A stretch of 64,000 nt of DNA from Heloderma charlesbogerti (Eukaryota; Chordata; Lepidosauria; Squamata; Helodermatidae), in assembly GCA_026122225.1 (NCBI GenBank), contig JANEZZ010002364.1, forward strand, positions 1 to 64,000, given 5' to 3'. The notes under the pieces were generated by a model. That model was not told the DNA's origin. It saw nothing but the letters and a program-made list of their open reading frames with translations, and did not search any database. The position numbers and the translations under genes were made by a program. Positions 1-64,000 of this stretch are shown in pieces. How positions within the stretch are numbered: position 1 is the stretch's first letter; each line of letters starts with the position of its first letter.

Positions 1-229
1 TGGGGTGGGGGGTGGTGTGGGGGCGGGTGTTTGGGGTTGTTGGGCCGTTTGTTGTTGTTTGGTGGGGGTGGGGGTGTGGGTTGAGGGTGTGTGTTAGATA
101 GGTGGATGTGCTTTTGTTATTTTTTTTTTTTCTTATTTTTTTTTTGGTTTTGCTTTCTTTTTAATATTTTTTTTATATAATTTTATATTTTCGAGGTTCT
201 TATTATTATTATTAATATTATTTTATTAT

Positions 230-263
<34 letters not shown>

Positions 264-720
264 CTTTTTTTTTATTTTTTTTTTTTTTTTTTTATTTTTT
301 TTTTTTTTTTGTATTTTTATTTTTTTTTTTTTTTTTTATTTTATTTTTTTTTTTTTTTTTATTTTATTTTTTTTTTTTTTATTTTATTTTTTTTTTATTT
401 TTTTTTTTATATTTTTATTTTTTTTTTTAATTTTTTTTTTTTTTTTTTTCATTTTTTTTTTTATTATTTTTTTTTTTCTTTTTTTTTTTTTATTTTTTTT
501 TTTTTATTTTAATTTATTATTTTTTTTTTTTTTTTTTTATTTCTTTTATTTTTTTTTTTTTTTTTTTATTTTTTTTTTTATATATTATTAATTAAATATA
601 TTATAAAATTAATAAAATATAAAATTAAAAAAATATTAAATTAAATAATATTTAATAATAATATAAATTATAAAAAAATTATCAAAATATGAAAAAAAAA
701 AATAATAAACTTTTAAAAAA
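1..720. repeat. Low-complexity G/T-rich then poly-T/AT-rich tract
   Basis: The first 110 bases are almost only G and T. They are followed by about 480 bases of near-homopolymeric T broken by single A or C bases, then about 130 bases of pure A/T. The phenylalanine-rich open frame over 309-512 is a by-product of the T run. Such sequence at the edge of a window is typical of a contig edge built from noisy reads, but a real low-complexity satellite cannot be excluded. Confidence 0.85.
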
Positions 721-1003
721 AATATAAATATGATGAGGCACTACGTGACGTATTTTCTTTGGACGGCGGACGCACAACAATTTAGGGTGAATTCGAAACA
801 GAATGGAAAGAATTCAGGGGGAGGTCGGGTGTGGGGTGGGGGGTTGGCATTGTAGTGCTATTTTGTCTTAGCGTTTTCATTATTCAATGTTTTACAGGGT
901 TTGCTTTGTCCACTTCGTGCGAATTATTAAGGACAGGGCTACTTACTATATATATTTTATTATCCGTTATTAATTTTAAGTAACCCTATACTCCTCCTCC
1001 AAG
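721..1003. other. No recognisable feature
   Basis: Mixed-composition sequence without a usable open frame and without similarity to other parts of the window that I can see. It joins the low-complexity block to a truncated PAL element. Confidence 0.5.
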
Positions 1004-1445
1004 GGGGCAACCCAACGCAAATAGCGTTACCCTTATTTTCACCGTAGTCTACGTAAAGATTTACGTAGACTACAGGGACCAAATAAGGAACACGAATGGC
1101 GGCTCCCTATGGGGGCTGCCATTCGCGTACGCGCTTTTTTTTTTTTTTTTTAAGTCACCCGTGATAGGCTACGTGATGATTAACGTAGCCTATCACTGCT
1201 GACTTTGCAGATCTAGCCGTGATAGGCTAACGTAAATCGTTATGTAGCCTATCACGGGCCTTTTTTTTTTTCTTCTTTTGAAGTTTACGGCCGGGGAGAC
1301 TGGGAGCTTCTCCCCGGCCTGAATTTCGGCCAGGCGAGGCGGGAAGCCTCCCCCCGGCCTGAGCTTCGGGGGGAGAATTGAAGCGCCTCCCCCCCCACCG
1401 CGAAGCAAGCTGCGAGACCAGGTAAGTGACTTTCGTACATCCCTA
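1004..1445 (+). mobile_element. PAL1: truncated palindrome-array hAT-like element, end B intact
   Basis: The copy begins inside a P4 palindrome (GCAAATAGCGTTACCC) and reads through a P3 palindrome (TAGTCTACG around 1047-1072), a P2 palindrome (about 1096-1130), and two P1 palindromes (about 1160-1195 and 1218-1257). A GC-rich region with the GGGGGGAGGCGC motif follows, then a 5' splice-site-like CCAG|GTAAGTG with GT at 1422. It closes with end B, CATCCCTA, at 1445. The whole end A half is missing; the left edge abuts unrelated sequence, so no target duplication can be tested. Confidence 0.75.
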
Positions 1446-2313
1446 GGTGGGGGGGAGGCGGTCCATTTCTCCCCCCGAAATTCTTGGTGGGTGGGGAGGC
1501 GTCCTGTCCCTCTCCACCAAAATTCTGGCCGGGGGGGAGGCGCCCCATCCTCCCCACCGAAATTCTGGCCGAGGGTGAGCGCCCCGCCTCTCCGGCCGCA
1601 AAAGTTCTTCTGCCGGGAAGAAGTAAAAAAAAAAAAAAAGCGTGATAGGCTACGTAAAGATTTGCGTAGCCTATCACTGCTAGATTTTCAAAAAACACCG
1701 TGACAGGCTACGTAAATCTTTACGTAGCCTATCACGGCTGACTTTGAAAAAAAAAAAGCACGTATGCAAATTTGCTTTCCTTTTTTGGCACGGGTAGTCT
1801 ATGTAAAGATTTACATAGACTACGGTGAATAAGGGCAACGCAAATATCGTTGCCTTTATTTTCGCTGTAGTCTACGTAAATCTTTATGTAGACTACCCGT
1901 GCCAAAATAAGGAACGCAAATGGCGGCGCCCATGGGCGCTGCCATTTGCGTACGCGCTTTTTTTTCTTCCCCCAATGTCAGCCGTGATAGGCTATGTAAA
2001 GATTTACGTAGCCTATCACGGTGTTTTTTGAAAATCTAGCAGTGGTAGACTACGCAAATCTTTACGTATCACTTTTTTGTTGTTGTTGTACTTGGAAATG
2101 GCAGCGGCAGCAGCCGGTCTGAAGACTGGCCGCCGCTGAACCACCGCCGAACAGCCACCAGGACCCGCCGCCGCGAGGGACATTCGCACGAGGTAAGTCC
2201 CATCCCGGGGGTGGCGGGGGGGTGGCGGACCATTTCTCCACCAATTTCGGGGGGCCGAATGCGTTGGCATTCGGCCTCCCAGAGATTCGTAGAGAAATTC
2301 TATGACATCCCTA
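1446..2313 (-). mobile_element. PAL2: palindrome-array hAT-like element, end B truncated
   Basis: It abuts PAL1 exactly: after CATCCCTA the sequence resumes in the GGTGGGGGGGAGGCG motif that normally lies about 45 bp inside end B, so the outer end B is missing or PAL1 landed in it. The array contains two P1 palindromes, then P3 (TAGTCTATG), P4, P3, P2 and a P1, followed by a GC-rich ATGGCAGCGGCAGC exon-like segment and an outward donor (GAG|GTAAGTC, GT at 2193). End A, with its GGCCGAATGCGTTGGC hairpin, finishes at 2313. The ATG frame is broken by TGA at codon 14. Confidence 0.8.
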
Positions 2314-2332
2314 CTTTCCTGAATTTGCGATT

Positions 2333-2625
2333 GCATTAAAATGCTTTTTTTCCCCCCAAAGTGTGCACTTTAAAATGCAGATTTATCAAAAAATATGCAT
2401 TTTCACACTTTAGGCAATGAAGGGAAAGTGTGCACTGTTGAAAAATGTCCATGTAAATGTGCATTTTCCTGTGAGAAACATGCATTTTCCCTGTTCAAAC
2501 AAAAAGCAAAACAGGTTGCAAATGAAAATGTGAGTGAGGTGAATTGAGCTTTGAAGTGGAGCTTGGAGAATGTCGGTGAGCTCGAGCATTCCTGGTTCTC
2601 CCATCTTTATGCAGATCTCACTTGT
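2333..2625 (+). mobile_element. AT450-like AT-rich element fragment
   Basis: Repeated GTGCATTTTC and TATGCATTTT words, a CTTGGAGAATGTCGGTGAGCTCGAG segment and a CATTCCTGG close match the right half of the AT450 family (compare 24960-25240 and 32307-32562). The left end is missing. Confidence 0.5.
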
Positions 2626-4183
2626 TCTTTTTCCTAAACCTCCTAAATCCAACATCTTGTTCTGCTGTTGTACTTCCACTGTACTATTCTCATCTACTAT
2701 GAAAGAAAATTTGCCATTCTCACCTTTTCATTTAATGCTTCTCCAACAGAGGAGAGATATGCTCAGCTCAACGATTTCTGTGATCCTGTTCTCTTCACAC
2801 AGTACCATTTCTAACAACTGAGATGTCAAATATACTCACTTCTTTATATTGGAGGTGGTCCAAAATGTATGCTTTGTAATTTGCCTGATGCAGAGCTGAA
2901 AGTCTGTGACCTTTCCAAGAATCTACAGCTGCGGCACATAAAAAAGGAGAAGATATTTCTGTCAAATATGCACAAGGAAGTTGAACTATGCACACGAGAA
3001 GTCCCTGTGATCATGAATACCATAATCCACAGGCAAGCCTTTCACTTTTCAAACGTCATAGTAATCTCATTCAATGCCATGTTAACATTTTTATGTCAGT
3101 AGTTTATCTATTTAGGATTATCTTTCCATTCAACAGTAAATGTCTTCAGTCTATTACACAAATTATCTTTATTGCTTTGGTAGTTGACACAAGAATCTTC
3201 AAAATAATAGTATGGATACATTTTAATTAAAATAACACCCCACACATTCTCTTCTCACTGTGGTCCTATTATTGTTTTTGATCTTGCAGCTTGCTGCTTC
3301 GGGAGAAGGTGATGGCAGAATGCTGTCACACTGTTATATATTGACTGGTTGTTTTTCATCCAGGATATTGCAACTTTCTAGCATTTGCATAATGACAGTT
3401 CAAATGGTGTGCCTAGTTAAAAAGCAAGAGTTCTACTGAGGCAATGCCCACCTCCCCATGCCCTGTACAGCTAACCTTTCTTGCCTGAAGGATATTTTCT
3501 CCTAGAAGATACTTAAAAAAAAAGTATTTCATTTTTGCTGCTCTAATTTTGTGCCCTTTCCCAACTTAGTTCAGTGTCTCCACATGGAACTTTGTTTTTA
3601 AGGTGCCCTTCAGATTGCCAGAAGCTGGGAGAGGAATGACAGAAGATGGATGACTCCACAAGACACCCTATGACCTTTTTGTACACTTTCTGTGAATCTA
3701 CTAGTTCTCTGGCCACTGTTGAAGACAGGAGAAGAGGCTCAATGAATGCCAACCAGCTTTTGAAAACCAAGATGTAACTGATCCTCCTCCCCTGACAGCC
3801 TAGGTTTTGGCTTTCTGGGTCACTGCTCTTGTTTTACAGTCACGAGTGTGATGGTCTCTGAATAGTTAGAATTTGTAATCAGAAGTGGCCTCAGGACAGG
3901 TGGGTCCTTACCTAATGAACAGTTTGTCATTTTGGTTTGTTTGCATGGCTATATGCCTTTAGACAATGTTGTGTCTTGATGCTGGCACAAAAGAGGCCTA
4001 GGGAATGGGTGTGTAGGGTGAGTGTGAAGCAGGAGGCACAGGTTCCTGAGATTGGGGGCTGAGAAAAGCCAGGAGAACAAGAGGGATAAGAGTCAGACAG
4101 ACAAAGCTTGGTGCTGTTGCCCAGGCAAAGCCAAAGTCTATCTCTGTGTTCATGCCTTATTTTGAAGAAAAAAATGCCCCCCT
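2626..4183. other. No recognisable gene; ordinary unique-looking sequence
   Basis: I see no long or conserved open frame, RNA gene or clear repeat. Open frames are under 90 codons, overlap on opposite strands and show no domain. Confidence 0.5.
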
Positions 4184-4258
4184 TTATTTTATTTTATTTT
4201 ATTTTATTTTATTCCTTCCTTCCTTCCTTCCTTCATTTCATTTCATTTCATTTCATTT
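4184..4258. repeat. Compound microsatellite (TTTTA)n (TTCC)n (ATTTC)n
   Basis: About seven TTTTA units, then TTCC units, then CATTT units in direct succession. It precedes the LINE tail on the minus strand and probably grew from that retroposon's A-rich 3' tail. Confidence 0.9.
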
Positions 4259-4400
4259 CTACACTGCCTAATAGCTGAAGCTCTCTGGGCAGTTCACAAA
4301 AATTAAAACCAAAAAGCACACAATAAAGCAATATTAAATATAAAAACATTAAAACCACAATACAATACAACTGGGATAAAACCAAAATAAAACCACTGTG
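4259..4400 (-). mobile_element. LINE 3' end (L2/CR1-type), minus strand
   Basis: The minus strand reads GTTCACTGCCCAGAGAGCTTC-like sequence followed by GCTATTAGGCAGTGTAGAAATG and the microsatellite tail. The same 3' end closes the LINE at 31844-32310 and recurs at 32697, 44575 and 55255, so this is the terminal piece of a common LINE or of a SINE sharing its tail. Confidence 0.6.
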
Positions 4401-4611
4401 CTGCCAAATTTCAGTGGCAAATCACTGCTTTTTCCCATTGTGCTAGTTACGTTGTGCAAGCACTGGTTTACATTAGCGCACCATCATTAGCGCTAGCGCT
4501 GGGGCAACATTGGATACTACCCAATTATCAGTGCTGGCTCCAGGTTTTTGAGAGCTGTAGGGCAGGATGCCCTCAATGAGCCCCTCCTCAGTGAATCTAC
4601 CTTCTTACCAC

Positions 4612-4827
4612 CAGGGGAGTCTGGCGGCTCCAATTTTGGAGGGACAGAGATTCCATTCTGGGGTTTAGTTACAACCATCCAGAAGTCTAAGAGAACTACT
4701 TGAGGTGCTGAACCTTATCCCCCAAATGGGTCCAGCACCTTGGATAGCTCCTTTAGACTTTTGGCTGGTTGTAACTAAAACCCAGAATGGAATTTCCCCC
4801 CACCAAAATTGGAGCCATCCCCCCCTG
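4612..4827. mobile_element. HP216 full-length hairpin MITE, exact 8-bp duplication
   Basis: The two halves are inverted copies of one another over the whole 216 bp: GGCGGCTCCAATTTTGG at the left faces CCAAAATTGGAGCCAT at the right, and AGTCTAAGAGAACTACTTGAG faces its counterpart near 4745. Terminal CAGGGG/CCCCTG ends are flanked by CTTACCAC on both sides (4604-4611 and 4828-4835). Eight-bp duplications and CAG..CTG ends suit hAT. Related copies lie at 15917, 37416 and 40094. Confidence 0.85.
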
Positions 4828-5127
4828 CTTACCACCATTGTCACCAAATGTTATTGCTCCTTCTCCTCTTTCTCCTTATTGCTAACACTTGCTTGGTGGG
4901 CAGAGAACCAATGAGCAAGTAGGCAGTGGCATCTACTGCCTCTCCTCTGCACCACCACCATTGTCTGGGTTAGAGTGAAAGGCAGGTGAACAAACAGGTT
5001 GGAGTGGTAACGAGGAGGAGCAACACCAGGGGTTGTTGTCAGGGGTCCCCTGCTGGTGTATGGGCCCACAGCAGGTGCCCAACCATACCTACCCTTGCTG
5101 CTGGCCCTGCTAGTTATCCATGTTCGA

Positions 5128-5206
5128 TCTATCTATCTATCTATCAATCATCTATCTATCTATCTATCTATCAATCAATCATCTATCTATATCTACGTAT
5201 ATATAC
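5128..5206. repeat. (CTAT)n / (ATCA)n microsatellite
   Basis: Tetranucleotide CTAT repeats interspersed with ATCA units. They interrupt a LINE fragment. Confidence 0.9.
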
Positions 5207-5349
5207 TGGATTATTACAATGTGTTGTACGAGGAACTGCCCTTGACAAGCATCTGGGAATTCCATCTGGTCCAAAACGCAACAGCCAGATTACTAACAGG
5301 GGCTGAGTGCCATGAGAACATCATGCTGAAAGAGCTTCACTGGCTATAG
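5207..5349 (+). pseudogene. LINE reverse-transcriptase C-terminal fragment (L2/CR1 group)
   Basis: One frame reads LDYYNVLYEELPL, then LVQNATARLLTGA, then LKELHWL. This is the pattern of the segment after the polymerase domain in L2/CR1-group LINEs (usual forms: LDYCNALYAGLP, LQLVQNAAARLLTG, LHWLPV). It stops at TAG where the family continues with PV, so it is a dead, truncated copy. Confidence 0.75.
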
Positions 5350-5689
5350 GTTGGGATAAATCAGTCTGTTTCTGGTCCATATCACTTTTGCATGTATTCA
5401 CTCATCAGTCAGTTCTGTCCTATTTTCTGCATTAATCTCTGATTTAATTTATTTTCTTAAAAGAGAGATGAGAATACATATTTAAATAAATTGTTATTGT
5501 ATTATGTCAAAATATGCATTTCTAAACATATTTTATCTCAAATTGCACATTTACATTTTGATACATTTCTTTGAACCAAGAACTGTGTCATAATATTTGG
5601 GAAAGTAGACAATCCTATGGATAGCTGCATTCCAATTGGCACATTAGTCTGGGTTGTGCTGATCAGGTGAGCTCATATTGGAAATCACA

Positions 5690-6075
5690 AAGGTCAAATT
5701 CCTCAAGTATCCCAAGATAGCTTCTGGTTTGTTTCTTCGGTCAGTGGGTACAAACCCTAAATGGCCTGCTCCCAGGAAGCCAGAAGGACTGCTTTCTTCT
5801 TCATGACATGAGCCTGCATGCTATTAAGATCTTCATTAGAGGACTTTCTACATGTGACTCCACCTTCTCAGGTTAGGTGGGTAGCTACCAGAGAGAAGGA
5901 CTTTTCAGTGTTGGCACCACAATTATGGAAATCCCTCCACTAGCATGTTTGCTTGGTGCCATTGTTACTGTCCTTCAGTGTCAGTCAAACTCCATCCTGA
6001 TCTAACAGGTTTTTTTTTTTTAAGAGTCTGTTTAGGCTTTTATTGTGTTTGTTCCCTTCCTTAAATTGGTAATTT
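5690..6075 (+). pseudogene. Degraded LINE 3' region
   Basis: The segment around 5875-5935 reads GGTGGGTAGCTACCAGAGAG...TTTTCAGTGTTGGCACC...TTATGGAAATCCCTCC. That corresponds to the REGLFSVLAPQLWKSL motif near the C-terminus of L2/CR1-type ORF2. Frames are broken. A possible tail appears at 6630-6680 after an inserted MITE. Confidence 0.55.
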
Positions 6076-6083
6076 GTTTTAGA

Positions 6084-6478
6084 GAGAAATCCTATGGCCC
6101 CTAGGCAGCATCTGCGGGACATAGGATATTCTGGATTCCTGGATCTGAGGCTGGAGACAGCAGCCCAACGTCAGAGTCAGGAGTTCGGGCTCCCCTCCCC
6201 TGCCACTTCACAGCCAGTGCATTGTGAACTGCACTGGCTGCATCTTGGAGCTTGCAAATGCGAGTTCATAGAGGGGCAAAAGGGGCGTGTCGGTGGGTGG
6301 GGAGGGGAGGAAACTGGGGACATGGGTATCCAAGCTATCTTCAGCTGTCCCCAACCTCCTTCCCTACCCCCTGTGCCCACCCAAAGCCTCTGCTAGATGG
6401 ACAAAAACCTCCATCTAGCTAAAATGCAGAGGTCGGAGGCTTATGAGCATTCAGGGAAAATCCAATAGGATTGTGCCT
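6084..6478. mobile_element. MITE with AAATCCTATGG ends (family shared with 35990-36450)
   Basis: It opens with AGAGAAATCCTATGGCCCC and closes with CCAATAGGATTGTGCC. The opening is shared with 35990, and the interior shares the GGGGCGTG...GGTGGGGAGGGGAGGA segment with 36170-36200. Inverted ends suggest a DNA element; superfamily unknown. Confidence 0.55.
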
Positions 6479-6587
6479 TAATGTCTTTGTTAGGATTTCT
6501 TCTTTTTTTTTTTTACGATATTTTGTTTTGCTCACAGTTGTTGATTCTCACTGCTCTTATTATTATGCTGTGCTTTACCCTGTTTGT

Positions 6588-6725
6588 TTAATTAATTAAT
6601 TAATTAATTAATTAAACAATTGTGACACTGTCCTTGGAATTCTTGTTAAAAAGGCCAGATATAAACTCTAAAATAAATGAATAGATAGATAGATAGATGC
6701 ATACACACACACACACGCACACATA
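6588..6725. repeat. (TTAA)n, (GATA)n and (CA)n microsatellites
   Basis: TTAA repeats at about 6588-6616 sit in a degraded LINE tail. GATA and CA repeats follow at about 6680-6723. Confidence 0.85.
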
Positions 6726-6729
6726 CTTG

Positions 6730-7094
6730 TAGCTGGGAATGAGGATTACAGGGTTAATACTTTTCATTTAGTTACCATGTACACTGGTGCTTAGGGGAAA
6801 AAACGGTGCTCACTAATTTTAGAAGATACAGTTTGACATCCTGGCAGTTACATACATTCAGTAGCACATTATTCTGTACATAAGATTGAGTTGAATGCAT
6901 TAGAAAAACTACACACTGAAAGAATTCTATACGCTAATTAAAATTGAACAAAAAAAATTCCCAGCCAGCTTGACCCTAGCTGCTATCCTGTTTAAATAAA
7001 CCTATACAGCATTCAATTTAATGTAAGAAAGGCTGACATTTTACAGTGAAATTAGTATTTCATTTGGTTTCATCATAGGCATCTCAGTTCTACA
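6730..7094. other. No recognisable feature
   Basis: AT-rich sequence leading up to the PAL3 target site; nothing supported. Confidence 0.5.
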
Positions 7095-7102
7095 GTTCCT
7101 AG

Positions 7103-7839
7103 TAGGGATGTCAGAGAATTCCGTGACGGATCTCGGTGAGGCCAAATGCCAGTGCATTCGGCCCCCTGAAATCCGTCAAGGAATGAAGCCCCCGCCCCCC
7201 CAACCCACAAAAGGCACGCGGGATGAAGTGCCCGCCATGAAAAGCGTGCAAAACAGAGCACTTACCTGCTCCCATCTGCGCTGCTTTGCGAATGGCGGCC
7301 ATCCTGCGGCCGCCATTCGCTTCCTCCTCTTCATAGCTGTGATAGGCTACGTAAATATTTACATAGCCTATCACAGCTAATGCAGGGATGCCATTTGCGT
7401 CCCTGTGGAGGCCGTGATAGGCTACATAAGTATTTACATAGCCTATCATGACAGCGGGGGGGAACCCCAGCGTACGCAAGTGGAGGTGTCTACCGCCATT
7501 TGTGTACACTGGTTCCTTCCCCCCCCCTGCCGTGATAGGCTACATAAATATTTATGTAGCCTATCACGGCTCAATACAGGGATGCAAATGGCAGCAGCTA
7601 CGACAGCCGCCATTTGCGTCCCTGCAAGGCTGCCCAGCAGCCGGATGTCCGGCTGCTGGTGGCCGGAGTCGGCCGGCGGCTCCGCGGCTTGGCCAAGGAG
7701 CAGAGCCGGCCAGGCAGGATTCCGGGAGGAGGGACGGAGCGCCTGCCCCCCCATCGAGGATTCTGGGGGAGGGACGGAGTGCCTCCCCCCACCATGGATT
7801 GCCTGGCGTGGAGCCAGGTAGGTGTTTCGTACATCCCTA
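7103..7839 (+). mobile_element. PAL3: complete 737-bp palindrome-array hAT-like element
   Basis: Ends TAGGGATG and CATCCCTA are flanked by the identical 8-mer GTTCCTAG (7095-7102 and 7840-7847). End A at left shows the GGCCAAATGCCAGTGCATTCGGCC hairpin. A minus-strand donor-like GCAG|GTAAGT lies at 7264-7265. The core holds three P1 palindromes (about 7340-7377, 7409-7446, 7529-7570) alternating with P2-type hairpins. A long GC-rich stretch from the ATGCAAATGGC at about 7581 stays open to a right-hand donor CCAG|GTAGGT (GT 7818). There is no transposase frame, so it must depend on an enzyme encoded elsewhere. Confidence 0.85.
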
Positions 7840-7847
7840 GTTCCTAG

Positions 7848-8344
7848 TTGCTTTAGTAAAAACCAGCAACAACAACACCCCCACCCCCACCAAACACATA
7901 CGTTATTGTAGATCTGCCACCATGTAGGATCAAACGCTATGAAGGATGAACTTGGGTATATATTTTTAAGACACAGTTGATTAAATGTGCACTATCCCCC
8001 TAGAGACATCCCCACCTCCAGACTCTGTGGGCCCTGTGATGGAGTTATGTAGATTTCTACAAAAATATAGATTTGTATCCCTAAACCCATTAAGTCACCA
8101 AGAGACGTGCATGGAGTCTGTTTTCAGCAATTAAGCTTCAAGAGATTGCACAGGCAGCAAGTACACTAAGTACCCCGCCCCACTCCAGAAACCCAGTGAG
8201 GCCACAAAATTCTTGTGCAAGCAGGCTGTCCAGTTTGTTTCAAGGGAGGTACATGCAAATGAATGTGTATGTGTAAGGAACCAGCGGTTTCCAAAAGGGG
8301 GCTGTAGTACCAGGACCTAATCATCATATTACAATTGGGTGTAG
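7848..8344. other. No recognisable gene
   Basis: Mixed sequence with short AC-rich and C-rich runs (about 7860-7900). No supported feature. Confidence 0.5.
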
Positions 8345-8650
8345 ATGACATACTGTGGCTCATCGTGGGCTATTATTTAACCCATGTTGAGTCCTGACAC
8401 CCATGGGCACCACATTGCACATGCAACACCTACTCAGGGGTTGTCATGTTGTATGAACCCAGTGACTGTGGGTTATGTGAGGGTTGAACAGCCCCCACAT
8501 AACCCCCAAACAGACCATGCTTGCTGGGTTCGTATGGCATGACAACTTTTGAGCAGGTGTTGTATATACAAAATGGTGGCCACATGTGTCCCCAACACAC
8601 ACTGTAGCCTCACTGTGGGTTAAATAGCCCACGGTGCACTGTGGTGTCAT
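8345..8650. mobile_element. 306-bp foldback element
   Basis: The left arm contains ATGACATACTGTGG, GTGGGCTATTATTTAACCC, GCAACACCTACTCA and GTGGGTTATGTGAGGG. The right arm holds their complements in reverse order: CCCCCACATAACCC, TGAGCAGGTGTTG, GGGTTAAATAGCCCAC and CACTGTGGTGTCAT. The symmetry centre is near 8497. This is a MITE-like foldback; I see no further copy in the window and no clear target duplication. Confidence 0.7.
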
Positions 8651-9051
8651 GCAAACAGCCCCTCTGTGTCTCTCCAGTAGCTTTCCTGGGAAGATTGTGT
8701 CAGAGGTGGATCATCCTTCCCCTTTTGCAATCAACACCACAAGAAGACAAAGCTTCAGGCTAATACTACTTTATTTTTCTGGAGTCTAGCCTCTTTACAA
8801 ATGCAGATTCCAGGAAACTCTCAGACTGCCTCAGGCTCTTAAACAACTAATCTGTGATCCCTGATTAGAGGAGATGAAATGGAGGGTAGTGAAGTTGCCA
8901 ACAGTTTGGGCTTGAACCTCATGGCCAGACTAGTTTCACAGTGATTACCCTCCCTTAGGGTGGCTCCCTCCTGCACTAGCTTCCAAGAGTGGCTATTCTG
9001 GCTGAGCATCTGAGTCCTGCCCCCAATGTTTCCCACTTTGCTTTGCAACAT
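8651..9051. other. No recognisable gene
   Basis: No supported feature before the PAL4 target site. Confidence 0.5.
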
Positions 9052-9320
9052 GCCCTAGGTAGGGATATATGAAAGTGACTTACCTTTTGTGGATTATGTT
9101 GATGGGGGGGAGGCATTCCGTCCCTCCCCCTGGAATCCTGGCCAGGGGGGAGGCACTCCGTTCCTCCCCCTGGAATCCTTGAATGGCTGGCTGTGCTCCG
9201 CGGCAGCTCCATGGAGCAGCTGGCCAGGCCCAGCCTGGCCAGGCCAGAGCCGTTCGCAGCTGGATTTCCGGCTGCGGAGGGCTCTGGGTAAAAAAACAAA
9301 ACAAAACAAAAAAAGCGTAC

Positions 9321-9657
9321 GCAAATGGCGGCGGCTATGGCCGCTGCCATTTGCATTCCTTCTTTTTGGCCGTCTTAATCTACATAAATATTTACGTAGA
9401 CTATGTCAGCGAAAATCAAGGGGAATGCAAATAGCGTAGTGGGTGCTATTTGCGTCCCTTTTTCATTCACCATTTTAGCCTATGTAAATCTTTACGCAGG
9501 CTAAAACGGCGAATCAAAAGGGAACGCAAATAGCACCCGCTACGCTATTTGCATTCCCCTTGGTTTTCGCCGTCATAGTCTACGTAAATATTTATGTAGA
9601 TTAAGACAGTAAAAAGAAGGAACGCAAATGGCGGCGGCTGTAGCTGCCGCCATTTGC
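9321..9657. repeat. Concentric palindrome array (P2-P3-P4-P1-P4-P3-P2)
   Basis: Seven palindromes are ordered symmetrically: P2 9321-9354, P3 9374-9405, P4 9421-9458, centre 9470-9509, P4 9520-9558, P3 9571-9609, P2 9624-9657. The midpoints of the three outer pairs and of the central hairpin all fall at 9489-9491. The unit therefore folds either as seven small hairpins or as one long hairpin of about 168-nt arms. Arms of each palindrome differ at a few positions. Confidence 0.9.
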
Positions 9658-9812
9658 ATACGAGTTTTTTTTTTAAACGGACCCCCAACCATAATAGACT
9701 ACATAAAGATTTACATAGCCTATCACATCTTTTTTTTTTAAAACCTAGCCATGATAGGCTACGTAAATCTTTACGTAGCCTATCACATCTCCCCCCCCCC
9801 ACAAGCCTGGAA

Positions 9813-9902
9813 ATGGCGGTGGCGGCAGCCGGTCGCAAGACTGCCCGCCGCTGCTGCCGGAGCCGCCGCCAGAGCCGCCGCCACCCAGAAGATCCACCCC
9901 AG
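9813..9902 (+). other. First-exon-like open frame ending at a consensus splice donor
   Basis: ATG in GGAAATGG context opens 30 codons beginning MAVAAAGRKTARR and ending PEDPPQ. The frame runs exactly to CAG|GTAAGT. Comparable frames with whole codon numbers occur in PAL5, PAL6, PAL8 and PAL15, starting MAAAAAG or close to it. It is arginine- and alanine-rich because of GCC/CGC triplets. Coding status is unproven: other copies carry stops or a lost ATG. Confidence 0.4.
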
Positions 9903-10042
9903 GTAAGTCTCATCCCAGGGGGGATCCGCGGGGGGCACGGGGGTGGCAGGCCGTTCCGCCACAGATTTCAGGGGGCCGAATTCACTGGCATTCAGCCTCA
10001 CCGAGATCCGTGGTGGAATTCTCTGACATCCCTAGCCCTAGG

Positions 10043-10325
10043 GTCTTTCAAGTTATGCCCCTCTTCCTCCTCCTACTTAGAAACTTGAGTTCTTATAGTG
10101 GAGAGAGGGGACAGGGACTTAGCCTAGGCCATCCATTTGTCAAGCTCTTTGGAGGAATCTCTCCCTCATCTTTGCTCACTAGGGAGGGTCTCTCCCCTGG
10201 CCCCTGATCTAGCTGTTCCAACTCTGGTTCAGAATCAGAGCTGTCAGACATCTCACAGTGCTTGGACTCATCCCTGACAGATTGTTGCAGCCCTAGTTTC
10301 TCCTGTGCTTCAATGGCACCACTGC
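10043..10325. other. Unclassified repeat-like sequence
   Basis: Moderately GC-rich sequence with no gene. It includes TTCAGAATCAGAGCTGTCAGACATC, but I cannot assign it to a family. Confidence 0.35.
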
Positions 10326-10424
10326 ATAGGGATGTCAGAGAATTCCACCACGGACTGAAGTGGGATCGAATTCCCTTCAGTCTGTGCCACGGAATCCTCT
10401 GCGGAATGGCACCACGAGGTCCTC
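10326..10424 (+). mobile_element. PAL end A fragment (PAL16 subfamily)
   Basis: TAGGGATGTCAGAGAATTCC starts at 10326, followed by a hairpin around GAAGTGGGATCGAATTCCC and GCCACGGAATCCTCTGCGG. This matches the first about 95 bp of PAL16 at 60940. The element is then interrupted by an unrelated inverted repeat and never completed in this form. Confidence 0.7.
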
Positions 10425-10760
10425 CATGTCAGCACCCCACTTGCCCCCAGCTCAGCTTTGTATTTCCACATCCAGCTCATTAGCAAACCTCCTGTTAATT
10501 ATCTCACTGGGTGACTTTGGGCTGGACTCTAACCACTACACCATACTTCTGTTATATGAAACTCTTGAAGAAAAAGAGACAGTATAATGGAAAGTTCTTT
10601 CTGAAGCAGTCACACTTCACTTGTACAAATGCAGCATGAAGGGAAAGATCAGCAACCTTATCTTTGTCTGAATGAAAAGCACACTCTGCACATGCTCAGG
10701 GAATGGACAAAATGAGGAATAAACATACCAGGGAATATGAAGAACTATATTCTTCCATTA

Positions 10761-10791
<31 letters not shown>

Positions 10792-10939
10792 TCTCCCTCA
10801 ATCCAGCTGTTCCCTGGAAACCCCCCCCCCATTCACCCAAGGATCTTCTGAGATAACTAACAGGAAGTCTGATAATGAGCTGGATGTGGAAATACAAAGC
10901 TGAGCTGGGGGCAAGTGGGGTGCTGACATGTGTAGGAGT
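10425..10939. repeat. Long inverted repeat around a (TG)n-containing spacer
   Basis: Arms of about 85 bp (about 10425-10507 and 10849-10939) are near-perfect inverted copies, including GTCAGCACCCCACTTGCCCC and its complement, and CACATCCAGCTCATT and its complement. The spacer of about 340 bp includes a SINE-like fragment and a (TG)n run at 10762-10787. A third partial copy of an arm lies at 11027-11062. Confidence 0.8.
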
Positions 10940-11095
10940 ACGTTGCATTGAACTCAGTAAGACTTACTTTTGAGTAGACATGCACAGAGTTGGTTCTCCT
11001 CTCCATTTTAGCCTCACAATGTCACCAACAAGGCTGGATGTGGAAATACAAAGCCTAGCAGGGGGAATAATACCTCATGCAGAGCTCCAGACTGG

Positions 11096-11260
11096 CATGG
11101 TCATTTTAAAAGGTTTTTTCTTTCTTTCAAACAGCGTTGCTTTAAACCAAGAGTGCATCACTCAGGCACACCTGGGGCAGCCTTGTTTTGGGAAGCCTCC
11201 AGGAGGAGGAAGTGTTTTGGCTGAAAGTAATTACTGCACGTCTCAGGGCAGGGGAAAAAA
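11096..11260 (-). repeat. Dispersed segment shared with PAL16 interior
   Basis: The stretch with CATTTTAAAAGGTTTTTTC, GCGTTGCTTTAAA, CACTCAGGCACACCT and AGGAAGTGTTTTGGCTGAAAG matches, in inverse orientation, 61210-61350 inside PAL16. It is therefore a piece of the same transposon subfamily. Confidence 0.65.
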
Positions 11261-11323
11261 TACGTACATATCTATGAAAAATAGCCTTTCTTACGGAAGT
11301 TATGCGGAATTACGGCTGTTGTT

Positions 11324-11940
11324 TAGGGCTGACGGAGAATTTCTCCACGAATCTTTGGGAGGCCGAGCGCCGACACATTTGGCCCCCTGAAAGTGTTGGG
11401 GAAATTCTCCGCCGGCCCCCGCCCACCCCCAGGATGGGACTTACCTTCGGCGAATGTCCCTCTCGACGGCAGGTCTCGGCGGCGTTTCGGCGGGGGCAGC
11501 GGCTGGTCTCCCGACCGGCTGCCGCTGCCGCCATTGCAAAAAAAAAAGTAAAGTAAAAAAAAACACAAACACACCCATGATAGGCTACATAATGATTTAC
11601 GCAGCCTATCACGGCTAGATTTCCAAAGTCAGCTGTGATAGGCTACGTAAATCATCACGTAGCCTATCACAGGTGACTTTGAAAAAAAAAAAAAAGCACG
11701 TACGCAAATGGCGGCGCCCATGGGGTGCCGCCATTTGCATTCCTTAGTTTGGCACGTCTAGTGTACGTAAAGATTTACATAGACTATGGCGAAAATAAGG
11801 GAACGTCCGCCCCAGGTAAGCCTCATCCCAGAGGGAATCCCCCGGGGGGGGGGCAGGCCATTCCACCATGGATTTCGGGGGCCGAATGCCAGTGCATTCG
11901 GCCTCACTGAAATCTGTGGCAGAATTCTCCGCCATCCCTA
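11324..11940 (+). mobile_element. PAL5: chimeric element with two A-type ends
   Basis: The left end (TAGGGCTGACGGAG) and the right end (GAATTCTCCGCCATCCCTA) are both A-type with their hairpins, unlike the usual A/B pairing. Donors face outward: minus CG..AAG|GTAAGTC at 11443-11444 and plus CCCAG|GTAAGC with GT at 11816. P1 palindromes at about 11577-11614 and 11632-11670, P2 at about 11704-11738 and P3 at about 11756-11790 follow. The array then breaks at about 11804 straight into the right donor region. Flanks (CTGTTGTT, ATACATTT) do not match, so it is a recombinant or end-deleted copy. Confidence 0.75.
11445..11534 (-). other. First-exon-like open frame in PAL5
   Basis: Minus-strand ATG in GCAATGGCGG context opens 30 codons beginning MAAAAAGRETSRC and ending GHSPK. 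The frame runs exactly to the GTAAGT donor at 11444. Same layout and reading phase as at 9813-9902. Confidence 0.4.
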
Positions 11941-12233
11941 ATACATTTTGAGGGAAAAGCTATTACAATGTCATGTGTAATTTAGAAATAAGTATGCCAT
12001 GAAGTGTAGCACTCTTGTGATTATATCTGGTTAAAGATGTGGAAATGTTACTTCTAACTGATGCTTAATAGTAACTTTGTAACTGAGGCCTTCCATTGGC
12101 ATCTTGCCAATTGTCCATAAAGCTGTTGCTATCATACTACCAAGGAAGCATTTATGAACCTTACTGAATTTGCGGTTGGACCATGTGCATATGTAATTGA
12201 TAGGAGAATCATAAAGATCAATTAGCAAATGAC
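11941..12233. other. No recognisable feature
   Basis: AT-rich, no supported feature. Confidence 0.5.
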
Positions 12234-12241
12234 TATTCTAT

Positions 12242-12980
12242 TAGGGCTGTGTACCACTTCAGCATGAACCCCAAGCCCTGAGTTGAAGTGGGGTGCTTCA
12301 GGCCACTTCCAAGGTGAGGCACATGGGGCACAAAGTGGCCCAAAGTGAATTGGGTAGCTGTAAAGCGATTCAGTACACTTCTGTGCGATCCAGAAACCCA
12401 GCTGCTCTGCCACCACCACTACTGCCACCCAGCCCCCAGCTCCTGACCTGGGTCCTATGGACGCGCACTGGCAGGCATCTTGTTGTTCCAGAGGGGGGTG
12501 CAATTTTTAAAATGGTGACTCCCTGTATTTCTGGAAATACAAGGAGTCGCCCATTCCCCAGAACAAGACAGCTGCTGGCATGTGTGCAGAGGGCCTAGGA
12601 GCTGGTGGCAGCAGCAGATCCCCCAGTGGCACCTGAGGCATTGGCAGCACTGGTGGCACTGGCAGCTCCCCCAGTGCCAGCACCGCCCACCTGGCAGTGC
12701 CAGCAGCAGCGGCTCCCCTGGCAGCACCGGTGGCAGCTCACCCAGTGGCGGTGGTGCTGCCCATGGAACAAGCCTAAGGGCCCAGGTAAGGAGCTGGGGG
12801 CTGGGTGGCATATGTGTGTGTGGGGGGGAAGCTGGATTCAGAGGTCCAAATACCACTTCAGCTTCACAGGCCAAGGAGAGTTGGTGTGGGGGGGGTCAAA
12901 TCAAACCGAACTGAATTGGGCCCACCTCAGAAGCCCGAAGCAGCCACCAAGTCAGATCAGGGGGTCCGTGCACCACCCTA
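12242..12980 (+). mobile_element. GX740 element: 739-bp hAT-like transposon with exact duplication
   Basis: TAGGGCTGTG at left and CACCACCCTA at right are flanked by TATTCTAT (12234-12241 and 12981-12988). The middle has a hairpin around ATTTCTGGAAATACAAGGAG with TTTTTAAAATGGTGACTCC, and a CAGTGCCAGCAGCAGCGG-type GC-rich region. An outward donor GCCCAG|GTAAGG (GT 12786) lies toward the right end, and a weaker minus-strand CAG|GTCAGG (12446-12447) toward the left. The layout resembles PAL although the sequence differs. The second copy is at about 28654-29276. Confidence 0.8.
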
Positions 12981-12988
12981 TATTCTAT

Positions 12989-13516
12989 TTACTTTTATTG
13001 GCTCATAAATATGGGCCAATGGACTGACAACTGGGTATTAAAGGGTTATTGGTCAGCTGGTTCTGGCTAGACACTATGAAAATGGGGTGCAGAATCTCAG
13101 GTCTGGGGTCCCAAACCAGCCCTCCAAGGTTCCTGAGATGGCCAAGCCCCCTTTTCCCGGCCCCACTGCCTTTCCCCTGACCACCAATCATATTGTGATT
13201 TCCTGGCTTTTGTGCAGCATTTTTCCCCCTTCTAAAAGGTTGAGATGTCTCCCCTAAAGCTTTGTTACTGACAGTAAGAGTTATGAGCTAAACTATGGTG
13301 GTATGTTTGGTATTGTGGTCCCTTTTGCCTTTGGCCCTGCCCACCACTGAAATGCAGCCACTGAAACTTTCCTTGAAATAGAATTCAGCCCTTGTGCAGA
13401 AAGAGGTTCACCATCCCTGCTATACAAGGGAGTCTCCATACTGCCTAGAGACAATGCAGTCAGTTTTGGGAACTAGCCGGGCAAAGAAGAGCCAGAGGGA
13501 CTAAAAGTATCAGCAT
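12989..13516. other. No recognisable gene
   Basis: No supported feature between GX740 and HX500. Confidence 0.5.
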
Positions 13517-13524
13517 ATCTTGAG

Positions 13525-14031
13525 CAGGGATGTGTGAACCCACCTCCATCTGGGTTCTCCAAGTGCCCGCCTAGCCCCTGCCCCCACTTACTGATCCCCG
13601 GACTGTGCTCCAGCCCCTCCTGAGTTGGCGAACAGCTGGCACTCAACCTGGTGGCCTCGTCAAGCTCTGCAGCCACCATTTTTTTGAAAAATAAAATGGC
13701 AATAGCAAAACTGTGCAGATTTGTGTATGTGTGAAAATGTGCAGCTTCATAAAAATGCACATTTCGCGCATATGCAAATATGCTCATTTGCAAAATGTGC
13801 ATTTTTGCACATACGCAAATATGTGTATTTGTGCAATCACCATTTTATTTTTCAAAAAATGGAGACCACAGAGGTCAACGAGGCCACCGGGGTGACTGTG
13901 GGCCATTTGCTGGGCAAGGGCATGGGGCAAGTGGGGTCAGGGGCTCGGCAAGTGGGGATCAGGGGTACGGGAGGTGCGGGGGGGGGTTCTGCTGGATTCC
14001 TGAACAGAATTGGGCACCCACGCCATCCGTA
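13525..14031 (+). mobile_element. HX500 element: 507-bp hairpin-rich hAT-like transposon
   Basis: CAGGGATGTGTG at left and GCCATCCGTA at right are flanked by ATCTTGAG on both sides (13517-13524 and 14032-14039). The centre (about 13670-13870) is a long palindrome: CCACCATTTTTTTGAAAAATAA faces TTATTTTTCAAAAAATGGAG. Inside lie tandem hairpins built from TGCACATT, GCGCATATGCAAATATG and similar words. The outer parts are C-rich. The sibling copy is at 60919-61955. Confidence 0.85.
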
Positions 14032-14191
14032 ATCTTGAGGAAAGATGCTGAAAAAAAGAAGCTGAAATTACAGAACGCAAAGCTGAGAGGATTTGCCAGG
14101 AGAGGAGTCCAGAAGCAGTCCTGAAGAGGTTCTTCTCAGCTGATTGTCAGCAGAAGGCAGTGGGATTCAAGAAGCAGCAAGACTTTGGGAG
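14032..14191. other. Short unassigned spacer between HX500 and PAL6
   Basis: A-rich start, then mixed sequence; nothing supported. Confidence 0.4.
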
Positions 14192-14990
14192 TAGGGATGT
14201 ACGAAACTCCCCTTACCTGGCTCCGCCGGGTTCCCCTGGGGGGGAAGCGCTCCGTCCCTCCCCCCGGAATCCTCGCTGGTGGGGAGGCACTCCATCCCTC
14301 CCCCCTGGAATCCTGGCCGGCTGTCTCCGCTCCGCTCCGTGGGGATTCCGCGGAGCCGCCGGCCAGCTCTGCCAGCAGCCGGACATCCAGCCACTGGCTA
14401 GCAGGGACGCAAATGGTGGCGGCCATAGCCGCTGCCATTTGCATCCCTGTAGTCAGCCGTGATAAGCTACGTAAAGACTTGATAGTCAGCTGTGATAGGC
14501 TACGTAAAGACTTGTAGTCAGCCGTGATAGGCTATGTAAAGACGGCGAAAATAAGGGGGAATGCAAATAGCGTCCGCTATGCTATTTGTGTTCCCCTTAT
14601 TTTCGCCGTCTTAGTCTACATAAATGTTTACGTAGACTAAGACGGCCAAAAATAAGCAACGCATTTGCGTACGCGGGGTTTTTTTAAAGCCAGACGTGAT
14701 AGGCTACGTAAGTCTTTACGTAACCTATCACATCTTGTAAAAAAAAAAACAAAACCCCGACAAGACTGCAAATGGCGGCAGCAGCCGGTTGGAAGACCAG
14801 CTGCCGCCGCCGCCACTGCTGCCGCTGGAGCCTCCGCCACCCGGAAGATCCGCCCCAGGTAAGTCTCGTCCCGGGGGGGATCCTCGGAGGGGTGGGAGGT
14901 GGCAGGCCGTTCTGCCACAGATTTTGGGGGGCCGAATGCACTGGCATTCAGCCTCACTGAGATCCGTAGCAGAATTCTCTGCCATCCCTA
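14192..14990 (-). mobile_element. PAL6: palindrome-array element, both ends present
   Basis: End B (TAGGGATGTACGAAAC) at left, end A (GAATTCTCTGCCATCCCTA) at right. Donors: minus CCAG|GTAAGG at 14215-14216 and plus CCCCAG|GTAAGTC with GT at 14859. The core has a P2 (about 14408-14445) and then three shortened P1 half-units in tandem (GTGATAAGCTACGTAAAGAC, GTGATAGGCTACGTAAAGAC, GTGATAGGCTATGTAAAGAC). P4 (about 14560-14595), P3 (about 14612-14642) and P1 (about 14697-14732) follow. The half-units look like collapsed hairpins. Flanks TTTGGGAG and GGGAGGAG are not a clear duplication. Confidence 0.8.
14772..14858 (+). other. First-exon-like open frame in PAL6
   Basis: ATGGCGGCAGCAGCC opens 29 codons (MAAAAGWKTSCRR... 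to HPEDPPQ) running in phase to CAG|GTAAGT. Its C-terminal PEDPPQ equals that of the PAL4 frame, showing common descent; selection for coding is not shown. Confidence 0.4.
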
Positions 14991-15556
14991 GGGAGGAGGC
15001 AACTGAGTGACTTCTTCTTTGCTGTGTCCTTGACAACAAGTGCCTCACTAGAAGAAAGATTTCATAGGAAGCTGAGGCAAGCCTGCTGGTTAAAAATCAT
15101 TTGTCAGAGAAAACTGTGAATCCAAAGTGAGAGAGAGCTAAGGGTCCCACCCCCCGCCAACTCTGTATCCTTTTAGTGAGTTCCTGACCAGAGGGAAAAC
15201 GTCAGGTCCACAACTCTAAGTCATTCTGGAAATGCTAATTGGGGAAGAGGTAGAAGAAAATAGCAATTGTCTTATAACTGGCAATTGTCTTATAATAGGC
15301 AATTGAACCAGAAAACAGAAATACTCAGCTTCCTTGAATGAACTGCAGTTATAAAAGCAAGGAACCAGTAAAGCATATTGATTACATCTAACATATAATT
15401 GAACTTCATATTATGTAAATACATTTTAAATGAACAGTAACATTTTTGTTTTTGCTTTTATACAGACCTTGTCTATTTATCCCACACCTATAGCCTGGTT
15501 CCTGCTTCTGGGGATACAGTTTTATGAAGTACTGAAGAGCATCAACAGAAAATGAA
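14991..15556. other. No recognisable gene
   Basis: No supported feature; AT-rich toward the right. Confidence 0.5.
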
Positions 15557-15607
15557 AGGATAAGAAATTATGGTGCATTTTTAATATGTACCATAATTTC
15601 TTATCCT
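15557..15607. repeat. Perfect hairpin, 18-bp arms and 15-nt loop
   Basis: AGGATAAGAAATTATGGT (15557-15574) is exactly complementary to ACCATAATTTCTTATCCT (15590-15607) with an AT-rich loop. The symmetry ends there, so it is not obviously the core of a larger MITE. Confidence 0.85.
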
Positions 15608-15916
15608 GGGGGAGGGAGGTTGTTATAAATGTGGTATTCAGAACTCCAGGCTTCCATATATGATGGACAGAGAGCTGGGCTTATAAAGTGAATTCTTCCA
15701 CAAGCCCAGATCAAACTGAGCTGACACCCAAAGTATACATTACAGGGAGATGTGTGGGCACTGCATACCTGCATCTCCCTGATAATGTGTGATGGCATAT
15801 ATATGTGCGGTTTACAAAGATTATATTAAAAATACAATATGCAAATTTTAAAAAATGTAAGAAAGACACAAACAGACAGTATACACAAAGACAACATATA
15901 TCTAAAATATCTTAAT
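15608..15916. other. No recognisable feature
   Basis: Nothing supported. Confidence 0.45.
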
Positions 15917-16126
15917 CAGTGGAGGCTGGTGGCTCCGATGTCAGTAGGGCTGTGAATCCACTCTGGGTTTCAGTCAGAACACTAAATGAGCTATCCAAGG
16001 TGCTGAACCCAATCCCCAGAATGGATTCATCACCTTGGATAGCTCCATTAGACTTCTGAATGGTTCTGACTGAAACTCAGAGCAGATCTACAGCCCCACT
16101 GACATTGGAGCAACCAGCCTCCACTG
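15917..16126. mobile_element. HP216 hairpin MITE, second copy
   Basis: CAGTGGAGGCTGGTGGCTCC at the left is answered by its complement at the right end (ACCAGCCTCCACTG). GAGCTATCCAAGGTGCTGAA faces CACCTTGGATAGCTCC near the centre (about 16020). Flanking 8-mers do not match. Confidence 0.8.
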
Positions 16127-17424
16127 GGGAAGACTGGAAATTTAGATTGACAGGCCATTTCTCTTCAGTGCTTTAAGAAGAAATGTCAAAGGACTAGAAG
16201 GGATAGCTGGGGTGGGGTGGGGTGGGGTGGGGTTGCATTAAGAAGGAGATGGTTTAAACCATGAAAAAGGAAGTGTTATTGTAAGTAACCTTGAGCCTTT
16301 GGAATAGGCCAAGGCATAAATGGAAACAAATAACTTAAATTATTATGATTATCTGGAAGCTCCATTTGGATTATCACAATTGTAGATAGAGCAGTGCTTG
16401 TTTGTTTTATTATGTGATTGCTACACAATGATTCCTTACCCAATAATCAAAAGATCTCTCTTGAGCTACAGATGGGGTCTGAAGAAGTTAAATGTCTCAT
16501 TGATTTGAATATGATTTGAATTAGATTCTTACAGAAGCTGTTGAGATTACTTGTATTTGTGTGGCATCTTACAGTGTACGAAAGGACTGCATAGCCCCCT
16601 CTCCTTCGCTGTATTAATCTAAATAAATCGAAGTACATCTTTTCTTTCCTCATTGCTGCAAGGATCATCTACTGTGTGGCATATGTCACCACATTGTTTC
16701 TGAAGTGTACATTTTAATGCTACCTAAATGTCTGTGCTTAGACTCCTTAGGGGCCTGATGAATGAACCTTGCTTTCTTGCCCTGGAGGGAGACAGATCCT
16801 TAAGCAGAAGGTAATGAGGAGGGCTGTGCCCTCAGTGTTACTTTGTGTGTGTGTTGCATGTGGCAGACGCTCTTGAAACAGCTGGAAGGAAACCATTAGC
16901 ATTCCAAAAAGACGTGTTATAGTGTCACATTGCAATGTCTTCTGGAGCATCTGAGACCTGAGGCAGCAAATATCTCAGACAATGAAATACATTTAAAGGG
17001 ATGCTGTCAAGTTGGAAACCAGTAGACCTATTAAAGAGAGAGGTGGTGAAGAGGGAATGAAGTAAGCATTATTCTAGATATTACATCTTCCCTTTCAGGT
17101 CCAGGTGGGTACTGTGGGTTTGACAACCATCTTTTCACCACTGGAAAGTTTCAGAAAAGAAATAAATGGGCTAGTAGAGGTGTTACTTCCAGAAATTGTG
17201 TGTTAGTTGTACACACCTGCATACACACACACACACACACACAAATATGTGTACACACATGGAAGTAGAACATTGATGTCACTGGTGAAAGTAAACAATA
17301 TTCTGGAAATAGAATATTGAAGTCATTGGTGAAGCTATAGAAAAACTCTCATGTGCCTGAATTTGAGATACATCCGGGTTAGTCATCTTGCTTGTTATTT
17401 ATCTATATGTTTGATTTATTCGAA
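16127..17424. other. No recognisable gene; minor simple repeats
   Basis: A (GGGGT)n run at about 16210-16233 and a (CA)n run at 17222-17243. No supported gene: open frames are short and unpatterned. Confidence 0.5.
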
Positions 17425-17550
17425 CAGCCTTCCCCAACCTGGTGCCATCCAGATTTTTTGGACTACAGCTTACAGCATCCTTGGCTACTGGTTATGCTGG
17501 CTGGGACAGATAGGAATAGAAGTCCAAAACATCTGGAGAGCACCAGATGG
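17425..17550. mobile_element. CAACTCC-type hairpin MITE, right end incomplete
   Basis: CAGCCTTCCCCAACCTGGTG followed by TTTTTTGGACTACAGCTTACAGC and, inverted, GGAATAGAAGTCCAAAACATC. The same plan occurs at 25283, 44046 and 48225. The right terminus is replaced by a microsatellite. Confidence 0.7.
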
Positions 17551-17559
17551 ATGAGAGGA

Positions 17560-17612
17560 TATATATACATAGACATAGACACAGACATAGACACACACAC
17601 ACGCACAAACAA
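17560..17612. repeat. (ATAGACAC)n / (CA)n microsatellite
   Basis: ATAGACATAGACACAGACATAG units followed by CA repeats. Confidence 0.85.
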
Positions 17613-18451
17613 TCCAGGCAATCTCCTTGCACAATGAGGGGAGTGTCCTATTTTTCCCCTGGGTGTTGACAATGAGCTGGGGTCTGGTGAGTCAGTAGGC
17701 CTCTGCTGCAGTCTGGGATTTCATTAGGGTTCTCTGCCTCCTCTGGTATTGTTGCTCCCTGGTGCCAGCAGGTTGCACCAGGTTGCAGCCTGGTGGCTGG
17801 GGCATCAACAGGCTCCTCCATGGACTCAGGGCCCTGTGGTGGCACAGGCCTGGGAATCCTTCTCCATTGCAGCCTCTAACTCTTCCTTCTTGGAGGAATC
17901 TTCCAATGTGGGCATGACAGGGAGAGTAAGGACACACTAGGTAGTTCCACCTCCTCCAGTCCAGTGTGTCCCATCATTGGCCCTGCCACCGTCCACATCT
18001 TGGAGGGCAAATGTCTGCAGAGTAGATGAAGTCTGCTGTCTCTGTGTAGGCTTTCTAGTGGTTTAGAACCCTGATTGTGCAGGCCTCTAAATCACATGGG
18101 GGGCGTACACAAGGACAGCATGCTCTCTGATGTAGGCATTGTTGTCTAAGGTGGCAGGGGCAGAACTAGCTGTCATATCCCCTCTCTCCCCTCATGGAAT
18201 TATAGTTGTGTGAGAATAATGCTTACACTGACAGGGTTATGATCTTCTGCCTTCCAATTCCAGAAGGAAATGCTCAAGGCAGGTGACGTAAATGCAAATC
18301 AACTGACAATTAAAACACCAGATTTTGAGATGTTGCAAAAGAGTATTTTGTAAATATTAGCCAGAATCCAGAGGTTCCAAGAAGCTCAAGAAACCAGAGG
18401 GAAATACGGTAGTACTTGAGAGAGAAACTGGAATTAAGTGGTAGTGTGTGT

Positions 18452-18483
<32 letters not shown>

Positions 18484-18819
18484 ATGCTTTGTATGTATAT
18501 GGCCTAAAGTTAAAATCCTGTTTTTTCCACTTAGAATGTTCTGAGGATGTGCAAAGTCTTAGGATGATTGGAGTGCTGCTGCCTATAGAATAGATCATAC
18601 TGGGCTTAGATATACTGATTGCGTGACACAGCATAAGGCTATGCCATATGTTTATGTAGACCTACCTAGTCTTTCAGGTTTTGATGGGCTTTGTATGTGT
18701 GCATGTATGTGTGTGTGTTTAAGTAGCCCCCTCTGATACATTCATGTTTTAATAAGCTTTGAGGTTATTGGTAATTTTGTGTGCTACTAATGATTTAGGA
18801 TTGGGGGGGGGATAGTGTT
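17613..18819. other. No recognisable gene; (TG)n at 18443-18484
   Basis: A (TG)n tract of about 40 bp at 18443-18484. The remainder shows no conserved open frame. Confidence 0.5.
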
Positions 18820-18915
18820 TTTAGGCCATAATCCTAGGCACACATACCTGTTTGTAAACCCCATTGAATACAGTGGGTCTTACTTCCAAGTGCACATGCA
18901 TCGGATTGTACTGTG
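18820..18915. mobile_element. Short palindromic repeat (ATCCTAGGCACA family)
   Basis: CCATAATCCTAGGCACACATACCTG faces CAAGTGCACATGCATCGGATTGT, with CCCCATTGAATACAGTGGG at the centre. Relatives lie at 40008-40385 and 51226-51305. Probably a very small hairpin MITE. Confidence 0.55.
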
Positions 18916-19249
18916 CATGTTATTATGACATGTTATAACATTTCTAAGCTATAAGATAGCTCAGATACATTGTGTGAGATGGAAAGATGTTATGGGGGGG
19001 AGATGAGATCTAAATAACAACAACAACAACAACAATCCACAAGACAAGCCCAGAGAAGTTTCTGAATCAGAACTAATATGTGATAACAGCACAGGTATGC
19101 TGCACTACAGGTCAACACATAACAATATAGAGAATGTAGCTTGGGTGGATCTATGCAAAGTATTGTGCCTGGTAAAACCATCATGTGATTGCTTCTTCAT
19201 GCACCCAACATGCAATTCAACACACATATACTATGTTAACATCAGTGAG

Positions 19250-19390
19250 AGTAGTGGTGGTTGTTTAGTGGATAGTGTATTAGACTCAGAATAGGGAATG
19301 TTTAATAAGGAACCCCTGTTTGACCATGAAGCTCACTGTGTGACACTGGGCTGGTCACTACACCTCATGGTGGCTGTGGGAACAGAATGG
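19250..19390 (+). mobile_element. Degraded tRNA-derived SINE fragment
   Basis: TTTAGTGGATAGTGTATTAGACTC followed by TGAAGCTCACTGTGTGACACTGGGCTGGTCACT resembles the body of the SINE at 55610-55866 (box-A side plus the GGGTGACTTTGGGCCAGTCAC segment). Internal sequence is lost. Confidence 0.55.
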
Positions 19391-19407
19391 AGCAATCCTA
19401 TGCAAAC

Positions 19408-19824
19408 TAGGGATGTTCATCACTGGGAAATTCAGGTGTTGTTTTTTTACTTGATGGAATTTTGTGGAATGTACAGCTCAATTTAGGATTGTGAGCCAAG
19501 CTTCTGGGTTTCCCCCTAACTCTGGGAACTTTTTTGCACATTTTTTCAGAGGTTCTGCAATTTGAGCAAATTTCTGAACAATTTTCACAAATTACGGCCA
19601 AATTTGTGCAAATTGCTCAGAAATTGTACAAATGCTTATAAATTTGTGTAAATTGTGGAACCTGCAGGAAAAAAATGCACAAAATGCCTGGAAAATCTGT
19701 GAACTACCCTGACTTACTGCAGATTGAGTCAGGCACCACAGCGAGAACCGAAACAAAGTCCAGGGGGCCTGCCAAGGAAAACTCATCAAACTCCACCCCC
19801 AAAGGGATTTCGCCAACATCCCTA
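19408..19824. mobile_element. hAT-like MITE with long imperfect internal palindrome
   Basis: TAGGGATGTTC at left, CCAACATCCCTA at right. Inside, GAGGTTCTGCAATTTGAGC faces GTAAATTGTGGAACCTGC, with the centre near 19595 (AATTACGGCCAAATTTG). No matching 8-bp flanks (ATGCAAAC, AACTACTC). Confidence 0.6.
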
Positions 19825-20950
19825 AACTACTCTGAGTTTCTTGGAAGAAGCACCACAATATAAATATAATAAATATGCAACACATCTGCCAAAGGAGGAT
19901 ATTGCAGATGCTATTAAGTTGTGAACTGGACCCAATATTTCACAAAAGGATCACTCTCCAGAAAGGGAAGAATGTGTGTGTGTGTGTGTGTGCGTGTGCG
20001 TGCATGTCAAACTGGCTGCCATTAAGATAAAAGAGCAAAGCATCCAAAATTCTATCCATTGACAGTGAATAATGGATCCATGAAAATGAATATATTCATA
20101 TAATATTTTGTCTTGATTTTTGTCTTCGAATGTTTAGATGTGCCTAGCAAAGTCTTATCTTTTAAACCATAGATTTTCATCAGCATGCCATTCACAATGG
20201 CCCATCTCAATTCAGCAAACTGTTTTTAATAAGTAACCTAAGGAGATGCTTTACTACTGAAACAATACATAGCTCAGATTAAACAAAATATTTACAATCA
20301 TTGTGTTTCTTTAACCTCTTAAATCAGAGCCATATGCGTTGGTCTGGAATTCAAAATAAATTTCTTATGTTTCCAATCAATTCAGTGAAGGACACCATGC
20401 TTTTGTGGCAGGCACCATATACCCCCTCCCCACAATGCCTCAGAACAAAAGTGCATCTAGGGTTTTGTGGGGAAAGAAAATGGCAGGGCCACTGGCACTG
20501 GGCAGTGAGTTCTGATAGTAAAACTATGTTTAAAACCCACCACTGCTACTGTTCAAAGTAAGCTTTCCTTCAAACCAGGTGCTAATTTTTCTGAACTCAA
20601 TTTATTTATTAATAATACTTACATACCACATAATATAATAAAATCTCTAAGCAGACCCCAGTAACACCCCCACACACACATTTGAGGGCCTGAACTCATC
20701 CCCCCCCCGAAAATGCCAACATTCTAATTTCAGCAATTCGCATCTTGACTCCAAACTTAGCAAATTGTCCTCTCTGAGAGAATTTGAATTAGCATGCAAC
20801 ATCAGACTTCTTCCCAAGGTTTGGAGCCTCTGCCGAAGTGTGTTGGAATGGACATCAGGCCTTACCCTTTGATAACTAATGGATTGGCAGGCTAAGGGAA
20901 ACCTCCTAGTCCAGTTCTGTAAGCAGCAGGAGGCCAAGGATTTCCTTTAA
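19825..20950. other. No recognisable gene; (GT)n at about 19974-19996
   Basis: Only a short GT/GC alternating run is evident. Open frames up to 96 codons on the minus strand (20647-20937) match nothing I recognise. Confidence 0.45.
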
Positions 20951-20956
20951 GTTGAT

Positions 20957-20959
20957 TAT

Positions 20960-21022
<63 letters not shown>

Positions 21023-21058
21023 CATACATACATACATACATACATACATACATACGTA
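20957..21058. repeat. (CATATA)n followed by (CATA)n microsatellite
   Basis: About ten CATATA hexamers, then about ten CATA tetramers. Confidence 0.95.
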
Positions 21059-22919
21059 TATAACCACCTCAGCTGTTCTTGCCTGCTAGTCTAGGAAAAC
21101 AGAGCATAGGAGGAGGGAACGTTAACATAATATAGCTTGTAAGGTGTATGAGAAGACATTAGATTTTTCCCAGTAGTGGCAAAGGAAAATTAAAACCTAT
21201 TCAAGTATTCTTGCTTACAGGATTGAAGTGAGAAGAGGAGGAGGGCTGCACTTCTGGCCACACCCCTGTTGGGGGGCCCTCCCTCCCACCATCCCCATGT
21301 TGGGGTGGTACCACTGTAATGGGGCAGAATCTGTATTTAGGACCTGCACAATCAGGATCCTAGTTACATAGAATCCTGATTGTACAAATCCTAAAGAGAA
21401 AAGGAATCTACCTGCATAGAGCAGACTTCCCTCTACAGATGCCCCCTCCCATGCACCGTGGGGGATGGAGGCCACAGGCTTCATTCTGCTCTCCCCTTCA
21501 TGTGGTTGTGATAATCACTTGAAGAAGAATACCCAAACGTGGCTTTAACATAAAAAGAAAACAGTGGCAGATTCTGGGAATGCATCCTAACGATGTCAAA
21601 AACATTAATATGCATCCTTTTAGAATAAACTGAAGTGGCAGTTCAAGGAATATCATTGGGGGGGTCACACACCAATGATGGGAAGAATTGGGGCTGCCAG
21701 GGGGCAGGGGACCCAAGCTGGAGCCAAAAGTGGGTGAGAACAGAGCAGAATGTAGTAGCTACCCCTTTTTGGCAACATCCTTGACTATCTCTCTCCTTCT
21801 CTCCTCTTCATCATCGATTCATTCTCTCACACACAAACAAACCCCATTTCCTCATCCATTCACACACACAGAGAAACATGCACCTGTTCATCAATTATCC
21901 ATTGTCATTCTCTTTCTCCTTCTCTCTCTTTGTTCCCCTGTCTCTCTCCCTCTCCTCCTTCCCTCTTCTCTTTTTCACACACCATGTATTCACAGTTCAC
22001 ACACAGAGAGAGAGACAGGCAGACAGACACAAGAAAGTGAAGCAATTAATCCATCATTCTCTCTCTCTTTCTCTCTTAGGGTTGTTGCAGGTGCCCAACT
22101 GGGTCTGGGAGGCTGGCAGACTCCCCTGCACTCGACCTCCCAGACCACGCTTGCTGTGCTGTGGGGTGATGGACCTGGCTGCTGAGAGCCCCAGAGCTCA
22201 GTAGCACCAGGGATCAGCTTCCCCCTCACTGTAAGCTGCCAACCTGCACTGCCAGTGCCACAGCTTCCTTCTCCCACTGCCAGCTTGGCTACCACACAGC
22301 GGCAACAGTGCTGGTGGGGCAGGAGAACAACGAAGGGATGGGCAGAAGAGGACAGGTGAGCAGCCCCTCTCCTCCTCTCCCCATCCTGGCTACCGTGGTG
22401 GCAGTGGTGCTGGTGGGGCAGAAGGACTTTCCAGGCCCATCCACTTGTATTTGTCCTTCATTGCCCATCCTCCTTTGCAGAGGTAAATGTTAATGTAAGA
22501 TGGGGGCTCTTGTTTGCTGTAAATCTACCATTGCGGAAACAGTCCTTTAGGGCCACTGTTGTGCGCAACAGTAGACTTACAAAAAACAACAGCCACCATC
22601 TTGAGTTGAAATGGCTGCTGCAAAGGAGGATGGGTGTAGGAAAGACCTACACAAGCCAGGCCTGGACACAAGTGGAAGGGTTGCCAAGCCCTCCAGGGTC
22701 TCACACAGCCTGGCTCGCCTGGGCATCCACCCCTACTCTCTCTCTCTCTCTCTCTCCCTCCCTCTCCCCCCTCTCTGTCTCTCTCTTTCACACACATGCC
22801 CCTCCCTTCTCTTCCTCTTCCTCTTCCCTTATCTGCTGTCAAAACACTACATGTGATGTTTCAGTAGCCACTATAAAATTGTATCAAGGTAGAAATTCAA
22901 TGATACTACTGTTCCTTTC
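21059..22919. other. No recognisable gene; CT-rich tracts
   Basis: CT-rich stretches at about 21783-22080 and 22735-22800 give serine/leucine-rich frames that are composition artefacts. A 165-codon frame (21688-22185) runs through such a tract with CACACA and CTCTCT repeats and shows no domain. Confidence 0.5.
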
Positions 22920-23000
22920 TATTACTTATTAAAATATTTATATATCATCTTTCAACCTACAGGGCCTCTAAAGCAGTGTATGACAAATTATAACAACAAA
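22920..23000 (-). mobile_element. Possible LINE/SINE tail fragment
   Basis: TTAAAATATTTATATATCATCTTTCAAC...AGTGTATGACAA is reminiscent of the TTTATATACCGCCTTTC...TTCACA tails of reptile LINE/SINE elements. Highly decayed. Confidence 0.3.
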
Positions 23001-24782
23001 ACAATTTAAATCGTGGAAGAGCAATCCTTAAACCCCCAAGAGAATGGATTTAATTATCAACCAAATTAAAATGATCAAATAGGTTTTAGAGACCTAATAG
23101 AAATGTAAAAATACTTATCAAACCACAACTACTGGCTTTCAATATTACAGAAGTCAGTATTTGCATGCATTTTCAATAGTTGAGAAATGATAATCAAGGA
23201 CAGCCACTGAAGGGAGAAGAACCCACAAAATGGTGAGAGGTGTGGCTCTACAGAATATTCTGCCATTTCAATGTTTGGACCTCAAATTAACCCCTTGTGA
23301 AAGAAGAGTACTCATATTCTTTCTGTTGTGTTCATTGTTATTGCTTCCCCTGCTTCAGTGGAACTCATTCTTTTGTGAATACTTCTAATTCTTTTTCCTA
23401 GATTAGTGTCATGGAAGATCCAGGTCAATCAGAGATCACATTGTGAATGGAATGATTTTATGATATGCCATAACACATTTGGCTATAGCATTGCTGAGTC
23501 CAAAGTAAGCCAATATAGAGCAAGGACTTATTGGATCAGTCACGTGGGTGATTCCAGATTGATGGATGCTGTCATGATGCTGCAAAGCCAATCAGATCTT
23601 TATGATGACATCACATCACCGGGGGCAACCAAAGGTAGTCTAGAGAGAAAGAGAGAGTGCATGAGAGGGAAATGAGTAAGCAATGAAATAAATAAGGGCA
23701 ATAAAATGAATAAGCAAACAATTTTGAAAGTGTGTCCAAAAATATCTCCAAAAGAGATGGCAATTTTTGTCACTGAAATACAGTGAGCCATTTCAGTTCC
23801 GCTCTAGAGAGAGGTTATAAGAATTTGGTTTTGTTCTAGAGAATAAACAGGTATTAAGATGTGTGTTATTCCTAATTTTCAAGTGATGAATAAGGTGTAA
23901 ACTGGCATAACTTCGAAAGCCATTTGTCATTTCTTTGTGTCACTCTTTTGTTTAAGCTTTCATACAAAAGTTTGCCTTTCATCCCAAAGCAAGATGAGAT
24001 TTATGATATAAATATATCTTTAAAAGGTCAAAATGCTGAGACAGATCTTTCATTCCCTGAAGGACAAATCTCTAGATCTGTTGCAAAAAAAATAAAAAAA
24101 TAAAAAAAATCTGTGGCAAGAATTCATGCAGCTCTGCTGAAAAGCTGACAGATATGACTCATGCTGTCTACCTAATAAAAGATCTAAACTGAAATGTCAA
24201 GAACAATTTAGAATATGCATGGGTGAGACTCCATCATCTTATACATACTGAAAGGAACCTCTGTCTATGGAGTATTAATGACTGTCTTGTGTGCATGCAT
24301 ACCAGAGAGATAATAGAGAGGGATTTATAGTTCTTTGCACCAACAAATTCAGGTTGTCAGATGGTGACTGTTGTGCCACTGCAATTTCATGGTCCACACT
24401 GTTGTACCCAAAGTGTGACTTGACTCGGGGTCTTACATCAGCACAAATCCATGTGCAACTGTACTGGCAACAATCAAGGCATGTCGCAATGCAATGATGT
24501 TGTTACACAGAACAGGAGGAGAGGGACAGTGGAAGAGGTATGAAAGGGAGATGACTAACCAAAGTGACATTGAAATGCATGGCTGCATATATCTGGTACA
24601 ATCTGCCCAGCTATACAAGTAAACAAATAAAATAAGGGAAGACATTTAATATTACGCAACCACAACTAAGAAGAAGCATAGCATGGTGGACTGGAAATAC
24701 CTTTCATAGTTTGCACTAGGTGCTGCCATAGCCATTGACAGAAGTCAAATAAGTGCGCAATTTAACTTGAGTTCTACAAAGT
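23001..24782. other. No recognisable gene
   Basis: AT-rich sequence with no conserved open frame or repeat that I can name. Confidence 0.5.
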
Positions 24783-24790
24783 GTTGTGGC

Positions 24791-25240
24791 TAGGGATGTA
24801 TGAGAAATTTGTTTTAGTCCATTTTTGGTCAGGATTTACCCACTTCACACCTTCTGGGTTGAGCATGGACTCAGACACAATCTATGGTCAAAATCCATAC
24901 ATTTCCAAGCTTGCAATGTGATTCACGGACCCTGAAAATGCATTTGACAGCATGAATGCATACTAACAATGTGCATTACAAATGAGTACTTTTGAAAAAA
25001 TTTGAAATATATATATACACAAATACACTTTAATCCATGGGAGAAGGCTGCATACATTTCAAAGATGAGCACAATTGATGCATATGTTTGGAAAAATCTT
25101 CACGAAAATGCATACAAATTTTCATGCAAAAAGAAAGAAACAAAGCTCACAATCTGATATGCACTCAAGTCAGAATGAGCTTCAGGATGGAATTCAGAGA
25201 ACTTTGGTAAGCTCGAGTTCTGCTCATTCACACATCCCTA
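24791..25240 (+). mobile_element. AT450 element, about 450 bp
   Basis: TAGGGATGTATGAGAAATTTG at left (21-base start of the family) and CATTCACACATCCCTA at right. The interior contains GCATGGACTCAGA, TCCAAGCTTGCAATGTGATTC and repeated AATGCAT words. Flanks GTTGTGGC and GTTAAGAC agree at 5 of 8. A GTAAGC motif faces outward at 25207. No transposase frame. Confidence 0.75.
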
Positions 25241-25282
25241 GTTAAGACTGGGAAAATATGAACTTAGTCCACACTCTCATAA

Positions 25283-25415
25283 TATTAGCTTGTTTTTTCA
25301 CCTCCCAATGTTTTGGCCACAACTCCCATCATCTTTCACCATTGGCTATGTTGGCTAGAACTGATGGGAGTTGTAGGCCAAAACATCAGAAGGACCACAA
25401 GTTGCCCACCCTTCC
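25283..25415. mobile_element. CAACTCC-type hairpin MITE
   Basis: AATGTTTTGGCCACAACTCCC faces GGGAGTTGTAGGCCAAAACAT around the centre CATTGGCTATGTTGGCTAG. Members at 17425, 44046 and 48225. Confidence 0.75.
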
Positions 25416-26077
25416 AGTATGTGCTGATCTTTGAAGAAGTGTTTCTTGTCCTCCTTGCTGAACTAAATCATCTGAAGAGGTGAATTACACAAGGGGCTTC
25501 ATCTGTAAGTTAAAAAGCTAGATCATTGTAGCTTTCAGAAAGCAGTTTGGCTTCAAATCTACCATACAATAGAAATGTTCAATGGCTTGGTTCCCACACA
25601 CTTGAGAGTGCTTCTCCAAATATGAATCCAGTGCATCAGTTAGGCTCAAGGATAATAGCATTGCTCATAGATCCTTCAAAGAAGGAAGAGATGTGAGTGT
25701 TTTGATGCTGGGGTGTAGCCAGACTAGGAAACCAGCAGGATGGAGAACAGGAAGCCTGAGACTGACAGTCTAGCAGGCAGAAGAATAAAACCCAAAGGTT
25801 GTGCCCAATTGACCTGACCTGGAAACATTTATGGCCCAACAGTTCAGGGGAGACCAAAGGTTTTTCTGGGTGGGTGGAATCTGGCAAGATGTTGCCTTCC
25901 TAGGAACTATTGAATCTACAGCTCCAAGTGGCTCACCACAAGGGGAAGCAGAGCACAGATCCAAAGATCCTTAGTGCCAACCCTAATAGCTCCTGATGAT
26001 GAGCCAGAACCTTTTCAATTGTAGCTGTCCTTCTTTGACATTAATCTGCTTCTGAGGAACCTCTAGCGTAGTGACTT
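25416..26077. other. No recognisable gene
   Basis: Nothing supported. Confidence 0.45.
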
Positions 26078-26133
26078 GGACTCGATGGCCTTGTAGGCCC
26101 CTTCCAACCCTACTATTGTATGATTCTGTGACT
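26078..26133 (+). mobile_element. CR1 LINE 3'-terminal fragment
   Basis: GACTCGATGGCCTTGTAGGCCCCTTCCAACCCTACTATTGTATGATTCTGTGA is the characteristic end of CR1 elements in birds and reptiles, including the decayed ATTCTATG-type tail. Confidence 0.8.
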
Positions 26134-26164
26134 TATGGTGTGATGTATTTTAGGGCCAAATGAA

Positions 26165-26225
26165 GTGTTATGGGAGTTGTGTTGCTTCAGCTGTTGGGTG
26201 GTATAGAAATGTAATAAATGCAATA
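26165..26225 (+). mobile_element. LINE/SINE tail fragment
   Basis: GCTTCAGCTGTTGGGTGGTATAGAAATGTAATAAATG is the plus-strand form of the tail described at 4259. Confidence 0.6.
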
Positions 26226-26629
26226 GATATGAAATCTTCTCTTCCTTCTGTCTTTTGAGTAATGTCTAGTAACCCAAGATGTATGATGTGATGTCCTGTG
26301 CTCAGAGTTTATCTGCCCACTGGTCTTCTTCATTGCTGCAGCTTGCAGAGGGCAGGGGAACTCTGAAGATACTGATGTAACATCACACATCTTTTACCAG
26401 CCATTGCATGATTGCTGCTCCCAGTGTCAATCATGAATCCGTCATTGTATCTGTTGTGGCTCTTAGATATGAAGGGAAGAGGTAGGTGCAAATCTGCAAT
26501 CTTTCTAGGTAGCTTTGGGCAAATCCCAAAACAAAAGCTCATTTTTCTCTGCATCACTGATCTCGCAGGGTTGATCTGAAGAGAAAATGGAATTGCCCAT
26601 GTATGGTGTTCTAAACTCTTTGGGTTGTA

Positions 26630-26706
26630 CCCAACATTAGTCTAATTTAAGTCCTATTCATTTCAATGGGTCTACTCTAAGTAGGACTAACATTGGATAT
26701 GGCGCT
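26630..26706. mobile_element. Small palindromic repeat
   Basis: GTACCCAACATTAGTCTAATTTAAGTCC faces GTCTACTCTAAGTAGGACTAACATTGGATA. A second copy in longer form lies at 48911-49050. Confidence 0.6.
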
Positions 26707-26869
26707 TTAGAAGGAGGGCAGGGTATAAAGTGAACAATAAATAATAGCATATAATACATAACAGGAACATCACATGGATTTTGCAAGCTGAGAAGAACGG
26801 TGTGTGGCAACTGTCATGTTTTCACTGTGATATGTTACTGCAGTTATATTCTATTACTTTAGTTTATAA

Positions 26870-27100
26870 CATTTGCATACTGCCCAATAAATGACATTAT
26901 CTGAGTGGTTCTCGATAAACGTTTAAAACCATATACAACTGTAAAATAGAAAGGAGAAGTGAAACGTTAACACAGCAGAGCTAAAACATTAAAGGACCTT
27001 AGGCCTACAAGTTAAAATGCCTGGAAAAATAAAAATAAAAAAGTCTTCACCTGGCATTGAAATGAGATAGGATGGGTGCCAGGCAAGTTGTCTAGAATGT
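26870..27100 (-). mobile_element. Degraded LINE/SINE-tail repeat, minus strand
   Basis: CATACTGCCCAATAAATGACATTATCTGAGTGGTTC followed by AACATTAAA...AAGTCTTCACCTGGCATTGAAA...GGTGCCAGGCAAG matches the better preserved copy at 32697-33250. Confidence 0.55.
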
Positions 27101-28645
27101 TCACATCAAGCAGAATAGATACATTTGAATAAATGCAGAAATACAGAAAATAGACACCACTGACAGCAGTATCTCTCAAGATGAAGCGGACGTAGGTCAG
27201 TTGAATTTGTCCCGCATGATGGCTTCATAAATATGGAAGTTTTTTATGTGGTCTTTTGAGCTACTTAGTCACAGTTCATTCTTTTTCATTGGGAATAAAT
27301 GACAGCTCTTACAGAGGAGAGAGATGCTGGGCAACATGCGTAGCTTCCTTTCTCCATGTTTCCCTTTAGGAAGCCACTAAAAGCAGCCCTAGACATTCCA
27401 TCAAGCGCTACACAGGAAGTGCAAGTGACTCATGTTTCCTGTTTTTGCATGTTCTCTGTAATATTTGAACTGGGAGTTCAGGCAACTCCCCCATGCAGGG
27501 AGAAAACATATTTGAATGTCCACAGCCACTGAAGCAGAGAGACTAAAATGGATTTAGTAGTATGGTGCTCTTCATCACTTACCACCACAGCCCTCTTCTA
27601 TCAGTGTCCACTGTTGGTATGCAAGATACATTCCAAAAACGTAGCCATTATTTTTTTCTACTAAATTCCTCTTTTCAAGACAATTATGTCTTTCCCCCAC
27701 CTCCAATAGCGATAGTAATCAATAGTACTTCTCTTCCAGAGCCAGGTATAGACACATGAGAGTTAAGAAGATTCAAAAAGGCTTAAAGACCATAGTAACA
27801 ATTAACCAAAATCTGCCAAAACTGCATGCAAGGAAACAAGAATTCATCATTACGTAATGAAAACTTGAAGTGAGTTGACAACCCTAAAGGGATTAATTTA
27901 AAGTTTTAATCTCAGTGTGCCCATATTGAGATCTTCAGCCCAATAGTTTCACTCAAAAAACTGGTTGTGGGGTGGAGAAGATACCAGGATACATTGTTGT
28001 GAAGATCTGAGGAAGGGTTTCAACACTGGTTATTTATTTTTAGAGCTGAATCATGTAATCCTAAATGTCTTAACTATTTTGAGTCCAGGAAGGAGAGAGA
28101 AGAAGGGACATACTTTAGTATCTGTTTATAGTTGCACTGCTGAAGCAATGGCATTTTAGTTATAATTCTAGTTTGCACTGTGCTGTCACAACACTGAGAA
28201 TAAATAAACCCCAAAAGTCCACATCACCCTGCAGGCCCAGCCCACTGAAAAGACTCAGAGCTGAATCCATTAATCATAAGTGTCCAGTTCTGCTCCAGGT
28301 TCTGTTTGGCAGGTGCTTGTCAGCATTGCAAAGGCGTTTAGCTCGCAGGCGGCATTTTCCTTGAGATTGCTCTAGTTATACATCTTAGTTTGTTTGTTTT
28401 GCTTTTCAAGCCTGAGTTTCAAATTGATCAGGCAGACATGCAAATCCATGTTGTCAAATTGCTTCTCAGACTTACCTTCTCAGGCTTAGCCCAACCCTGA
28501 TATATGAGATGTGATTTCGTAAAAGCATGACAATAAGCAAAGAAAAGGCACAAGGAAGCACCATCAAAGGTAAGATCAGAATGGAACATGGAAGTTAAGT
28601 TAATATGCCACTGTGGTGGGTTATGAAGTATCAACCTACAGTAAC
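27101..28645. other. No recognisable gene
   Basis: No conserved frame or repeat. Confidence 0.45.
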
Positions 28646-28653
28646 ATACTAAC

Positions 28654-29276
28654 AAGGGCTGTGCAGGGACCCCCCCCCCCCAACATCCACCTGGGGGGTG
28701 ACTTCTGAGGCAGGCCTAATTTACTTTGGGCTGATTCGTGGGTCCCCGGACACACTTCGGTTATGGAGCTGAGGTGGGATTCGGGTGGCTGAATCCTGCT
28801 TCAGGGCCCCCGCTGTCTCCCCTGCCATGACATGCAAGCCCTCAGCTCCTTACTGCGGCCCTTGGGACATGCACCATCAGCCGTTTTCATGTTCCAGGGA
28901 GGAGTCATCATTATCATCATTATCTCTGCTGCTCCTGCCACCACTGTCACCACTGCCAGCTCCATTTACACAGGACCTATTTCTGGAAATACAGGGAGTC
29001 TCCATTTTAAAAATGGTGACCCCCTGGAAAAGGACAGCTGGCAGCATGGGTACTGAGGGCCCAGGTAAGGAACTGGGGGCTGGGGGGAGGTTGTGGCAGC
29101 GTGGCTGGGCTTCTGGATTACTAGTCCAAACCATGCCAAAGTGCTTTGGAACAACTTGACCCACTTTGTGCCGCTTCGTGCTCCCTCGGGCCCCCTCTGC
29201 CTCACCCCGGAAGCAGCAGGAAGTGGCCCGAAGTGCCCCACTTCAGCTTGGAGTTTGGGTTTTGGTCTGAGCACTA
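28654..29276 (+). mobile_element. GX740 element, second copy
   Basis: AAGGGCTGTGCAGG start, GC-rich subterminal regions, a central hairpin around TTTCTGGAAATACAGGG with TTTTAAAAATGGTGACC, and an outward donor GCCCAG|GTAAGG (GT 29065). The left side carries CGCA|GTAAGG on the minus strand (28852-28853). Ends are decayed and flanks do not match clearly. Confidence 0.7.
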
Positions 29277-29465
29277 ACTACCACTAATACAACTACCACA
29301 GTAATGTTCTAACCGCAATGACTTTTCTGAAATGGATGTTAGACTCAATTGTTCCAATCTAGCTATAACAATCCATTCACTGAAACATGCTTCCATGCAC
29401 TGTAGCAGGGGGCACGACCACTGCTGCACATGGGGGAAGAACAAATCTTCCTGCAAACCCGACAT

Positions 29466-29548
29466 TTCTCATGAAGGTTTACCCAGTTCACACCCTCTGG
29501 CCCAAAGATGGACTCAGAGACAACCTGTGGCTGAAGTCCATTTCCAAG
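29466..29548 (+). mobile_element. AT450 element, left part split by PAL7
   Basis: TTTACCCAGTTCACACCCTC...GATGGACTCAGAGACAACCTG...CCATTTCCAAG matches the AT450 interior at 24836-24910. It continues after PAL7 at 31005. Confidence 0.7.
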
Positions 29549-31004
29549 TAGGGTTGGCGGAGAATTTCTCCACGAATCTTTGGGAGGCCGAGCGCTGACG
29601 CATTCAGCCCCCCGAAAGTGTTGGGGAAATTCTCCGCCGGCCCCCCGCCCCCCAGGATAGGACTTACCTTCGACGAATGTCCCTCTCGGCGGCGGGTCCC
29701 GGCAGCGTTTCGGCGGCGTTTCGGCGGGGGCAGGGGCGGTGGCCAGTCTCCCGACCGGCTGCCACCGCCACCATTGCAAAAAAAAAGTAAAGTAAAAAGA
29801 AACAAAACACACCCGTGATAGGCTACGTAATGATTTACGTAGCCTATCATGGCTAGATTTGCAAAGTCAGCTGTGATAGGCTATGTAAATCGTCATGTAG
29901 CCTATCACGGGTGACTTTGAAAAAAAAAAGCGCATACGCAAATGGCGGCACCCATGGGGAGCCGCCATTTGCGTTCCTTATTTGGGCAGGGGTAGTCTAC
30001 GTAAAGATTTACGTAGACTACGGTGAAAATAAGGGTTAGGGATGGCGGAGAATTTCTCCCCGAAACTTCGGGGGGCCGAGCGCCAACTCCGAAATCCTCC
30101 AAACCCCCCCGCCCCCCACACCCCCCCCCGGGAAGGGATTTACCTTCACCGAATGTCCCTCCTGGCGGTGTTCAAACGGGGTGGGAGTGGCAGCTCGTCT
30201 TTCGACTGGCTGCCGCTGCCGCCATTGCAATAAAAGGGGGAAAAAAGCCCCCTGATAGGCTACGTGACGATTAACGTAACGTAATCGTCACATAGCCTAT
30301 CAGGGGGCATTTGTTTTTTGTTTTTTAAACTTTCACGTTCGCGGCGGGGCGAGGTGGAAAGCCTCCTCCCTGGCCTGAATTTCGGCCAGGGCGAGGCGGG
30401 AAGCCTCCCCCCCGGCCTGAATTTTGGCCGGGGCGAGGCGGGAAGCCTCCCCCCCGGCCTGAACTTCACGGGGGGAGCAGCGAAGCGCCTCCCCCCCACC
30501 GCGAACAAGCTTCAGCGAAAGGTAAGGGACTTTCGTCCACCCCTAAGGGCAATGCTATTTGCGTTGCCCTTATTTTTGCCGTAATCTACGTAAATCTTTA
30601 CGTAGACTAGATATACCAAAATAAGGAACGCAAATGGTGGTCCCCATGGGACGCGCTTTTTTTTTCAAAGTCACCCGTGATAGGCTACGTGATGATTTAC
30701 ATAGCCTATCATAGCTGACTTTGGAAATCTAGCCGTGATAGGCTACGTAAATCGTTACGTAGCCTATCACGGGTGTGTGTGTGTGTTTTACTTTTTTTTT
30801 CACGGCCCGGTAGTTGGGACGCTCCTACCCAGCCTGAATTTCACCGGCGAGGGATGGGGCGCCTCCCCCCCGGCCTGAATTTTGGCTGGGCGAGGCAGGG
30901 CGCCTCCCTCCCCCTCGCCTGAACTTCGGGAGGAGAAGCGAAGCGCCTCCTCCCCACCGCGAAGCAAGCTGCAGGACAAGGTAAATCCCTTTTGTCCATC
31001 CCTA
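29549..31004 (+). mobile_element. PAL7: 1,456-bp PAL element containing a second PAL
   Basis: Left end TAGGGTTGGCGGAGAATTTC, right end TTGTCCATCCCTA, flanked by TTTCCAAG on both sides (29541-29548, 31005-31012). Minus-strand donor AG|GTAAGTC at 29666-29667; right donor AAG|GTAAAT at 30981. Without the inner insert (30037-30545) it is about 950 bp: end A, exon-like region, two P1 palindromes (about 29815-29852, 29872-29912), P2, P3, [insert in P4], P3 (about 30575-30612), P2, two P1, end B. Its own target is an AT450 element, giving three nested layers. Confidence 0.85.
30037..30545 (+). mobile_element. PAL7n: short PAL element inserted inside PAL7
   Basis: TAGGGATGGCGGAGAATTTC start, CACCCCTA end. 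It lies within the P4 palindrome of PAL7: host sequence reads AAAATAAGGG to the left and AAGGGCAATGC to the right. Only a shared AAGGG is visible, not a clean 8-bp duplication. The core is a single enlarged palindrome of about 60 bp (about 30248-30308) with GATAGGCTACGTGACG arms. It also carries tandem GAATTT(C/T)GGCCGGGGCGAGGCG units at 30371-30460. Donor AAG|GTAAGG at 30532. Confidence 0.75.
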
Positions 31005-31050
31005 TTTCCAAGCTCACAGTGTGATTCACAGACCCCCAAAAGCTTGCATT
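31005..31050 (+). mobile_element. AT450 element, continuation after PAL7
   Basis: TTTCCAAGCTCACAGTGTGATTCACAGACCC continues the AT450 sequence interrupted at 29548 (compare 24902-24932). Confidence 0.7.
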
Positions 31051-31142
31051 CAACAACAACGCCTTGCAGGGTCTAGGTCCAAGGTACCTCAGGGAGTGCC
31101 TTCTCCCCTACATCCCAGTCCACCACCTAAGGTCCTCTGAGG
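31051..31142 (+). pseudogene. LINE ORF2 C-terminal fragment, first part
   Basis: The frame reads LGPRYLRECLLPYIP then LRSSEV, the conserved segment downstream of the reverse-transcriptase domain in L2/CR1-group LINEs. PAL8 interrupts it; the reading continues at 31844. Confidence 0.75.
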
Positions 31143-31843
31143 TCAGGATGGATGAATCCTTTACCTGGCTTTGCGCAGGGGCATCCGCGGTGGGGGGGAG
31201 GTGCTCTGTCCCTCTCCCCGGAATCCTCCCTGGCCGGCTTCGCTCTGTGGTGGCCCCGCAGAGCCGCTGGCTAGGGCTGTCCGCAGCCGAAGTTCCAGCT
31301 GTGGCCGGGCTGCTGCGGCCACAAATGGAGGCTGTCGTAGCAGCCGCCATTTACGCCCTGCCAGGCTGCTGTGATAGGTTATGTAAGTATTTACATAGCC
31401 TATCATGGTAAAGGCAGCCATGCAAATGGCATAGTGGCCACCATTTGCGTGGCTGCCTTTACCGTGATAGGCTATGTAAATTCTTATGTAGCCTATCACG
31501 GAGAGAGCAGGGACACAAACGGCATAGCGGCTGCCATTTGCGTCCCTGCTCTTTGCCGTGATAGGCTACGAAAATACTTACATAGCCTATCACGGCAGCC
31601 TGGCAGGATGCAAATGGCAGCTGCTATGACGGCCGCCATTTGCGGCCACAGCAGCCAGCCGAGAGACCAGCCACCACTGCCAGAGCCAGAGCTGCCACCA
31701 GAGCCGCCACCTCCGCATCCACCCCAGGTAAGCTTCGTCCCAGGAGGATTCTGTGGGGCGGGAGGGGGTGGGAGGCCATTCCACCACAGGTTTTGGGGGG
31801 CCAAATGCACTGAAATCTGTGGCGGAATTCTCCGCCACCCCTT
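31143..31843 (-). mobile_element. PAL8: 701-bp PAL element inserted in a LINE
   Basis: Decayed ends TCAGGATG and CACCCCTT are flanked by CTCTGAGG (31135-31142, 31844-31851). Four P1 palindromes (about 31370-31407, 31459-31500, 31555-31594 and a shorter form) alternate with P2 hairpins (about 31420-31450, 31513-31545, 31609-31645). Donors: minus CCAG|GTAAAG at 31163-31164 and plus CCCCAG|GTAAGC with GT at 31728. An open frame of 225 codons (31371-32048) crosses the array and runs on into the LINE; it is a chance fusion. Confidence 0.85.
31614..31727 (+). other. First-exon-like open frame in PAL8
   Basis: ATGGCAGCTGCTATGACGG opens 38 codons, proline-rich at the end (LPPEPPPPHPPQ), in phase to CAG|GTAAGC. 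Same PPQ ending as in PAL4 and PAL6. Confidence 0.35.
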
Positions 31844-32306
31844 CTCTGAGGGCTCTCTGCTGCGGCTGCCTAATGTGAAACTGGAAGCCACACACAGGGG
31901 GACCTTTTCCTTTGCTGTCCCTCAGTTGTGGAAAGACCTGCCAGCTGAAATGCGCCTGCTGACCTCGCTGAAGGATTTTAAGCCGGCATTAAAGACGCTA
32001 TTATTCTGGCAGGCCTTCCCTTTTCAGAACTCCTGTTCCTTTCACTGACATTTGTATACTATTTCTTTAAGCAGTGTTTTTTTAAGCTGTGTTTTATTGT
32101 TGATTTTTTTAAAAAAAATGTTTTTAGTTGAAAGTTGCTTTTAGTTACATGTTTGTATATATTGTCCATATTTTTTTTATGTAAATGTTTTTTAAACTTT
32201 GTATATTGTATTTTAATATTTAAAAATTAAGTTAATGTTTAACTTTTGTAAATCTCCCAGAGAGCTTCTGCTATGGAGTGGTATAGAAATGTGATGATGA
32301 TGATGC
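31844..32306 (+). pseudogene. LINE ORF2 C-terminus and 3' UTR, second part
   Basis: The frame continues LRLPNVKLEATHRGTFSFA, then PQLWKDLPAEMRLLTSLKDF, then a KTLLFWQAF ending and stop. This is the terminal motif of L2/CR1-group ORF2. An AT-rich 3' UTR follows to AGAGAGCTTCTGCTATGGAG and TATAGAAATG, the tail seen elsewhere in the window. Confidence 0.8.
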
Positions 32307-32562
32307 ATACATCTGAAAAATGTGCATGAAAAAATGCATACTGTTGAAAAATTTCCACAAACAAATTTTAATCAATGGGAGAAGAAAGTGTACATTTCAA
32401 TGATGTGGACATCTGAAACATATGCACAAAATTATGGATGGATTTTCATGTGATAAGAAAAACAAAGCTCAAAATCTGATATGGACTCAAGTCAGTATGA
32501 GCTTCGAGTTGGAATTTGGAGGACTTTGGTGAGCTTGAGTTTTGCTGGTTTTCACATTCCTA
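32307..32562 (+). mobile_element. AT450 element, left end missing
   Basis: TGCATACATCTGAAAAATGTGCATG through AAGCTCAAAATCTGATATGG to GGTTTTCACATTCCTA. A GTGAGC faces outward near 32529. Confidence 0.65.
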
Positions 32563-32696
32563 GTTCTCTCTCCCCCCCCCCCCCCCACACACTGAGTGAG
32601 GCCTCTGTCTGGACAACCATTAAACTTCTCAGTAAGGCAGGTACTCGGTAGAGGATCTCGTGCATGCCCCCCATACCCCTTCCTCAAGAGGCTATT
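32563..32696. other. No recognisable feature; poly-C run
   Basis: C-run at 32573-32586, then unassigned sequence. Confidence 0.4.
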
Positions 32697-33260
32697 CTTA
32701 GTCTTAGTATTTATTGCAGGTCTATACTGCCCCATAGCCAAAGGTCTCTGGGCAGTTTACAGAGGTTAAAAGCATTAAAAATACAGTATACAGAAGTTAA
32801 ATACAATTTACAAAGAAAATAGATGAAAAGACAATGTACACAAAGACAACATATATCTAAATACAACTTCAAGCAATAAGCCATAACCATAAGACAAATC
32901 CATCATTGATTAAAACTCATCATATGCTGCCAAATGCCTGGGAGAAGAGAAAAGTCTTGACCTGGCACTTAAAAGATAGCAATGTTGGCACCAGGCAGGC
33001 CTCATTGGGGAGATAATTACATAATGGGGGAGCACCACTGAGAAGGCCCTCTCCCTTGTTGTTGTCTTCTGAGCTTCCCTCGGAGTAGGCAGCTGGAGGA
33101 GGAACCTTAGATGTTGAGAGTAGTATACGGGTAGGTTTGTGTCAGGAGAGGCACTTCATCAGATAATGCAGCCCCAAGCTGTTTAAGGCTTTATAGGTTA
33201 AAACCGGCACCTTGAAACAGATTCAGAAACACAGGCAGCCAGTGCAAGAAGGTAATGACA
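32697..33260 (-). mobile_element. LINE-derived repeat, minus strand, well preserved
   Basis: CTATACTGCCCCATAGCCAAAGGTCTCTGGGCAGTTTACAGAGG is the complement of the common tail. Beyond it come AAGTCTTGACCTGGCAC, TGGCACCAGGCAGGCC and AAGGCCCTCTCCC. Then GGCTTTATAGGTTAAAACC and AGCCAGTGCA follow. It recurs at 26870-27100. I cannot name the family with certainty. Confidence 0.6.
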
Positions 33261-34690
33261 TGCAATGTCCATGTCAGGCCGCAGTTAAGGTCAGGCTCTT
33301 GGTAACTGGGTTCTGGAGCCAGGGAGGGAATTGGCTATCAGAACAATTGGGTCAGAAGCAGGTGATTGGGTTACTGAAGACCTTCAGAGCTTGAGCATAT
33401 ATTATGGATGGCATAGATATTTTACCCAAAATGGCCTCCCTGTCCCAGTTGTAAATTGTAGAAATATTAGCCAAAGCAGACATTATTTTAAATGTATGTC
33501 CAGCAAAAATGCCTTCTTTTCATTTTACTCTAGAGTATGTACAGGGGGCAAATTCAGATCAGAAAATCCCCCTCTATCCCCCACACTAGGGTCCCAATTG
33601 TGATCAGGGCCCTTGTGCCTATTCTAGAATAAAAACGTAAAAAAGAAAAGAAAAAAAGACATAGCCTCTATGCACACTTTTAAAGTAATCTCGATTTTGG
33701 CCCATAGAGTGCCCATTTGGGTTTCTATCCCTCTTTTTGATGTGACAGTTTTCTATATGGAGGGAACATTTAAGAGGCATTCAAACATGCAGTTTCTGCA
33801 GTAGTACAGCCCTAGCAAGCTGTGCCACATGATGTTTTCTGATTTGTGCAGCTCTGCTGATGATGGATAAGCAAAACGACACTCAGGCTGCAATCCTATA
33901 TCCACTTATCTGCAAGCAGGCTCAGAGGAGTGGGCTGTCAATGTTTTGGTTTGAAGGGGCGATGGAACCAGACCATAGTTTTTCCTCACTGAGAAAGATA
34001 CATATTTAAAAACCTATTTTGCAGCTTGTCTGCCACTTCTGTTTTCCACTTGGCCACTTGATGTGGAGAATTGAGTAATGTCTCATTTGCTGGTTTCATG
34101 TGACCATATCCAGGACTATGTTCATTTTTTACTGCAAGATGCAGGCAGTGATGGATTTTCATCCACCTGTCTTATTTTTACATGTTTCTGCAGCAGCATT
34201 TTCATTATTTCATTGCAAGTGTCATTTCATTATGTTAGCTGTCAGCATTTTCATGATGAACCCTGTTTTTCAGGGGATTATAATTATAACTCATCTAAAA
34301 GTACATTGAACAGGAATATAACGTATGGTATTTCATCCTGGAAGGCACTTTCTGAACAAGTTTTCAAAACGTCTTCTTTCCTTTTTTTTTTTTTGCTCCC
34401 TGCAGACTGCATAGCATCTTGTACCATGCCATAAAATATGCATGTGAATAAAAATTATTATTATTTCCATGTGTGTTCCTAACAAAAGAGGTTGGATCAA
34501 TCACTTTGCCTAATTTCATATGCATTTCAACTGAGTGGATGAGATTAATGCAAAAGGATCCAGAAGGTTCTGAATTTGGAGAAATAAACTGTTTTTAAAG
34601 TTTAATCTACTATACTTCTTTCTTTTGATTAAAATGTGAACATTTTCCTTATCCCTCCTACATTTCCCCTTTCAAAAACATTCATGGTGT
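33261..34690. other. No recognisable gene
   Basis: No conserved frame. A 118-codon frame at 34078-34434 has no recognisable domain. Confidence 0.45.
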
Positions 34691-34692
34691 TT

Positions 34693-34693
34693 T

Positions 34694-34744
<51 letters not shown>

Positions 34745-34787
34745 CTCCCCATACCCCAAATAATGATGATGACGATGATGATGTCAC
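34693..34787. repeat. (TTTC)n then (GATGAT)n microsatellites
   Basis: About 13 CTTT units (34693-34746), then GATGATGATGACGATGATGATG (34762-34785). Confidence 0.95.
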
Positions 34788-35277
34788 TTTCTCTCCCAAT
34801 TATGATCATATTACTTTCTCTCAAAAGAAGAAGGCCTCTCCAAAAATTCTCAGAATTTTTTAAAAAACTTTTTGACACCTACACTGTGGAACAACTTGAC
34901 CAGCAGGGTGTCCATGATGTGACCTTTTTCACAGACCATAGTATTCTGTTTGAAGGACTGCTGGAGGACTGTTCTCTGTTTTGAAGACCTCCTCTGTTTG
35001 GAGGTCTGTTCCATCAAAGTCTGTTTTTAAAAAAAACAAAACAAGAACCCTCCATCAGATGGAATTGCTAGGCCTTAAATCCCCCCCCCCATTTGAAAGA
35101 TTTATATGGTATGCTGAGATGCAGCTTGGAGTAAAAAGTACAAATGTGTCAATTTTCAGCACTTTCTACCTTACTGTACCTGTGCCAACTCTTATCAGAT
35201 CATTTCAAAGATTTGCAGAACAGCAGACCTCTTTGGGTAGATCATGGATAAAGAAGTATCACACTAGCAGCTAAACA
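34788..35277. other. Unclassified repeat debris
   Basis: CTGTTTGAAGGACTGCTGGAGG and TGGAGGTCTGTTCCATCAAAG at about 34945-35025 resemble words at 59105-59215 and 63690-63800, suggesting an old dispersed repeat built on CCTCTGTTTGAAG. Confidence 0.4.
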
Positions 35278-35942
35278 GATGAAGGAAGTACTTCTTCACA
35301 CAGCACATAGTTAAACTATGGAATTCACTACCACAAGATGCAGTGCTGGCCACCAATTTGGATTACTTTAAAAGGGGGTTAGACAAATTCCTGGAGGCTA
35401 GACAAGGATAAAAAGGTAAAGGTGTCCCCAATCAGTTGTGTCCGACTCTAGGGTGCGGTGCTCATCCCTGTTTCTAAGCCGAAGAGCCAGCGCTGTCCGA
35501 AGATGCTTCTGTGGTCATGTGGCTGGCATGACTGAACACCGAGGTGCACGGAATGCTGTTACCTTTCCCGCCGAGGCGGTACCTATTTATCTACTTGCAA
35601 TTTCTTGCTTTCGAACTGCTAGGTTGGCAGAAGCTGGGGCTGAAGACGGGAGCTCACTCCGTCACGCAGCACTCGGGTCTCGAACTGCTGACCTGCCGAC
35701 CTTCCAGTCTGCAGTTCAAATTCTATCAATGGCTACAAGTCCTGATGGCTATGGGCTCCCTCCAGTACCAGAGGCAGTGAGCCTATATACACCAATTGCT
35801 GGGGAACATGGATGGGAGGGTGCTGTTCCACTCCTGCCCTGCTTGTGGTTTCCCAGTTGACAGCTGGTTGGCCACTGTGTGAACAGAATGCTGGACTAGA
35901 TGGACCCTTGGATCCAGCATGGCTCTTCTTATGTTCTTATTT
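35278..35942 (+). mobile_element. CR1 LINE 3' end split by a SINE
   Basis: GGAAGTACTTCTTCACACAGC, TTAAACTATGGAATTCACTACC and GACAAATTCCTGGAGG to 35412 correspond to the CR1 copy at 62670-62790. After the SINE, CTATCAATGGCTACAAGTCC to the CTTCTTATGTTCTTAT terminus continues it. Confidence 0.85.
35413..35735 (-). mobile_element. tRNA-derived SINE (Sauria-like), minus strand
   Basis: The minus strand has a tRNA-like B box (GTTCGAGACC), the body CATGCCAGCCACATGACC...CGGACAGCGCTGGCTCTTCGG, and ends CACCTTTACC at the left, the ACCTTT-type tail of SINEs mobilised by Bov-B/RTE LINEs in squamates. Full length (about 320 bp). This is one of the best taxonomic clues in the window. Confidence 0.75.
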
Positions 35943-35984
35943 TCAGTGAATGGGGTCAATATTTGTTCCCTGAACTAGGAGGAT

Positions 35985-36450
35985 AAGAGAGAAATCCTAT
36001 GGTCCCTGGGAGAGCATCCCAGGGACTATAGGATGGCTCAGAAAACCACTATGACCTCAGAAATGGGGAGCTGGAGAGCTGCCCCCCCAAATTCTCTTGC
36101 AGTCTGCAAGGAGAGAACCATGCTGGCTGCCTCTCAGAGGTCAGAAAATTGACCTTGGAGAGATGGAAAAAGGGGCGTTCTGGTAGGTGGGGAGGGGAGG
36201 AGATGAGAGAGGCCAGGACACAACTTATCCTGAGCCTCCTCCAGCCTCCTTCCCCCCTCCTCCCAAGCACCCTTCCTAGATGGTCTGAAAAGCCTGTCTA
36301 GTGAAAATATAGAAAACTGGAGGATAGGGAGGCAAAGATTGCCTCCGCCACTCCGCCAGCATGGATGGCTTCAGCCCAGAAGGGCATAGGAATCTCAGAA
36401 TCCTCCAAATTCAAGGGTTTCTGAGCATAGGGCTGCACCCTAAGAAAATA
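35985..36450. mobile_element. MITE with AAATCCTATGG ends
   Basis: GAGAAATCCTATGGTCCCTGG at left and GGGCTGCACCC at right; internal inverted CCCTGGGAGAGCATCCCAGGG. Sibling of 6084-6478. Confidence 0.55.
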
Positions 36451-36459
36451 AATTTAGTA

Positions 36460-36715
36460 CATAAATAAGAATAATGGTTCTTCATCTGCTTTTTTATGGC
36501 CTTCTTTGTTTTGTTTTTTGGTAAGAGCTGTTGTGAGCTTGTGAGTCTTTTTGTATTGATTGTTCTACTGGCTTTATTATCTCCTGCTTACAGGTTTTAT
36601 GCTATATTTTGTACTTTTATTTGAATGGTGTTTTAAATACTTAACTTTAAAACAACAAACAACCATAACATGGTAAGCTATCCTGAGACTGTGATGGGGT
36701 GCTATATAGATGTTG

Positions 36716-36750
<35 letters not shown>

Positions 36751-36760
36751 AAATACGAGA
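36460..36760 (+). mobile_element. LINE 3' tail with (AAAT)n
   Basis: AAGCTATCCTGAGACTGTGATGGGGTGCTATATAGATGTTG followed by nine AAAT units (36717-36752). Typical of an L2/CR1-type tail. Confidence 0.6.
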
Positions 36761-37415
36761 AGAGGAAGTAGCTATCATTGCTGTACTGAAAAATACCTGG
36801 CCCTTGCTACAGCAAGTTGGACAAAGCAGTAAGCATTATTTTGATTTGTTCTTATGATGTGTGCCTCAAAAGCAGCAAACTGTATCAACACATGATGTGT
36901 TGGATTACTGGTAATTCAGCAGCAAGAAAACTGACAGTGATCAGAATTCCATCTGTTGTTTACCCTGAGGATGTCCCCAGCAAGAGAAAATGAGGGTTTT
37001 GACCTTACTGTTGACTTGTTTTCTATGAGCGGGCTGTAATTATAGTCTACTTATCATTTCCCCCTGCATAATTCAAATACAATGTAGGGAATCCAGTCCT
37101 ACTAATAAAAGTTTTGATTCAGATGGTGATTTTGCTAAGTTAAGGCTTTGCTTGAGATAATGCTACCCATTCTTAGACTTTCCCTTCTAGTCCAAAAACT
37201 GTCCAAGATTCAATGCACAATAGAGCTACAAAAGCTATGTCAGGACTAGCCAATATTTCAGCCTGGAATATTTCAGGAACTAGGGGGCAGGATCAAAAAG
37301 CAATCAGGATCAGAGGGCAAATCAGAAGCCTGAGAACAAGCCAGGAGTCAAGACTGAAGTGCAAGACAAGAAACACAACGAATGCCTCTTGCTCACACAA
37401 AGTTCTGCTTTTAGG
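36761..37415. other. No recognisable gene
   Basis: Nothing supported. Confidence 0.45.
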
Positions 37416-37622
37416 CAGTGGCAGCTGTGGCTCCAACTTTGGTGGGGCTGTAAAGGAATCCATGCTGGGTTTCAGTCAGAACCAGCCATAACTCTAAAAG
37501 AGCCATATAGGTTCTGAACTCTATCCCCAAAATAGGTTCAGTGCCCTGGATAGCTACTTTAGAGTTCTGGCTGGTTCTGACTGAAATCCAGCATGGATTC
37601 ACAGCCCCACCGAAATCGGAGC
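37416..37622. mobile_element. HP216 hairpin MITE, right end cut by PAL9
   Basis: CAGTGGCAGCTGTGGCTCC at left; arms GGTTTCAGTCAGAACCAGCC and its counterpart GGCTGGTTCTGACTGAAATC. The right arm stops at CGGAGC where PAL9 starts, and the missing terminus does not resume after it. Confidence 0.75.
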
Positions 37623-38540
37623 TAGGGGTGCACGAAAGTCCCTTACCTGTCCTCGAAGCTTTTTGCGGTGGGGGGGAGGCACTTCGCTGCTCCCCCCGTG
37701 AAGTTCAGGCTGGGGGGGGAGGCTTCCCGCCTCGCCTGGCCGAAATTCAGGCTGGGGAGGAGGCGCCTCGCCTCGCCCGGCCGCGAACTAAAAAGTAAAA
37801 AAAAAAAAACGCCCCCGTGATAGGCTACGTGACCATTAACGTAGCCTATCACGGCTAGATCTGCAAAGTCAGCTGTGATAGGCTACGTAAATCGTCATGT
37901 AGCTTATCACGGGTGACTTAAAAAAAAAAAAGCACGTACGCAAATGGCGGCCCCCATAGGGAGCCGCCATTCGCGTTCCTTATTTGGTCGCTGTAGTCTA
38001 CGTAAAGATTTACGTAGACTACGGCGAAAATAAGGGCAAGGCAAATAGCATGCCCTTATTTTTGCCGTAGTCTACGTAAATCTTTACGTAGACTAGACGT
38101 GCCAAAATAAGGAACGCAAATGGCGGCGCCCATGGGCCGCCGCCATTTGCGTATGCGCTTTTTTTTTTCAAAGTCACCCGTGATAGGCTACGTGACGATT
38201 TACGTAGCCTATCATGGCTGACTTTGGAAATCTAGCCGTGATAGGCTACGTAAATCGTCACGTAGCCTATCACGGGTGGTTTTTTTTTTTTACTTTAGTT
38301 TTTTTTTTTTGCAATGGCGGCGGCGGCAGCTGGTCAGGAGACCGGCCGCCGCCCCCGCCCCCGCCAAACCACCGCTGAACCGCCGCCGGGACCCACTGCC
38401 GAGAGGGACATTCGCGGAAGGTAAGTTCCGTCCCGGGGGGGCGGGGGGCCGGGGGAGAATTTCCCAACCTACTTCAGGGGGCCAAATGCATCGGCACTCA
38501 GCTTCCCAAAGATTCGGGGAAAAATTCTCCACCATCCCTA
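37623..38540 (-). mobile_element. PAL9: 918-bp PAL element
   Basis: TAGGGGTGCACGAAAGTC at left, CTCCACCATCCCTA at right. Array: two P1 (about 37815-37855, 37875-37913), P2 (about 37940-37975), P3 (about 37992-38028), P4 short, P3 (about 38063-38100), P2 (about 38116-38152), two P1 (about 38177-38218, 38235-38277). The order is again mirror-symmetric. Donors: minus ACAG|GTAAGG at 37645-37646 and plus GAAG|GTAAGT with GT at 38421. Flanks ATCGGAGC and GATTCTAG do not match. The ATG frame at 38314-38420 is open to the donor but in another phase (107 nt). Confidence 0.82.
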
Positions 38541-40007
38541 GATTCTAGCCAATCAGGGATAGGTGACACTCGGGTACTGCTTAACCAGTCCAACGTAGCT
38601 GTGTGCTAACACCACTAAGAACAAATGAAGACCACTTTCATTTTGGGCAACATTTCCTATCCTGCTCACACTGGTGACCTTAGCCAATTAGGGATGAATT
38701 TAATATCTGAACACTTGTGCAACACATTCACAGTACCCTCCAAATATCATCCAAAGGGGCCCCTCCTTTTGATGCTAATGAGGATTTCATGAAATGCCCT
38801 CCTTTGGTTGAGCCTTAGTCCAAGGTCAAATTAATTAGTCAAAAACACAAATGTATTGGAAATCAGTATGTTGCACTGAAAATGAATTGTTCACACAATA
38901 GATGAGCACAGGAAAATGGCCCACTTACAAATGGCTAACCAAACTGAGCAAGACAAATTATAATTGATCCTATGTACTTTGGAGGAGCAGATTGTTTCAT
39001 TGTCCTACCCATTCCTTCCCCCCTTTCTAAGTCCAATAATCACTAAACACTGCCTCAGATAAACTGAAGAATAAAAGGCAATACTCTACTGCCTAAGCTT
39101 CCATTAGAAGGGTAATGTAAACAGTGTTCATTTGGAAGTACCTCCCTTTGTTCCTAAACTCAAATTTAAGTACCCTACATAACTATAACTGAGCTGAAAC
39201 TTTTCAAATAAAATAATCACTGATGCAAAAAATGTCATGTCTTTTCATCAGTTTTTCAGGAGTCCTTGCAAACATGTTTCCTCATTCATTTATCTTACCT
39301 TCACTCTCGTTTGCACTCAGCGATGTCATGTCAAAGAGGGAAATCAGGGCTTTGTTGAGCCTTACATTGATATTCTGCACATCAAGGTACCCCCCCCCCC
39401 AATCAAAGCTGGAGAGTATTAACCACAACTCTATCAACAACATATACGTCAGCATATACACTGTCAATGTGTTCTACTTTCCTCAGTAGGTACTAACCTT
39501 ATTAGATAAGCTTAAAAGAGAGAAACTAAATTTGCCAGGAAGTCACTGGAAAGATCATTTGTACAATTACTGTTCTGTACTCCAGTTTCCCCTCCTGGTA
39601 GTTGGCATGAGGCTGCCTCTCAGTGCCCATTTCCATATAGCTGTAGGCATTTTTAGCTGGGGCAGCCTTTTTGTTTTTGTTTCGTTTAAACTCAGGCTTC
39701 CTGAATGGTGCTTGTCTTTTTGAGCTTTTACATCAAACATATTGATTCTGGGAACTGCATTGTCTCCCCCACCCCCCATGGACTAGAAGATGTAAGGGGA
39801 TGAGGCCCTGTCCCCTAACATTGTTCCCAGCCCCTGACATCATCTAGTGCCTGGACAAAGGAGAAATTGTATGAAAATAACTATGAATGTCCATGCTTTT
39901 TTTCTTTTTTTAAAATCAAACTGATGCAGTAATTGGAAAGAATAGACTTATGACAGAATATGTGCAAAACTGAGGCAGACCAGAAATAGACTGATTATTC
40001 CCTACCT
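38541..40007. other. No recognisable gene
   Basis: AT-rich sequence; open frames at 39223-39723 are under 90 codons and unpatterned. Confidence 0.45.
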
Positions 40008-40385
40008 ACCTACAGCACAATCCTTTGCACATGTTCTTACTCACAGGTAAGTGGTATAGGATCGCACCCTTACAACGTAATCCTATGCAGGTCCAGTGCA
40101 GACTGGTGGCTTCGATTTCAGTGGGGCTGTGAATCCACACTGGGTTTCAGTCAGAACCAGCCAGAACTCTGAAGGAGCTATCCAAGGTGCTGAACCCTAC
40201 CCCCAAACTGGGCTCAGCACCTTGGATAGCTCCTTCAGAGTTCTGCTGATTCTGACTGAAACCCAGCACGGATTCACAGCCCCACTGAAATCAGGGCCAC
40301 TAGCTTCCACTGTTCAGGTCTACTCAAAAGCAAGTCTGATTGCTTTCCATGGAACTTACTCCCTCATGAGTGTGTAGAGGATTGC
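40008..40385. mobile_element. Small palindromic repeat pair hosting an HP216 MITE
   Basis: CACAATCCTTTGCACATG...GTATAGGATCGCACC is one hairpin of the CAATCCTATGCA family. Directly after it AATCCTATGCAGGTC is interrupted by HP216 and resumes as TTCAGGTCTACTCAAAAGCAAG...AGAGGATTGCAGC. Confidence 0.65.
40094..40312. mobile_element. HP216 hairpin MITE, complete, 219 bp
   Basis: CAGTGCAGACTGGTGGC start and CTAGCTTCCACTG end; arms GGAGCTATCCAAGGTGC and GCACCTTGGATAGCTCC are exact complements. Flanks TGCAGGTC (40086-40093) and TTCAGGTC (40313-40320) match at 7 of 8. Confidence 0.88.
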
Positions 40386-41540
40386 AGCTGTAGTGTATTA
40401 AAAATTGAACAAATATTGGAATTTCACTCTCCGCCCCATTGTGTGCTGTCATGCATATTTGTCTTCCTATAGATGGATGCAATCTGTCTTTGTTTATTCA
40501 GCAATTAATCTGTTTGTTGTTGTTGTTTGTTTTGTTTTTTTGCAGGGAGTGGGATTTAGTCTCACTAAACACTAAGTAACAGTGAGTGTCAGACAATTTG
40601 ATGGACCTTAAATAAATAACGGACTTACTCGGTGAGGGTAGGGGTGGGAAATTAATTTTAATGTTTATTCCAGTAAAGCTATGTACAACAAATTGCCTTG
40701 ATCTGTCTGAATTCAGACCAATTATAAAGCTTATGGGAACTGAACCTCCAACAGAAGATAGCAAGGGGAGAATGACAGAACCATGGTCTAATACATTAGA
40801 ACAATTTAAGTTACTTGCAAAAGACTCTGAGATCTCTAACATCATGTAATTCCAGCCATTAAGAGCTGCCTCGTTGGCATTCTGACATTAGAACTCTGTT
40901 TGCAAGTCTCCTGGGGATAGGATAATATTCTGTGATACTTATACGTAGTCACACCATTGTTAGGGATTTTCAAAGCCTTCATCAGTTTCCAAGTTGATTA
41001 ATTGTTAAGTAAATTGTATGTCAGCTGAGCTGAAGATTTCTATGTTGTCTGCTTCTGACATTGTCACTTGCACCCCAAAGCTTCTTTTTTTAAAAAAGCT
41101 GTTTCATAGCCATCTTTGAAGAAGGAAAACAACACACATTTCCTCCTCCTTCTCCTTCTCCTCAGATTAGGAAGGGGACAAGGGTTGGATTTAGGGAAGC
41201 ATTTTCAGTTTTATCCTATTCTGTCCATAATATTTTGTCATCACAGAGGGATTCAAGAGGATGCTAAGATGAAGCCCTAGGTTTTGTTTTGCTAATTCTA
41301 AATGATTGCCTTTTACCTCAGTCTAGCAATATTTCATGGATTTTGGTTCCAAAACTTTCCCTGTTCACTTCACTGGATAAGGGCAGTTTCATTTATGAAA
41401 ACAAATGTGGGAGGAGACCCATTGGTCAGTGGTAGAGCACATATATTGCATATAGCAAGACTAGGCACGTAGGTGAATTTTGTTCAGCCCACAGTTTTAA
41501 GCTAACCAGCTGAATTCCCACTTCCTGGACTAATACATGA
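40386..41540. other. No recognisable gene
   Basis: Nothing supported. Confidence 0.45.
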
Positions 41541-41942
41541 ATCAGAACAGTTGTACTGTTCTGAAGAAGACCTATGTTCAACCGGGAACATGAACGCATT
41601 GTTCAACTGGAGTCAGCCTCTCTGTTCTGATGAGGACCCATGTTTGGACCCAATCCTTCCAACTTTACACTTCTCTGAACAGTGCAGTTCTAAGCTCAAA
41701 ATTCATGCAAAACCACATATTTTAAGGGGAACTGTGTAGGAAAATGTGCATTTTAGGGGAAGTGGAAATAAAAATGCATATTTTAGGGGGGATACACACA
41801 AAATGTATATTTGGAAGGAAGGAATGCATATACAATGTGTATTTTAGGGAAATTAGTTACAATTAGTTACAAAGTGCATTTGTGTGATTTAAAAAAAAAA
41901 ACAGAAAATGGGACTGAAAATAGAGTGATTTGTCCATCCCTA
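41541..41942 (+). mobile_element. Probable AT-rich hAT-like element, left end unclear
   Basis: Repeated AAATGTGCATTTTAGGGG-type words and a GTGATTTGTCCATCCCTA right end. Composition resembles AT450; the left limit cannot be set. Confidence 0.45.
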
Positions 41943-42189
41943 GGAAGGTCCAACCAAGGCTCACTGGCTAGCATCTCCTGTTTAAAGTATGTCAGGTAGT
42001 TGGGCTGGCAAACACCTGTGCCTTAGACTCTGCAGAGCTGCTGCCACTCTGGGCAGATGGTCACAGAATCACCTCTTCTGTTTTTATTGTAATATTTATA
42101 TATTGTTCTTCACTGCTGTATATATGCAGTTAGCCCGTATTATCCTCACAACAACCCTGTGTGATAGATCAATCAGAATGAGATACTTG

Positions 42190-42336
42190 CCCAAGGTTCC
42201 TGGCTCAGCAAGGGATTTTTGCTACTGGGCTAGGTTTAAGGTTGCAGTACTAGTGTACAAAGCCCTAATCAACTTGGGACCAGGAAAGCGCCTTCTCCCT
42301 TACCCACCTGCCCGGTCACTGAGGTCATTGGAGCCA
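42190..42336 (+). pseudogene. LINE ORF2 C-terminal fragment, first part
   Basis: ARFKVAVLVYKALINLGPG followed by LLPYPPARSLRS, the same L2/CR1-group domain as at 31051. Interrupted by PAL10. Confidence 0.78.
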
Positions 42337-43095
42337 TAGGGATGTCAGAGAATTCCACCATGGATCTCAGTGAGGCCGAATGCCAGTGCATTTGGCCCCC
42401 CGAAATCCATGGTGGAACGAAGCCCCCCGCCCCCCACCCCACGAAAGGCATGCGAAACGGAGCACTTACCTGCTGCCGTTCGCGCTGCTTTGAGAATGGC
42501 GGCTGCATCTGCGGCCACCATTCGCTTCCTCATTATAGCCATGATAGGCTACATAAATACTTACATAGCCTATCACAGCTAACGCAGGGATGCCATTTGC
42601 ATCCCTGAGGGGGCTGTGATAGGCTACATAAGTATTTACGTACCCTAACATGGCAAAAAAAAAAAAAGCGAATGCAAATCATGGCGGCTACGGCGGCCAC
42701 CATTTGCATTCCCTTTTTTTGCCGTTTTAGCCTACGTAAATATTTATGTTGGCTATTATGGCAAAAGAAAAAAGGGAACGCAAATGGCGTAGTGGCCGCC
42801 ATTTGCGTTCCTTTTTTTTTTTTTTTTTTCCGTGATAGGCTACGTAAATATTTACGTAGCCTATCATGGCAAAATACAGGGATGCAAATGGTGGCGGCTA
42901 CGGCTGCCGCCATTTGCATCCCTGCAGGCTGCCCAGTGGCTGGATGTCTGGCTGTGGGCGGCCCCGGTTGGCAGCTCTGTGGAATCTCCATGGAGCGGAG
43001 CCAGCTGGAGAGAATTTTGGGGGGAGGGACGGAGCGCCTCCCTCCCACCACAAATGTCACCCTTCAAAAAGGTAAGTGACTTTTGTGCATCCCTA
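42337..43095 (+). mobile_element. PAL10: 759-bp PAL element inserted in a LINE
   Basis: TAGGGATGTCAGAGAATTCC to TTGTGCATCCCTA. The flank after it, ATTGGAGG (43096-43103), corresponds to ATTGGAGC two bases before the left end, so a slightly eroded 8-bp duplication is likely. P1 palindromes at about 42538-42579, 42614-42655 (decayed) and 42829-42869. P2 at about 42673-42712, 42776-42808 and 42880-42920; a P3-like hairpin at about 42721-42762. Donors: minus CAG|GTAAGTG at 42468-42469 and plus AAAAAG|GTAAGTG with GT at 43072. Confidence 0.82.
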
Positions 43096-43450
43096 ATTGG
43101 AGGACATGCTCCTGGTGGTTCCACATGGATCTATGGCCCAACTGGAGTCCACCAGGAGAAGAGCCTTCAGTGTGGTGGCCCCCTTTCTTTGGAATTCCCT
43201 GCCCCTGGAGGTCAGGCAGGCACCAACACTGCATTGTTTCTGGCACCTCCTGAAAACAGCACTGTTCCAGGAGGCATTCCTTAATTGACCACTCACAGTT
43301 TCTATTGGCATTGTGTTTTTTAAAAAGTATAATTTTAATGTGGTGTTTTAATCTTTTTATTCTTTTACTGTTTTATCTTTTGTGTTCACCACTCTGAAAT
43401 CTGTGCTAGATATGTAGCGGTATATAAATATTGTAAATAAACTAACTAAA
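43096..43450 (+). pseudogene. LINE ORF2 C-terminus and tail, second part
   Basis: RRRAFSVVAPFLWNSLPLEV...LLKTALFQEAF then stop, followed by GGTATATAAATATTGTAAATAAAC. This continues the frame of 42190-42336. Confidence 0.78.
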
Positions 43451-44045
43451 TAAAATGTAACTCAAATCTTCCCAGTCCAATTTCAAGACTCCAACCTCTA
43501 TACCACCTGATGTCTAGTTCACACTTATACCATACTTCACATATATTATCTTAATAATCCTTATAGCCACTTTATAATATAGACTTGTCATGGGGCATGC
43601 TCCTTGGAGGGAGAACTAGCAAAGTGCACTGAAAACTGGATCAGTCCCACAATATATTACTTCCACATCCCTCCCCCAAAGCACTTGAATTAGAGAGCCC
43701 CAGTAGAGCTATTCCCTGGGATTAAGAGTTAGAGCTGAAAATTACACCCCTTATGTGGAGAGCTTGGGGAGAAATGTATCACATTTTGGAGACATGCTCT
43801 CTGTGTCTCTATGTCCTGCTGAATCCTGAATTTTCAGATTCCGGTCTGGTCTGCTTCAGAACCCTACTTAGATTTGGACATGTCCTGCTGTCCAAATCAG
43901 CCTGATTTGGTTCTGGATTCAGGATTCAGCCAAATCCTACGCATGCCTCTTTTACTGGCTACCCCAAGGCTAGCCAACAAGCTTGATGTCTCAGGGCACT
44001 GCAATCATTCCAGCAAACACCAGATTCCATACATTACACACTCAG
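43451..44045. other. No recognisable gene
   Basis: Nothing supported. Confidence 0.45.
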
Positions 44046-44185
44046 CAGAGCTTTCCCCAACCTAGTGCCCTCCAGACGACGTTCTGGACAACAACTCCTA
44101 GCATTCCTGACCATTGACCAAGCTGGGTGGGCCTGATGGGACTTGAAGTCCAAAATATCTGGTGAGCACCGGGTTGGGGAAGGCT
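44046..44185. mobile_element. CAACTCC-type hairpin MITE
   Basis: CAGAGCTTTCCCCAACCTAGTG faces CACCGGGTTGGGGAAGGCTG. The centre is CCATTGACCAAGCTGGGTGG. A decayed duplication ACTCAGCA/ACTTAGCA is possible if two terminal bases were lost. Confidence 0.75.
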
Positions 44186-44569
44186 GACTTAGCATGTGAA
44201 CATCACACACCAGTATATATGCACACACCTTTTAACACGTGTGCACATCTGTCTTGGAACACCTGATTGGGCTTGCTTTCCCAGATGTGTACAAAATGGT
44301 CTTTAACAATGTCTGTACTTCCTAGCAGCAGCTATGTGTGGAGCTGTTGCCCGAGCAGGGATTGGAACCCCAGGTCTTTCCTGGTCAAGTCTAACTCTTT
44401 ACGTGCAAATGATGAACTGGCTTAGTATGTAGCAGCAGTTTTTGGTGTATCTGAGTCCATATGTTGGAGGCAGAGAACAAACCTGATATACTCTCAACAA
44501 TGTCCTTGTGTGCATGTGCATGTGTGTGGTCATGGATCTTGGCCATACTGTACAGGATTTTACATATTA
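44186..44569. other. No recognisable gene
   Basis: Nothing supported. Confidence 0.4.
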
Positions 44570-44640
44570 ATTTTATTTATTTATGTATTACATTTCTATA
44601 CTGCCCATTAGCCTAAGCTCTCTGGGTGGTTCACAACACA
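44570..44640 (-). mobile_element. LINE/SINE tail, minus strand
   Basis: TATTTATTTATGTATTACATTTCTATACTGCCCATTAGCC...CTCTGGGTGGTTCACAA, complement of the common tail. Confidence 0.7.
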
Positions 44641-45266
44641 AACTTATTAATGCTTGGTTGGTTGCTGTGCAATACATCACGCTCACAGGGTTATTTGAAT
44701 TAATTGTGCATTTACATCATCTTTACACAGAGAGGCTTTATATACCAAACACTAGTCAACTGTATGGAGTGAATGAAAAAATTGAACATGGGTGCATCTT
44801 GTAAACTTGGGAGTGAATTGTGGCATTCATTAAGTTGAGCTATCAATATGAAGAGGTTGCTTCTTATTCAGTGAGCCATTTGGTGAGTTGTTGTCAAGAC
44901 TAAAGCCCATCCTAGTAGGCTATATTAAATGTTCTGTCAATCATCTACCACTTGTCACACAGGCACCTGGAGAGCTGGTCCTCGCAGAAGCCAAGTGGTG
45001 CGGCTCTCGAGGCTTGGTACGACTTCTCAATCACTGAACATCTTTAGATGGGCTTTGAATCCTATCTTACAAATGGTTTGATAACATTACAGGTATTTTC
45101 ACATGTGACTCTGCAAAGAGTGTTCCCAGCATTCCACTATACCTTTCAAGATTTTTTTTAAAAAACCCTTTTAATCATCATTTTAATTTATGTGGGTGTT
45201 AATGTAAACACACTTGCATGTGCACACACACGTGCACACACACAGGCACAGTGAGCTTGCTTTTTG
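44641..45266. other. No recognisable gene; short (CA)n near 45220
   Basis: Nothing else supported. Confidence 0.4.
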
Positions 45267-45442
45267 TAGGTTTATGGTAAAATGAGTACCCAGCTTGCTG
45301 GGGGAAAGGTAGTCACGACTGGGGAAGGCAATGGCAAACCACCCCGCTACAGTCTGCCATGAAAACGCCAGCGCAAGTGGCGTCCCTCCAGGGGTCAGTA
45401 ATGACCTGGTGCTTGCACAGGAGGAACCTTTCCTTTCCTTTC
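45267..45442 (+). mobile_element. SINE 3' half with ACCTTT tail (Sauria/Bov-B type)
   Basis: GACTGGGGAAGGCAATGGCAAACCACCCC, then GTCTGCCATGAAAACGCC, then GGTCAGTAATGACCTGGTGC, GCACAGGAGGAACC and (TTTCC)n. This is the tail half of a common squamate SINE; the tRNA head is missing or decayed. Confidence 0.75.
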
Positions 45443-45967
45443 ATTATATTTTACAATATTAAAGAATGCCTTATGTTGACCTCTGAAAAAGTCACTCTCT
45501 CAGCAAGTATTAGGAAATGACTGCAGGACTTTTATTTCTCTTGTATATTATGGATTGTTGAAGTTCACTGTATGCAAACTAGCTCTTGATGAAGAAACAG
45601 GTCAAGTGACCAGCTATCTATCAAGCCCTGTAATTCTAGTGGCTTTCTTTCAGCAGCCACTAGATTTTCAGCCATCATCTGTACAGTTTGAATTGGTTAT
45701 TACCTTATTAGAAATGGGTACATTTTGGGTGAGATCCAAATTCATGCAAGTAGAGTTCTGCTCATGCAACACAACTTTTCCATCCCCTCCTCCAGCCTGA
45801 ATCCTCCACTGAATCAGTGGGGAGGGAGAATCCATTCTGCGGATGGATGCAAATTTGTTGACAGATGAATGTGAATGGATACAAAACTATATCTTTCCAT
45901 TTAAAAACAAACAAATAAACATTGTTTCTCTATTACATACATTGTTTGGACAGATGTGGGGGAAATG
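45443..45967. other. No recognisable gene
   Basis: Nothing supported. Confidence 0.45.
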
Positions 45968-45975
45968 ATTATCAC

Positions 45976-46339
45976 CAGGGATGTATGAGAAATTTGTTTC
46001 AGTTTATTTTGATCAGGATTTTATCCAAGTTGCACATTCTGGACTGAACATGGATTCAGATGCAATCTGTGGTAAAAGCCTGTATATTTCTGAGCTTGCA
46101 ATGTGATTTGCAGACACACATCCCCCATGCATTTGTCATCATGCGTAAATTTCAAAAATGTGCACATCATTCCATACACTTGGAAAAATACACACATAAA
46201 TAAATATACAGGGATTTTCATGAGAAAAAGAAAAAGAAAAAAACCTCGCAATCTGATACAGACTAGAGTCGGACCTAGTGTCAAGATGGAATTCAGAGAA
46301 CTTCAGTAAGTTTGGGTTTTGCTGATTCACACATCCCTA
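45976..46339 (+). mobile_element. AT450 element, complete, 364 bp
   Basis: CAGGGATGTATGAGAAATTTG to GATTCACACATCCCTA, flanked by ATTATCAC (45968-45975, 46340-46347). GTAAGT faces outward at 46306. No frame of interest. Confidence 0.88.
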
Positions 46340-46347
46340 ATTATCAC

Positions 46348-47732
46348 CAATTCTCCCTCCCTCCTGTTGCCCCCTAAATGCCCCCAGAAGGTTGTTCTGG
46401 GGGGTTGGGAGACTCCCTGGAACAATGTGAGAAGTGGCATCAGGGACTGCAGTGGGAGAGAGAATTGGGGAAAATTGCTGTCCCCCATTTTATTCAAGGG
46501 AGCTTCCGCTCTGCAGAGTGGGCACTTCATCTGGAACCATTTCACTTCCATGAACATTCATGGAACAGTAGGTCTGTATCCAATCCTTCATCTTTGAGTG
46601 GCACAATTGCTCTATTTGCGATATTGCGATAAAACAATGAAACACACAAGTACCCCAATCAGGGCTGTCAAATTTCTTTCAACCTAAGGGCCAACTTCTA
46701 TTCTGGAGAAGTTCTCAGAGGCTGCATTCCATGGGCAAGAAAGGAAAGGGGGCAGAGCCAAATGCCATTATATTTTAGTTTAAAGCTCTTACTGCTTGAA
46801 CCTAAGCCTCAGAAGAGGCATTTCAGTCTTTTCAAACGGGGAAGAAATGGTGCCAAAGCTGGGAAACCACCAAACCATAGGAAGTGGGAACCACCTGGTG
46901 TTGTGAGGAAGTGAGTATGACTAGATTGCGAGCCCAGGAGAGCCAAATTTTGCCCCTAGGCCTGAGTTTCGACACCTTCAAACGTGTTTAAACCTTCAAA
47001 ACCTGCTATCTTAAGATTCATCTTGGAAAGGATAACCTAGAAATCTGTCCATAACAGCTTGTTTTTCTTTTGTTGTTTGTCAAGAACTTACCATTTAATA
47101 TTAAGCTATTTATAAATGTCTTGCTGCAAATAAGCCCCTGCCTATGTTGAACCTTTCTTCTTGTTAATGGACAGTTTTAGTTGCCTGAGTTTACAACGTT
47201 CATGTAATCTGGGTGCACCAAACCAGAAGTGCAGTTCAGTCAAGAAATGAGGACTTCTTGAGGAAAAATAGACAACTCTCCCCCGCTGCCCCATCAGCAA
47301 TGATATATTCAGCCAAGGACATATTGACAAAAAGAAAACTAATGAAACAGAAATGGTGTAGTGTGTTGGCAGGGATGTAGAATCAATTAGAGGTCACGAT
47401 TGCATTAAAAATCGGATAAAGATGGACACCAATGAAGAATAGTAATGAACCATAAGAATTAAGAATGCAGTAAAAGGAAACTCTCATATTACTTATGGCT
47501 GTCCAAATGGGTGGGAAAAAATTCCACTGGCCATAACTAGACAGATGCTTTGAGAACCCAGTTGCTTGAGATCTGTGGGGGCAAAGAAGCACCATATACA
47601 AATGTGTGGGGCTTCTTAGTGGTGTCTCTGCCACTGTGGAGGAAAAACAGGAGTAGAAAGAAACAAACATGAGGAAGCAAAAAAGAAAAAAAAAGAGGCA
47701 TCTCATTTTGCCATTTTATATACCCTCTCCCC
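46348..47732. other. No recognisable gene
   Basis: A weakly MITE-like AGGGCTGTCAAATTTCTTTCAAC at 46652 is not completed. No conserved frame. Confidence 0.45.
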
Positions 47733-47802
47733 TTCCTTCCTTCCTTCCTTCCTTCCTTCCTTCCTTCCTTCCTTCCTTCCTTTTTCTTCCTTCCTTCCTT
47801 TC
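47733..47802. repeat. (CCTT)n microsatellite
   Basis: About sixteen CCTT/TTCC units with one break. Confidence 0.95.
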
Positions 47803-48216
47803 CCTTTTGGAGCCTGCTACCTTAATAATGAGCCATCTCATTATTAGAATTCAGCTGCAACATAAAACTTTTTTTTTCTAATTTTCCCAGTTGTTTTCAA
47901 CAAAGATAAAGGATGCCTATTGCTATTTTCTGTTCTTATTTGTTATATTGTTTTTATTGTGTTTAAGTTGCTATTCGGTTTTGGTGGTTCTTTGTTTTTT
48001 TTCTACAGATTTGGTTGGCTGAGCCTTTTTTAGGCAGAAAAGGCTTAGATAACCACATCATGATACATAATGAATATCTTTTTTAATGTCACATTATAAG
48101 GAATCATTTTGTTAGCACATCCTATGATTTAGCTTGACTGGATTCACAAATACCTACTCCCGAAGTTTATACCCAGATCAAGTCATACTGGACAGAGAGA
48201 CATGTTTGTTGCTTTG
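47803..48216. other. No recognisable gene
   Basis: Nothing supported. Confidence 0.45.
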
Positions 48217-48224
48217 ATTTATAT

Positions 48225-48360
48225 CAGAGGTGGACAACTACTCGTCCTCTAGATGTTGTTGGAATGCAACTTCAATCAGCCATACCAGCATACTCAATGG
48301 TGAGGGATGATAGGAACTGCAGTTCAACATCTAGAGGACCACAAGCTGCTCTCACCTCTG
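48225..48360. mobile_element. CAACTCC-type hairpin MITE with target duplication, 136 bp
   Basis: CAGAGGTGGACAAC at left and CTCACCTCTG at right; CTCTAGATGTTGTTGGAATGC faces CAGTTCAACATCTAGAGGACC. Flanks ATTTATAT (48217-48224) and ATTTAAAT (48361-48368) agree at 7 of 8, again a hAT signature. Confidence 0.82.
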
Positions 48361-48804
48361 ATTTAAATATTTGCACATGTTTCCAAGGAGAAGAAGGAAA
48401 TTGGTTTTAGAGGCATGATATGAACCCCAGCAGTCATCTTAATGTTCTGTTCCTAAGCATAGCTGTTCACTTGTTTTTAATTTGTGTTCGCATAAGAGAT
48501 GGACATTAAAATTGGTAGCCCATGTTATTGCTACCCATGGCAAGCAGTTATTCATTTATTAACTAGCATAAGCAGGTATCTATAGTAAGTCTGCATCATT
48601 TAGGACTGTGCTATGTAATAAGCTTCTTCTGAACAGAGACACCCACATTGCTACTGGTTCTATATAATTTTCAAGTCACCTCAGGAGTACTCTCTTACAG
48701 CCAAATGTGTGGTATGCTGCAATAATTGCACCTCCATTAAACAAACAAACAAAAAAACTAATGGGATTATCCTGATTGCAACTGAATAGAAAACATTGGC
48801 AACT
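48361..48804. other. No recognisable gene
   Basis: Nothing supported. Confidence 0.4.
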
Positions 48805-48870
48805 TATTTATTTATATCCTACCTTTCCATTGGCAGATTGAAATCAATTAACACACCAAACAAAAGAATG
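48805..48870 (-). mobile_element. LINE/SINE tail fragment
   Basis: CTTATTTATTTATATCCTACCTTTCC followed by AATCAATTAACACACC; decayed tail on the minus strand. Confidence 0.4.
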
Positions 48871-48910
48871 CACCAAGCAATTTTATAGCTATAAAAATGC
48901 TTATAGATAT

Positions 48911-49050
48911 AAAAGGTTGAATCCAAACTTAGTCCTGCTTAGAGTATACCCACTGAAATCAATGAAACTTAATTTACTCATGTTGACTAACCTGTCATTG
49001 CTTTCATTGAGTCTACTCTAAGCAGGACTAAGGCTGGATCCAATCCAAAA
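48911..49050. mobile_element. Small palindromic repeat
   Basis: GAATCCAAACTTAGTCCTGC faces GCAGGACTAAGGCTGGATCC, with CCCACTGAAATCAATGAAAC in the arm. Same family as 26630. Confidence 0.65.
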
Positions 49051-49110
49051 GGTAAAAAATTCTTGTCAATCAAGTGCATAAACACCCCTAAACTGAGACA
49101 GTGCATAAAT

Positions 49111-50086
49111 TAGGGATGTACGAAAGTCACTTACCTTTTCACAGCTTGGATTCACGGTGGGGGGGAGGCGCTCCATCCCTCCCCCCAGAATCCTCCCTGG
49201 GCCGGCTTTGCTCTGCAGCGGCTCCATGGAGCCACTGGCCAGGGCCGTCCGCAGCTGGAGTTCCGGCCATGGACGGGCTGCTGCGGACGCAAATGGCGGC
49301 CACTGTAGTGGCCGTCATTTGCATCCTGCTAAGCTGCCATGATAGGCTACGTAAGTATTTATGTAGCCTATCATGGCAAGCCAAAAAAACACACACATAC
49401 ACAGCGTACGCAAATGGCGATGGCTACAGTGGCCACCATTTGCGTTCCCTATTTTTAGCTGCTTTAGCCTATGTAAATATTTACGTAGACTATTACGGCA
49501 AAAAAAAAGGGGAACGCAAACAGTGTAGTGGGCGCCATTTGTGTCCCTCCCCCCCATTTTAGCCTATATAAATATTTACGTAGGCTATTACGGCAAAAAA
49601 AAAAAAAGGAACGCAAATAGTGCCCACTATGCTATTCGCATTCCCCTTGTTTTTCGCCGTAATGGCCTACGTAAATATTTACGTAGGCTAAAACAGCTAA
49701 AAATAGGGAAAGCAAATGGCAGCTGCTGTAGCCGCCACCATTTGCGTACGCTGTTTTTTGGGGGGGGGGGCTTGCCATGATAGGCTACATAAATTCTTCC
49801 GTAGTTTATCACGGCCTCCGCAGGGACGCAAAAGGCGTCCCTGTATTAGCTGTGATAGGCTACGTAAGTATTTATGTAGCCTATCACGGCTATGATGAAG
49901 AAGCGAATGGCAGCCGCAGGGCGGCCGCCATTCGCAAGTCAGCGCAGACGGAAGCAGGTAAGTGCTCCGTTTCGGGCACCTTTTGTGGGGGGGGTGGGGG
50001 CTTCGTTCCGCCATAGATTTTGGGGGGCTGAATGCACTGGCATTCGGCCTCACCGAGATCCATGGCGGAATTCTCTGACATCCCTA
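49111..50086 (-). mobile_element. PAL11: 976-bp PAL element with concentric palindromes
   Basis: TAGGGATGTACGAAAGTC to TCTCTGACATCCCTA, flanked by GCATAAAT (49103-49110) and GAATAAAT (50087-50094), 7 of 8. Donors: minus AAAAG|GTAAGTG at 49133-49134 and plus GCAG|GTAAGTG with GT at 49958. The concentric block at 49410-49745 is listed separately. P1 hairpins at about 49338-49376, 49774-49815 and 49850-49888 lie outside it. Confidence 0.88.
49410..49745. repeat. Concentric palindrome array in PAL11
   Basis: P2 49410-49443, P3 49458-49499, P4 49510-49547, centre 49554-49593, P4 49608-49644, P3 49656-49697, P2 49712-49745. Outer pair midpoints fall at 49577-49578 and the central hairpin at 49573; the offset is explained by A-run length differences. 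Same order as PAL4. Confidence 0.9.
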
Positions 50087-50094
50087 GAATAAAT

Positions 50095-50527
50095 AGGCTT
50101 TGTGGACCAAATGTATAATGTCTTACACAATTTTGTCTATGGCAGAATATTTATTATCACAGTTTAAAGATGTGGATGAGCTTGGTTGCATAATCAGGTA
50201 GACAGAAATAACTCACTTCAGTCTCAAGTGTGTTTACTTGATCAAGGGACTAATTTTTAACTGAGAGGAAAAAAAATGCCTTCAAGCACTTCAAGAAAGA
50301 GTATTCAGGGGCCCTTGGCTTTCATCTTTTTCTTCTTGGAGCGAGTGATGGCTTAAGCAACAGAAAGATCATTCCCTTGATACATAGAAAGAGGCAGAGT
50401 GTAAATTAACTGCAACAGCTTGAAAATCCAGCAGAAGCAATAACTTGTTCTAACCATTCTCAAAATTTTCCTTGGTAAATTTCAGTGGTGAATATTCTCT
50501 TGGTGCACGCATGTTCTGTGAGCATCT
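50095..50527. other. No recognisable gene
   Basis: Nothing supported. Confidence 0.45.
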
Positions 50528-50535
50528 ATTATTCA

Positions 50536-50979
50536 TAGGGATGTGTGAATCAGCAAAACTCCAGCTCACCAAATTTGTCTGAATTCCATGTACTGACTTG
50601 AGTCCATACTGTATTGCAAGCTGTATGTTTGTTTGTTTTCTTTTTGCATCAAAATCCATGCACATTTTTTGTGCATATTTTCCCAAATGTACACATCAGT
50701 TGTGCACACCTTTGTAATGTGCACATTCTTCATTAGGAAAAATTAAGCATATTTGTGTACATTTTTCAAAAGTACCCATTCTTAGTGCACGTTCCTCAAA
50801 TGTCCAACACATTTTTTATTTATTTGTTTATCTGCTTCACAAAGCATATTACAAGCTCAGAAATGTACAGATTTTTTTTAACACAGATGGTGTCCAAGTC
50901 CATGTTTGGTCCAGAAGGCATGAACTGGCTAAACTCTGTTAAAAAAAATTAACTGAAACAAATTTTTCATACATCCCCA
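50536..50979 (-). mobile_element. AT450 element, complete, 444 bp, inverted
   Basis: TAGGGATGTGTGAATCAGC to TTTTTCATACATCCCCA, flanked by ATTATTCA on both sides (50528-50535, 50980-50987). It is the reverse of the copy at 24791. Minus-strand GGTGAGC faces outward at 50568-50570. Confidence 0.88.
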
Positions 50980-51012
50980 ATTATTCAGCATTAGCATTTG
51001 TCACCTGAAGAT

Positions 51013-51203
51013 TTTGCCGTAGCAGTCAATATTTGATTGTATCTGACTAGTGACTACTGCCATGCAGTAGCAGTCAGTATTTGACAATATTTGACAGCTG
51101 ACATGCAGTAGCATTATCAATGCACAGTAGCAGACATGTAGTAAATATTGACTTTGTCTGCTTACGTGCAGTAGCATTGAGTATTTGAAAGTACATGATA
51201 AAT
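51013..51203. repeat. Degenerate tandem repeat, unit about 40 bp
   Basis: Units share CATGCAGTAGCAG(T)...AGTATTTGA: TAGCAGTCAATATTTGATTG, TAGCAGTCAGTATTTGACAA, TAGCATTATCAATGCA, TAGCATTGAGTATTTGAAAG. Spacing varies between 25 and 45 bp. Not obviously part of a transposon. Confidence 0.6.
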
Positions 51204-51225
51204 GACTTGTAACAGAATTGACAGC

Positions 51226-51305
51226 ACAATATATCTACTTAGAGGTACGTCCCATTGAGTTCAATTAGGCTTGCTCTCAGATAAGGAGCTACAGGATTGC
51301 CGCCT
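51226..51305. mobile_element. Small palindromic repeat (CAATCCTATGCA family)
   Basis: CACAATATATCTACTTAGAGGTACG then CCCATTGAGTTCAATTAGG, GCTCTCAGATAAGG, TACAGGATTGCC. Decayed. Confidence 0.45.
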
Positions 51306-51613
51306 TAGCAAATATTGTTTTAACTGTATTTGTTCTTTGAACCAATCAAACCCAATCAAATTTTAGATTTTGCTCTCAAATCTTGTTTCTGAAATTTGAA
51401 TTGTGACATTTTTGTGAACTTTCATGTCAAAGCTACCTGAGAACAATCCAAAATAGTGGAAAAGGAAGAGAAAACACATAATTCGCTCATATTGGGCTTC
51501 CTGGATCAAAACAAAATCTCTGATTAACAACTTTCTAAAAGATAATATATCCGTGACCAGGTAAACAACCTCTCTTTGTGAACAAATGGAGAGTTGACTT
51601 AGTTATACTAATA

Positions 51614-51738
51614 CTTTCTTCTTCTTCTTCTTCTTCTTCTTCTTCTTCTTCTTCTTCTTCTTCCTCCTCTTCCTCCTCCTCTTCCTCTTCCTCTTCCTCT
51701 TCCTCCTCTTCCTCTTCCTCCTCTTCCTCTTCTTCCTG
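51614..51738. repeat. (TTC)n / (TCC)n trinucleotide tract, about 125 bp
   Basis: About 17 pure TTC repeats followed by mixed TTCC/TCC repeats. Overlying poly-Ser, poly-Glu and poly-Arg/Lys frames are artefacts of the tract. Confidence 0.97.
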
Positions 51739-53607
51739 CAGACTGAGCTTGGTTGGGCTCCAGGAGTGAAGCAAAAATGCATTAAACCACATGAGTGGCT
51801 CAACACCCAGAGTGCCCATTTCATATTAATTACATTTGCAACTACAATGAGACTGCAAGATTACTTACTTAAGTGTGTGTTCTTGGTGACTGCATTCAAC
51901 TGACATTAATGGTCCCAGCAGCTATATACATATATTACAAAGCCATTTAAAGTCACCTACACTCCTGTATAGATGTTTCACTTGGATCATAGTGGATGGC
52001 ATAAATCATCAGCTAGGGAGAGGCATGATTAAATTTTGGTTTCTTTCATTAATAGGAGGGGGGAGAGACTAATGGGATAATCAGATTTTGGAGGGGGTCT
52101 TTTTGTTACTCATACCCATTTCAATTAATAGTTGTCCACTGGCAATTTCTTTACAAAGATTTTGCTAAGATTTATGAATTGCCAATGGATTTGGTTACCT
52201 AACGTACCTCATAGCTTTGCTTGTTTGGGAGATGAATATCATTGTTCTTTAGCAGCGCTAATGTATATGCAACACTTGGCAAAAGTAAATAAATCATTCC
52301 TTTAATAATGGAATACTGATTAACAAGAAGAAAGAAGAAGAAAGAAAGGAGGCCCACTTTTTTCAAGAATTTCTATCAGTGTCAAATTCCACCTCCTAAT
52401 TCTCCCAGTGCTTTGCAAAAATAAATTGAGGCACCCATCTTTCCTTATAGTAGGGGTGCTGAACCGGGGGGCCTAGGGCCAAACTTGGCCTGCTTGGGGT
52501 TTCAATCTGGCCTTCTGGGGTTCCCCAGAGGGACACACCTTTTCCCATGGCCTACACAACATTACCCAGGTCCCTCATAGCCTACACCATTAAGTTCTGA
52601 AGGGAGCCTGCCTGTTCCACCCCCAGGCTTCACAGGTTTGTCCAGGTGAAGCAGGTAATCCCTGAATGGAGGACATCTCTAACCTCTGGTTCATGAAATG
52701 GGCAGGTCTGAGGCAGCCTCCCCTCCCCTTTAACAATGCCTCAGGATGCTCACCAAACATTTACTTCTGCATTCCTTCCTTTAAAACCTGCACTGTACCT
52801 GCCAACCTAACCTTAGGAATGAGCAAGAGTGATCCATTTTGAGAAGAACTTAACAAAATGTGCAGAGTTCTCCATCTTCAGGACAAATAATAACTTTATA
52901 TTTAAAAAAATGTGAGTGTGGGAGAAACTGAAACTGACAAGAGTCATCCATCCAGGGCCAGGGCTGTGCTCTCACATGTCTGGGCTTGAATCCCTGTGTG
53001 TTCAATTACGTTTGTGGTGCTGAATTAGGCTTGCCACCTCTTTTACTCTGACAGGCTCCTCATCTTTAATAGCTAAGTGGCAGGTGAGTAGACCGTGGCC
53101 CTCTTTGTTCTGGGAATAGTTGTACCAATTTGGCTGGTACAGTCAGATGGGGGAGCATTTCACTACAATTCATTTTTGATAAGAGCTTACCAAAAATTTG
53201 CGACATTCTTCACATTCAGAAGAGAAAGAACTGAAGATTTAAGAAGTGTGAATGTTGGGGAAAATGAAACTAATAGATCCACTCATCCCTACCCAATCTA
53301 CATTGACGTTTGCCCTGCAAGCAGCCTCACCAACAGATCAGTGTGGCATAGGCAAAAAACCAAACCAAACCAAACCAAAACACCACTGTTAGTCATGCGG
53401 CGTTTGACTAGCAAGGGGGGGGGGATCCTTTACAGCTCTAAAACCAGCAATCGATGAGTAACCCGCACTAAATAGTGAGTGAGTGGGTGGGTGGGAGGTT
53501 GGATGTTAAATCAAAAGGTGAAGAAAGCAGCAACAGAGGAGGACCAGTTCTTTAAAGTGCTCAGCTCGACTTCTCTGTGCCTGGCATCTTAGCTTTCCAG
53601 CTGGCTT
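51739..53607. other. No recognisable gene
   Basis: The 120-codon frame at 53095-53457 overlaps two related segments (52840-52965 and 53165-53290 share AAGAAG...AATGT(T)GGG.GAAA.TGAAAC words), so it looks like an old repeat rather than a gene. A (AAACC)n run lies at 53358-53382. Confidence 0.45.
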
Positions 53608-53615
53608 GTCTCTCC

Positions 53616-54357
53616 TAGGTCACTTACCGAAAGTCATTTACCATTTAACGAAATGTGATTTGAGGTGGGGGGGAGGCGCTCTGTCCCTCCCCCTGAAATT
53701 CTGGCTGGGGGGGAGGCGCTCCGTCCCTCCCCACCGAATCCTGGTGGGCGGGTTCGCAAATGGCAGCGGCCGTAGCCACCGCCATTTGCATCCCTGCAGT
53801 CAGCCATGATAGGCTACGTAAATGTTTACGTAGCCTATCACGGCTGAGTAAAAAACAAAACAAAACCCGTGCATGCGCAAATGGCAGCGCCTATGGGCAC
53901 CGCCATTTGCGTTCCTTCTTTTGGCACGTCTATTCTACATACGTAGACTAGACGTGCCAAAATAAGGAACGCAAATGGCGGCACCCATGGGCACCGCCAT
54001 TTGCGTACACGCAGTTTTTTTTTTTACTCAGCCATGATAGGCTACGTAAACATTTACGTAGCCTATCACGGTATTTTTTAAAAATCTAGCCGTGATAGGC
54101 TACGTAAATCTTTACGTAGCCTATCACGTTTTTTTGTTTTTTTACTGGAAATCGCGACGGCGGCAGCCCATCGGTAGACTGGCTGCCGCCGCTGCCGCAC
54201 CGCTGCTGGAGCCGCTGCCGCCAGGAAGGTTCGCCCAAGGTAAGTCCCATCTTGGGGGGGGCGGGGGGGCAGACCATTTTGCCACCGATTTCGGGGAGCC
54301 AAATGTGCTGGCATTCGCCCTTCCCGAGATTCGTGGCAAAATTCTCTGACATCCCTA
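53616..54357 (-). mobile_element. PAL12: PAL element with eroded end B
   Basis: The left end reads TAGGTCACTTACCGAAAGTC in place of TAGGGATGTACGAAAGTC; the right end is CTCTGACATCCCTA. P2 (about 53757-53792), P1 (about 53803-53844), P2, P3 reduced to TCTACATACGTAGACTAG, P2, two P1 (about 54029-54070, 54088-54128). Donor AAG|GTAAGTC at 54240. The usual ATGGCGGC before the donor is ATCGCGAC here. Flanks are ambiguous (CTCC-rich on both sides). Confidence 0.78.
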
Positions 54358-54365
54358 CTCCTCCT

Positions 54366-55254
54366 AGGCAAAAAAGCCACCCTGTCCAACAGTAAGGGTG
54401 GGAGAAGGGAACTGTCAGTATTCTCTAACATTATTTCTTGTTTCAGGGGCACCATTGTCTTTACAAAAATGTAAAGATTCCCTCGGTATTTTCCATGTAT
54501 TTGCTGCAGCCTCTCTTTCATCTCTGATTCTTACTGCTGCTAATGGAATTAGTGCATTCAAGTTACATTTCTTGGCTAAATCCTATGGTTTCAAAATCTA
54601 TTGATGGACAGCTGGGGTCTTAGGTCATTTCCAGTACTGGGCTACTAGCATTTCAGCAGCTAATAAACTATTCAAAATCAATCAAATCCCTATCTGAGCA
54701 ACCCATCAATCCCCCCCCCCCGAATACAGTAGAATGTGTCTTTGAAGCAGAACACAACCAAATGTCATGAATGTTATCTATGTTAATGGCAAAGCAAAAG
54801 CAGTGATAGTCAAACTTTAAACACACACACACGCATGGATCTTTTGATCTCCTCCATATTTTGGAAACATTTTCAGCATCAGCAAAAGAGTGATTTGACT
54901 GTAATTGTTTTGGAATGCTCATTTATTCACATGCATTGCTCTCTTGCTGACTTGACTGTTTTTGCCCTCACTAATGTAATCATATAGCAAAATCTGATTA
55001 ATATGATTAAGGAGGTTGCAGGCATCGAACATGTGGGTGGAGTCTGACAGACTCCAGCCCACTTGGCCTGCCAGACTGGGGTTTGCAGACCCTGCCGGCC
55101 GGCCAGCCCTGCTCGCTACACTGTGTGAACCACTGGATGGCCTGATGAGCGCCTGGCAATTTTCGTGTAAAAAGCCTATTTTTACGCAAGGTTAGAAGTG
55201 TGAATAGTTCACTCATGTCTCTAATCTTGCACAAAAGGTGGCTTTACAGCCCAG
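54366..55254. other. No recognisable gene; poly-C at 54712
   Basis: Nothing supported beyond a short (CA)n near 54820. Confidence 0.45.
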
Positions 55255-55314
55255 AGAGCTTCAGCTATTGGGCGGTATAGAAATGAAATAAATAAATAAA
55301 ATAAATAAATTACA
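55255..55314 (+). mobile_element. LINE/SINE tail (AATAAA)n
   Basis: AGAGAGCTTCAGCTATTGGGCGGTATAGAAATGAAATAAATAAA: the common tail in plus orientation, well preserved. Confidence 0.8.
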
Positions 55315-55531
55315 GCTGCCATTTCCATAAAAGGCATTGTATGCAGAATAACAGGCCACCATTTTTATGCAAAATGGTGGCTCACTAAGGGACCAGGCAG
55401 CCACACGGTGGTCACAGGGAACTCTTTGGACCACTGAACAGCTTTTGCATTTGGTTGAGCAGGGGTGGGCAGCAATGAGGGTTCGACGAATGCCTGGTGA
55501 GCATGGATGCAGGTGAGTCCATCCATCCCTA
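55315..55531 (+). mobile_element. hAT-like element right half with splice-donor-like end
   Basis: An internal hairpin GCCACCATTTTTATGC faces GCAAAATGGTGGC (about 55359-55386). The right end is GCAG|GTGAGTCC (GT 55513) then CATCCATCCCTA. It resembles the PAL/GX layout but matches neither in sequence. Left end not found. Confidence 0.5.
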
Positions 55532-55609
55532 AATATTATATGGTCACATTCACTATGTGGTCCCTTATTGGCTGGGATCATTCAAGTATCTAATTCGGAA
55601 AGCACTGTT

Positions 55610-55866
55610 CTCACTTTGAGTCAGTGTAGTGTAGTGGCAAGAGTGTTGGGCTGGGAGTTGGGAGATCCGGGTTCTAGTCCCCACTCGGCCATGGAAGCTC
55701 ACTGGGTGACTTTGGGCCAGTCACACACTCTCAGCCCAGCCCACCTCACAGGGTTGTTGTTGTGAAGATAAAATGGAGAGGAGGAGGATAATGTAAGCCG
55801 CCTTGGGTTCCTTGCAAGAGGAATAAAGGCGGGATATAAATGCAATAATAAATAAATAAATAAATA
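55610..55866 (+). mobile_element. tRNA-derived SINE with (AATA)n tail
   Basis: A-box side TAGTGTAGTGGCAAGAGTG, B box GGGTTCTAGTCCC, the GCTCACTGGGTGACTTTGGG and CACAGGGTTGTTGTTGTGAA body, then AAAGGCGGGATATAAATGC and AATA repeats. A common lizard SINE type; the family name is not certain. Confidence 0.82.
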
Positions 55867-56689
55867 AATAAAATTTGCTTTCCATCATAGTAGGACATTT
55901 CTAAGTCAGCATGTTCACTACACAAATGCTAGCAGACTGGTGTTTATTATGGTACTAATCTAGGAAGGAGAAAGAAGCAGTAACAAGGAGGGGAAGGAAA
56001 GTCAACCCAATAATGGCACCAAAGAAGGTTTTGAAGAATTTGAATTGAAGCATTTTATGAAATATTTCAAGAAATATCACTACCATCCACAGAAATAACA
56101 ATTTTCATTCCCTCCAACCCCAAATCTACACTGGAAAATATTTCATACTGTTCTTATGATTTTGCCTCTACAAATGGCTGGGCAGGCTTCAGGATTGTAG
56201 TATCTCCTGATCTTTATAAGCTAAGAACCAAGGTCAAGCAGCCAGATATAGTCACAAATGGCAGTTTAGTGAGGGAATGGGCAAAAAGAAAGAAAGAAAA
56301 TAAAAGACAAGTAGTTTGGGATGGAAGCAGTAACAAAATTGTGGGTCTAGGGTGAAGCCAGTCTCAGTTGCTTTATGTATCCCATAGAACATGCTGATAC
56401 AAGGATACATTCACAGCTGATTTACTGCAGATAGGAGGTCCAACATAAAACCCTAAGAGAGACTGTAACTGGAAGAGCAAAGTATTTTCTTTGCTTATAC
56501 CTTCTGAATTGTAATTCATTTTAGACCATGAGCAGCTGCACATAACTGGAGACATGGGAAAGACAGCCCACATCAGAAGTTGTAGATGTTCACAGAGTCT
56601 AACCAAGTGGCCTCTGCACTGGCAGGCTTGCCTGGGGCTCATTTTTCCACCCCCATCTTTTGTCAACAGCAATACTAAGAGGTGTTTCT
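55867..56689. other. No recognisable gene
   Basis: Open frames of up to 166 codons on the minus strand (56373-56873) have no recognisable domain, and run into PAL13 and a GC-rich hairpin. Confidence 0.45.
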
Positions 56690-56747
56690 GGAGCCTGCCT
56701 GCCCCCCTGCCAGAACCAGCAGTGCTGGCAGGGGGCAGGCAGGCTCC
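56690..56747. repeat. GC-rich hairpin, 22-bp arms
   Basis: GGAGCCTGCCTGCCC...CTGCCA (56690-56712) and TGGCAGGGGGCAGGCAGGCT...(56726-56747) are complementary except for one extra C. Loop GAACCAGCAGTGC. Confidence 0.85.
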
Positions 56748-56788
56748 AGAGAAGGGGAGCGACTGGTCAATTTGCTGGAGACAACAGC

Positions 56789-57677
56789 TAGGGGTGGGTG
56801 AATGTATCAGTTTCACTTTCCACCACATTTGGCCGCCATTTGGCTCCAGCCAGACTGCCGTGATACCTATCATGGCAGCCCCCCCAAAAAAAACAGCGTA
56901 AGCAAATGGCGGTGGCTACAGTGGCCGCCATTTGCGTTCCATATTTTTCGCCGTTTTAGCCTATGTAAATATTTACGTAGCCTATCACGGGAAGCCAAAA
57001 AAACCAACAAAAAAAACCAGTGTAAGCAAATAGCGGCGGCTATGGCAGCCGCCATTTGCATTCTCTTTTTTTTGCTGTTTTAGCTGACGTAAGTATTTAC
57101 GTAGGCTATTACAGCGAAAAAAAGGGGAACGCAAATAGTGTAGTGGGTGCTATTTGCGTTCTTTTCTCTTTTTTTTGCCGTAATAGCTTACGTAAATATT
57201 TATGTAGGTTAAAATGGCAAAAAAAAGAGGAACGCAAGTGGCACCCACTACACCATTTGTGTCCCCCTTTTTTTTCGCCGTAATAGCCTACGTAAATACT
57301 TATGTTGGCTAAAACAGCAAAAAAAAGAGAATGCAAATGGCGGCTGCCATAGCTGCTGCTATTTGCTTACACTGTTTTTTTTGTTGGTTTTTTTGGCTTG
57401 CCATGATAGGCTATGTAAATACTTATGTAGCCTATCACGGCAAACAGCAGGATGCAAATGGCGGCTGCGGCAGCCAGTTGAAAGACCAGCCGCCGCTGCC
57501 TCCGGAGCCGCCGCTGGAGCTGCCGCTGCCGGAACATCTGCCATAGGTAAGCTTCATCCCGGGGGGGATTCCGCAGAGGAGCGGGGGGGAGGCCGTTCCA
57601 CCATGGGTTTTGGGGGAGCCAAATGCCAGTGCATTCGACCTCACTGAAATCCGTGGTGGAATTCTCTGCCATCCCTA
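56789..57677 (-). mobile_element. PAL13: 889-bp PAL element, largest concentric palindrome
   Basis: TAGGGGTGGGTGAATG at left, TCTCTGCCATCCCTA at right. The left subterminal part is shortened: a P1 is reduced to GCCGTGATACCTATCATGGC at about 56868. Donor ATAG|GTAAGC with GT at 57547. The frame from ATGGCGGCTGCGG hits TGA at codon 8. Flanks ACAACAGC and TCTACAAT do not match. Confidence 0.8.
56950..57440. repeat. Concentric palindrome array in PAL13
   Basis: From outside in: P1/P3 hybrid about 56950-56990, poly-A spacer with CCAACAAAAAAAACCAG, P2 57026-57059, P3 about 57071-57115, P4 57124-57161, centre about 57177-57218, P4 57229-57265, P3 about 57278-57318, P2 57333-57366, mirrored poly-T spacer with CTG...GTTGG, P1 about 57397-57440. 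Pair midpoints fall at about 57195-57197. Even the spacers are inverted copies. Confidence 0.88.
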
Positions 57678-57689
57678 TCTACAATACCC

Positions 57690-57821
57690 TTTTTTAGATG
57701 TGGTGACCAGAACTGTATACAGTATTTCATGTGTGGTTGCACCATAGATTTATACAGGGGTAGTATGATATTAGCAGTTTTATTCTCAATTCCTTTCCTA
57801 ATTTGCCTAATGTGGAGTTTG
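57690..57821 (-). pseudogene. CR1 LINE ORF2 fragment, minus strand (part 1)
   Basis: Complement of the 62280-62400 region: TGTGGTGACCAGAACTGTATACAG, CACCATAGATTTATACAGGGG, TTTTATTCTCAATTCCTTTCC. PAL14 interrupts it. Confidence 0.8.
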
Positions 57822-57829
57822 CCTTATTT

Positions 57830-58582
57830 TAGGGATGGCAGAGAATTCCGCCACAGATTTCAGTGAGGCCGAATGCACTGGCATTCATCCCCCAAAATCC
57901 ATGGCGGAATGGCCTGCCCACCCCGTGGATTCCCCCTGGGATGAAGCTTACCTGGAGTGGATGTTCCAGCTGTGGTGGCTGTGGCGGCAGCTGGTCTTTT
58001 GACCACCTGCCGTGGCTGCCATTTGCATCCTGGTCTTTGCCATGATAGGCTACATAAGTATTTATGTAGCCTCTCATGGCTAGGCAAAGAAAACACACAA
58101 CGGTGTATACAAATGGCAGCGGCTATGGCGGCCACCATTTGCGTTCCCTATTTTTTGCCTTTTTAGCCTACATAAATATTTATGTAGGCTAAAACAGTGA
58201 AAAATAGGGAACGCAAATGATGGCCGCCGTAGCCGCTGCCATTTGCGTATGCCATTTTTTTTTTTGCCTAGCCATGATAGGCTGCATAAATACTTACATA
58301 GCCTATCACGGCAGCCTGGCTGGACACAAATGGCGACCACTACGGCGGCTGCCATTTGCGTCTGCAGCAGCCCACCCACAGCCGGAACTCCAGGTGTGGA
58401 CGGCCCTGGCCGGCTGCTCCGCAGAGCCGCTGTGGAGCAGAGCCGGAAGGGCAGGATTCCGGGGGGGGGGAGGACTGGATTGCCTCCCCCCCATTGAGGA
58501 TTCCGTGGGGAGGCACAGAGCGCCTCCCCCCCACACCATGAATCAAGTCCGCGAAAAGGTAAGTGACTTTCATACATCCCTA
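57830..58582 (+). mobile_element. PAL14: 753-bp PAL element inserted in CR1
   Basis: TAGGGATGGCAGAGAATTCC to TTCATACATCCCTA; flanks CCTTATTT and CTTTTTTT agree at 6 of 8. Donors: minus CCAG|GTAAGC at 57950-57951 and plus AAAAG|GTAAGTG with GT at 58559. P1 hairpins at about 58039-58081 and 58267-58312, P2 at about 58109-58144, 58212-58248 and 58327-58362, and a central P3-like hairpin at about 58157-58200. Mirror order P1-P2-P3-P2-P1 about 58178. The minus exon-like frame at 57952-58022 is open but out of the usual phase. Confidence 0.83.
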
Positions 58583-58590
58583 CTTTTTTT

Positions 58591-58712
58591 TACAGCAGCT
58601 ACACACTGGGTTGACATGTTCACTGAGCTGTCTGCCACAACCCCAAGATCTTACTTGGTCGGTCACCACTAGCTCAGATCCCATCAGGTTATACTTGAAG
58701 ATGGGATTTTAA
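58591..58712 (-). pseudogene. CR1 LINE ORF2 fragment, minus strand (part 2)
   Basis: CAGCAGCTACACACTGGGTTGAC, CTGTCTGCCACAACCCCAAGATC, GCTCAGATCCCATCAGG: complement of 62160-62270. Continues part 1. Confidence 0.8.
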
Positions 58713-60073
58713 CATACAGCTGTCAAAGATGAAGAACCTGTCAGAAAAAAAGGAAAGATGTCTACCATAATTTAGCATTGACATCACTGAATACACAGAA
58801 CTTCAAAGCCAGACGTTTAAGAACTAAGAACTCAAAGCCCTGGACCTGGATTGAAGAATCTGTCAAATTTTGCTTTCTCCAACATTCCATTATTTTACTT
58901 TATTGTTTTAAAATCTCAAGTTCTACATATATTTGAAATAAATAAATAAATAAACAGATATGCTGATGCATAGGTATAGATGCAAAATCAGAAATAATTT
59001 AAATAGGAATATAGTACATCTCATCATGAGGGGAAGACCATGACCAGGTGACCTGTGTGCCTGGTCTATTTGCAGTCCAGGTGCTAACTGTAGTTGGCAA
59101 CAGTCCTTAATCTTTAAAATGAACTTGAACTGGACAACCCTTCAAACATAGGTTCCCTTCAAAATAAAGGAGAGTCATCTGGCAGCCCTTCAAACAGAGG
59201 ACACATGGCCACCCTTGGTTTTTGCAGCAGGGAGAGAAAGAGTTAAACTCCGCCTCCCCATGCCCCACAATCCAGTGCTGATCAAGCTTCCTTGTGACTG
59301 CTATGTACATAAAAACCATGGATATTGACTGTATTCTGCAATTAACAGTTACATCTAGTTTGGCCCTCAGTTCTATTTCTGTATTGCTTTCAATTTCTGT
59401 TTCCTGCAAACTTAGCCAATTTCAATTGAAAATCTTATCCCTTCTTCCCGTGAGCTTACTGGATAGGAAGATACAGGAAGTGAAGGGACAAGAAAGCCAA
59501 AAAGAAAAGGAAAAAAGAAAGAAAGAAAGAAAGTATGAAAAGGACAGGAAATTGCATTGAAGAATCTGCACAAGGATGTAAATTAAATTATTACCTTCAG
59601 AAAAAAGGGGTGTGATGATCAATCAATGAATTGATTATGTGTCACAGAGCTTTAATTATCTCACTAAGATGTCTAAAGCAGGCCCATTAGTAATTGAATA
59701 ATCTATTATGCTTGGAAGATTTATCAATGGCAAGTATAAATAGATTGCATTTTCTTGTTTTCTTTTACAAGGCAGCTTAAGTTATCTAACAAGTGGAAGG
59801 AAACAAATGCTTCAGCACTCCTGACACAGCATTTGCTATGTAAGGAACAGACAGACAGCTCACCTCTTGCCTGAAATTTATGTCCACTGTTTGAAAGGCC
59901 TGGTCCGTGCTGATGGCTACAAGCTAAAAGGTTTTCATAAATGTCAGAACAAATGCAACTCTGTACTAGAGATGTGCAAATCAGCAAAACTTGAACTCAT
60001 TGACGTCTCCACATTTCACCTCAAAGTGATCCTGAAGAACGATAGTGGTTAATCTGAGAGATGGGAAGAGAGA
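58713..60073. other. No recognisable gene; repeat debris
   Basis: (AAAT)n near 58940; AAACAGAGG/CCTTCAAACA words at 59105-59215 shared with 34945 and 63690; (AAAG)n at 59513-59535; an AT450 left end (TAGAGATGTGCAAATCAGC) at about 59968-60005 that is not completed. Confidence 0.5.
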
Positions 60074-60081
60074 GGTGAATG

Positions 60082-60903
60082 TAGGGATGTCAGAGAATTT
60101 TGCCACAAATCTCGGGGAGGCCGAATGCCAGCGCATTCGGCCCATGAAATCAGTGGCGAAATGGTCTGCCACCCCTCCCGCCACCCCCGGGACGGGACTT
60201 ACCTTGGGCAAACCTCCCTGGCGGCGGCGGCAGCGGCGGCCGGTCTTCCGACTGGCTGCCGCCGCTGCCATTTCTAAGTTAAAAAAACCCAAACACACGT
60301 GATAGGCTATGTAAAGATTTACATAGCCTATCACGGCTAGATTTTTAAAAACTACCATGATAGGCTAGGTAAATGTTTACGTAGCCGATCATGGCTGAGT
60401 TAAAAACAAAAACAAAAACTGTGCATACGCAAATGGCAGCGCCCATGGTGGCCGCCATTTGCATCCCTTATTTTGGCATGTGTAGTCTACATAAACATTT
60501 ACGTAGACTACGGCGAAAATAAGGGGAACGCAAATAGCGTTCCCCTTATTTTCACCGTAGTCTACGTAAATGTTTACATAGACTACACGTGCCGAAATAA
60601 GGAACGCAAATGGCGGTGCCCATGGGCGCCGCCATTTGCGTACGTGCGGGTTTTTTTTTAACTCAGCCATGATAGGCTACGTAAACATTTACGTAGCCTA
60701 TCACGGCTGACTGCAGGGACACAAACAGCGGTGGCTACGACCGCCGCCATTTGCAGATCCGGCCGGCCAGACAAGCCATTAGGTTTCACAGTGGGAGGGA
60801 CGGGACGCCTCCCCCTGGCCAGAATTTGGGGGGGAGGGACGGAGCGCCTCCCCCCCCCACGAATCAAATTTTGTCACAGGTAAGTGACTTTTGTACATCC
60901 CTA
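60082..60903 (+). mobile_element. PAL15: complete 822-bp PAL element
   Basis: TAGGGATGTCAGAGAATTTT to TTTGTACATCCCTA, flanked by GGTGAATG (60074-60081, 60904-60911). Array: P1 about 60299-60336, P1 about 60354-60394, P2 about 60426-60464, P3 about 60480-60517, P4 about 60524-60552, P3 about 60558-60593, P2 about 60607-60642, P1 about 60667-60708; mirror order about P4. Donors: minus CCAAG|GTAAGTC at 60201-60202 and plus ACAG|GTAAGTG with GT at 60881. Confidence 0.88.
60203..60271 (-). other. First-exon-like open frame in PAL15
   Basis: Minus-strand ATGGCAGCGGCGGCAGCC opens 23 codons, MAAAAASRKTGRR to GGLPK, in phase to AAG|GTAAGT. Very close to the PAL5 and PAL4 frames. Confidence 0.4.
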
Positions 60904-60918
60904 GGTGAATGTCACCCT

Positions 60919-61955
60919 TAGGGATGGTGTGGGTGCCTGTAGGGATGTCAGAGAATTCCGCCACAGACTGAAATGGGATCAAATTCCCTTTAGTCCATGC
61001 CACGGAATCCTCTGCGAAACGGCACCATGAGGTCCTGTGGAGCCAGCAATCGTGGCTTTTTTTTTTCATCCTCAAAGAGTTGCAAAATTTTCAGAAATAA
61101 AAACATTGTGTAGTATATTCTGATAATAAATACGTAAGGTTTTTTTTTTTAAAAAAAATGAATTGTGCTCACCACCTTGTTTGTGGGTGTTTCTTTTAAA
61201 TTGAAATCCTCGGTCTTGGTTTACTTTCAGCCAAAACACTTCCTCTTCCTAGGGGCTTCCCATAAGAAGGCTGTCTTAGGTGTGCCTGAGTGATAAACTA
61301 TTTGTTTAAAGCAACGCAGTTTTAATGAAAGAAAAAACCTTTTAAAATTATCATGCTGGTCATGGAGCACTGGTTGCAAACTGCGGAAATCAAGCGGCAC
61401 GGAAGGTACACAATTCATACATCCCTAGGCGCCCAATTCCATCTGAGAATCTGGCGGAACCCTGCCTGCCTGCACCCCTGAACCCCACTCACTGAGCCCC
61501 TGCCCCCGCTCACCCCCTGCCTACACTCAGTGAGCAGCCCACACTAACCCTGGCACACTATGTCAAGCTCCTCAGCCGCCATTTTTTTGAAAAATAAAAT
61601 GGCAATCGCAAAATGCCTACATTTGCGTATGCATGAAAATGCGCATTGGCAAAAATTGCGCATACTTGCGTATGCAGAAATGAGCGTTTTTTGCAAATGC
61701 ACATACTGTATTTGCATATGTGCAAAAATGCACATTTTTGCAAAGATGTGCATTTTCGCGCATACTCAAATATGCAATCACCGTTTTATTTTTCAAAAGA
61801 TCATGACCATGGAGCTTGATGAGGCCTCTAGGGTGAGTGCAGGCTGCTCACCAAATGTGGGAGAATGTCAAATGCAGTCTGCGGACCAGTGAGTGGGGGC
61901 AGGGTCTGGGTGGGTGTCTGGAGAACCCAGAGGGGGGTGGGTTTGCAAATCCCTA
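60919..61955 (-). mobile_element. HX500 element, second copy, split by PAL16
   Basis: TAGGGATGGTGTGGGTGCC (60919-60937) is the counterpart of the right end of the copy at 13525. It resumes after PAL16 as GCGCCCAATTCC and ends GTTTGCAAATCCCTA at 61955. Exact duplication GTCACCCT lies on both sides (60911-60918, 61956-61963). The core (about 61575-61800) is the GCCATTTTTTTGAAAAATAA...TTATTTTTCAAAA palindrome with GCGCATACTTGCGTATGC-like hairpins. Confidence 0.87.
60940..61427 (+). mobile_element. PAL16: 488-bp PAL subfamily nested in HX500
   Basis: TAGGGATGTCAGAGAATTCC to TTCATACATCCCTA. Flanks GGTGCCTG (60932-60939) and GGCGCCCA (61428-61435) both derive from GGTGCCCA expected from the HX500 sequence, so an 8-bp duplication with three transitions is supported. 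It lacks the P1-P4 array and instead carries sequence shared with 11096-11260. Confidence 0.75.
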
Positions 61956-61963
61956 GTCACCCT

Positions 61964-63022
61964 GCACTCACAGGGCTTCTGCAAAGCTAAGTCCTGTCTC
62001 AGTGACCTTTTGGAGTTCTTTGAGAGTGTCAATAAACATGTAGAAAGGGGTGATCTGGTAGACATTGTTTACTTGGACTTCCCAAAATGGTTTTGGCAAA
62101 ATTGTTCAATGTAAGCAAGTGCAAAGTGATGCACAGTTGGGGCACACACACCCCAACTTCAAGTATAGCCTGATGGGATCTGAGCTAGCGGTGACTGACC
62201 AGGAAAGAGATCTTGGAGTTGTGGTGGACACCTCAATGAAGATGTCAACCCAATGTGCAGCCAATGTAAAAAAGGCAAACTCCATGTTAGGCATAATTAG
62301 AAAAGGATTTGAGAATAAAACTGCCAATGTCATACCACCCCTATACAAATCTATGGTGTGACCATACTTGGAATACTGTGTACAGTTCTGGTCACCACAC
62401 CCCAAAAAGATATTGTAGAGCTGGAAAATGTGCAGAAAAGGGCAACTAAAATGATCAAAGGGCTGGAACGTCTCCCCTATGAGAGAATGTTACAGCTGGG
62501 ATTGTTTAGATTCGGGAAAAGGAGGGTGAGGGGAGACATGATAGAGGTCTACAAAATTATGCATGGTGTGGAGAATGTGGATAGGGAGACATTTGTCTCC
62601 TTCTCTCAAAATACTAGAACTCAGGGTCATCCTAGTATGAAGCTGATTGGTGGGAGATTCAGAACAGAGAAAAGGAAGTACTTCTTCAAACAGTGCATAG
62701 TTAAACTATGGAATTCACTACCACAGGATGTAGTAATAGCCACTAATTTGGATGGCTTTATAACTGGATTGGACAAATTCCTGGAGGAAAAGTCTATCAA
62801 TGGGAGGTCTACTTGTCTTGATGGCTATGTGCTCCCTGCAGTACCAGAGGCAGTGAGCCTATGTACACCAGTTGCTGGGGAACATGGGTGGGAGGGTGCT
62901 TTTGCACTCCTGCCCTGCTTGTGGGTTCCTGGTTGACGGCTGGTTGGCCACCATGTGAACAGAATGCTGGACTAGATGGGCCCTTGGACTGATCCAGCAG
63001 GGCTCTTCTTATGTTCTTATGA
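61964..63022 (+). pseudogene. CR1 LINE ORF2 C-terminal part and 3' end
   Basis: LVDIVYLDFPKW matches reverse-transcriptase motif A (family form VDIVYLDFSKAFD) but is cut short: an internal deletion at about 62108 joins it to the later segment. Then LMGSELAVTDQERDLGVVVD, a stop (TGA at 62359) within ..YKSMV*P, LENVQKRATKMIKGLERL, LWNSLPQDVV and DKFLEEKSING. The 3' end is GGGCTCTTCTTATGTTCTTATG, the CR1 terminus of squamates. A dead 5'-truncated copy. Confidence 0.88.
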
Positions 63023-63385
63023 GCTCACCAAGACTCTCCAAGGTCCACCTTAAAGCTCGGACCACCCTGCTCCCATTTTTGATTGCAATCTATTTTGCTA
63101 CCTGGGAAAGTGTGCATTTTGGTAGACATTTTTTGAATGTGCACATTCAAATGCACACTCCCCCTCTCCTAGACTAAAGTGTGACAATTCGTATTTTTTG
63201 AAAGATGCATATTTTTCAAGCACATTTTTTTTTCTACAGTACACATTTTGCTAATGCAATTGCAAGTTTGAGAATGTCCAAGCTTCTCCTGAAAACTGTG
63301 CTTCCATTCATGTTCAGGTTGTAAATGGGACAAATTCAAGTTAAAAATTAATCAAAATGAAATTCTCATTCATCACAATTCTTAG
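63023..63385 (-). mobile_element. AT450-like element, decayed
   Basis: GAGCTCACCAAGACTCTCCAAGG at left, repeated TGCACATT/ATGCATATTTTTC words, and TTAAAAATTAATCAAAATGAAATTCTC at right. Terminal TAGGGATG lost at the left. Confidence 0.5.
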
Positions 63386-64000
63386 ATATGTTTATTTACT
63401 CACAGCTGGCATGCTCAATGTAGGTTAAGGGATATTTGCAGACAGGCAACATTGGGAACCAGGGGCTTTTCAGTAGTGGCACTGTTTGAAGGGTGATGTG
63501 AGCTTCCTGGTTGGGGCCTTGCTGCCTTGCCTCTCCAATGTTTATAGGCCATGGGTAAATTGACTCAGATGAACCTCCTTCAACACAGATCTTGGCTGTG
63601 AGGAGCCAAAAACATTACAGATGACTCTTCAAAGGTTGAACTGAGCCATTGTTGTGTCACCCATGCATATATAGTGTGGCCATGTGTCTAAATTTACTAA
63701 AGATAGTCCTCTGTTTGAAGGGCTCTCAGAAGACACTCATCTATTTGAGGGTATCCTCTGTTTGAAGTGCTGTCCAGTCCAAGTCCACCTTGAAGAGACA
63801 GAACCATAAGAAGGGAGAACAGAAACCATGAAGTTTCTCATCAAGAGTTAACATCTGGACAACAGACTGGGCAGGTACACCGGTCATCTGATCACAGTCT
63901 TCCCTACTCTGGTGAGATGTATTGTATATTTAAATTATAATAATTAACTCCAGATTTTCAGCAATTCTTGCATATACAAACATTATATACATCTGTATCC
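63386..64000. other. No recognisable gene; CTCTGTTTGAAG repeat words
   Basis: TCCTCTGTTTGAAGGGC at 63697 and TCCTCTGTTTGAAGTGC at 63751 relate to 34945 and, inverted, 59115-59200. Nothing else supported. Confidence 0.45.

Follow-up and report, generated by a model that had tools for sequence, protein, structure and literature searches.

The 8-bp target duplication is a feature of the hAT superfamily, and its consensus in Buster is nnnTAnnn, according to the available part of PMC3517528. The same excerpt presents Mar, a hAT MITE of Drosophila, as a set of short non-coding copies, hundreds of bp in length, with short tips, 8-bp target duplications of the consensus nnnTAnnn, 11-bp inverted repeats and an AT-rich body of 610 bp (PMC3517528). 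A palindromic MITE of the Made1 type is no more than a pair of terminal repeats separated by a few bases. Made1 itself is a single, nearly palindromic sequence of 80 bp, derived from mariner, that would fold into a stable hairpin (available part of PMC1784062). In Galileo, a foldback-like element of the P-element superfamily, long inverted arms, reported to contain multiple transposase binding sites, are found at the tips (available part of PMC3688188). In Hermes, the available part of the paper describes the BED domains of the hAT transposase as binding a quasi-palindromic subterminal pair at one end, AAGT being the effective site and the two ends being unequal (PMC10368747); additionally, repeats located internal to the tips are important for the transposase of both Hermes and Kat1 (excerpts of PMC10368747 and PMC4763223).

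The 64,000 nucleotides of sauropsid-like DNA analysed here (the window) harbor a family of short elements, PAL, represented by 16 copies (E1a, E1b, E2, E3, E5-E15 and E7in), some of them partial and one nested (E7in inside E7). End profiles, palindrome profiles and shuffles confirmed that these copies form a family with common ends and a palindromic core, as the original prediction had proposed. The seventeen copies plus a loose end counted at that time were close to the result: the exact count did not stand, but the total did, as 16 copies and two cousins. PAL occupies 12,356 bp (19%) without the cousins; including them brings the total to 13,483 bp (21%), in which 35 bp are counted twice. 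For E1a and E13, the outermost palindrome was taken as the left border, and the right end of the cousin at 10327 is a guess. By end profiles and tips, 16 A-ends and 13 B-ends were found, each set aligning as its own family; E1b has a truncated B end in addition to the 13 counted. Non-nested copies with both borders measure 617-976 bp, and E7 with its nested copy 1,456 bp. Neighbours were separated by less than 400 bp in 6 of 16 gaps (p 0.006 under random placement), in a test that includes the two cousins, one with its guessed end, and an analyst-set E1a/E1b split, and leaves out the nested copy. Exact matches to TAGGGATG/CATCCCTA number 35 in the window (14 + 21), several from other families, and at one mismatch 102 were observed against 57.9 expected (0/100 shuffles as high). 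The window also contains a CR1-like ORF, whose best named matches are turtle proteins at 59-65% identity, with metagenome sequences scoring higher (up to 76% identity); the squamate origin presumed earlier gains no support from these matches.

The A end is a hairpin of ~95 nt, exemplified by positions 60082..60176 (+) of E15, where TAGGGATG is joined to a nested hairpin. The B end begins TAGGGATGTACGAAAGTCACTTACCT, and its short tip (in E15, 60878..60903, +) is followed by G-rich repeats of ~40 nt in many copies. The tip TAGGGATG or a near variant is found at both ends of most copies, with B-side loss in E1b, E12 and E13. The general tip pattern of hAT elements is YARNG, which the short terminal inverted repeats of PAL fit with the tip TAGGG. 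Perfect 8-bp target duplications (8/8) flank five of the 14 testable copies: GTTCCTAG in E2, GCCCTAGG in E3, TTTCCAAG in E7, CTCTGAGG in E8 and GGTGAATG in E15. The duplication of E11 matches at 7/8, and the other eight copies reach at most 6/8 in register; a scan of 81 offsets gave 8/8 for E12 and 7/8 for E6, E10 and E14, but values obtained by such scanning are weak evidence. The nnnTAnnn of Buster and Mar is matched by none of the five perfect duplications, and two, GTTCCTAG and TTTCCAAG, fit nTnnnnAn, the consensus of Ac. The hAT-like nature suggested at first is thus supported by the 8-bp duplications together with the TAGGG tip.

The earlier statement that no copy carries a transposase-like frame holds for the ORFs tested. 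A hAT domain was absent from 10 ORFs inside PAL copies and from eight other ORFs of the window, a crude hAT transposase signature was found in none of the six frames, no Pfam family reached a meaningful score in the PAL ORFs, and no autonomous partner of PAL was seen within the window. Protein searches with PAL frames returned nothing at E<=10, another set nothing at E<=1, an Rfam search gave 0 matches, and a sequence-pattern search of viral and genome contigs gave 0 exact matches. PAL is therefore regarded as non-autonomous, given that the ORFs tested encode no transposase, and it displays the features of a MITE, being short, non-coding in those ORFs, bounded by terminal inverted repeats and present in 16 copies in 64 kb. 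It probably belongs to an established class of transposons and does not represent a novel sort of element.

The core is composed of palindromes of four types, P1-P4, with A-, T- and G-runs standing between many of the units. Palindrome profiles gave 111 hits at E<=1 (P1 44, P2 37, P3 23, P4 7, six of the last being weak), 91 of them at E<=0.01, and all 111 fall within PAL copies; a model-free count over the window yielded 70 palindromes scoring >=13, some of them outside PAL copies. The separation of many units by homopolymer runs would suit an origin by chance, low complexity or assembly artefact. However, each of 15 local dinucleotide shuffles contained 0 palindromes of that score, and perfect target duplications occur at five separate places, which refutes such an origin and leaves it with a negligible probability.

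In the fullest copies, the unit order is mirror-symmetric, P1-P1-P2-P3-P4-P3-P2-P1-P1, a symmetry that the original prediction did not mention. The copies with perfect duplications read A-P2-P1-P1-P2-P1-P2-B in E2 (7103..7839, +), B-P2-P3-P4-P3-(P4)-P3-P2-P1-P1-A in E3 (9060..10034, -), A-P1-P1-P2-P3-[E7in]-P4-P3-P1-P1-B in E7 (29549..31004, +, duplicated across the whole), B-P2-P1-P2-P1-P2-P1-P2-A in E8 (31143..31843, -) and A-P1-P1-P2-P3-P4-P3-P2-P1-P2-B in E15 (60082..60903, +). E7in (30037..30545, +; 2/8 in register) is a shorter A...B copy placed between P3 and P4 of E7. The order is fully mirrored in E9 (37623..38540, -), which reads B-P1-P1-P2-P3-(P4-like)-P3-P2-P1-P1-A and has a target duplication of 0/8. 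E11 (49111..50086, -) reads B-P2-P1-P2-P3-P2-P3-P3-P2-P1-P1-A, E14 (57830..58582, +; imperfect duplication, 6/8) A-P1-P2-P3-P2-P1-P2-B, and E10 (42337..43095, +; 1/8 in register, 7/8 at a 2-nt shift) A-P2-P1-(short P2)-P1-P2-P3-P2-P1-P2-B. Both E6 (14192..14990, -), with B-P2-three half-P1-P4-P3-P1-A, and E12 (53618..54357, -), with B(tip lost)-P2-P1-P2-(short P3)-P2-P1-P1-A, match at 4/8 in register. E5 (11324..11940, +; 3/8, without target duplication) has two A ends, A-P1-P1-P2-P3-A, and E13 (56885..57677, -), P2-P3-P2-P3-P4-P3-P3-P2-P1-P2-A, is missing its B end. E1a (1004..1445, +), P4-P3-P2-P1-P1-B with an undefined left end and its B tip at 1445, lies head-to-head with E1b (1446..2313, -; 0/8), which reads B-P1-P1-P3-P4-P3-P2-P1-P1-A, the first ~14 nt of its B end being lost or overlapped. 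As to the cousins, termed A', the one at 10327..10930 (+) has the A tip of PAL, a different hairpin and none of the 111 palindrome hits, position 10930 being the end of an inverted-repeat arm; the one at 60940..61427 (+) has an A-type tip and a B-like tip, without a palindromic core or a target duplication (5/8).

The core had been described as alternating different palindromes. The palindromes P1-P4 are indeed present, but this description is incomplete, as the core of the fuller copies forms a single long inverted duplication whose arms themselves contain smaller palindromes. In self-inverted alignments, the core aligns over 345-556 nt at an identity of 0.79-0.89 in eight copies (E1b, E3, E7, E9, E11, E13, E14 and E15), forming an internal inverted repeat between two unlike ends, against 33-73 nt in the comparison elements N2, N3 and E16A'; seven of 15 copies (E1a, E2, E5, E6, E8, E10 and E12) have no symmetric core as long and as well matched. 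Moreover, the arms of 56 palindromes were more complementary to their mirrored partner (0.898, a figure flattered by gapped optimised alignment) than to their own other arm (0.799), in a test covering the palindromes with a usable distinct partner in 10 of the 16 copies, with 20 palindromes skipped. Unit by unit, 44 favoured the mirrored partner, 8 tied and 4 favoured their own other arm. The central 12 nt gave 0.884 versus 0.690, and a centre confined to the hit borders 0.886 versus 0.765 (n=57), some own arms being underrated and the gap larger. The asymmetric centres of P3 are likewise mirrored, as AAAGATTT / AAATCTTT in E1b, E7 and E9 and as AAACATTT / AAATGTTT in E15.

Because its core is a long inverted duplication with nested palindromes, PAL is nearer to foldback elements and palindromic MITEs than the first reading indicated. 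It resembles Made1 in being nearly palindromic and in the stable hairpin that it would form, but comprises many palindromes inside a larger one and has hAT-like duplications. With Galileo it shares long inverted arms, whereas the long inverted repeat of PAL is internal. It is similar to Mar in copy length, tips, duplication length and lack of coding capacity, and differs from it in its unlike ends and its CpG-rich core of nested palindromes. Unequal ends are common to PAL and Hermes, whereas a palindromic array in the body is a PAL feature that the available parts of the Hermes (PMC10368747) and Kat1 (PMC4763223) papers describe for neither.

PAL is quite likely a non-autonomous, foldback-like MITE of the hAT type, moved in trans, whose core has grown by repeated inverted duplication. 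In such a process, a hAT transposase encoded elsewhere would cut and paste PAL in trans. Short sequences would first have been turned into the palindromes P1-P4, and the half-core P1-P1-P2-P3 would then have been inverted and duplicated around P4, resulting in one large palindrome made up of smaller ones. Source copies that differed through the addition, loss or shortening of units would subsequently have transposed. The paired short motifs would probably serve as arrays of sites to which the transposase or a host factor binds. The likeness between palindrome arms and transposon tip that such a binding-site reading would favour is weak (P2 p 0.023, a 7-nt match; P1 0.58), and so is the case for deriving the arms from the tip.

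The P1 arms decay independently after insertion. Own arms matched no better than permuted arms in 39 copies (1658/10,000 permutations as high) or in the 32 strict P1 copies (6581/10,000), and when all 61 P1/P3 copies are taken together, the excess (0/10,000) corresponds to a difference between subtypes. Consequently, nothing maintains pairing within the hairpins once a copy has inserted, and maintained P1 hairpins were rejected on this basis. This result counts against selection of the nested hairpins as transcripts (dsRNA or small RNA precursors), in the manner of the Made1 MITEs that gave rise to hsa-mir-548 genes, a very improbable reading. In its favor, the whole of E9 as single-stranded DNA folds at -350.9 kcal/mol (z -32.8 vs 20 shuffles), and the A-end hairpin, studied in 15 of the 16 A-ends (E7in left out), showed 22 cells changed on both sides versus 11.5 in shuffles (0/500) and a covariation score of 0.219 versus 0.151 (0/500). 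However, these two measures are inflated by related copies, and neither the pairs with a double change (8 vs 7.1; 200/500) nor the further pair types (21 vs 22.7; 459/500) were raised.

The CpG observed/expected ratio is 0.86 in PAL and 0.17 outside. In P1, CpG transitions were 9.4 times those of other C/G, which makes the copies appear methylated, and a protected CpG island was rejected as the source of the CpG richness. The corresponding ratios of 1.4-2.7 for A-end, B-end, P2 and P3 are mixed with subgroup differences and hence uninformative. The set comprised 14/16 A-ends, 10/13 B-ends, 39/44 P1, 30/37 P2 and 18/23 P3, short palindrome hits being dropped.

The splice-donor consensus is AG/GTAAGT, and its core GGTAAG occurs 25 times in PAL copies, always near the ends and outward, never inward. 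The A-ends account for 15 (of 16 ends) and the B-ends for 10 (of 13), and dinucleotide shuffles gave 6.8, with a maximum of 14 in 300. In E15, the outward AGGTAAGT lies at 60197..60204 (-) on the A side, reading ACTTACCT on the + strand, and at 60878-60885 on the B side. The outward GGTAAG may serve either in transposase binding or as an exit splice donor.

That ACTTACCT is a transposase recognition site, its likeness to a splice donor being accidental, has close to an even chance. Such a role is suggested by the position of TTACC, which 11 of the 13 B-ends have at nt 19-22 and nine of these at 21, by the B-end consensus AAAGTCACTTACC, an inverted AAGT/ACTT pair reminiscent of the Hermes site, and by other TAGGGATG-like tips, three of which have CTTACC/CTCACC at nt 30 and two CTCACC/CCCACC at nt 15. 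On the other hand, the A-side TTACC, present in 15 of 16 copies, lies at a variable distance of 104-130 nt from the tip, and TTACC is absent from the first 181 nt of the A end in both A' cousins.

An alternative, considered unlikely, is that PAL acts as a mobile two-way exit cassette, in which the core would drive transcription in both directions and a strong outward splice donor at each end would let transcripts of the element join host exons. The excess, end position and outward-only orientation of GGTAAG are consistent with it, as are the conservation of ACTTACCT, the best conserved 8 columns of the A-end beyond its initial 20 nt (0.91, with 0.90 for the next; rank 6 of 149), AG before GTA in all 16 A-ends, though the preceding sequence varies among subgroups, the high CpG ratio of PAL, and the few poly(A) hexamers (AATAAA/ATTAAA, 2 vs 21.8 in shuffles). 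However, neither the motif nor the hexamer counts are independent, since the copies descend from one ancestor, for which ~1.5 hexamers would be expected in ~800 bp, so that zero there is unremarkable. The fast CpG decay of P1 also argues against the cassette, and no splice acceptor or coding frame was seen in PAL. The idea that the A side holds a first exon with coding sequence was rejected, as the ATG-to-donor frames are of mixed phase and the putative exon contains a palindrome; these frames and the lack of a meaningful Pfam match likewise give no sign of gene capture (Pack-type). Decidedly unlikely, too, is the wider proposal that PAL elements are mobile divergent promoters, with paired factor-binding sites and selected outward splice donors or U1 sites seeding spliced transcripts into host DNA on both sides of each insertion, and that a transposon core can grow through successive rounds of inverted doubling until it is a palindrome built of palindromes.

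Should the outward donors be functional, PAL would supply portable alternative first exons, with a density in the window of one per ~4 kb. As regards the growth of the core, two or more levels of inverted duplication are readable in copies whose ends are still clean, so that successive stages in the growth of a transposon palindrome could be put in order by sequence alone.

Sixteen copies of PAL, a family of non-coding hAT-type elements, were found in the window via their two unlike ends: the A-end starts TAGGGATG[TG]CAGAGAATTCC and folds as a hairpin within a hairpin, roughly 95 nt long, and the B-end starts TAGGGATGTACGAAAGTCACTTACCT, running in many copies into G-rich repeats of about 40 nt; copy E5 has an A end at both sides. 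A profile search retrieved 111 palindromes at E≤1 (91 reaching E≤0.01), every one within PAL copies, and shuffled sequence gave none of comparable strength, in agreement with the original prediction of a core built of palindrome types P1–P4. P1 and P3 have a common core like CTACGTAAAT|ATTTACGTAG, P2 and P4 have CGCAAAT in common, and the unit order is mirrored, being B-P1-P1-P2-P3-(P4-like)-P3-P2-P1-P1-A in E9 (37623–38540, minus strand) and A-P1-P1-P2-P3-P4-P3-P2-P1-P2-B in E15 (60082–60903, plus strand). When 15 copies were aligned to their own reverse complements, eight gave self-inverted alignments over 345–556 nt at identity 0.79–0.89, the E9 alignment lying somewhat off centre; E8 reached 536 nt at 0.75, E5 578 nt at merely 0.65, and E1a, E2, E6, E10 and E12 100–284 nt. 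For 56 palindromes from 10 copies, the fit to the mirrored partner was 0.898 (gapped alignment inflates this long-range figure somewhat) versus 0.799 to the palindrome's own other arm, the mirrored partner being better in 44, tied in 8 and worse in 4; over the central 12 nt, the values were 0.884 and 0.690. The simplest reading of these sequence comparisons would be that the core originated by inverted duplication at at least two levels, the larger being the younger. The hAT tips, MITE form and palindromic core are already known components; among the open-access literature listed, no title or abstract opening presented a palindrome of palindromes between unlike ends.

Target duplications of 8 bp are a hAT signature, and they were identical in five of the 14 PAL copies with two settable borders (E2, E3, E7, E8 and E15) and matched at 7/8 in E11, which upholds the proposed hAT-like nature of PAL. 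The remaining eight showed 0–6 of 8 matches in register; sliding both borders by up to 4 nt brought E12 to 8/8 and E6, E10 and E14 to 7/8, which is weak given the extent of scanning. The E7 duplication spans the entire 1,456 bp despite the shorter copy, E7in, nested inside. As had been anticipated from the lack of a transposase-like frame, no hAT domain was detected in 10 ORFs in PAL copies, nor in 8 ORFs elsewhere in the window, and a crude hAT transposase signature had no match in six frames.

PAL copies contain 25 occurrences of the motif GGTAAG (15/16 A-ends, 10/13 B-ends), always close to an end and pointing outward, versus 6.8 in dinucleotide shuffles (maximum 14 in 300); in E7, the occurrence at a distance of 483 belongs to the B-end of E7in, that of E2 lies 159 nt inside, and that of E12 6 nt from a now-lost tip. 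TTACC is at or near its usual position in 15/16 A-ends and 12/13 B-ends. The motif would fit a transposase site, a reading favoured by its almost fixed position in B-ends and by a parallel with the hAT transposase Hermes. It would also fit a splice donor, for which its variable position in A-ends and its varying sequence context leave room, as does its absence from the cousins, elements with an A-type tip and no palindromic core, located at 10327 and at 60940–61427 (the latter also with a B-like tip).

PAL copies and cousins are clustered window-wide, with neighbour gaps below 400 bp in 6/16 (p 0.006, random placement). A long T-rich low-complexity tract (112–586) precedes the truncated copy E1a. 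At 24791–25240, 45976–46339 and 50536–50979 lies a second family with TAGGGATG tips, one end reading TAGGGATGTGTGAATCAGCAAAAC...; of its three members tested, two (N2 and N3) have an 8/8 target duplication. Two ends, CAGGGATGTGTGAACCCACC and TAGGGATTTGCAAACCCACC, at 13525–13819 and 61709–61955, each near a palindrome of TGCACATTTTTGCA type, may represent a further hAT-like family whose core is palindromic. Related palindromes with GAGCTATCCAAGGTGCTGAACCC lie at 15945–16062, adjoining a TAGGGCTG tip, and at 40162–40245. A TAGGGATG...CATCCCTA pair spaced 417 bp (19408–19824) holds a palindrome at 19569–19625, and by-eye inspection found no target duplication. An ORF at 62319–62936 encodes a CR1-like reverse transcriptase C-terminus, whose top named matches among the best 120 of 566 were turtle proteins (59–65% identity), outscored by short metagenome sequences at up to 76%; on these matches the host would appear to be a sauropsid.

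Regarding decay, in the A-end hairpin paired-change cells were raised (22 vs 11.5 in shuffles; 0 of 500), and double-change pairs (8 vs 7.1; 200 of 500) and pair types (459 of 500) were not. Over P1 and P3, arms matched at 13.4 of 16 vs 12.4 for permuted arms (0 of 10,000; 61 copies), but there was no excess within P1 (14.23 vs 14.11; 1658 of 10,000; 39 copies) or its strict copies (14.44 vs 14.47; 6581 of 10,000; 32 copies), indicating that the symmetric subtypes originated in source copies, after which the inserted copies decayed freely. The window has a vertebrate-like CpG o/e of 0.37, and CpG o/e in PAL DNA was 0.86 vs 0.17 outside. Since CpG transitions in P1 were 9.4 times those at other C/G, the high PAL CpG reflects CpG-rich, fairly young copies.
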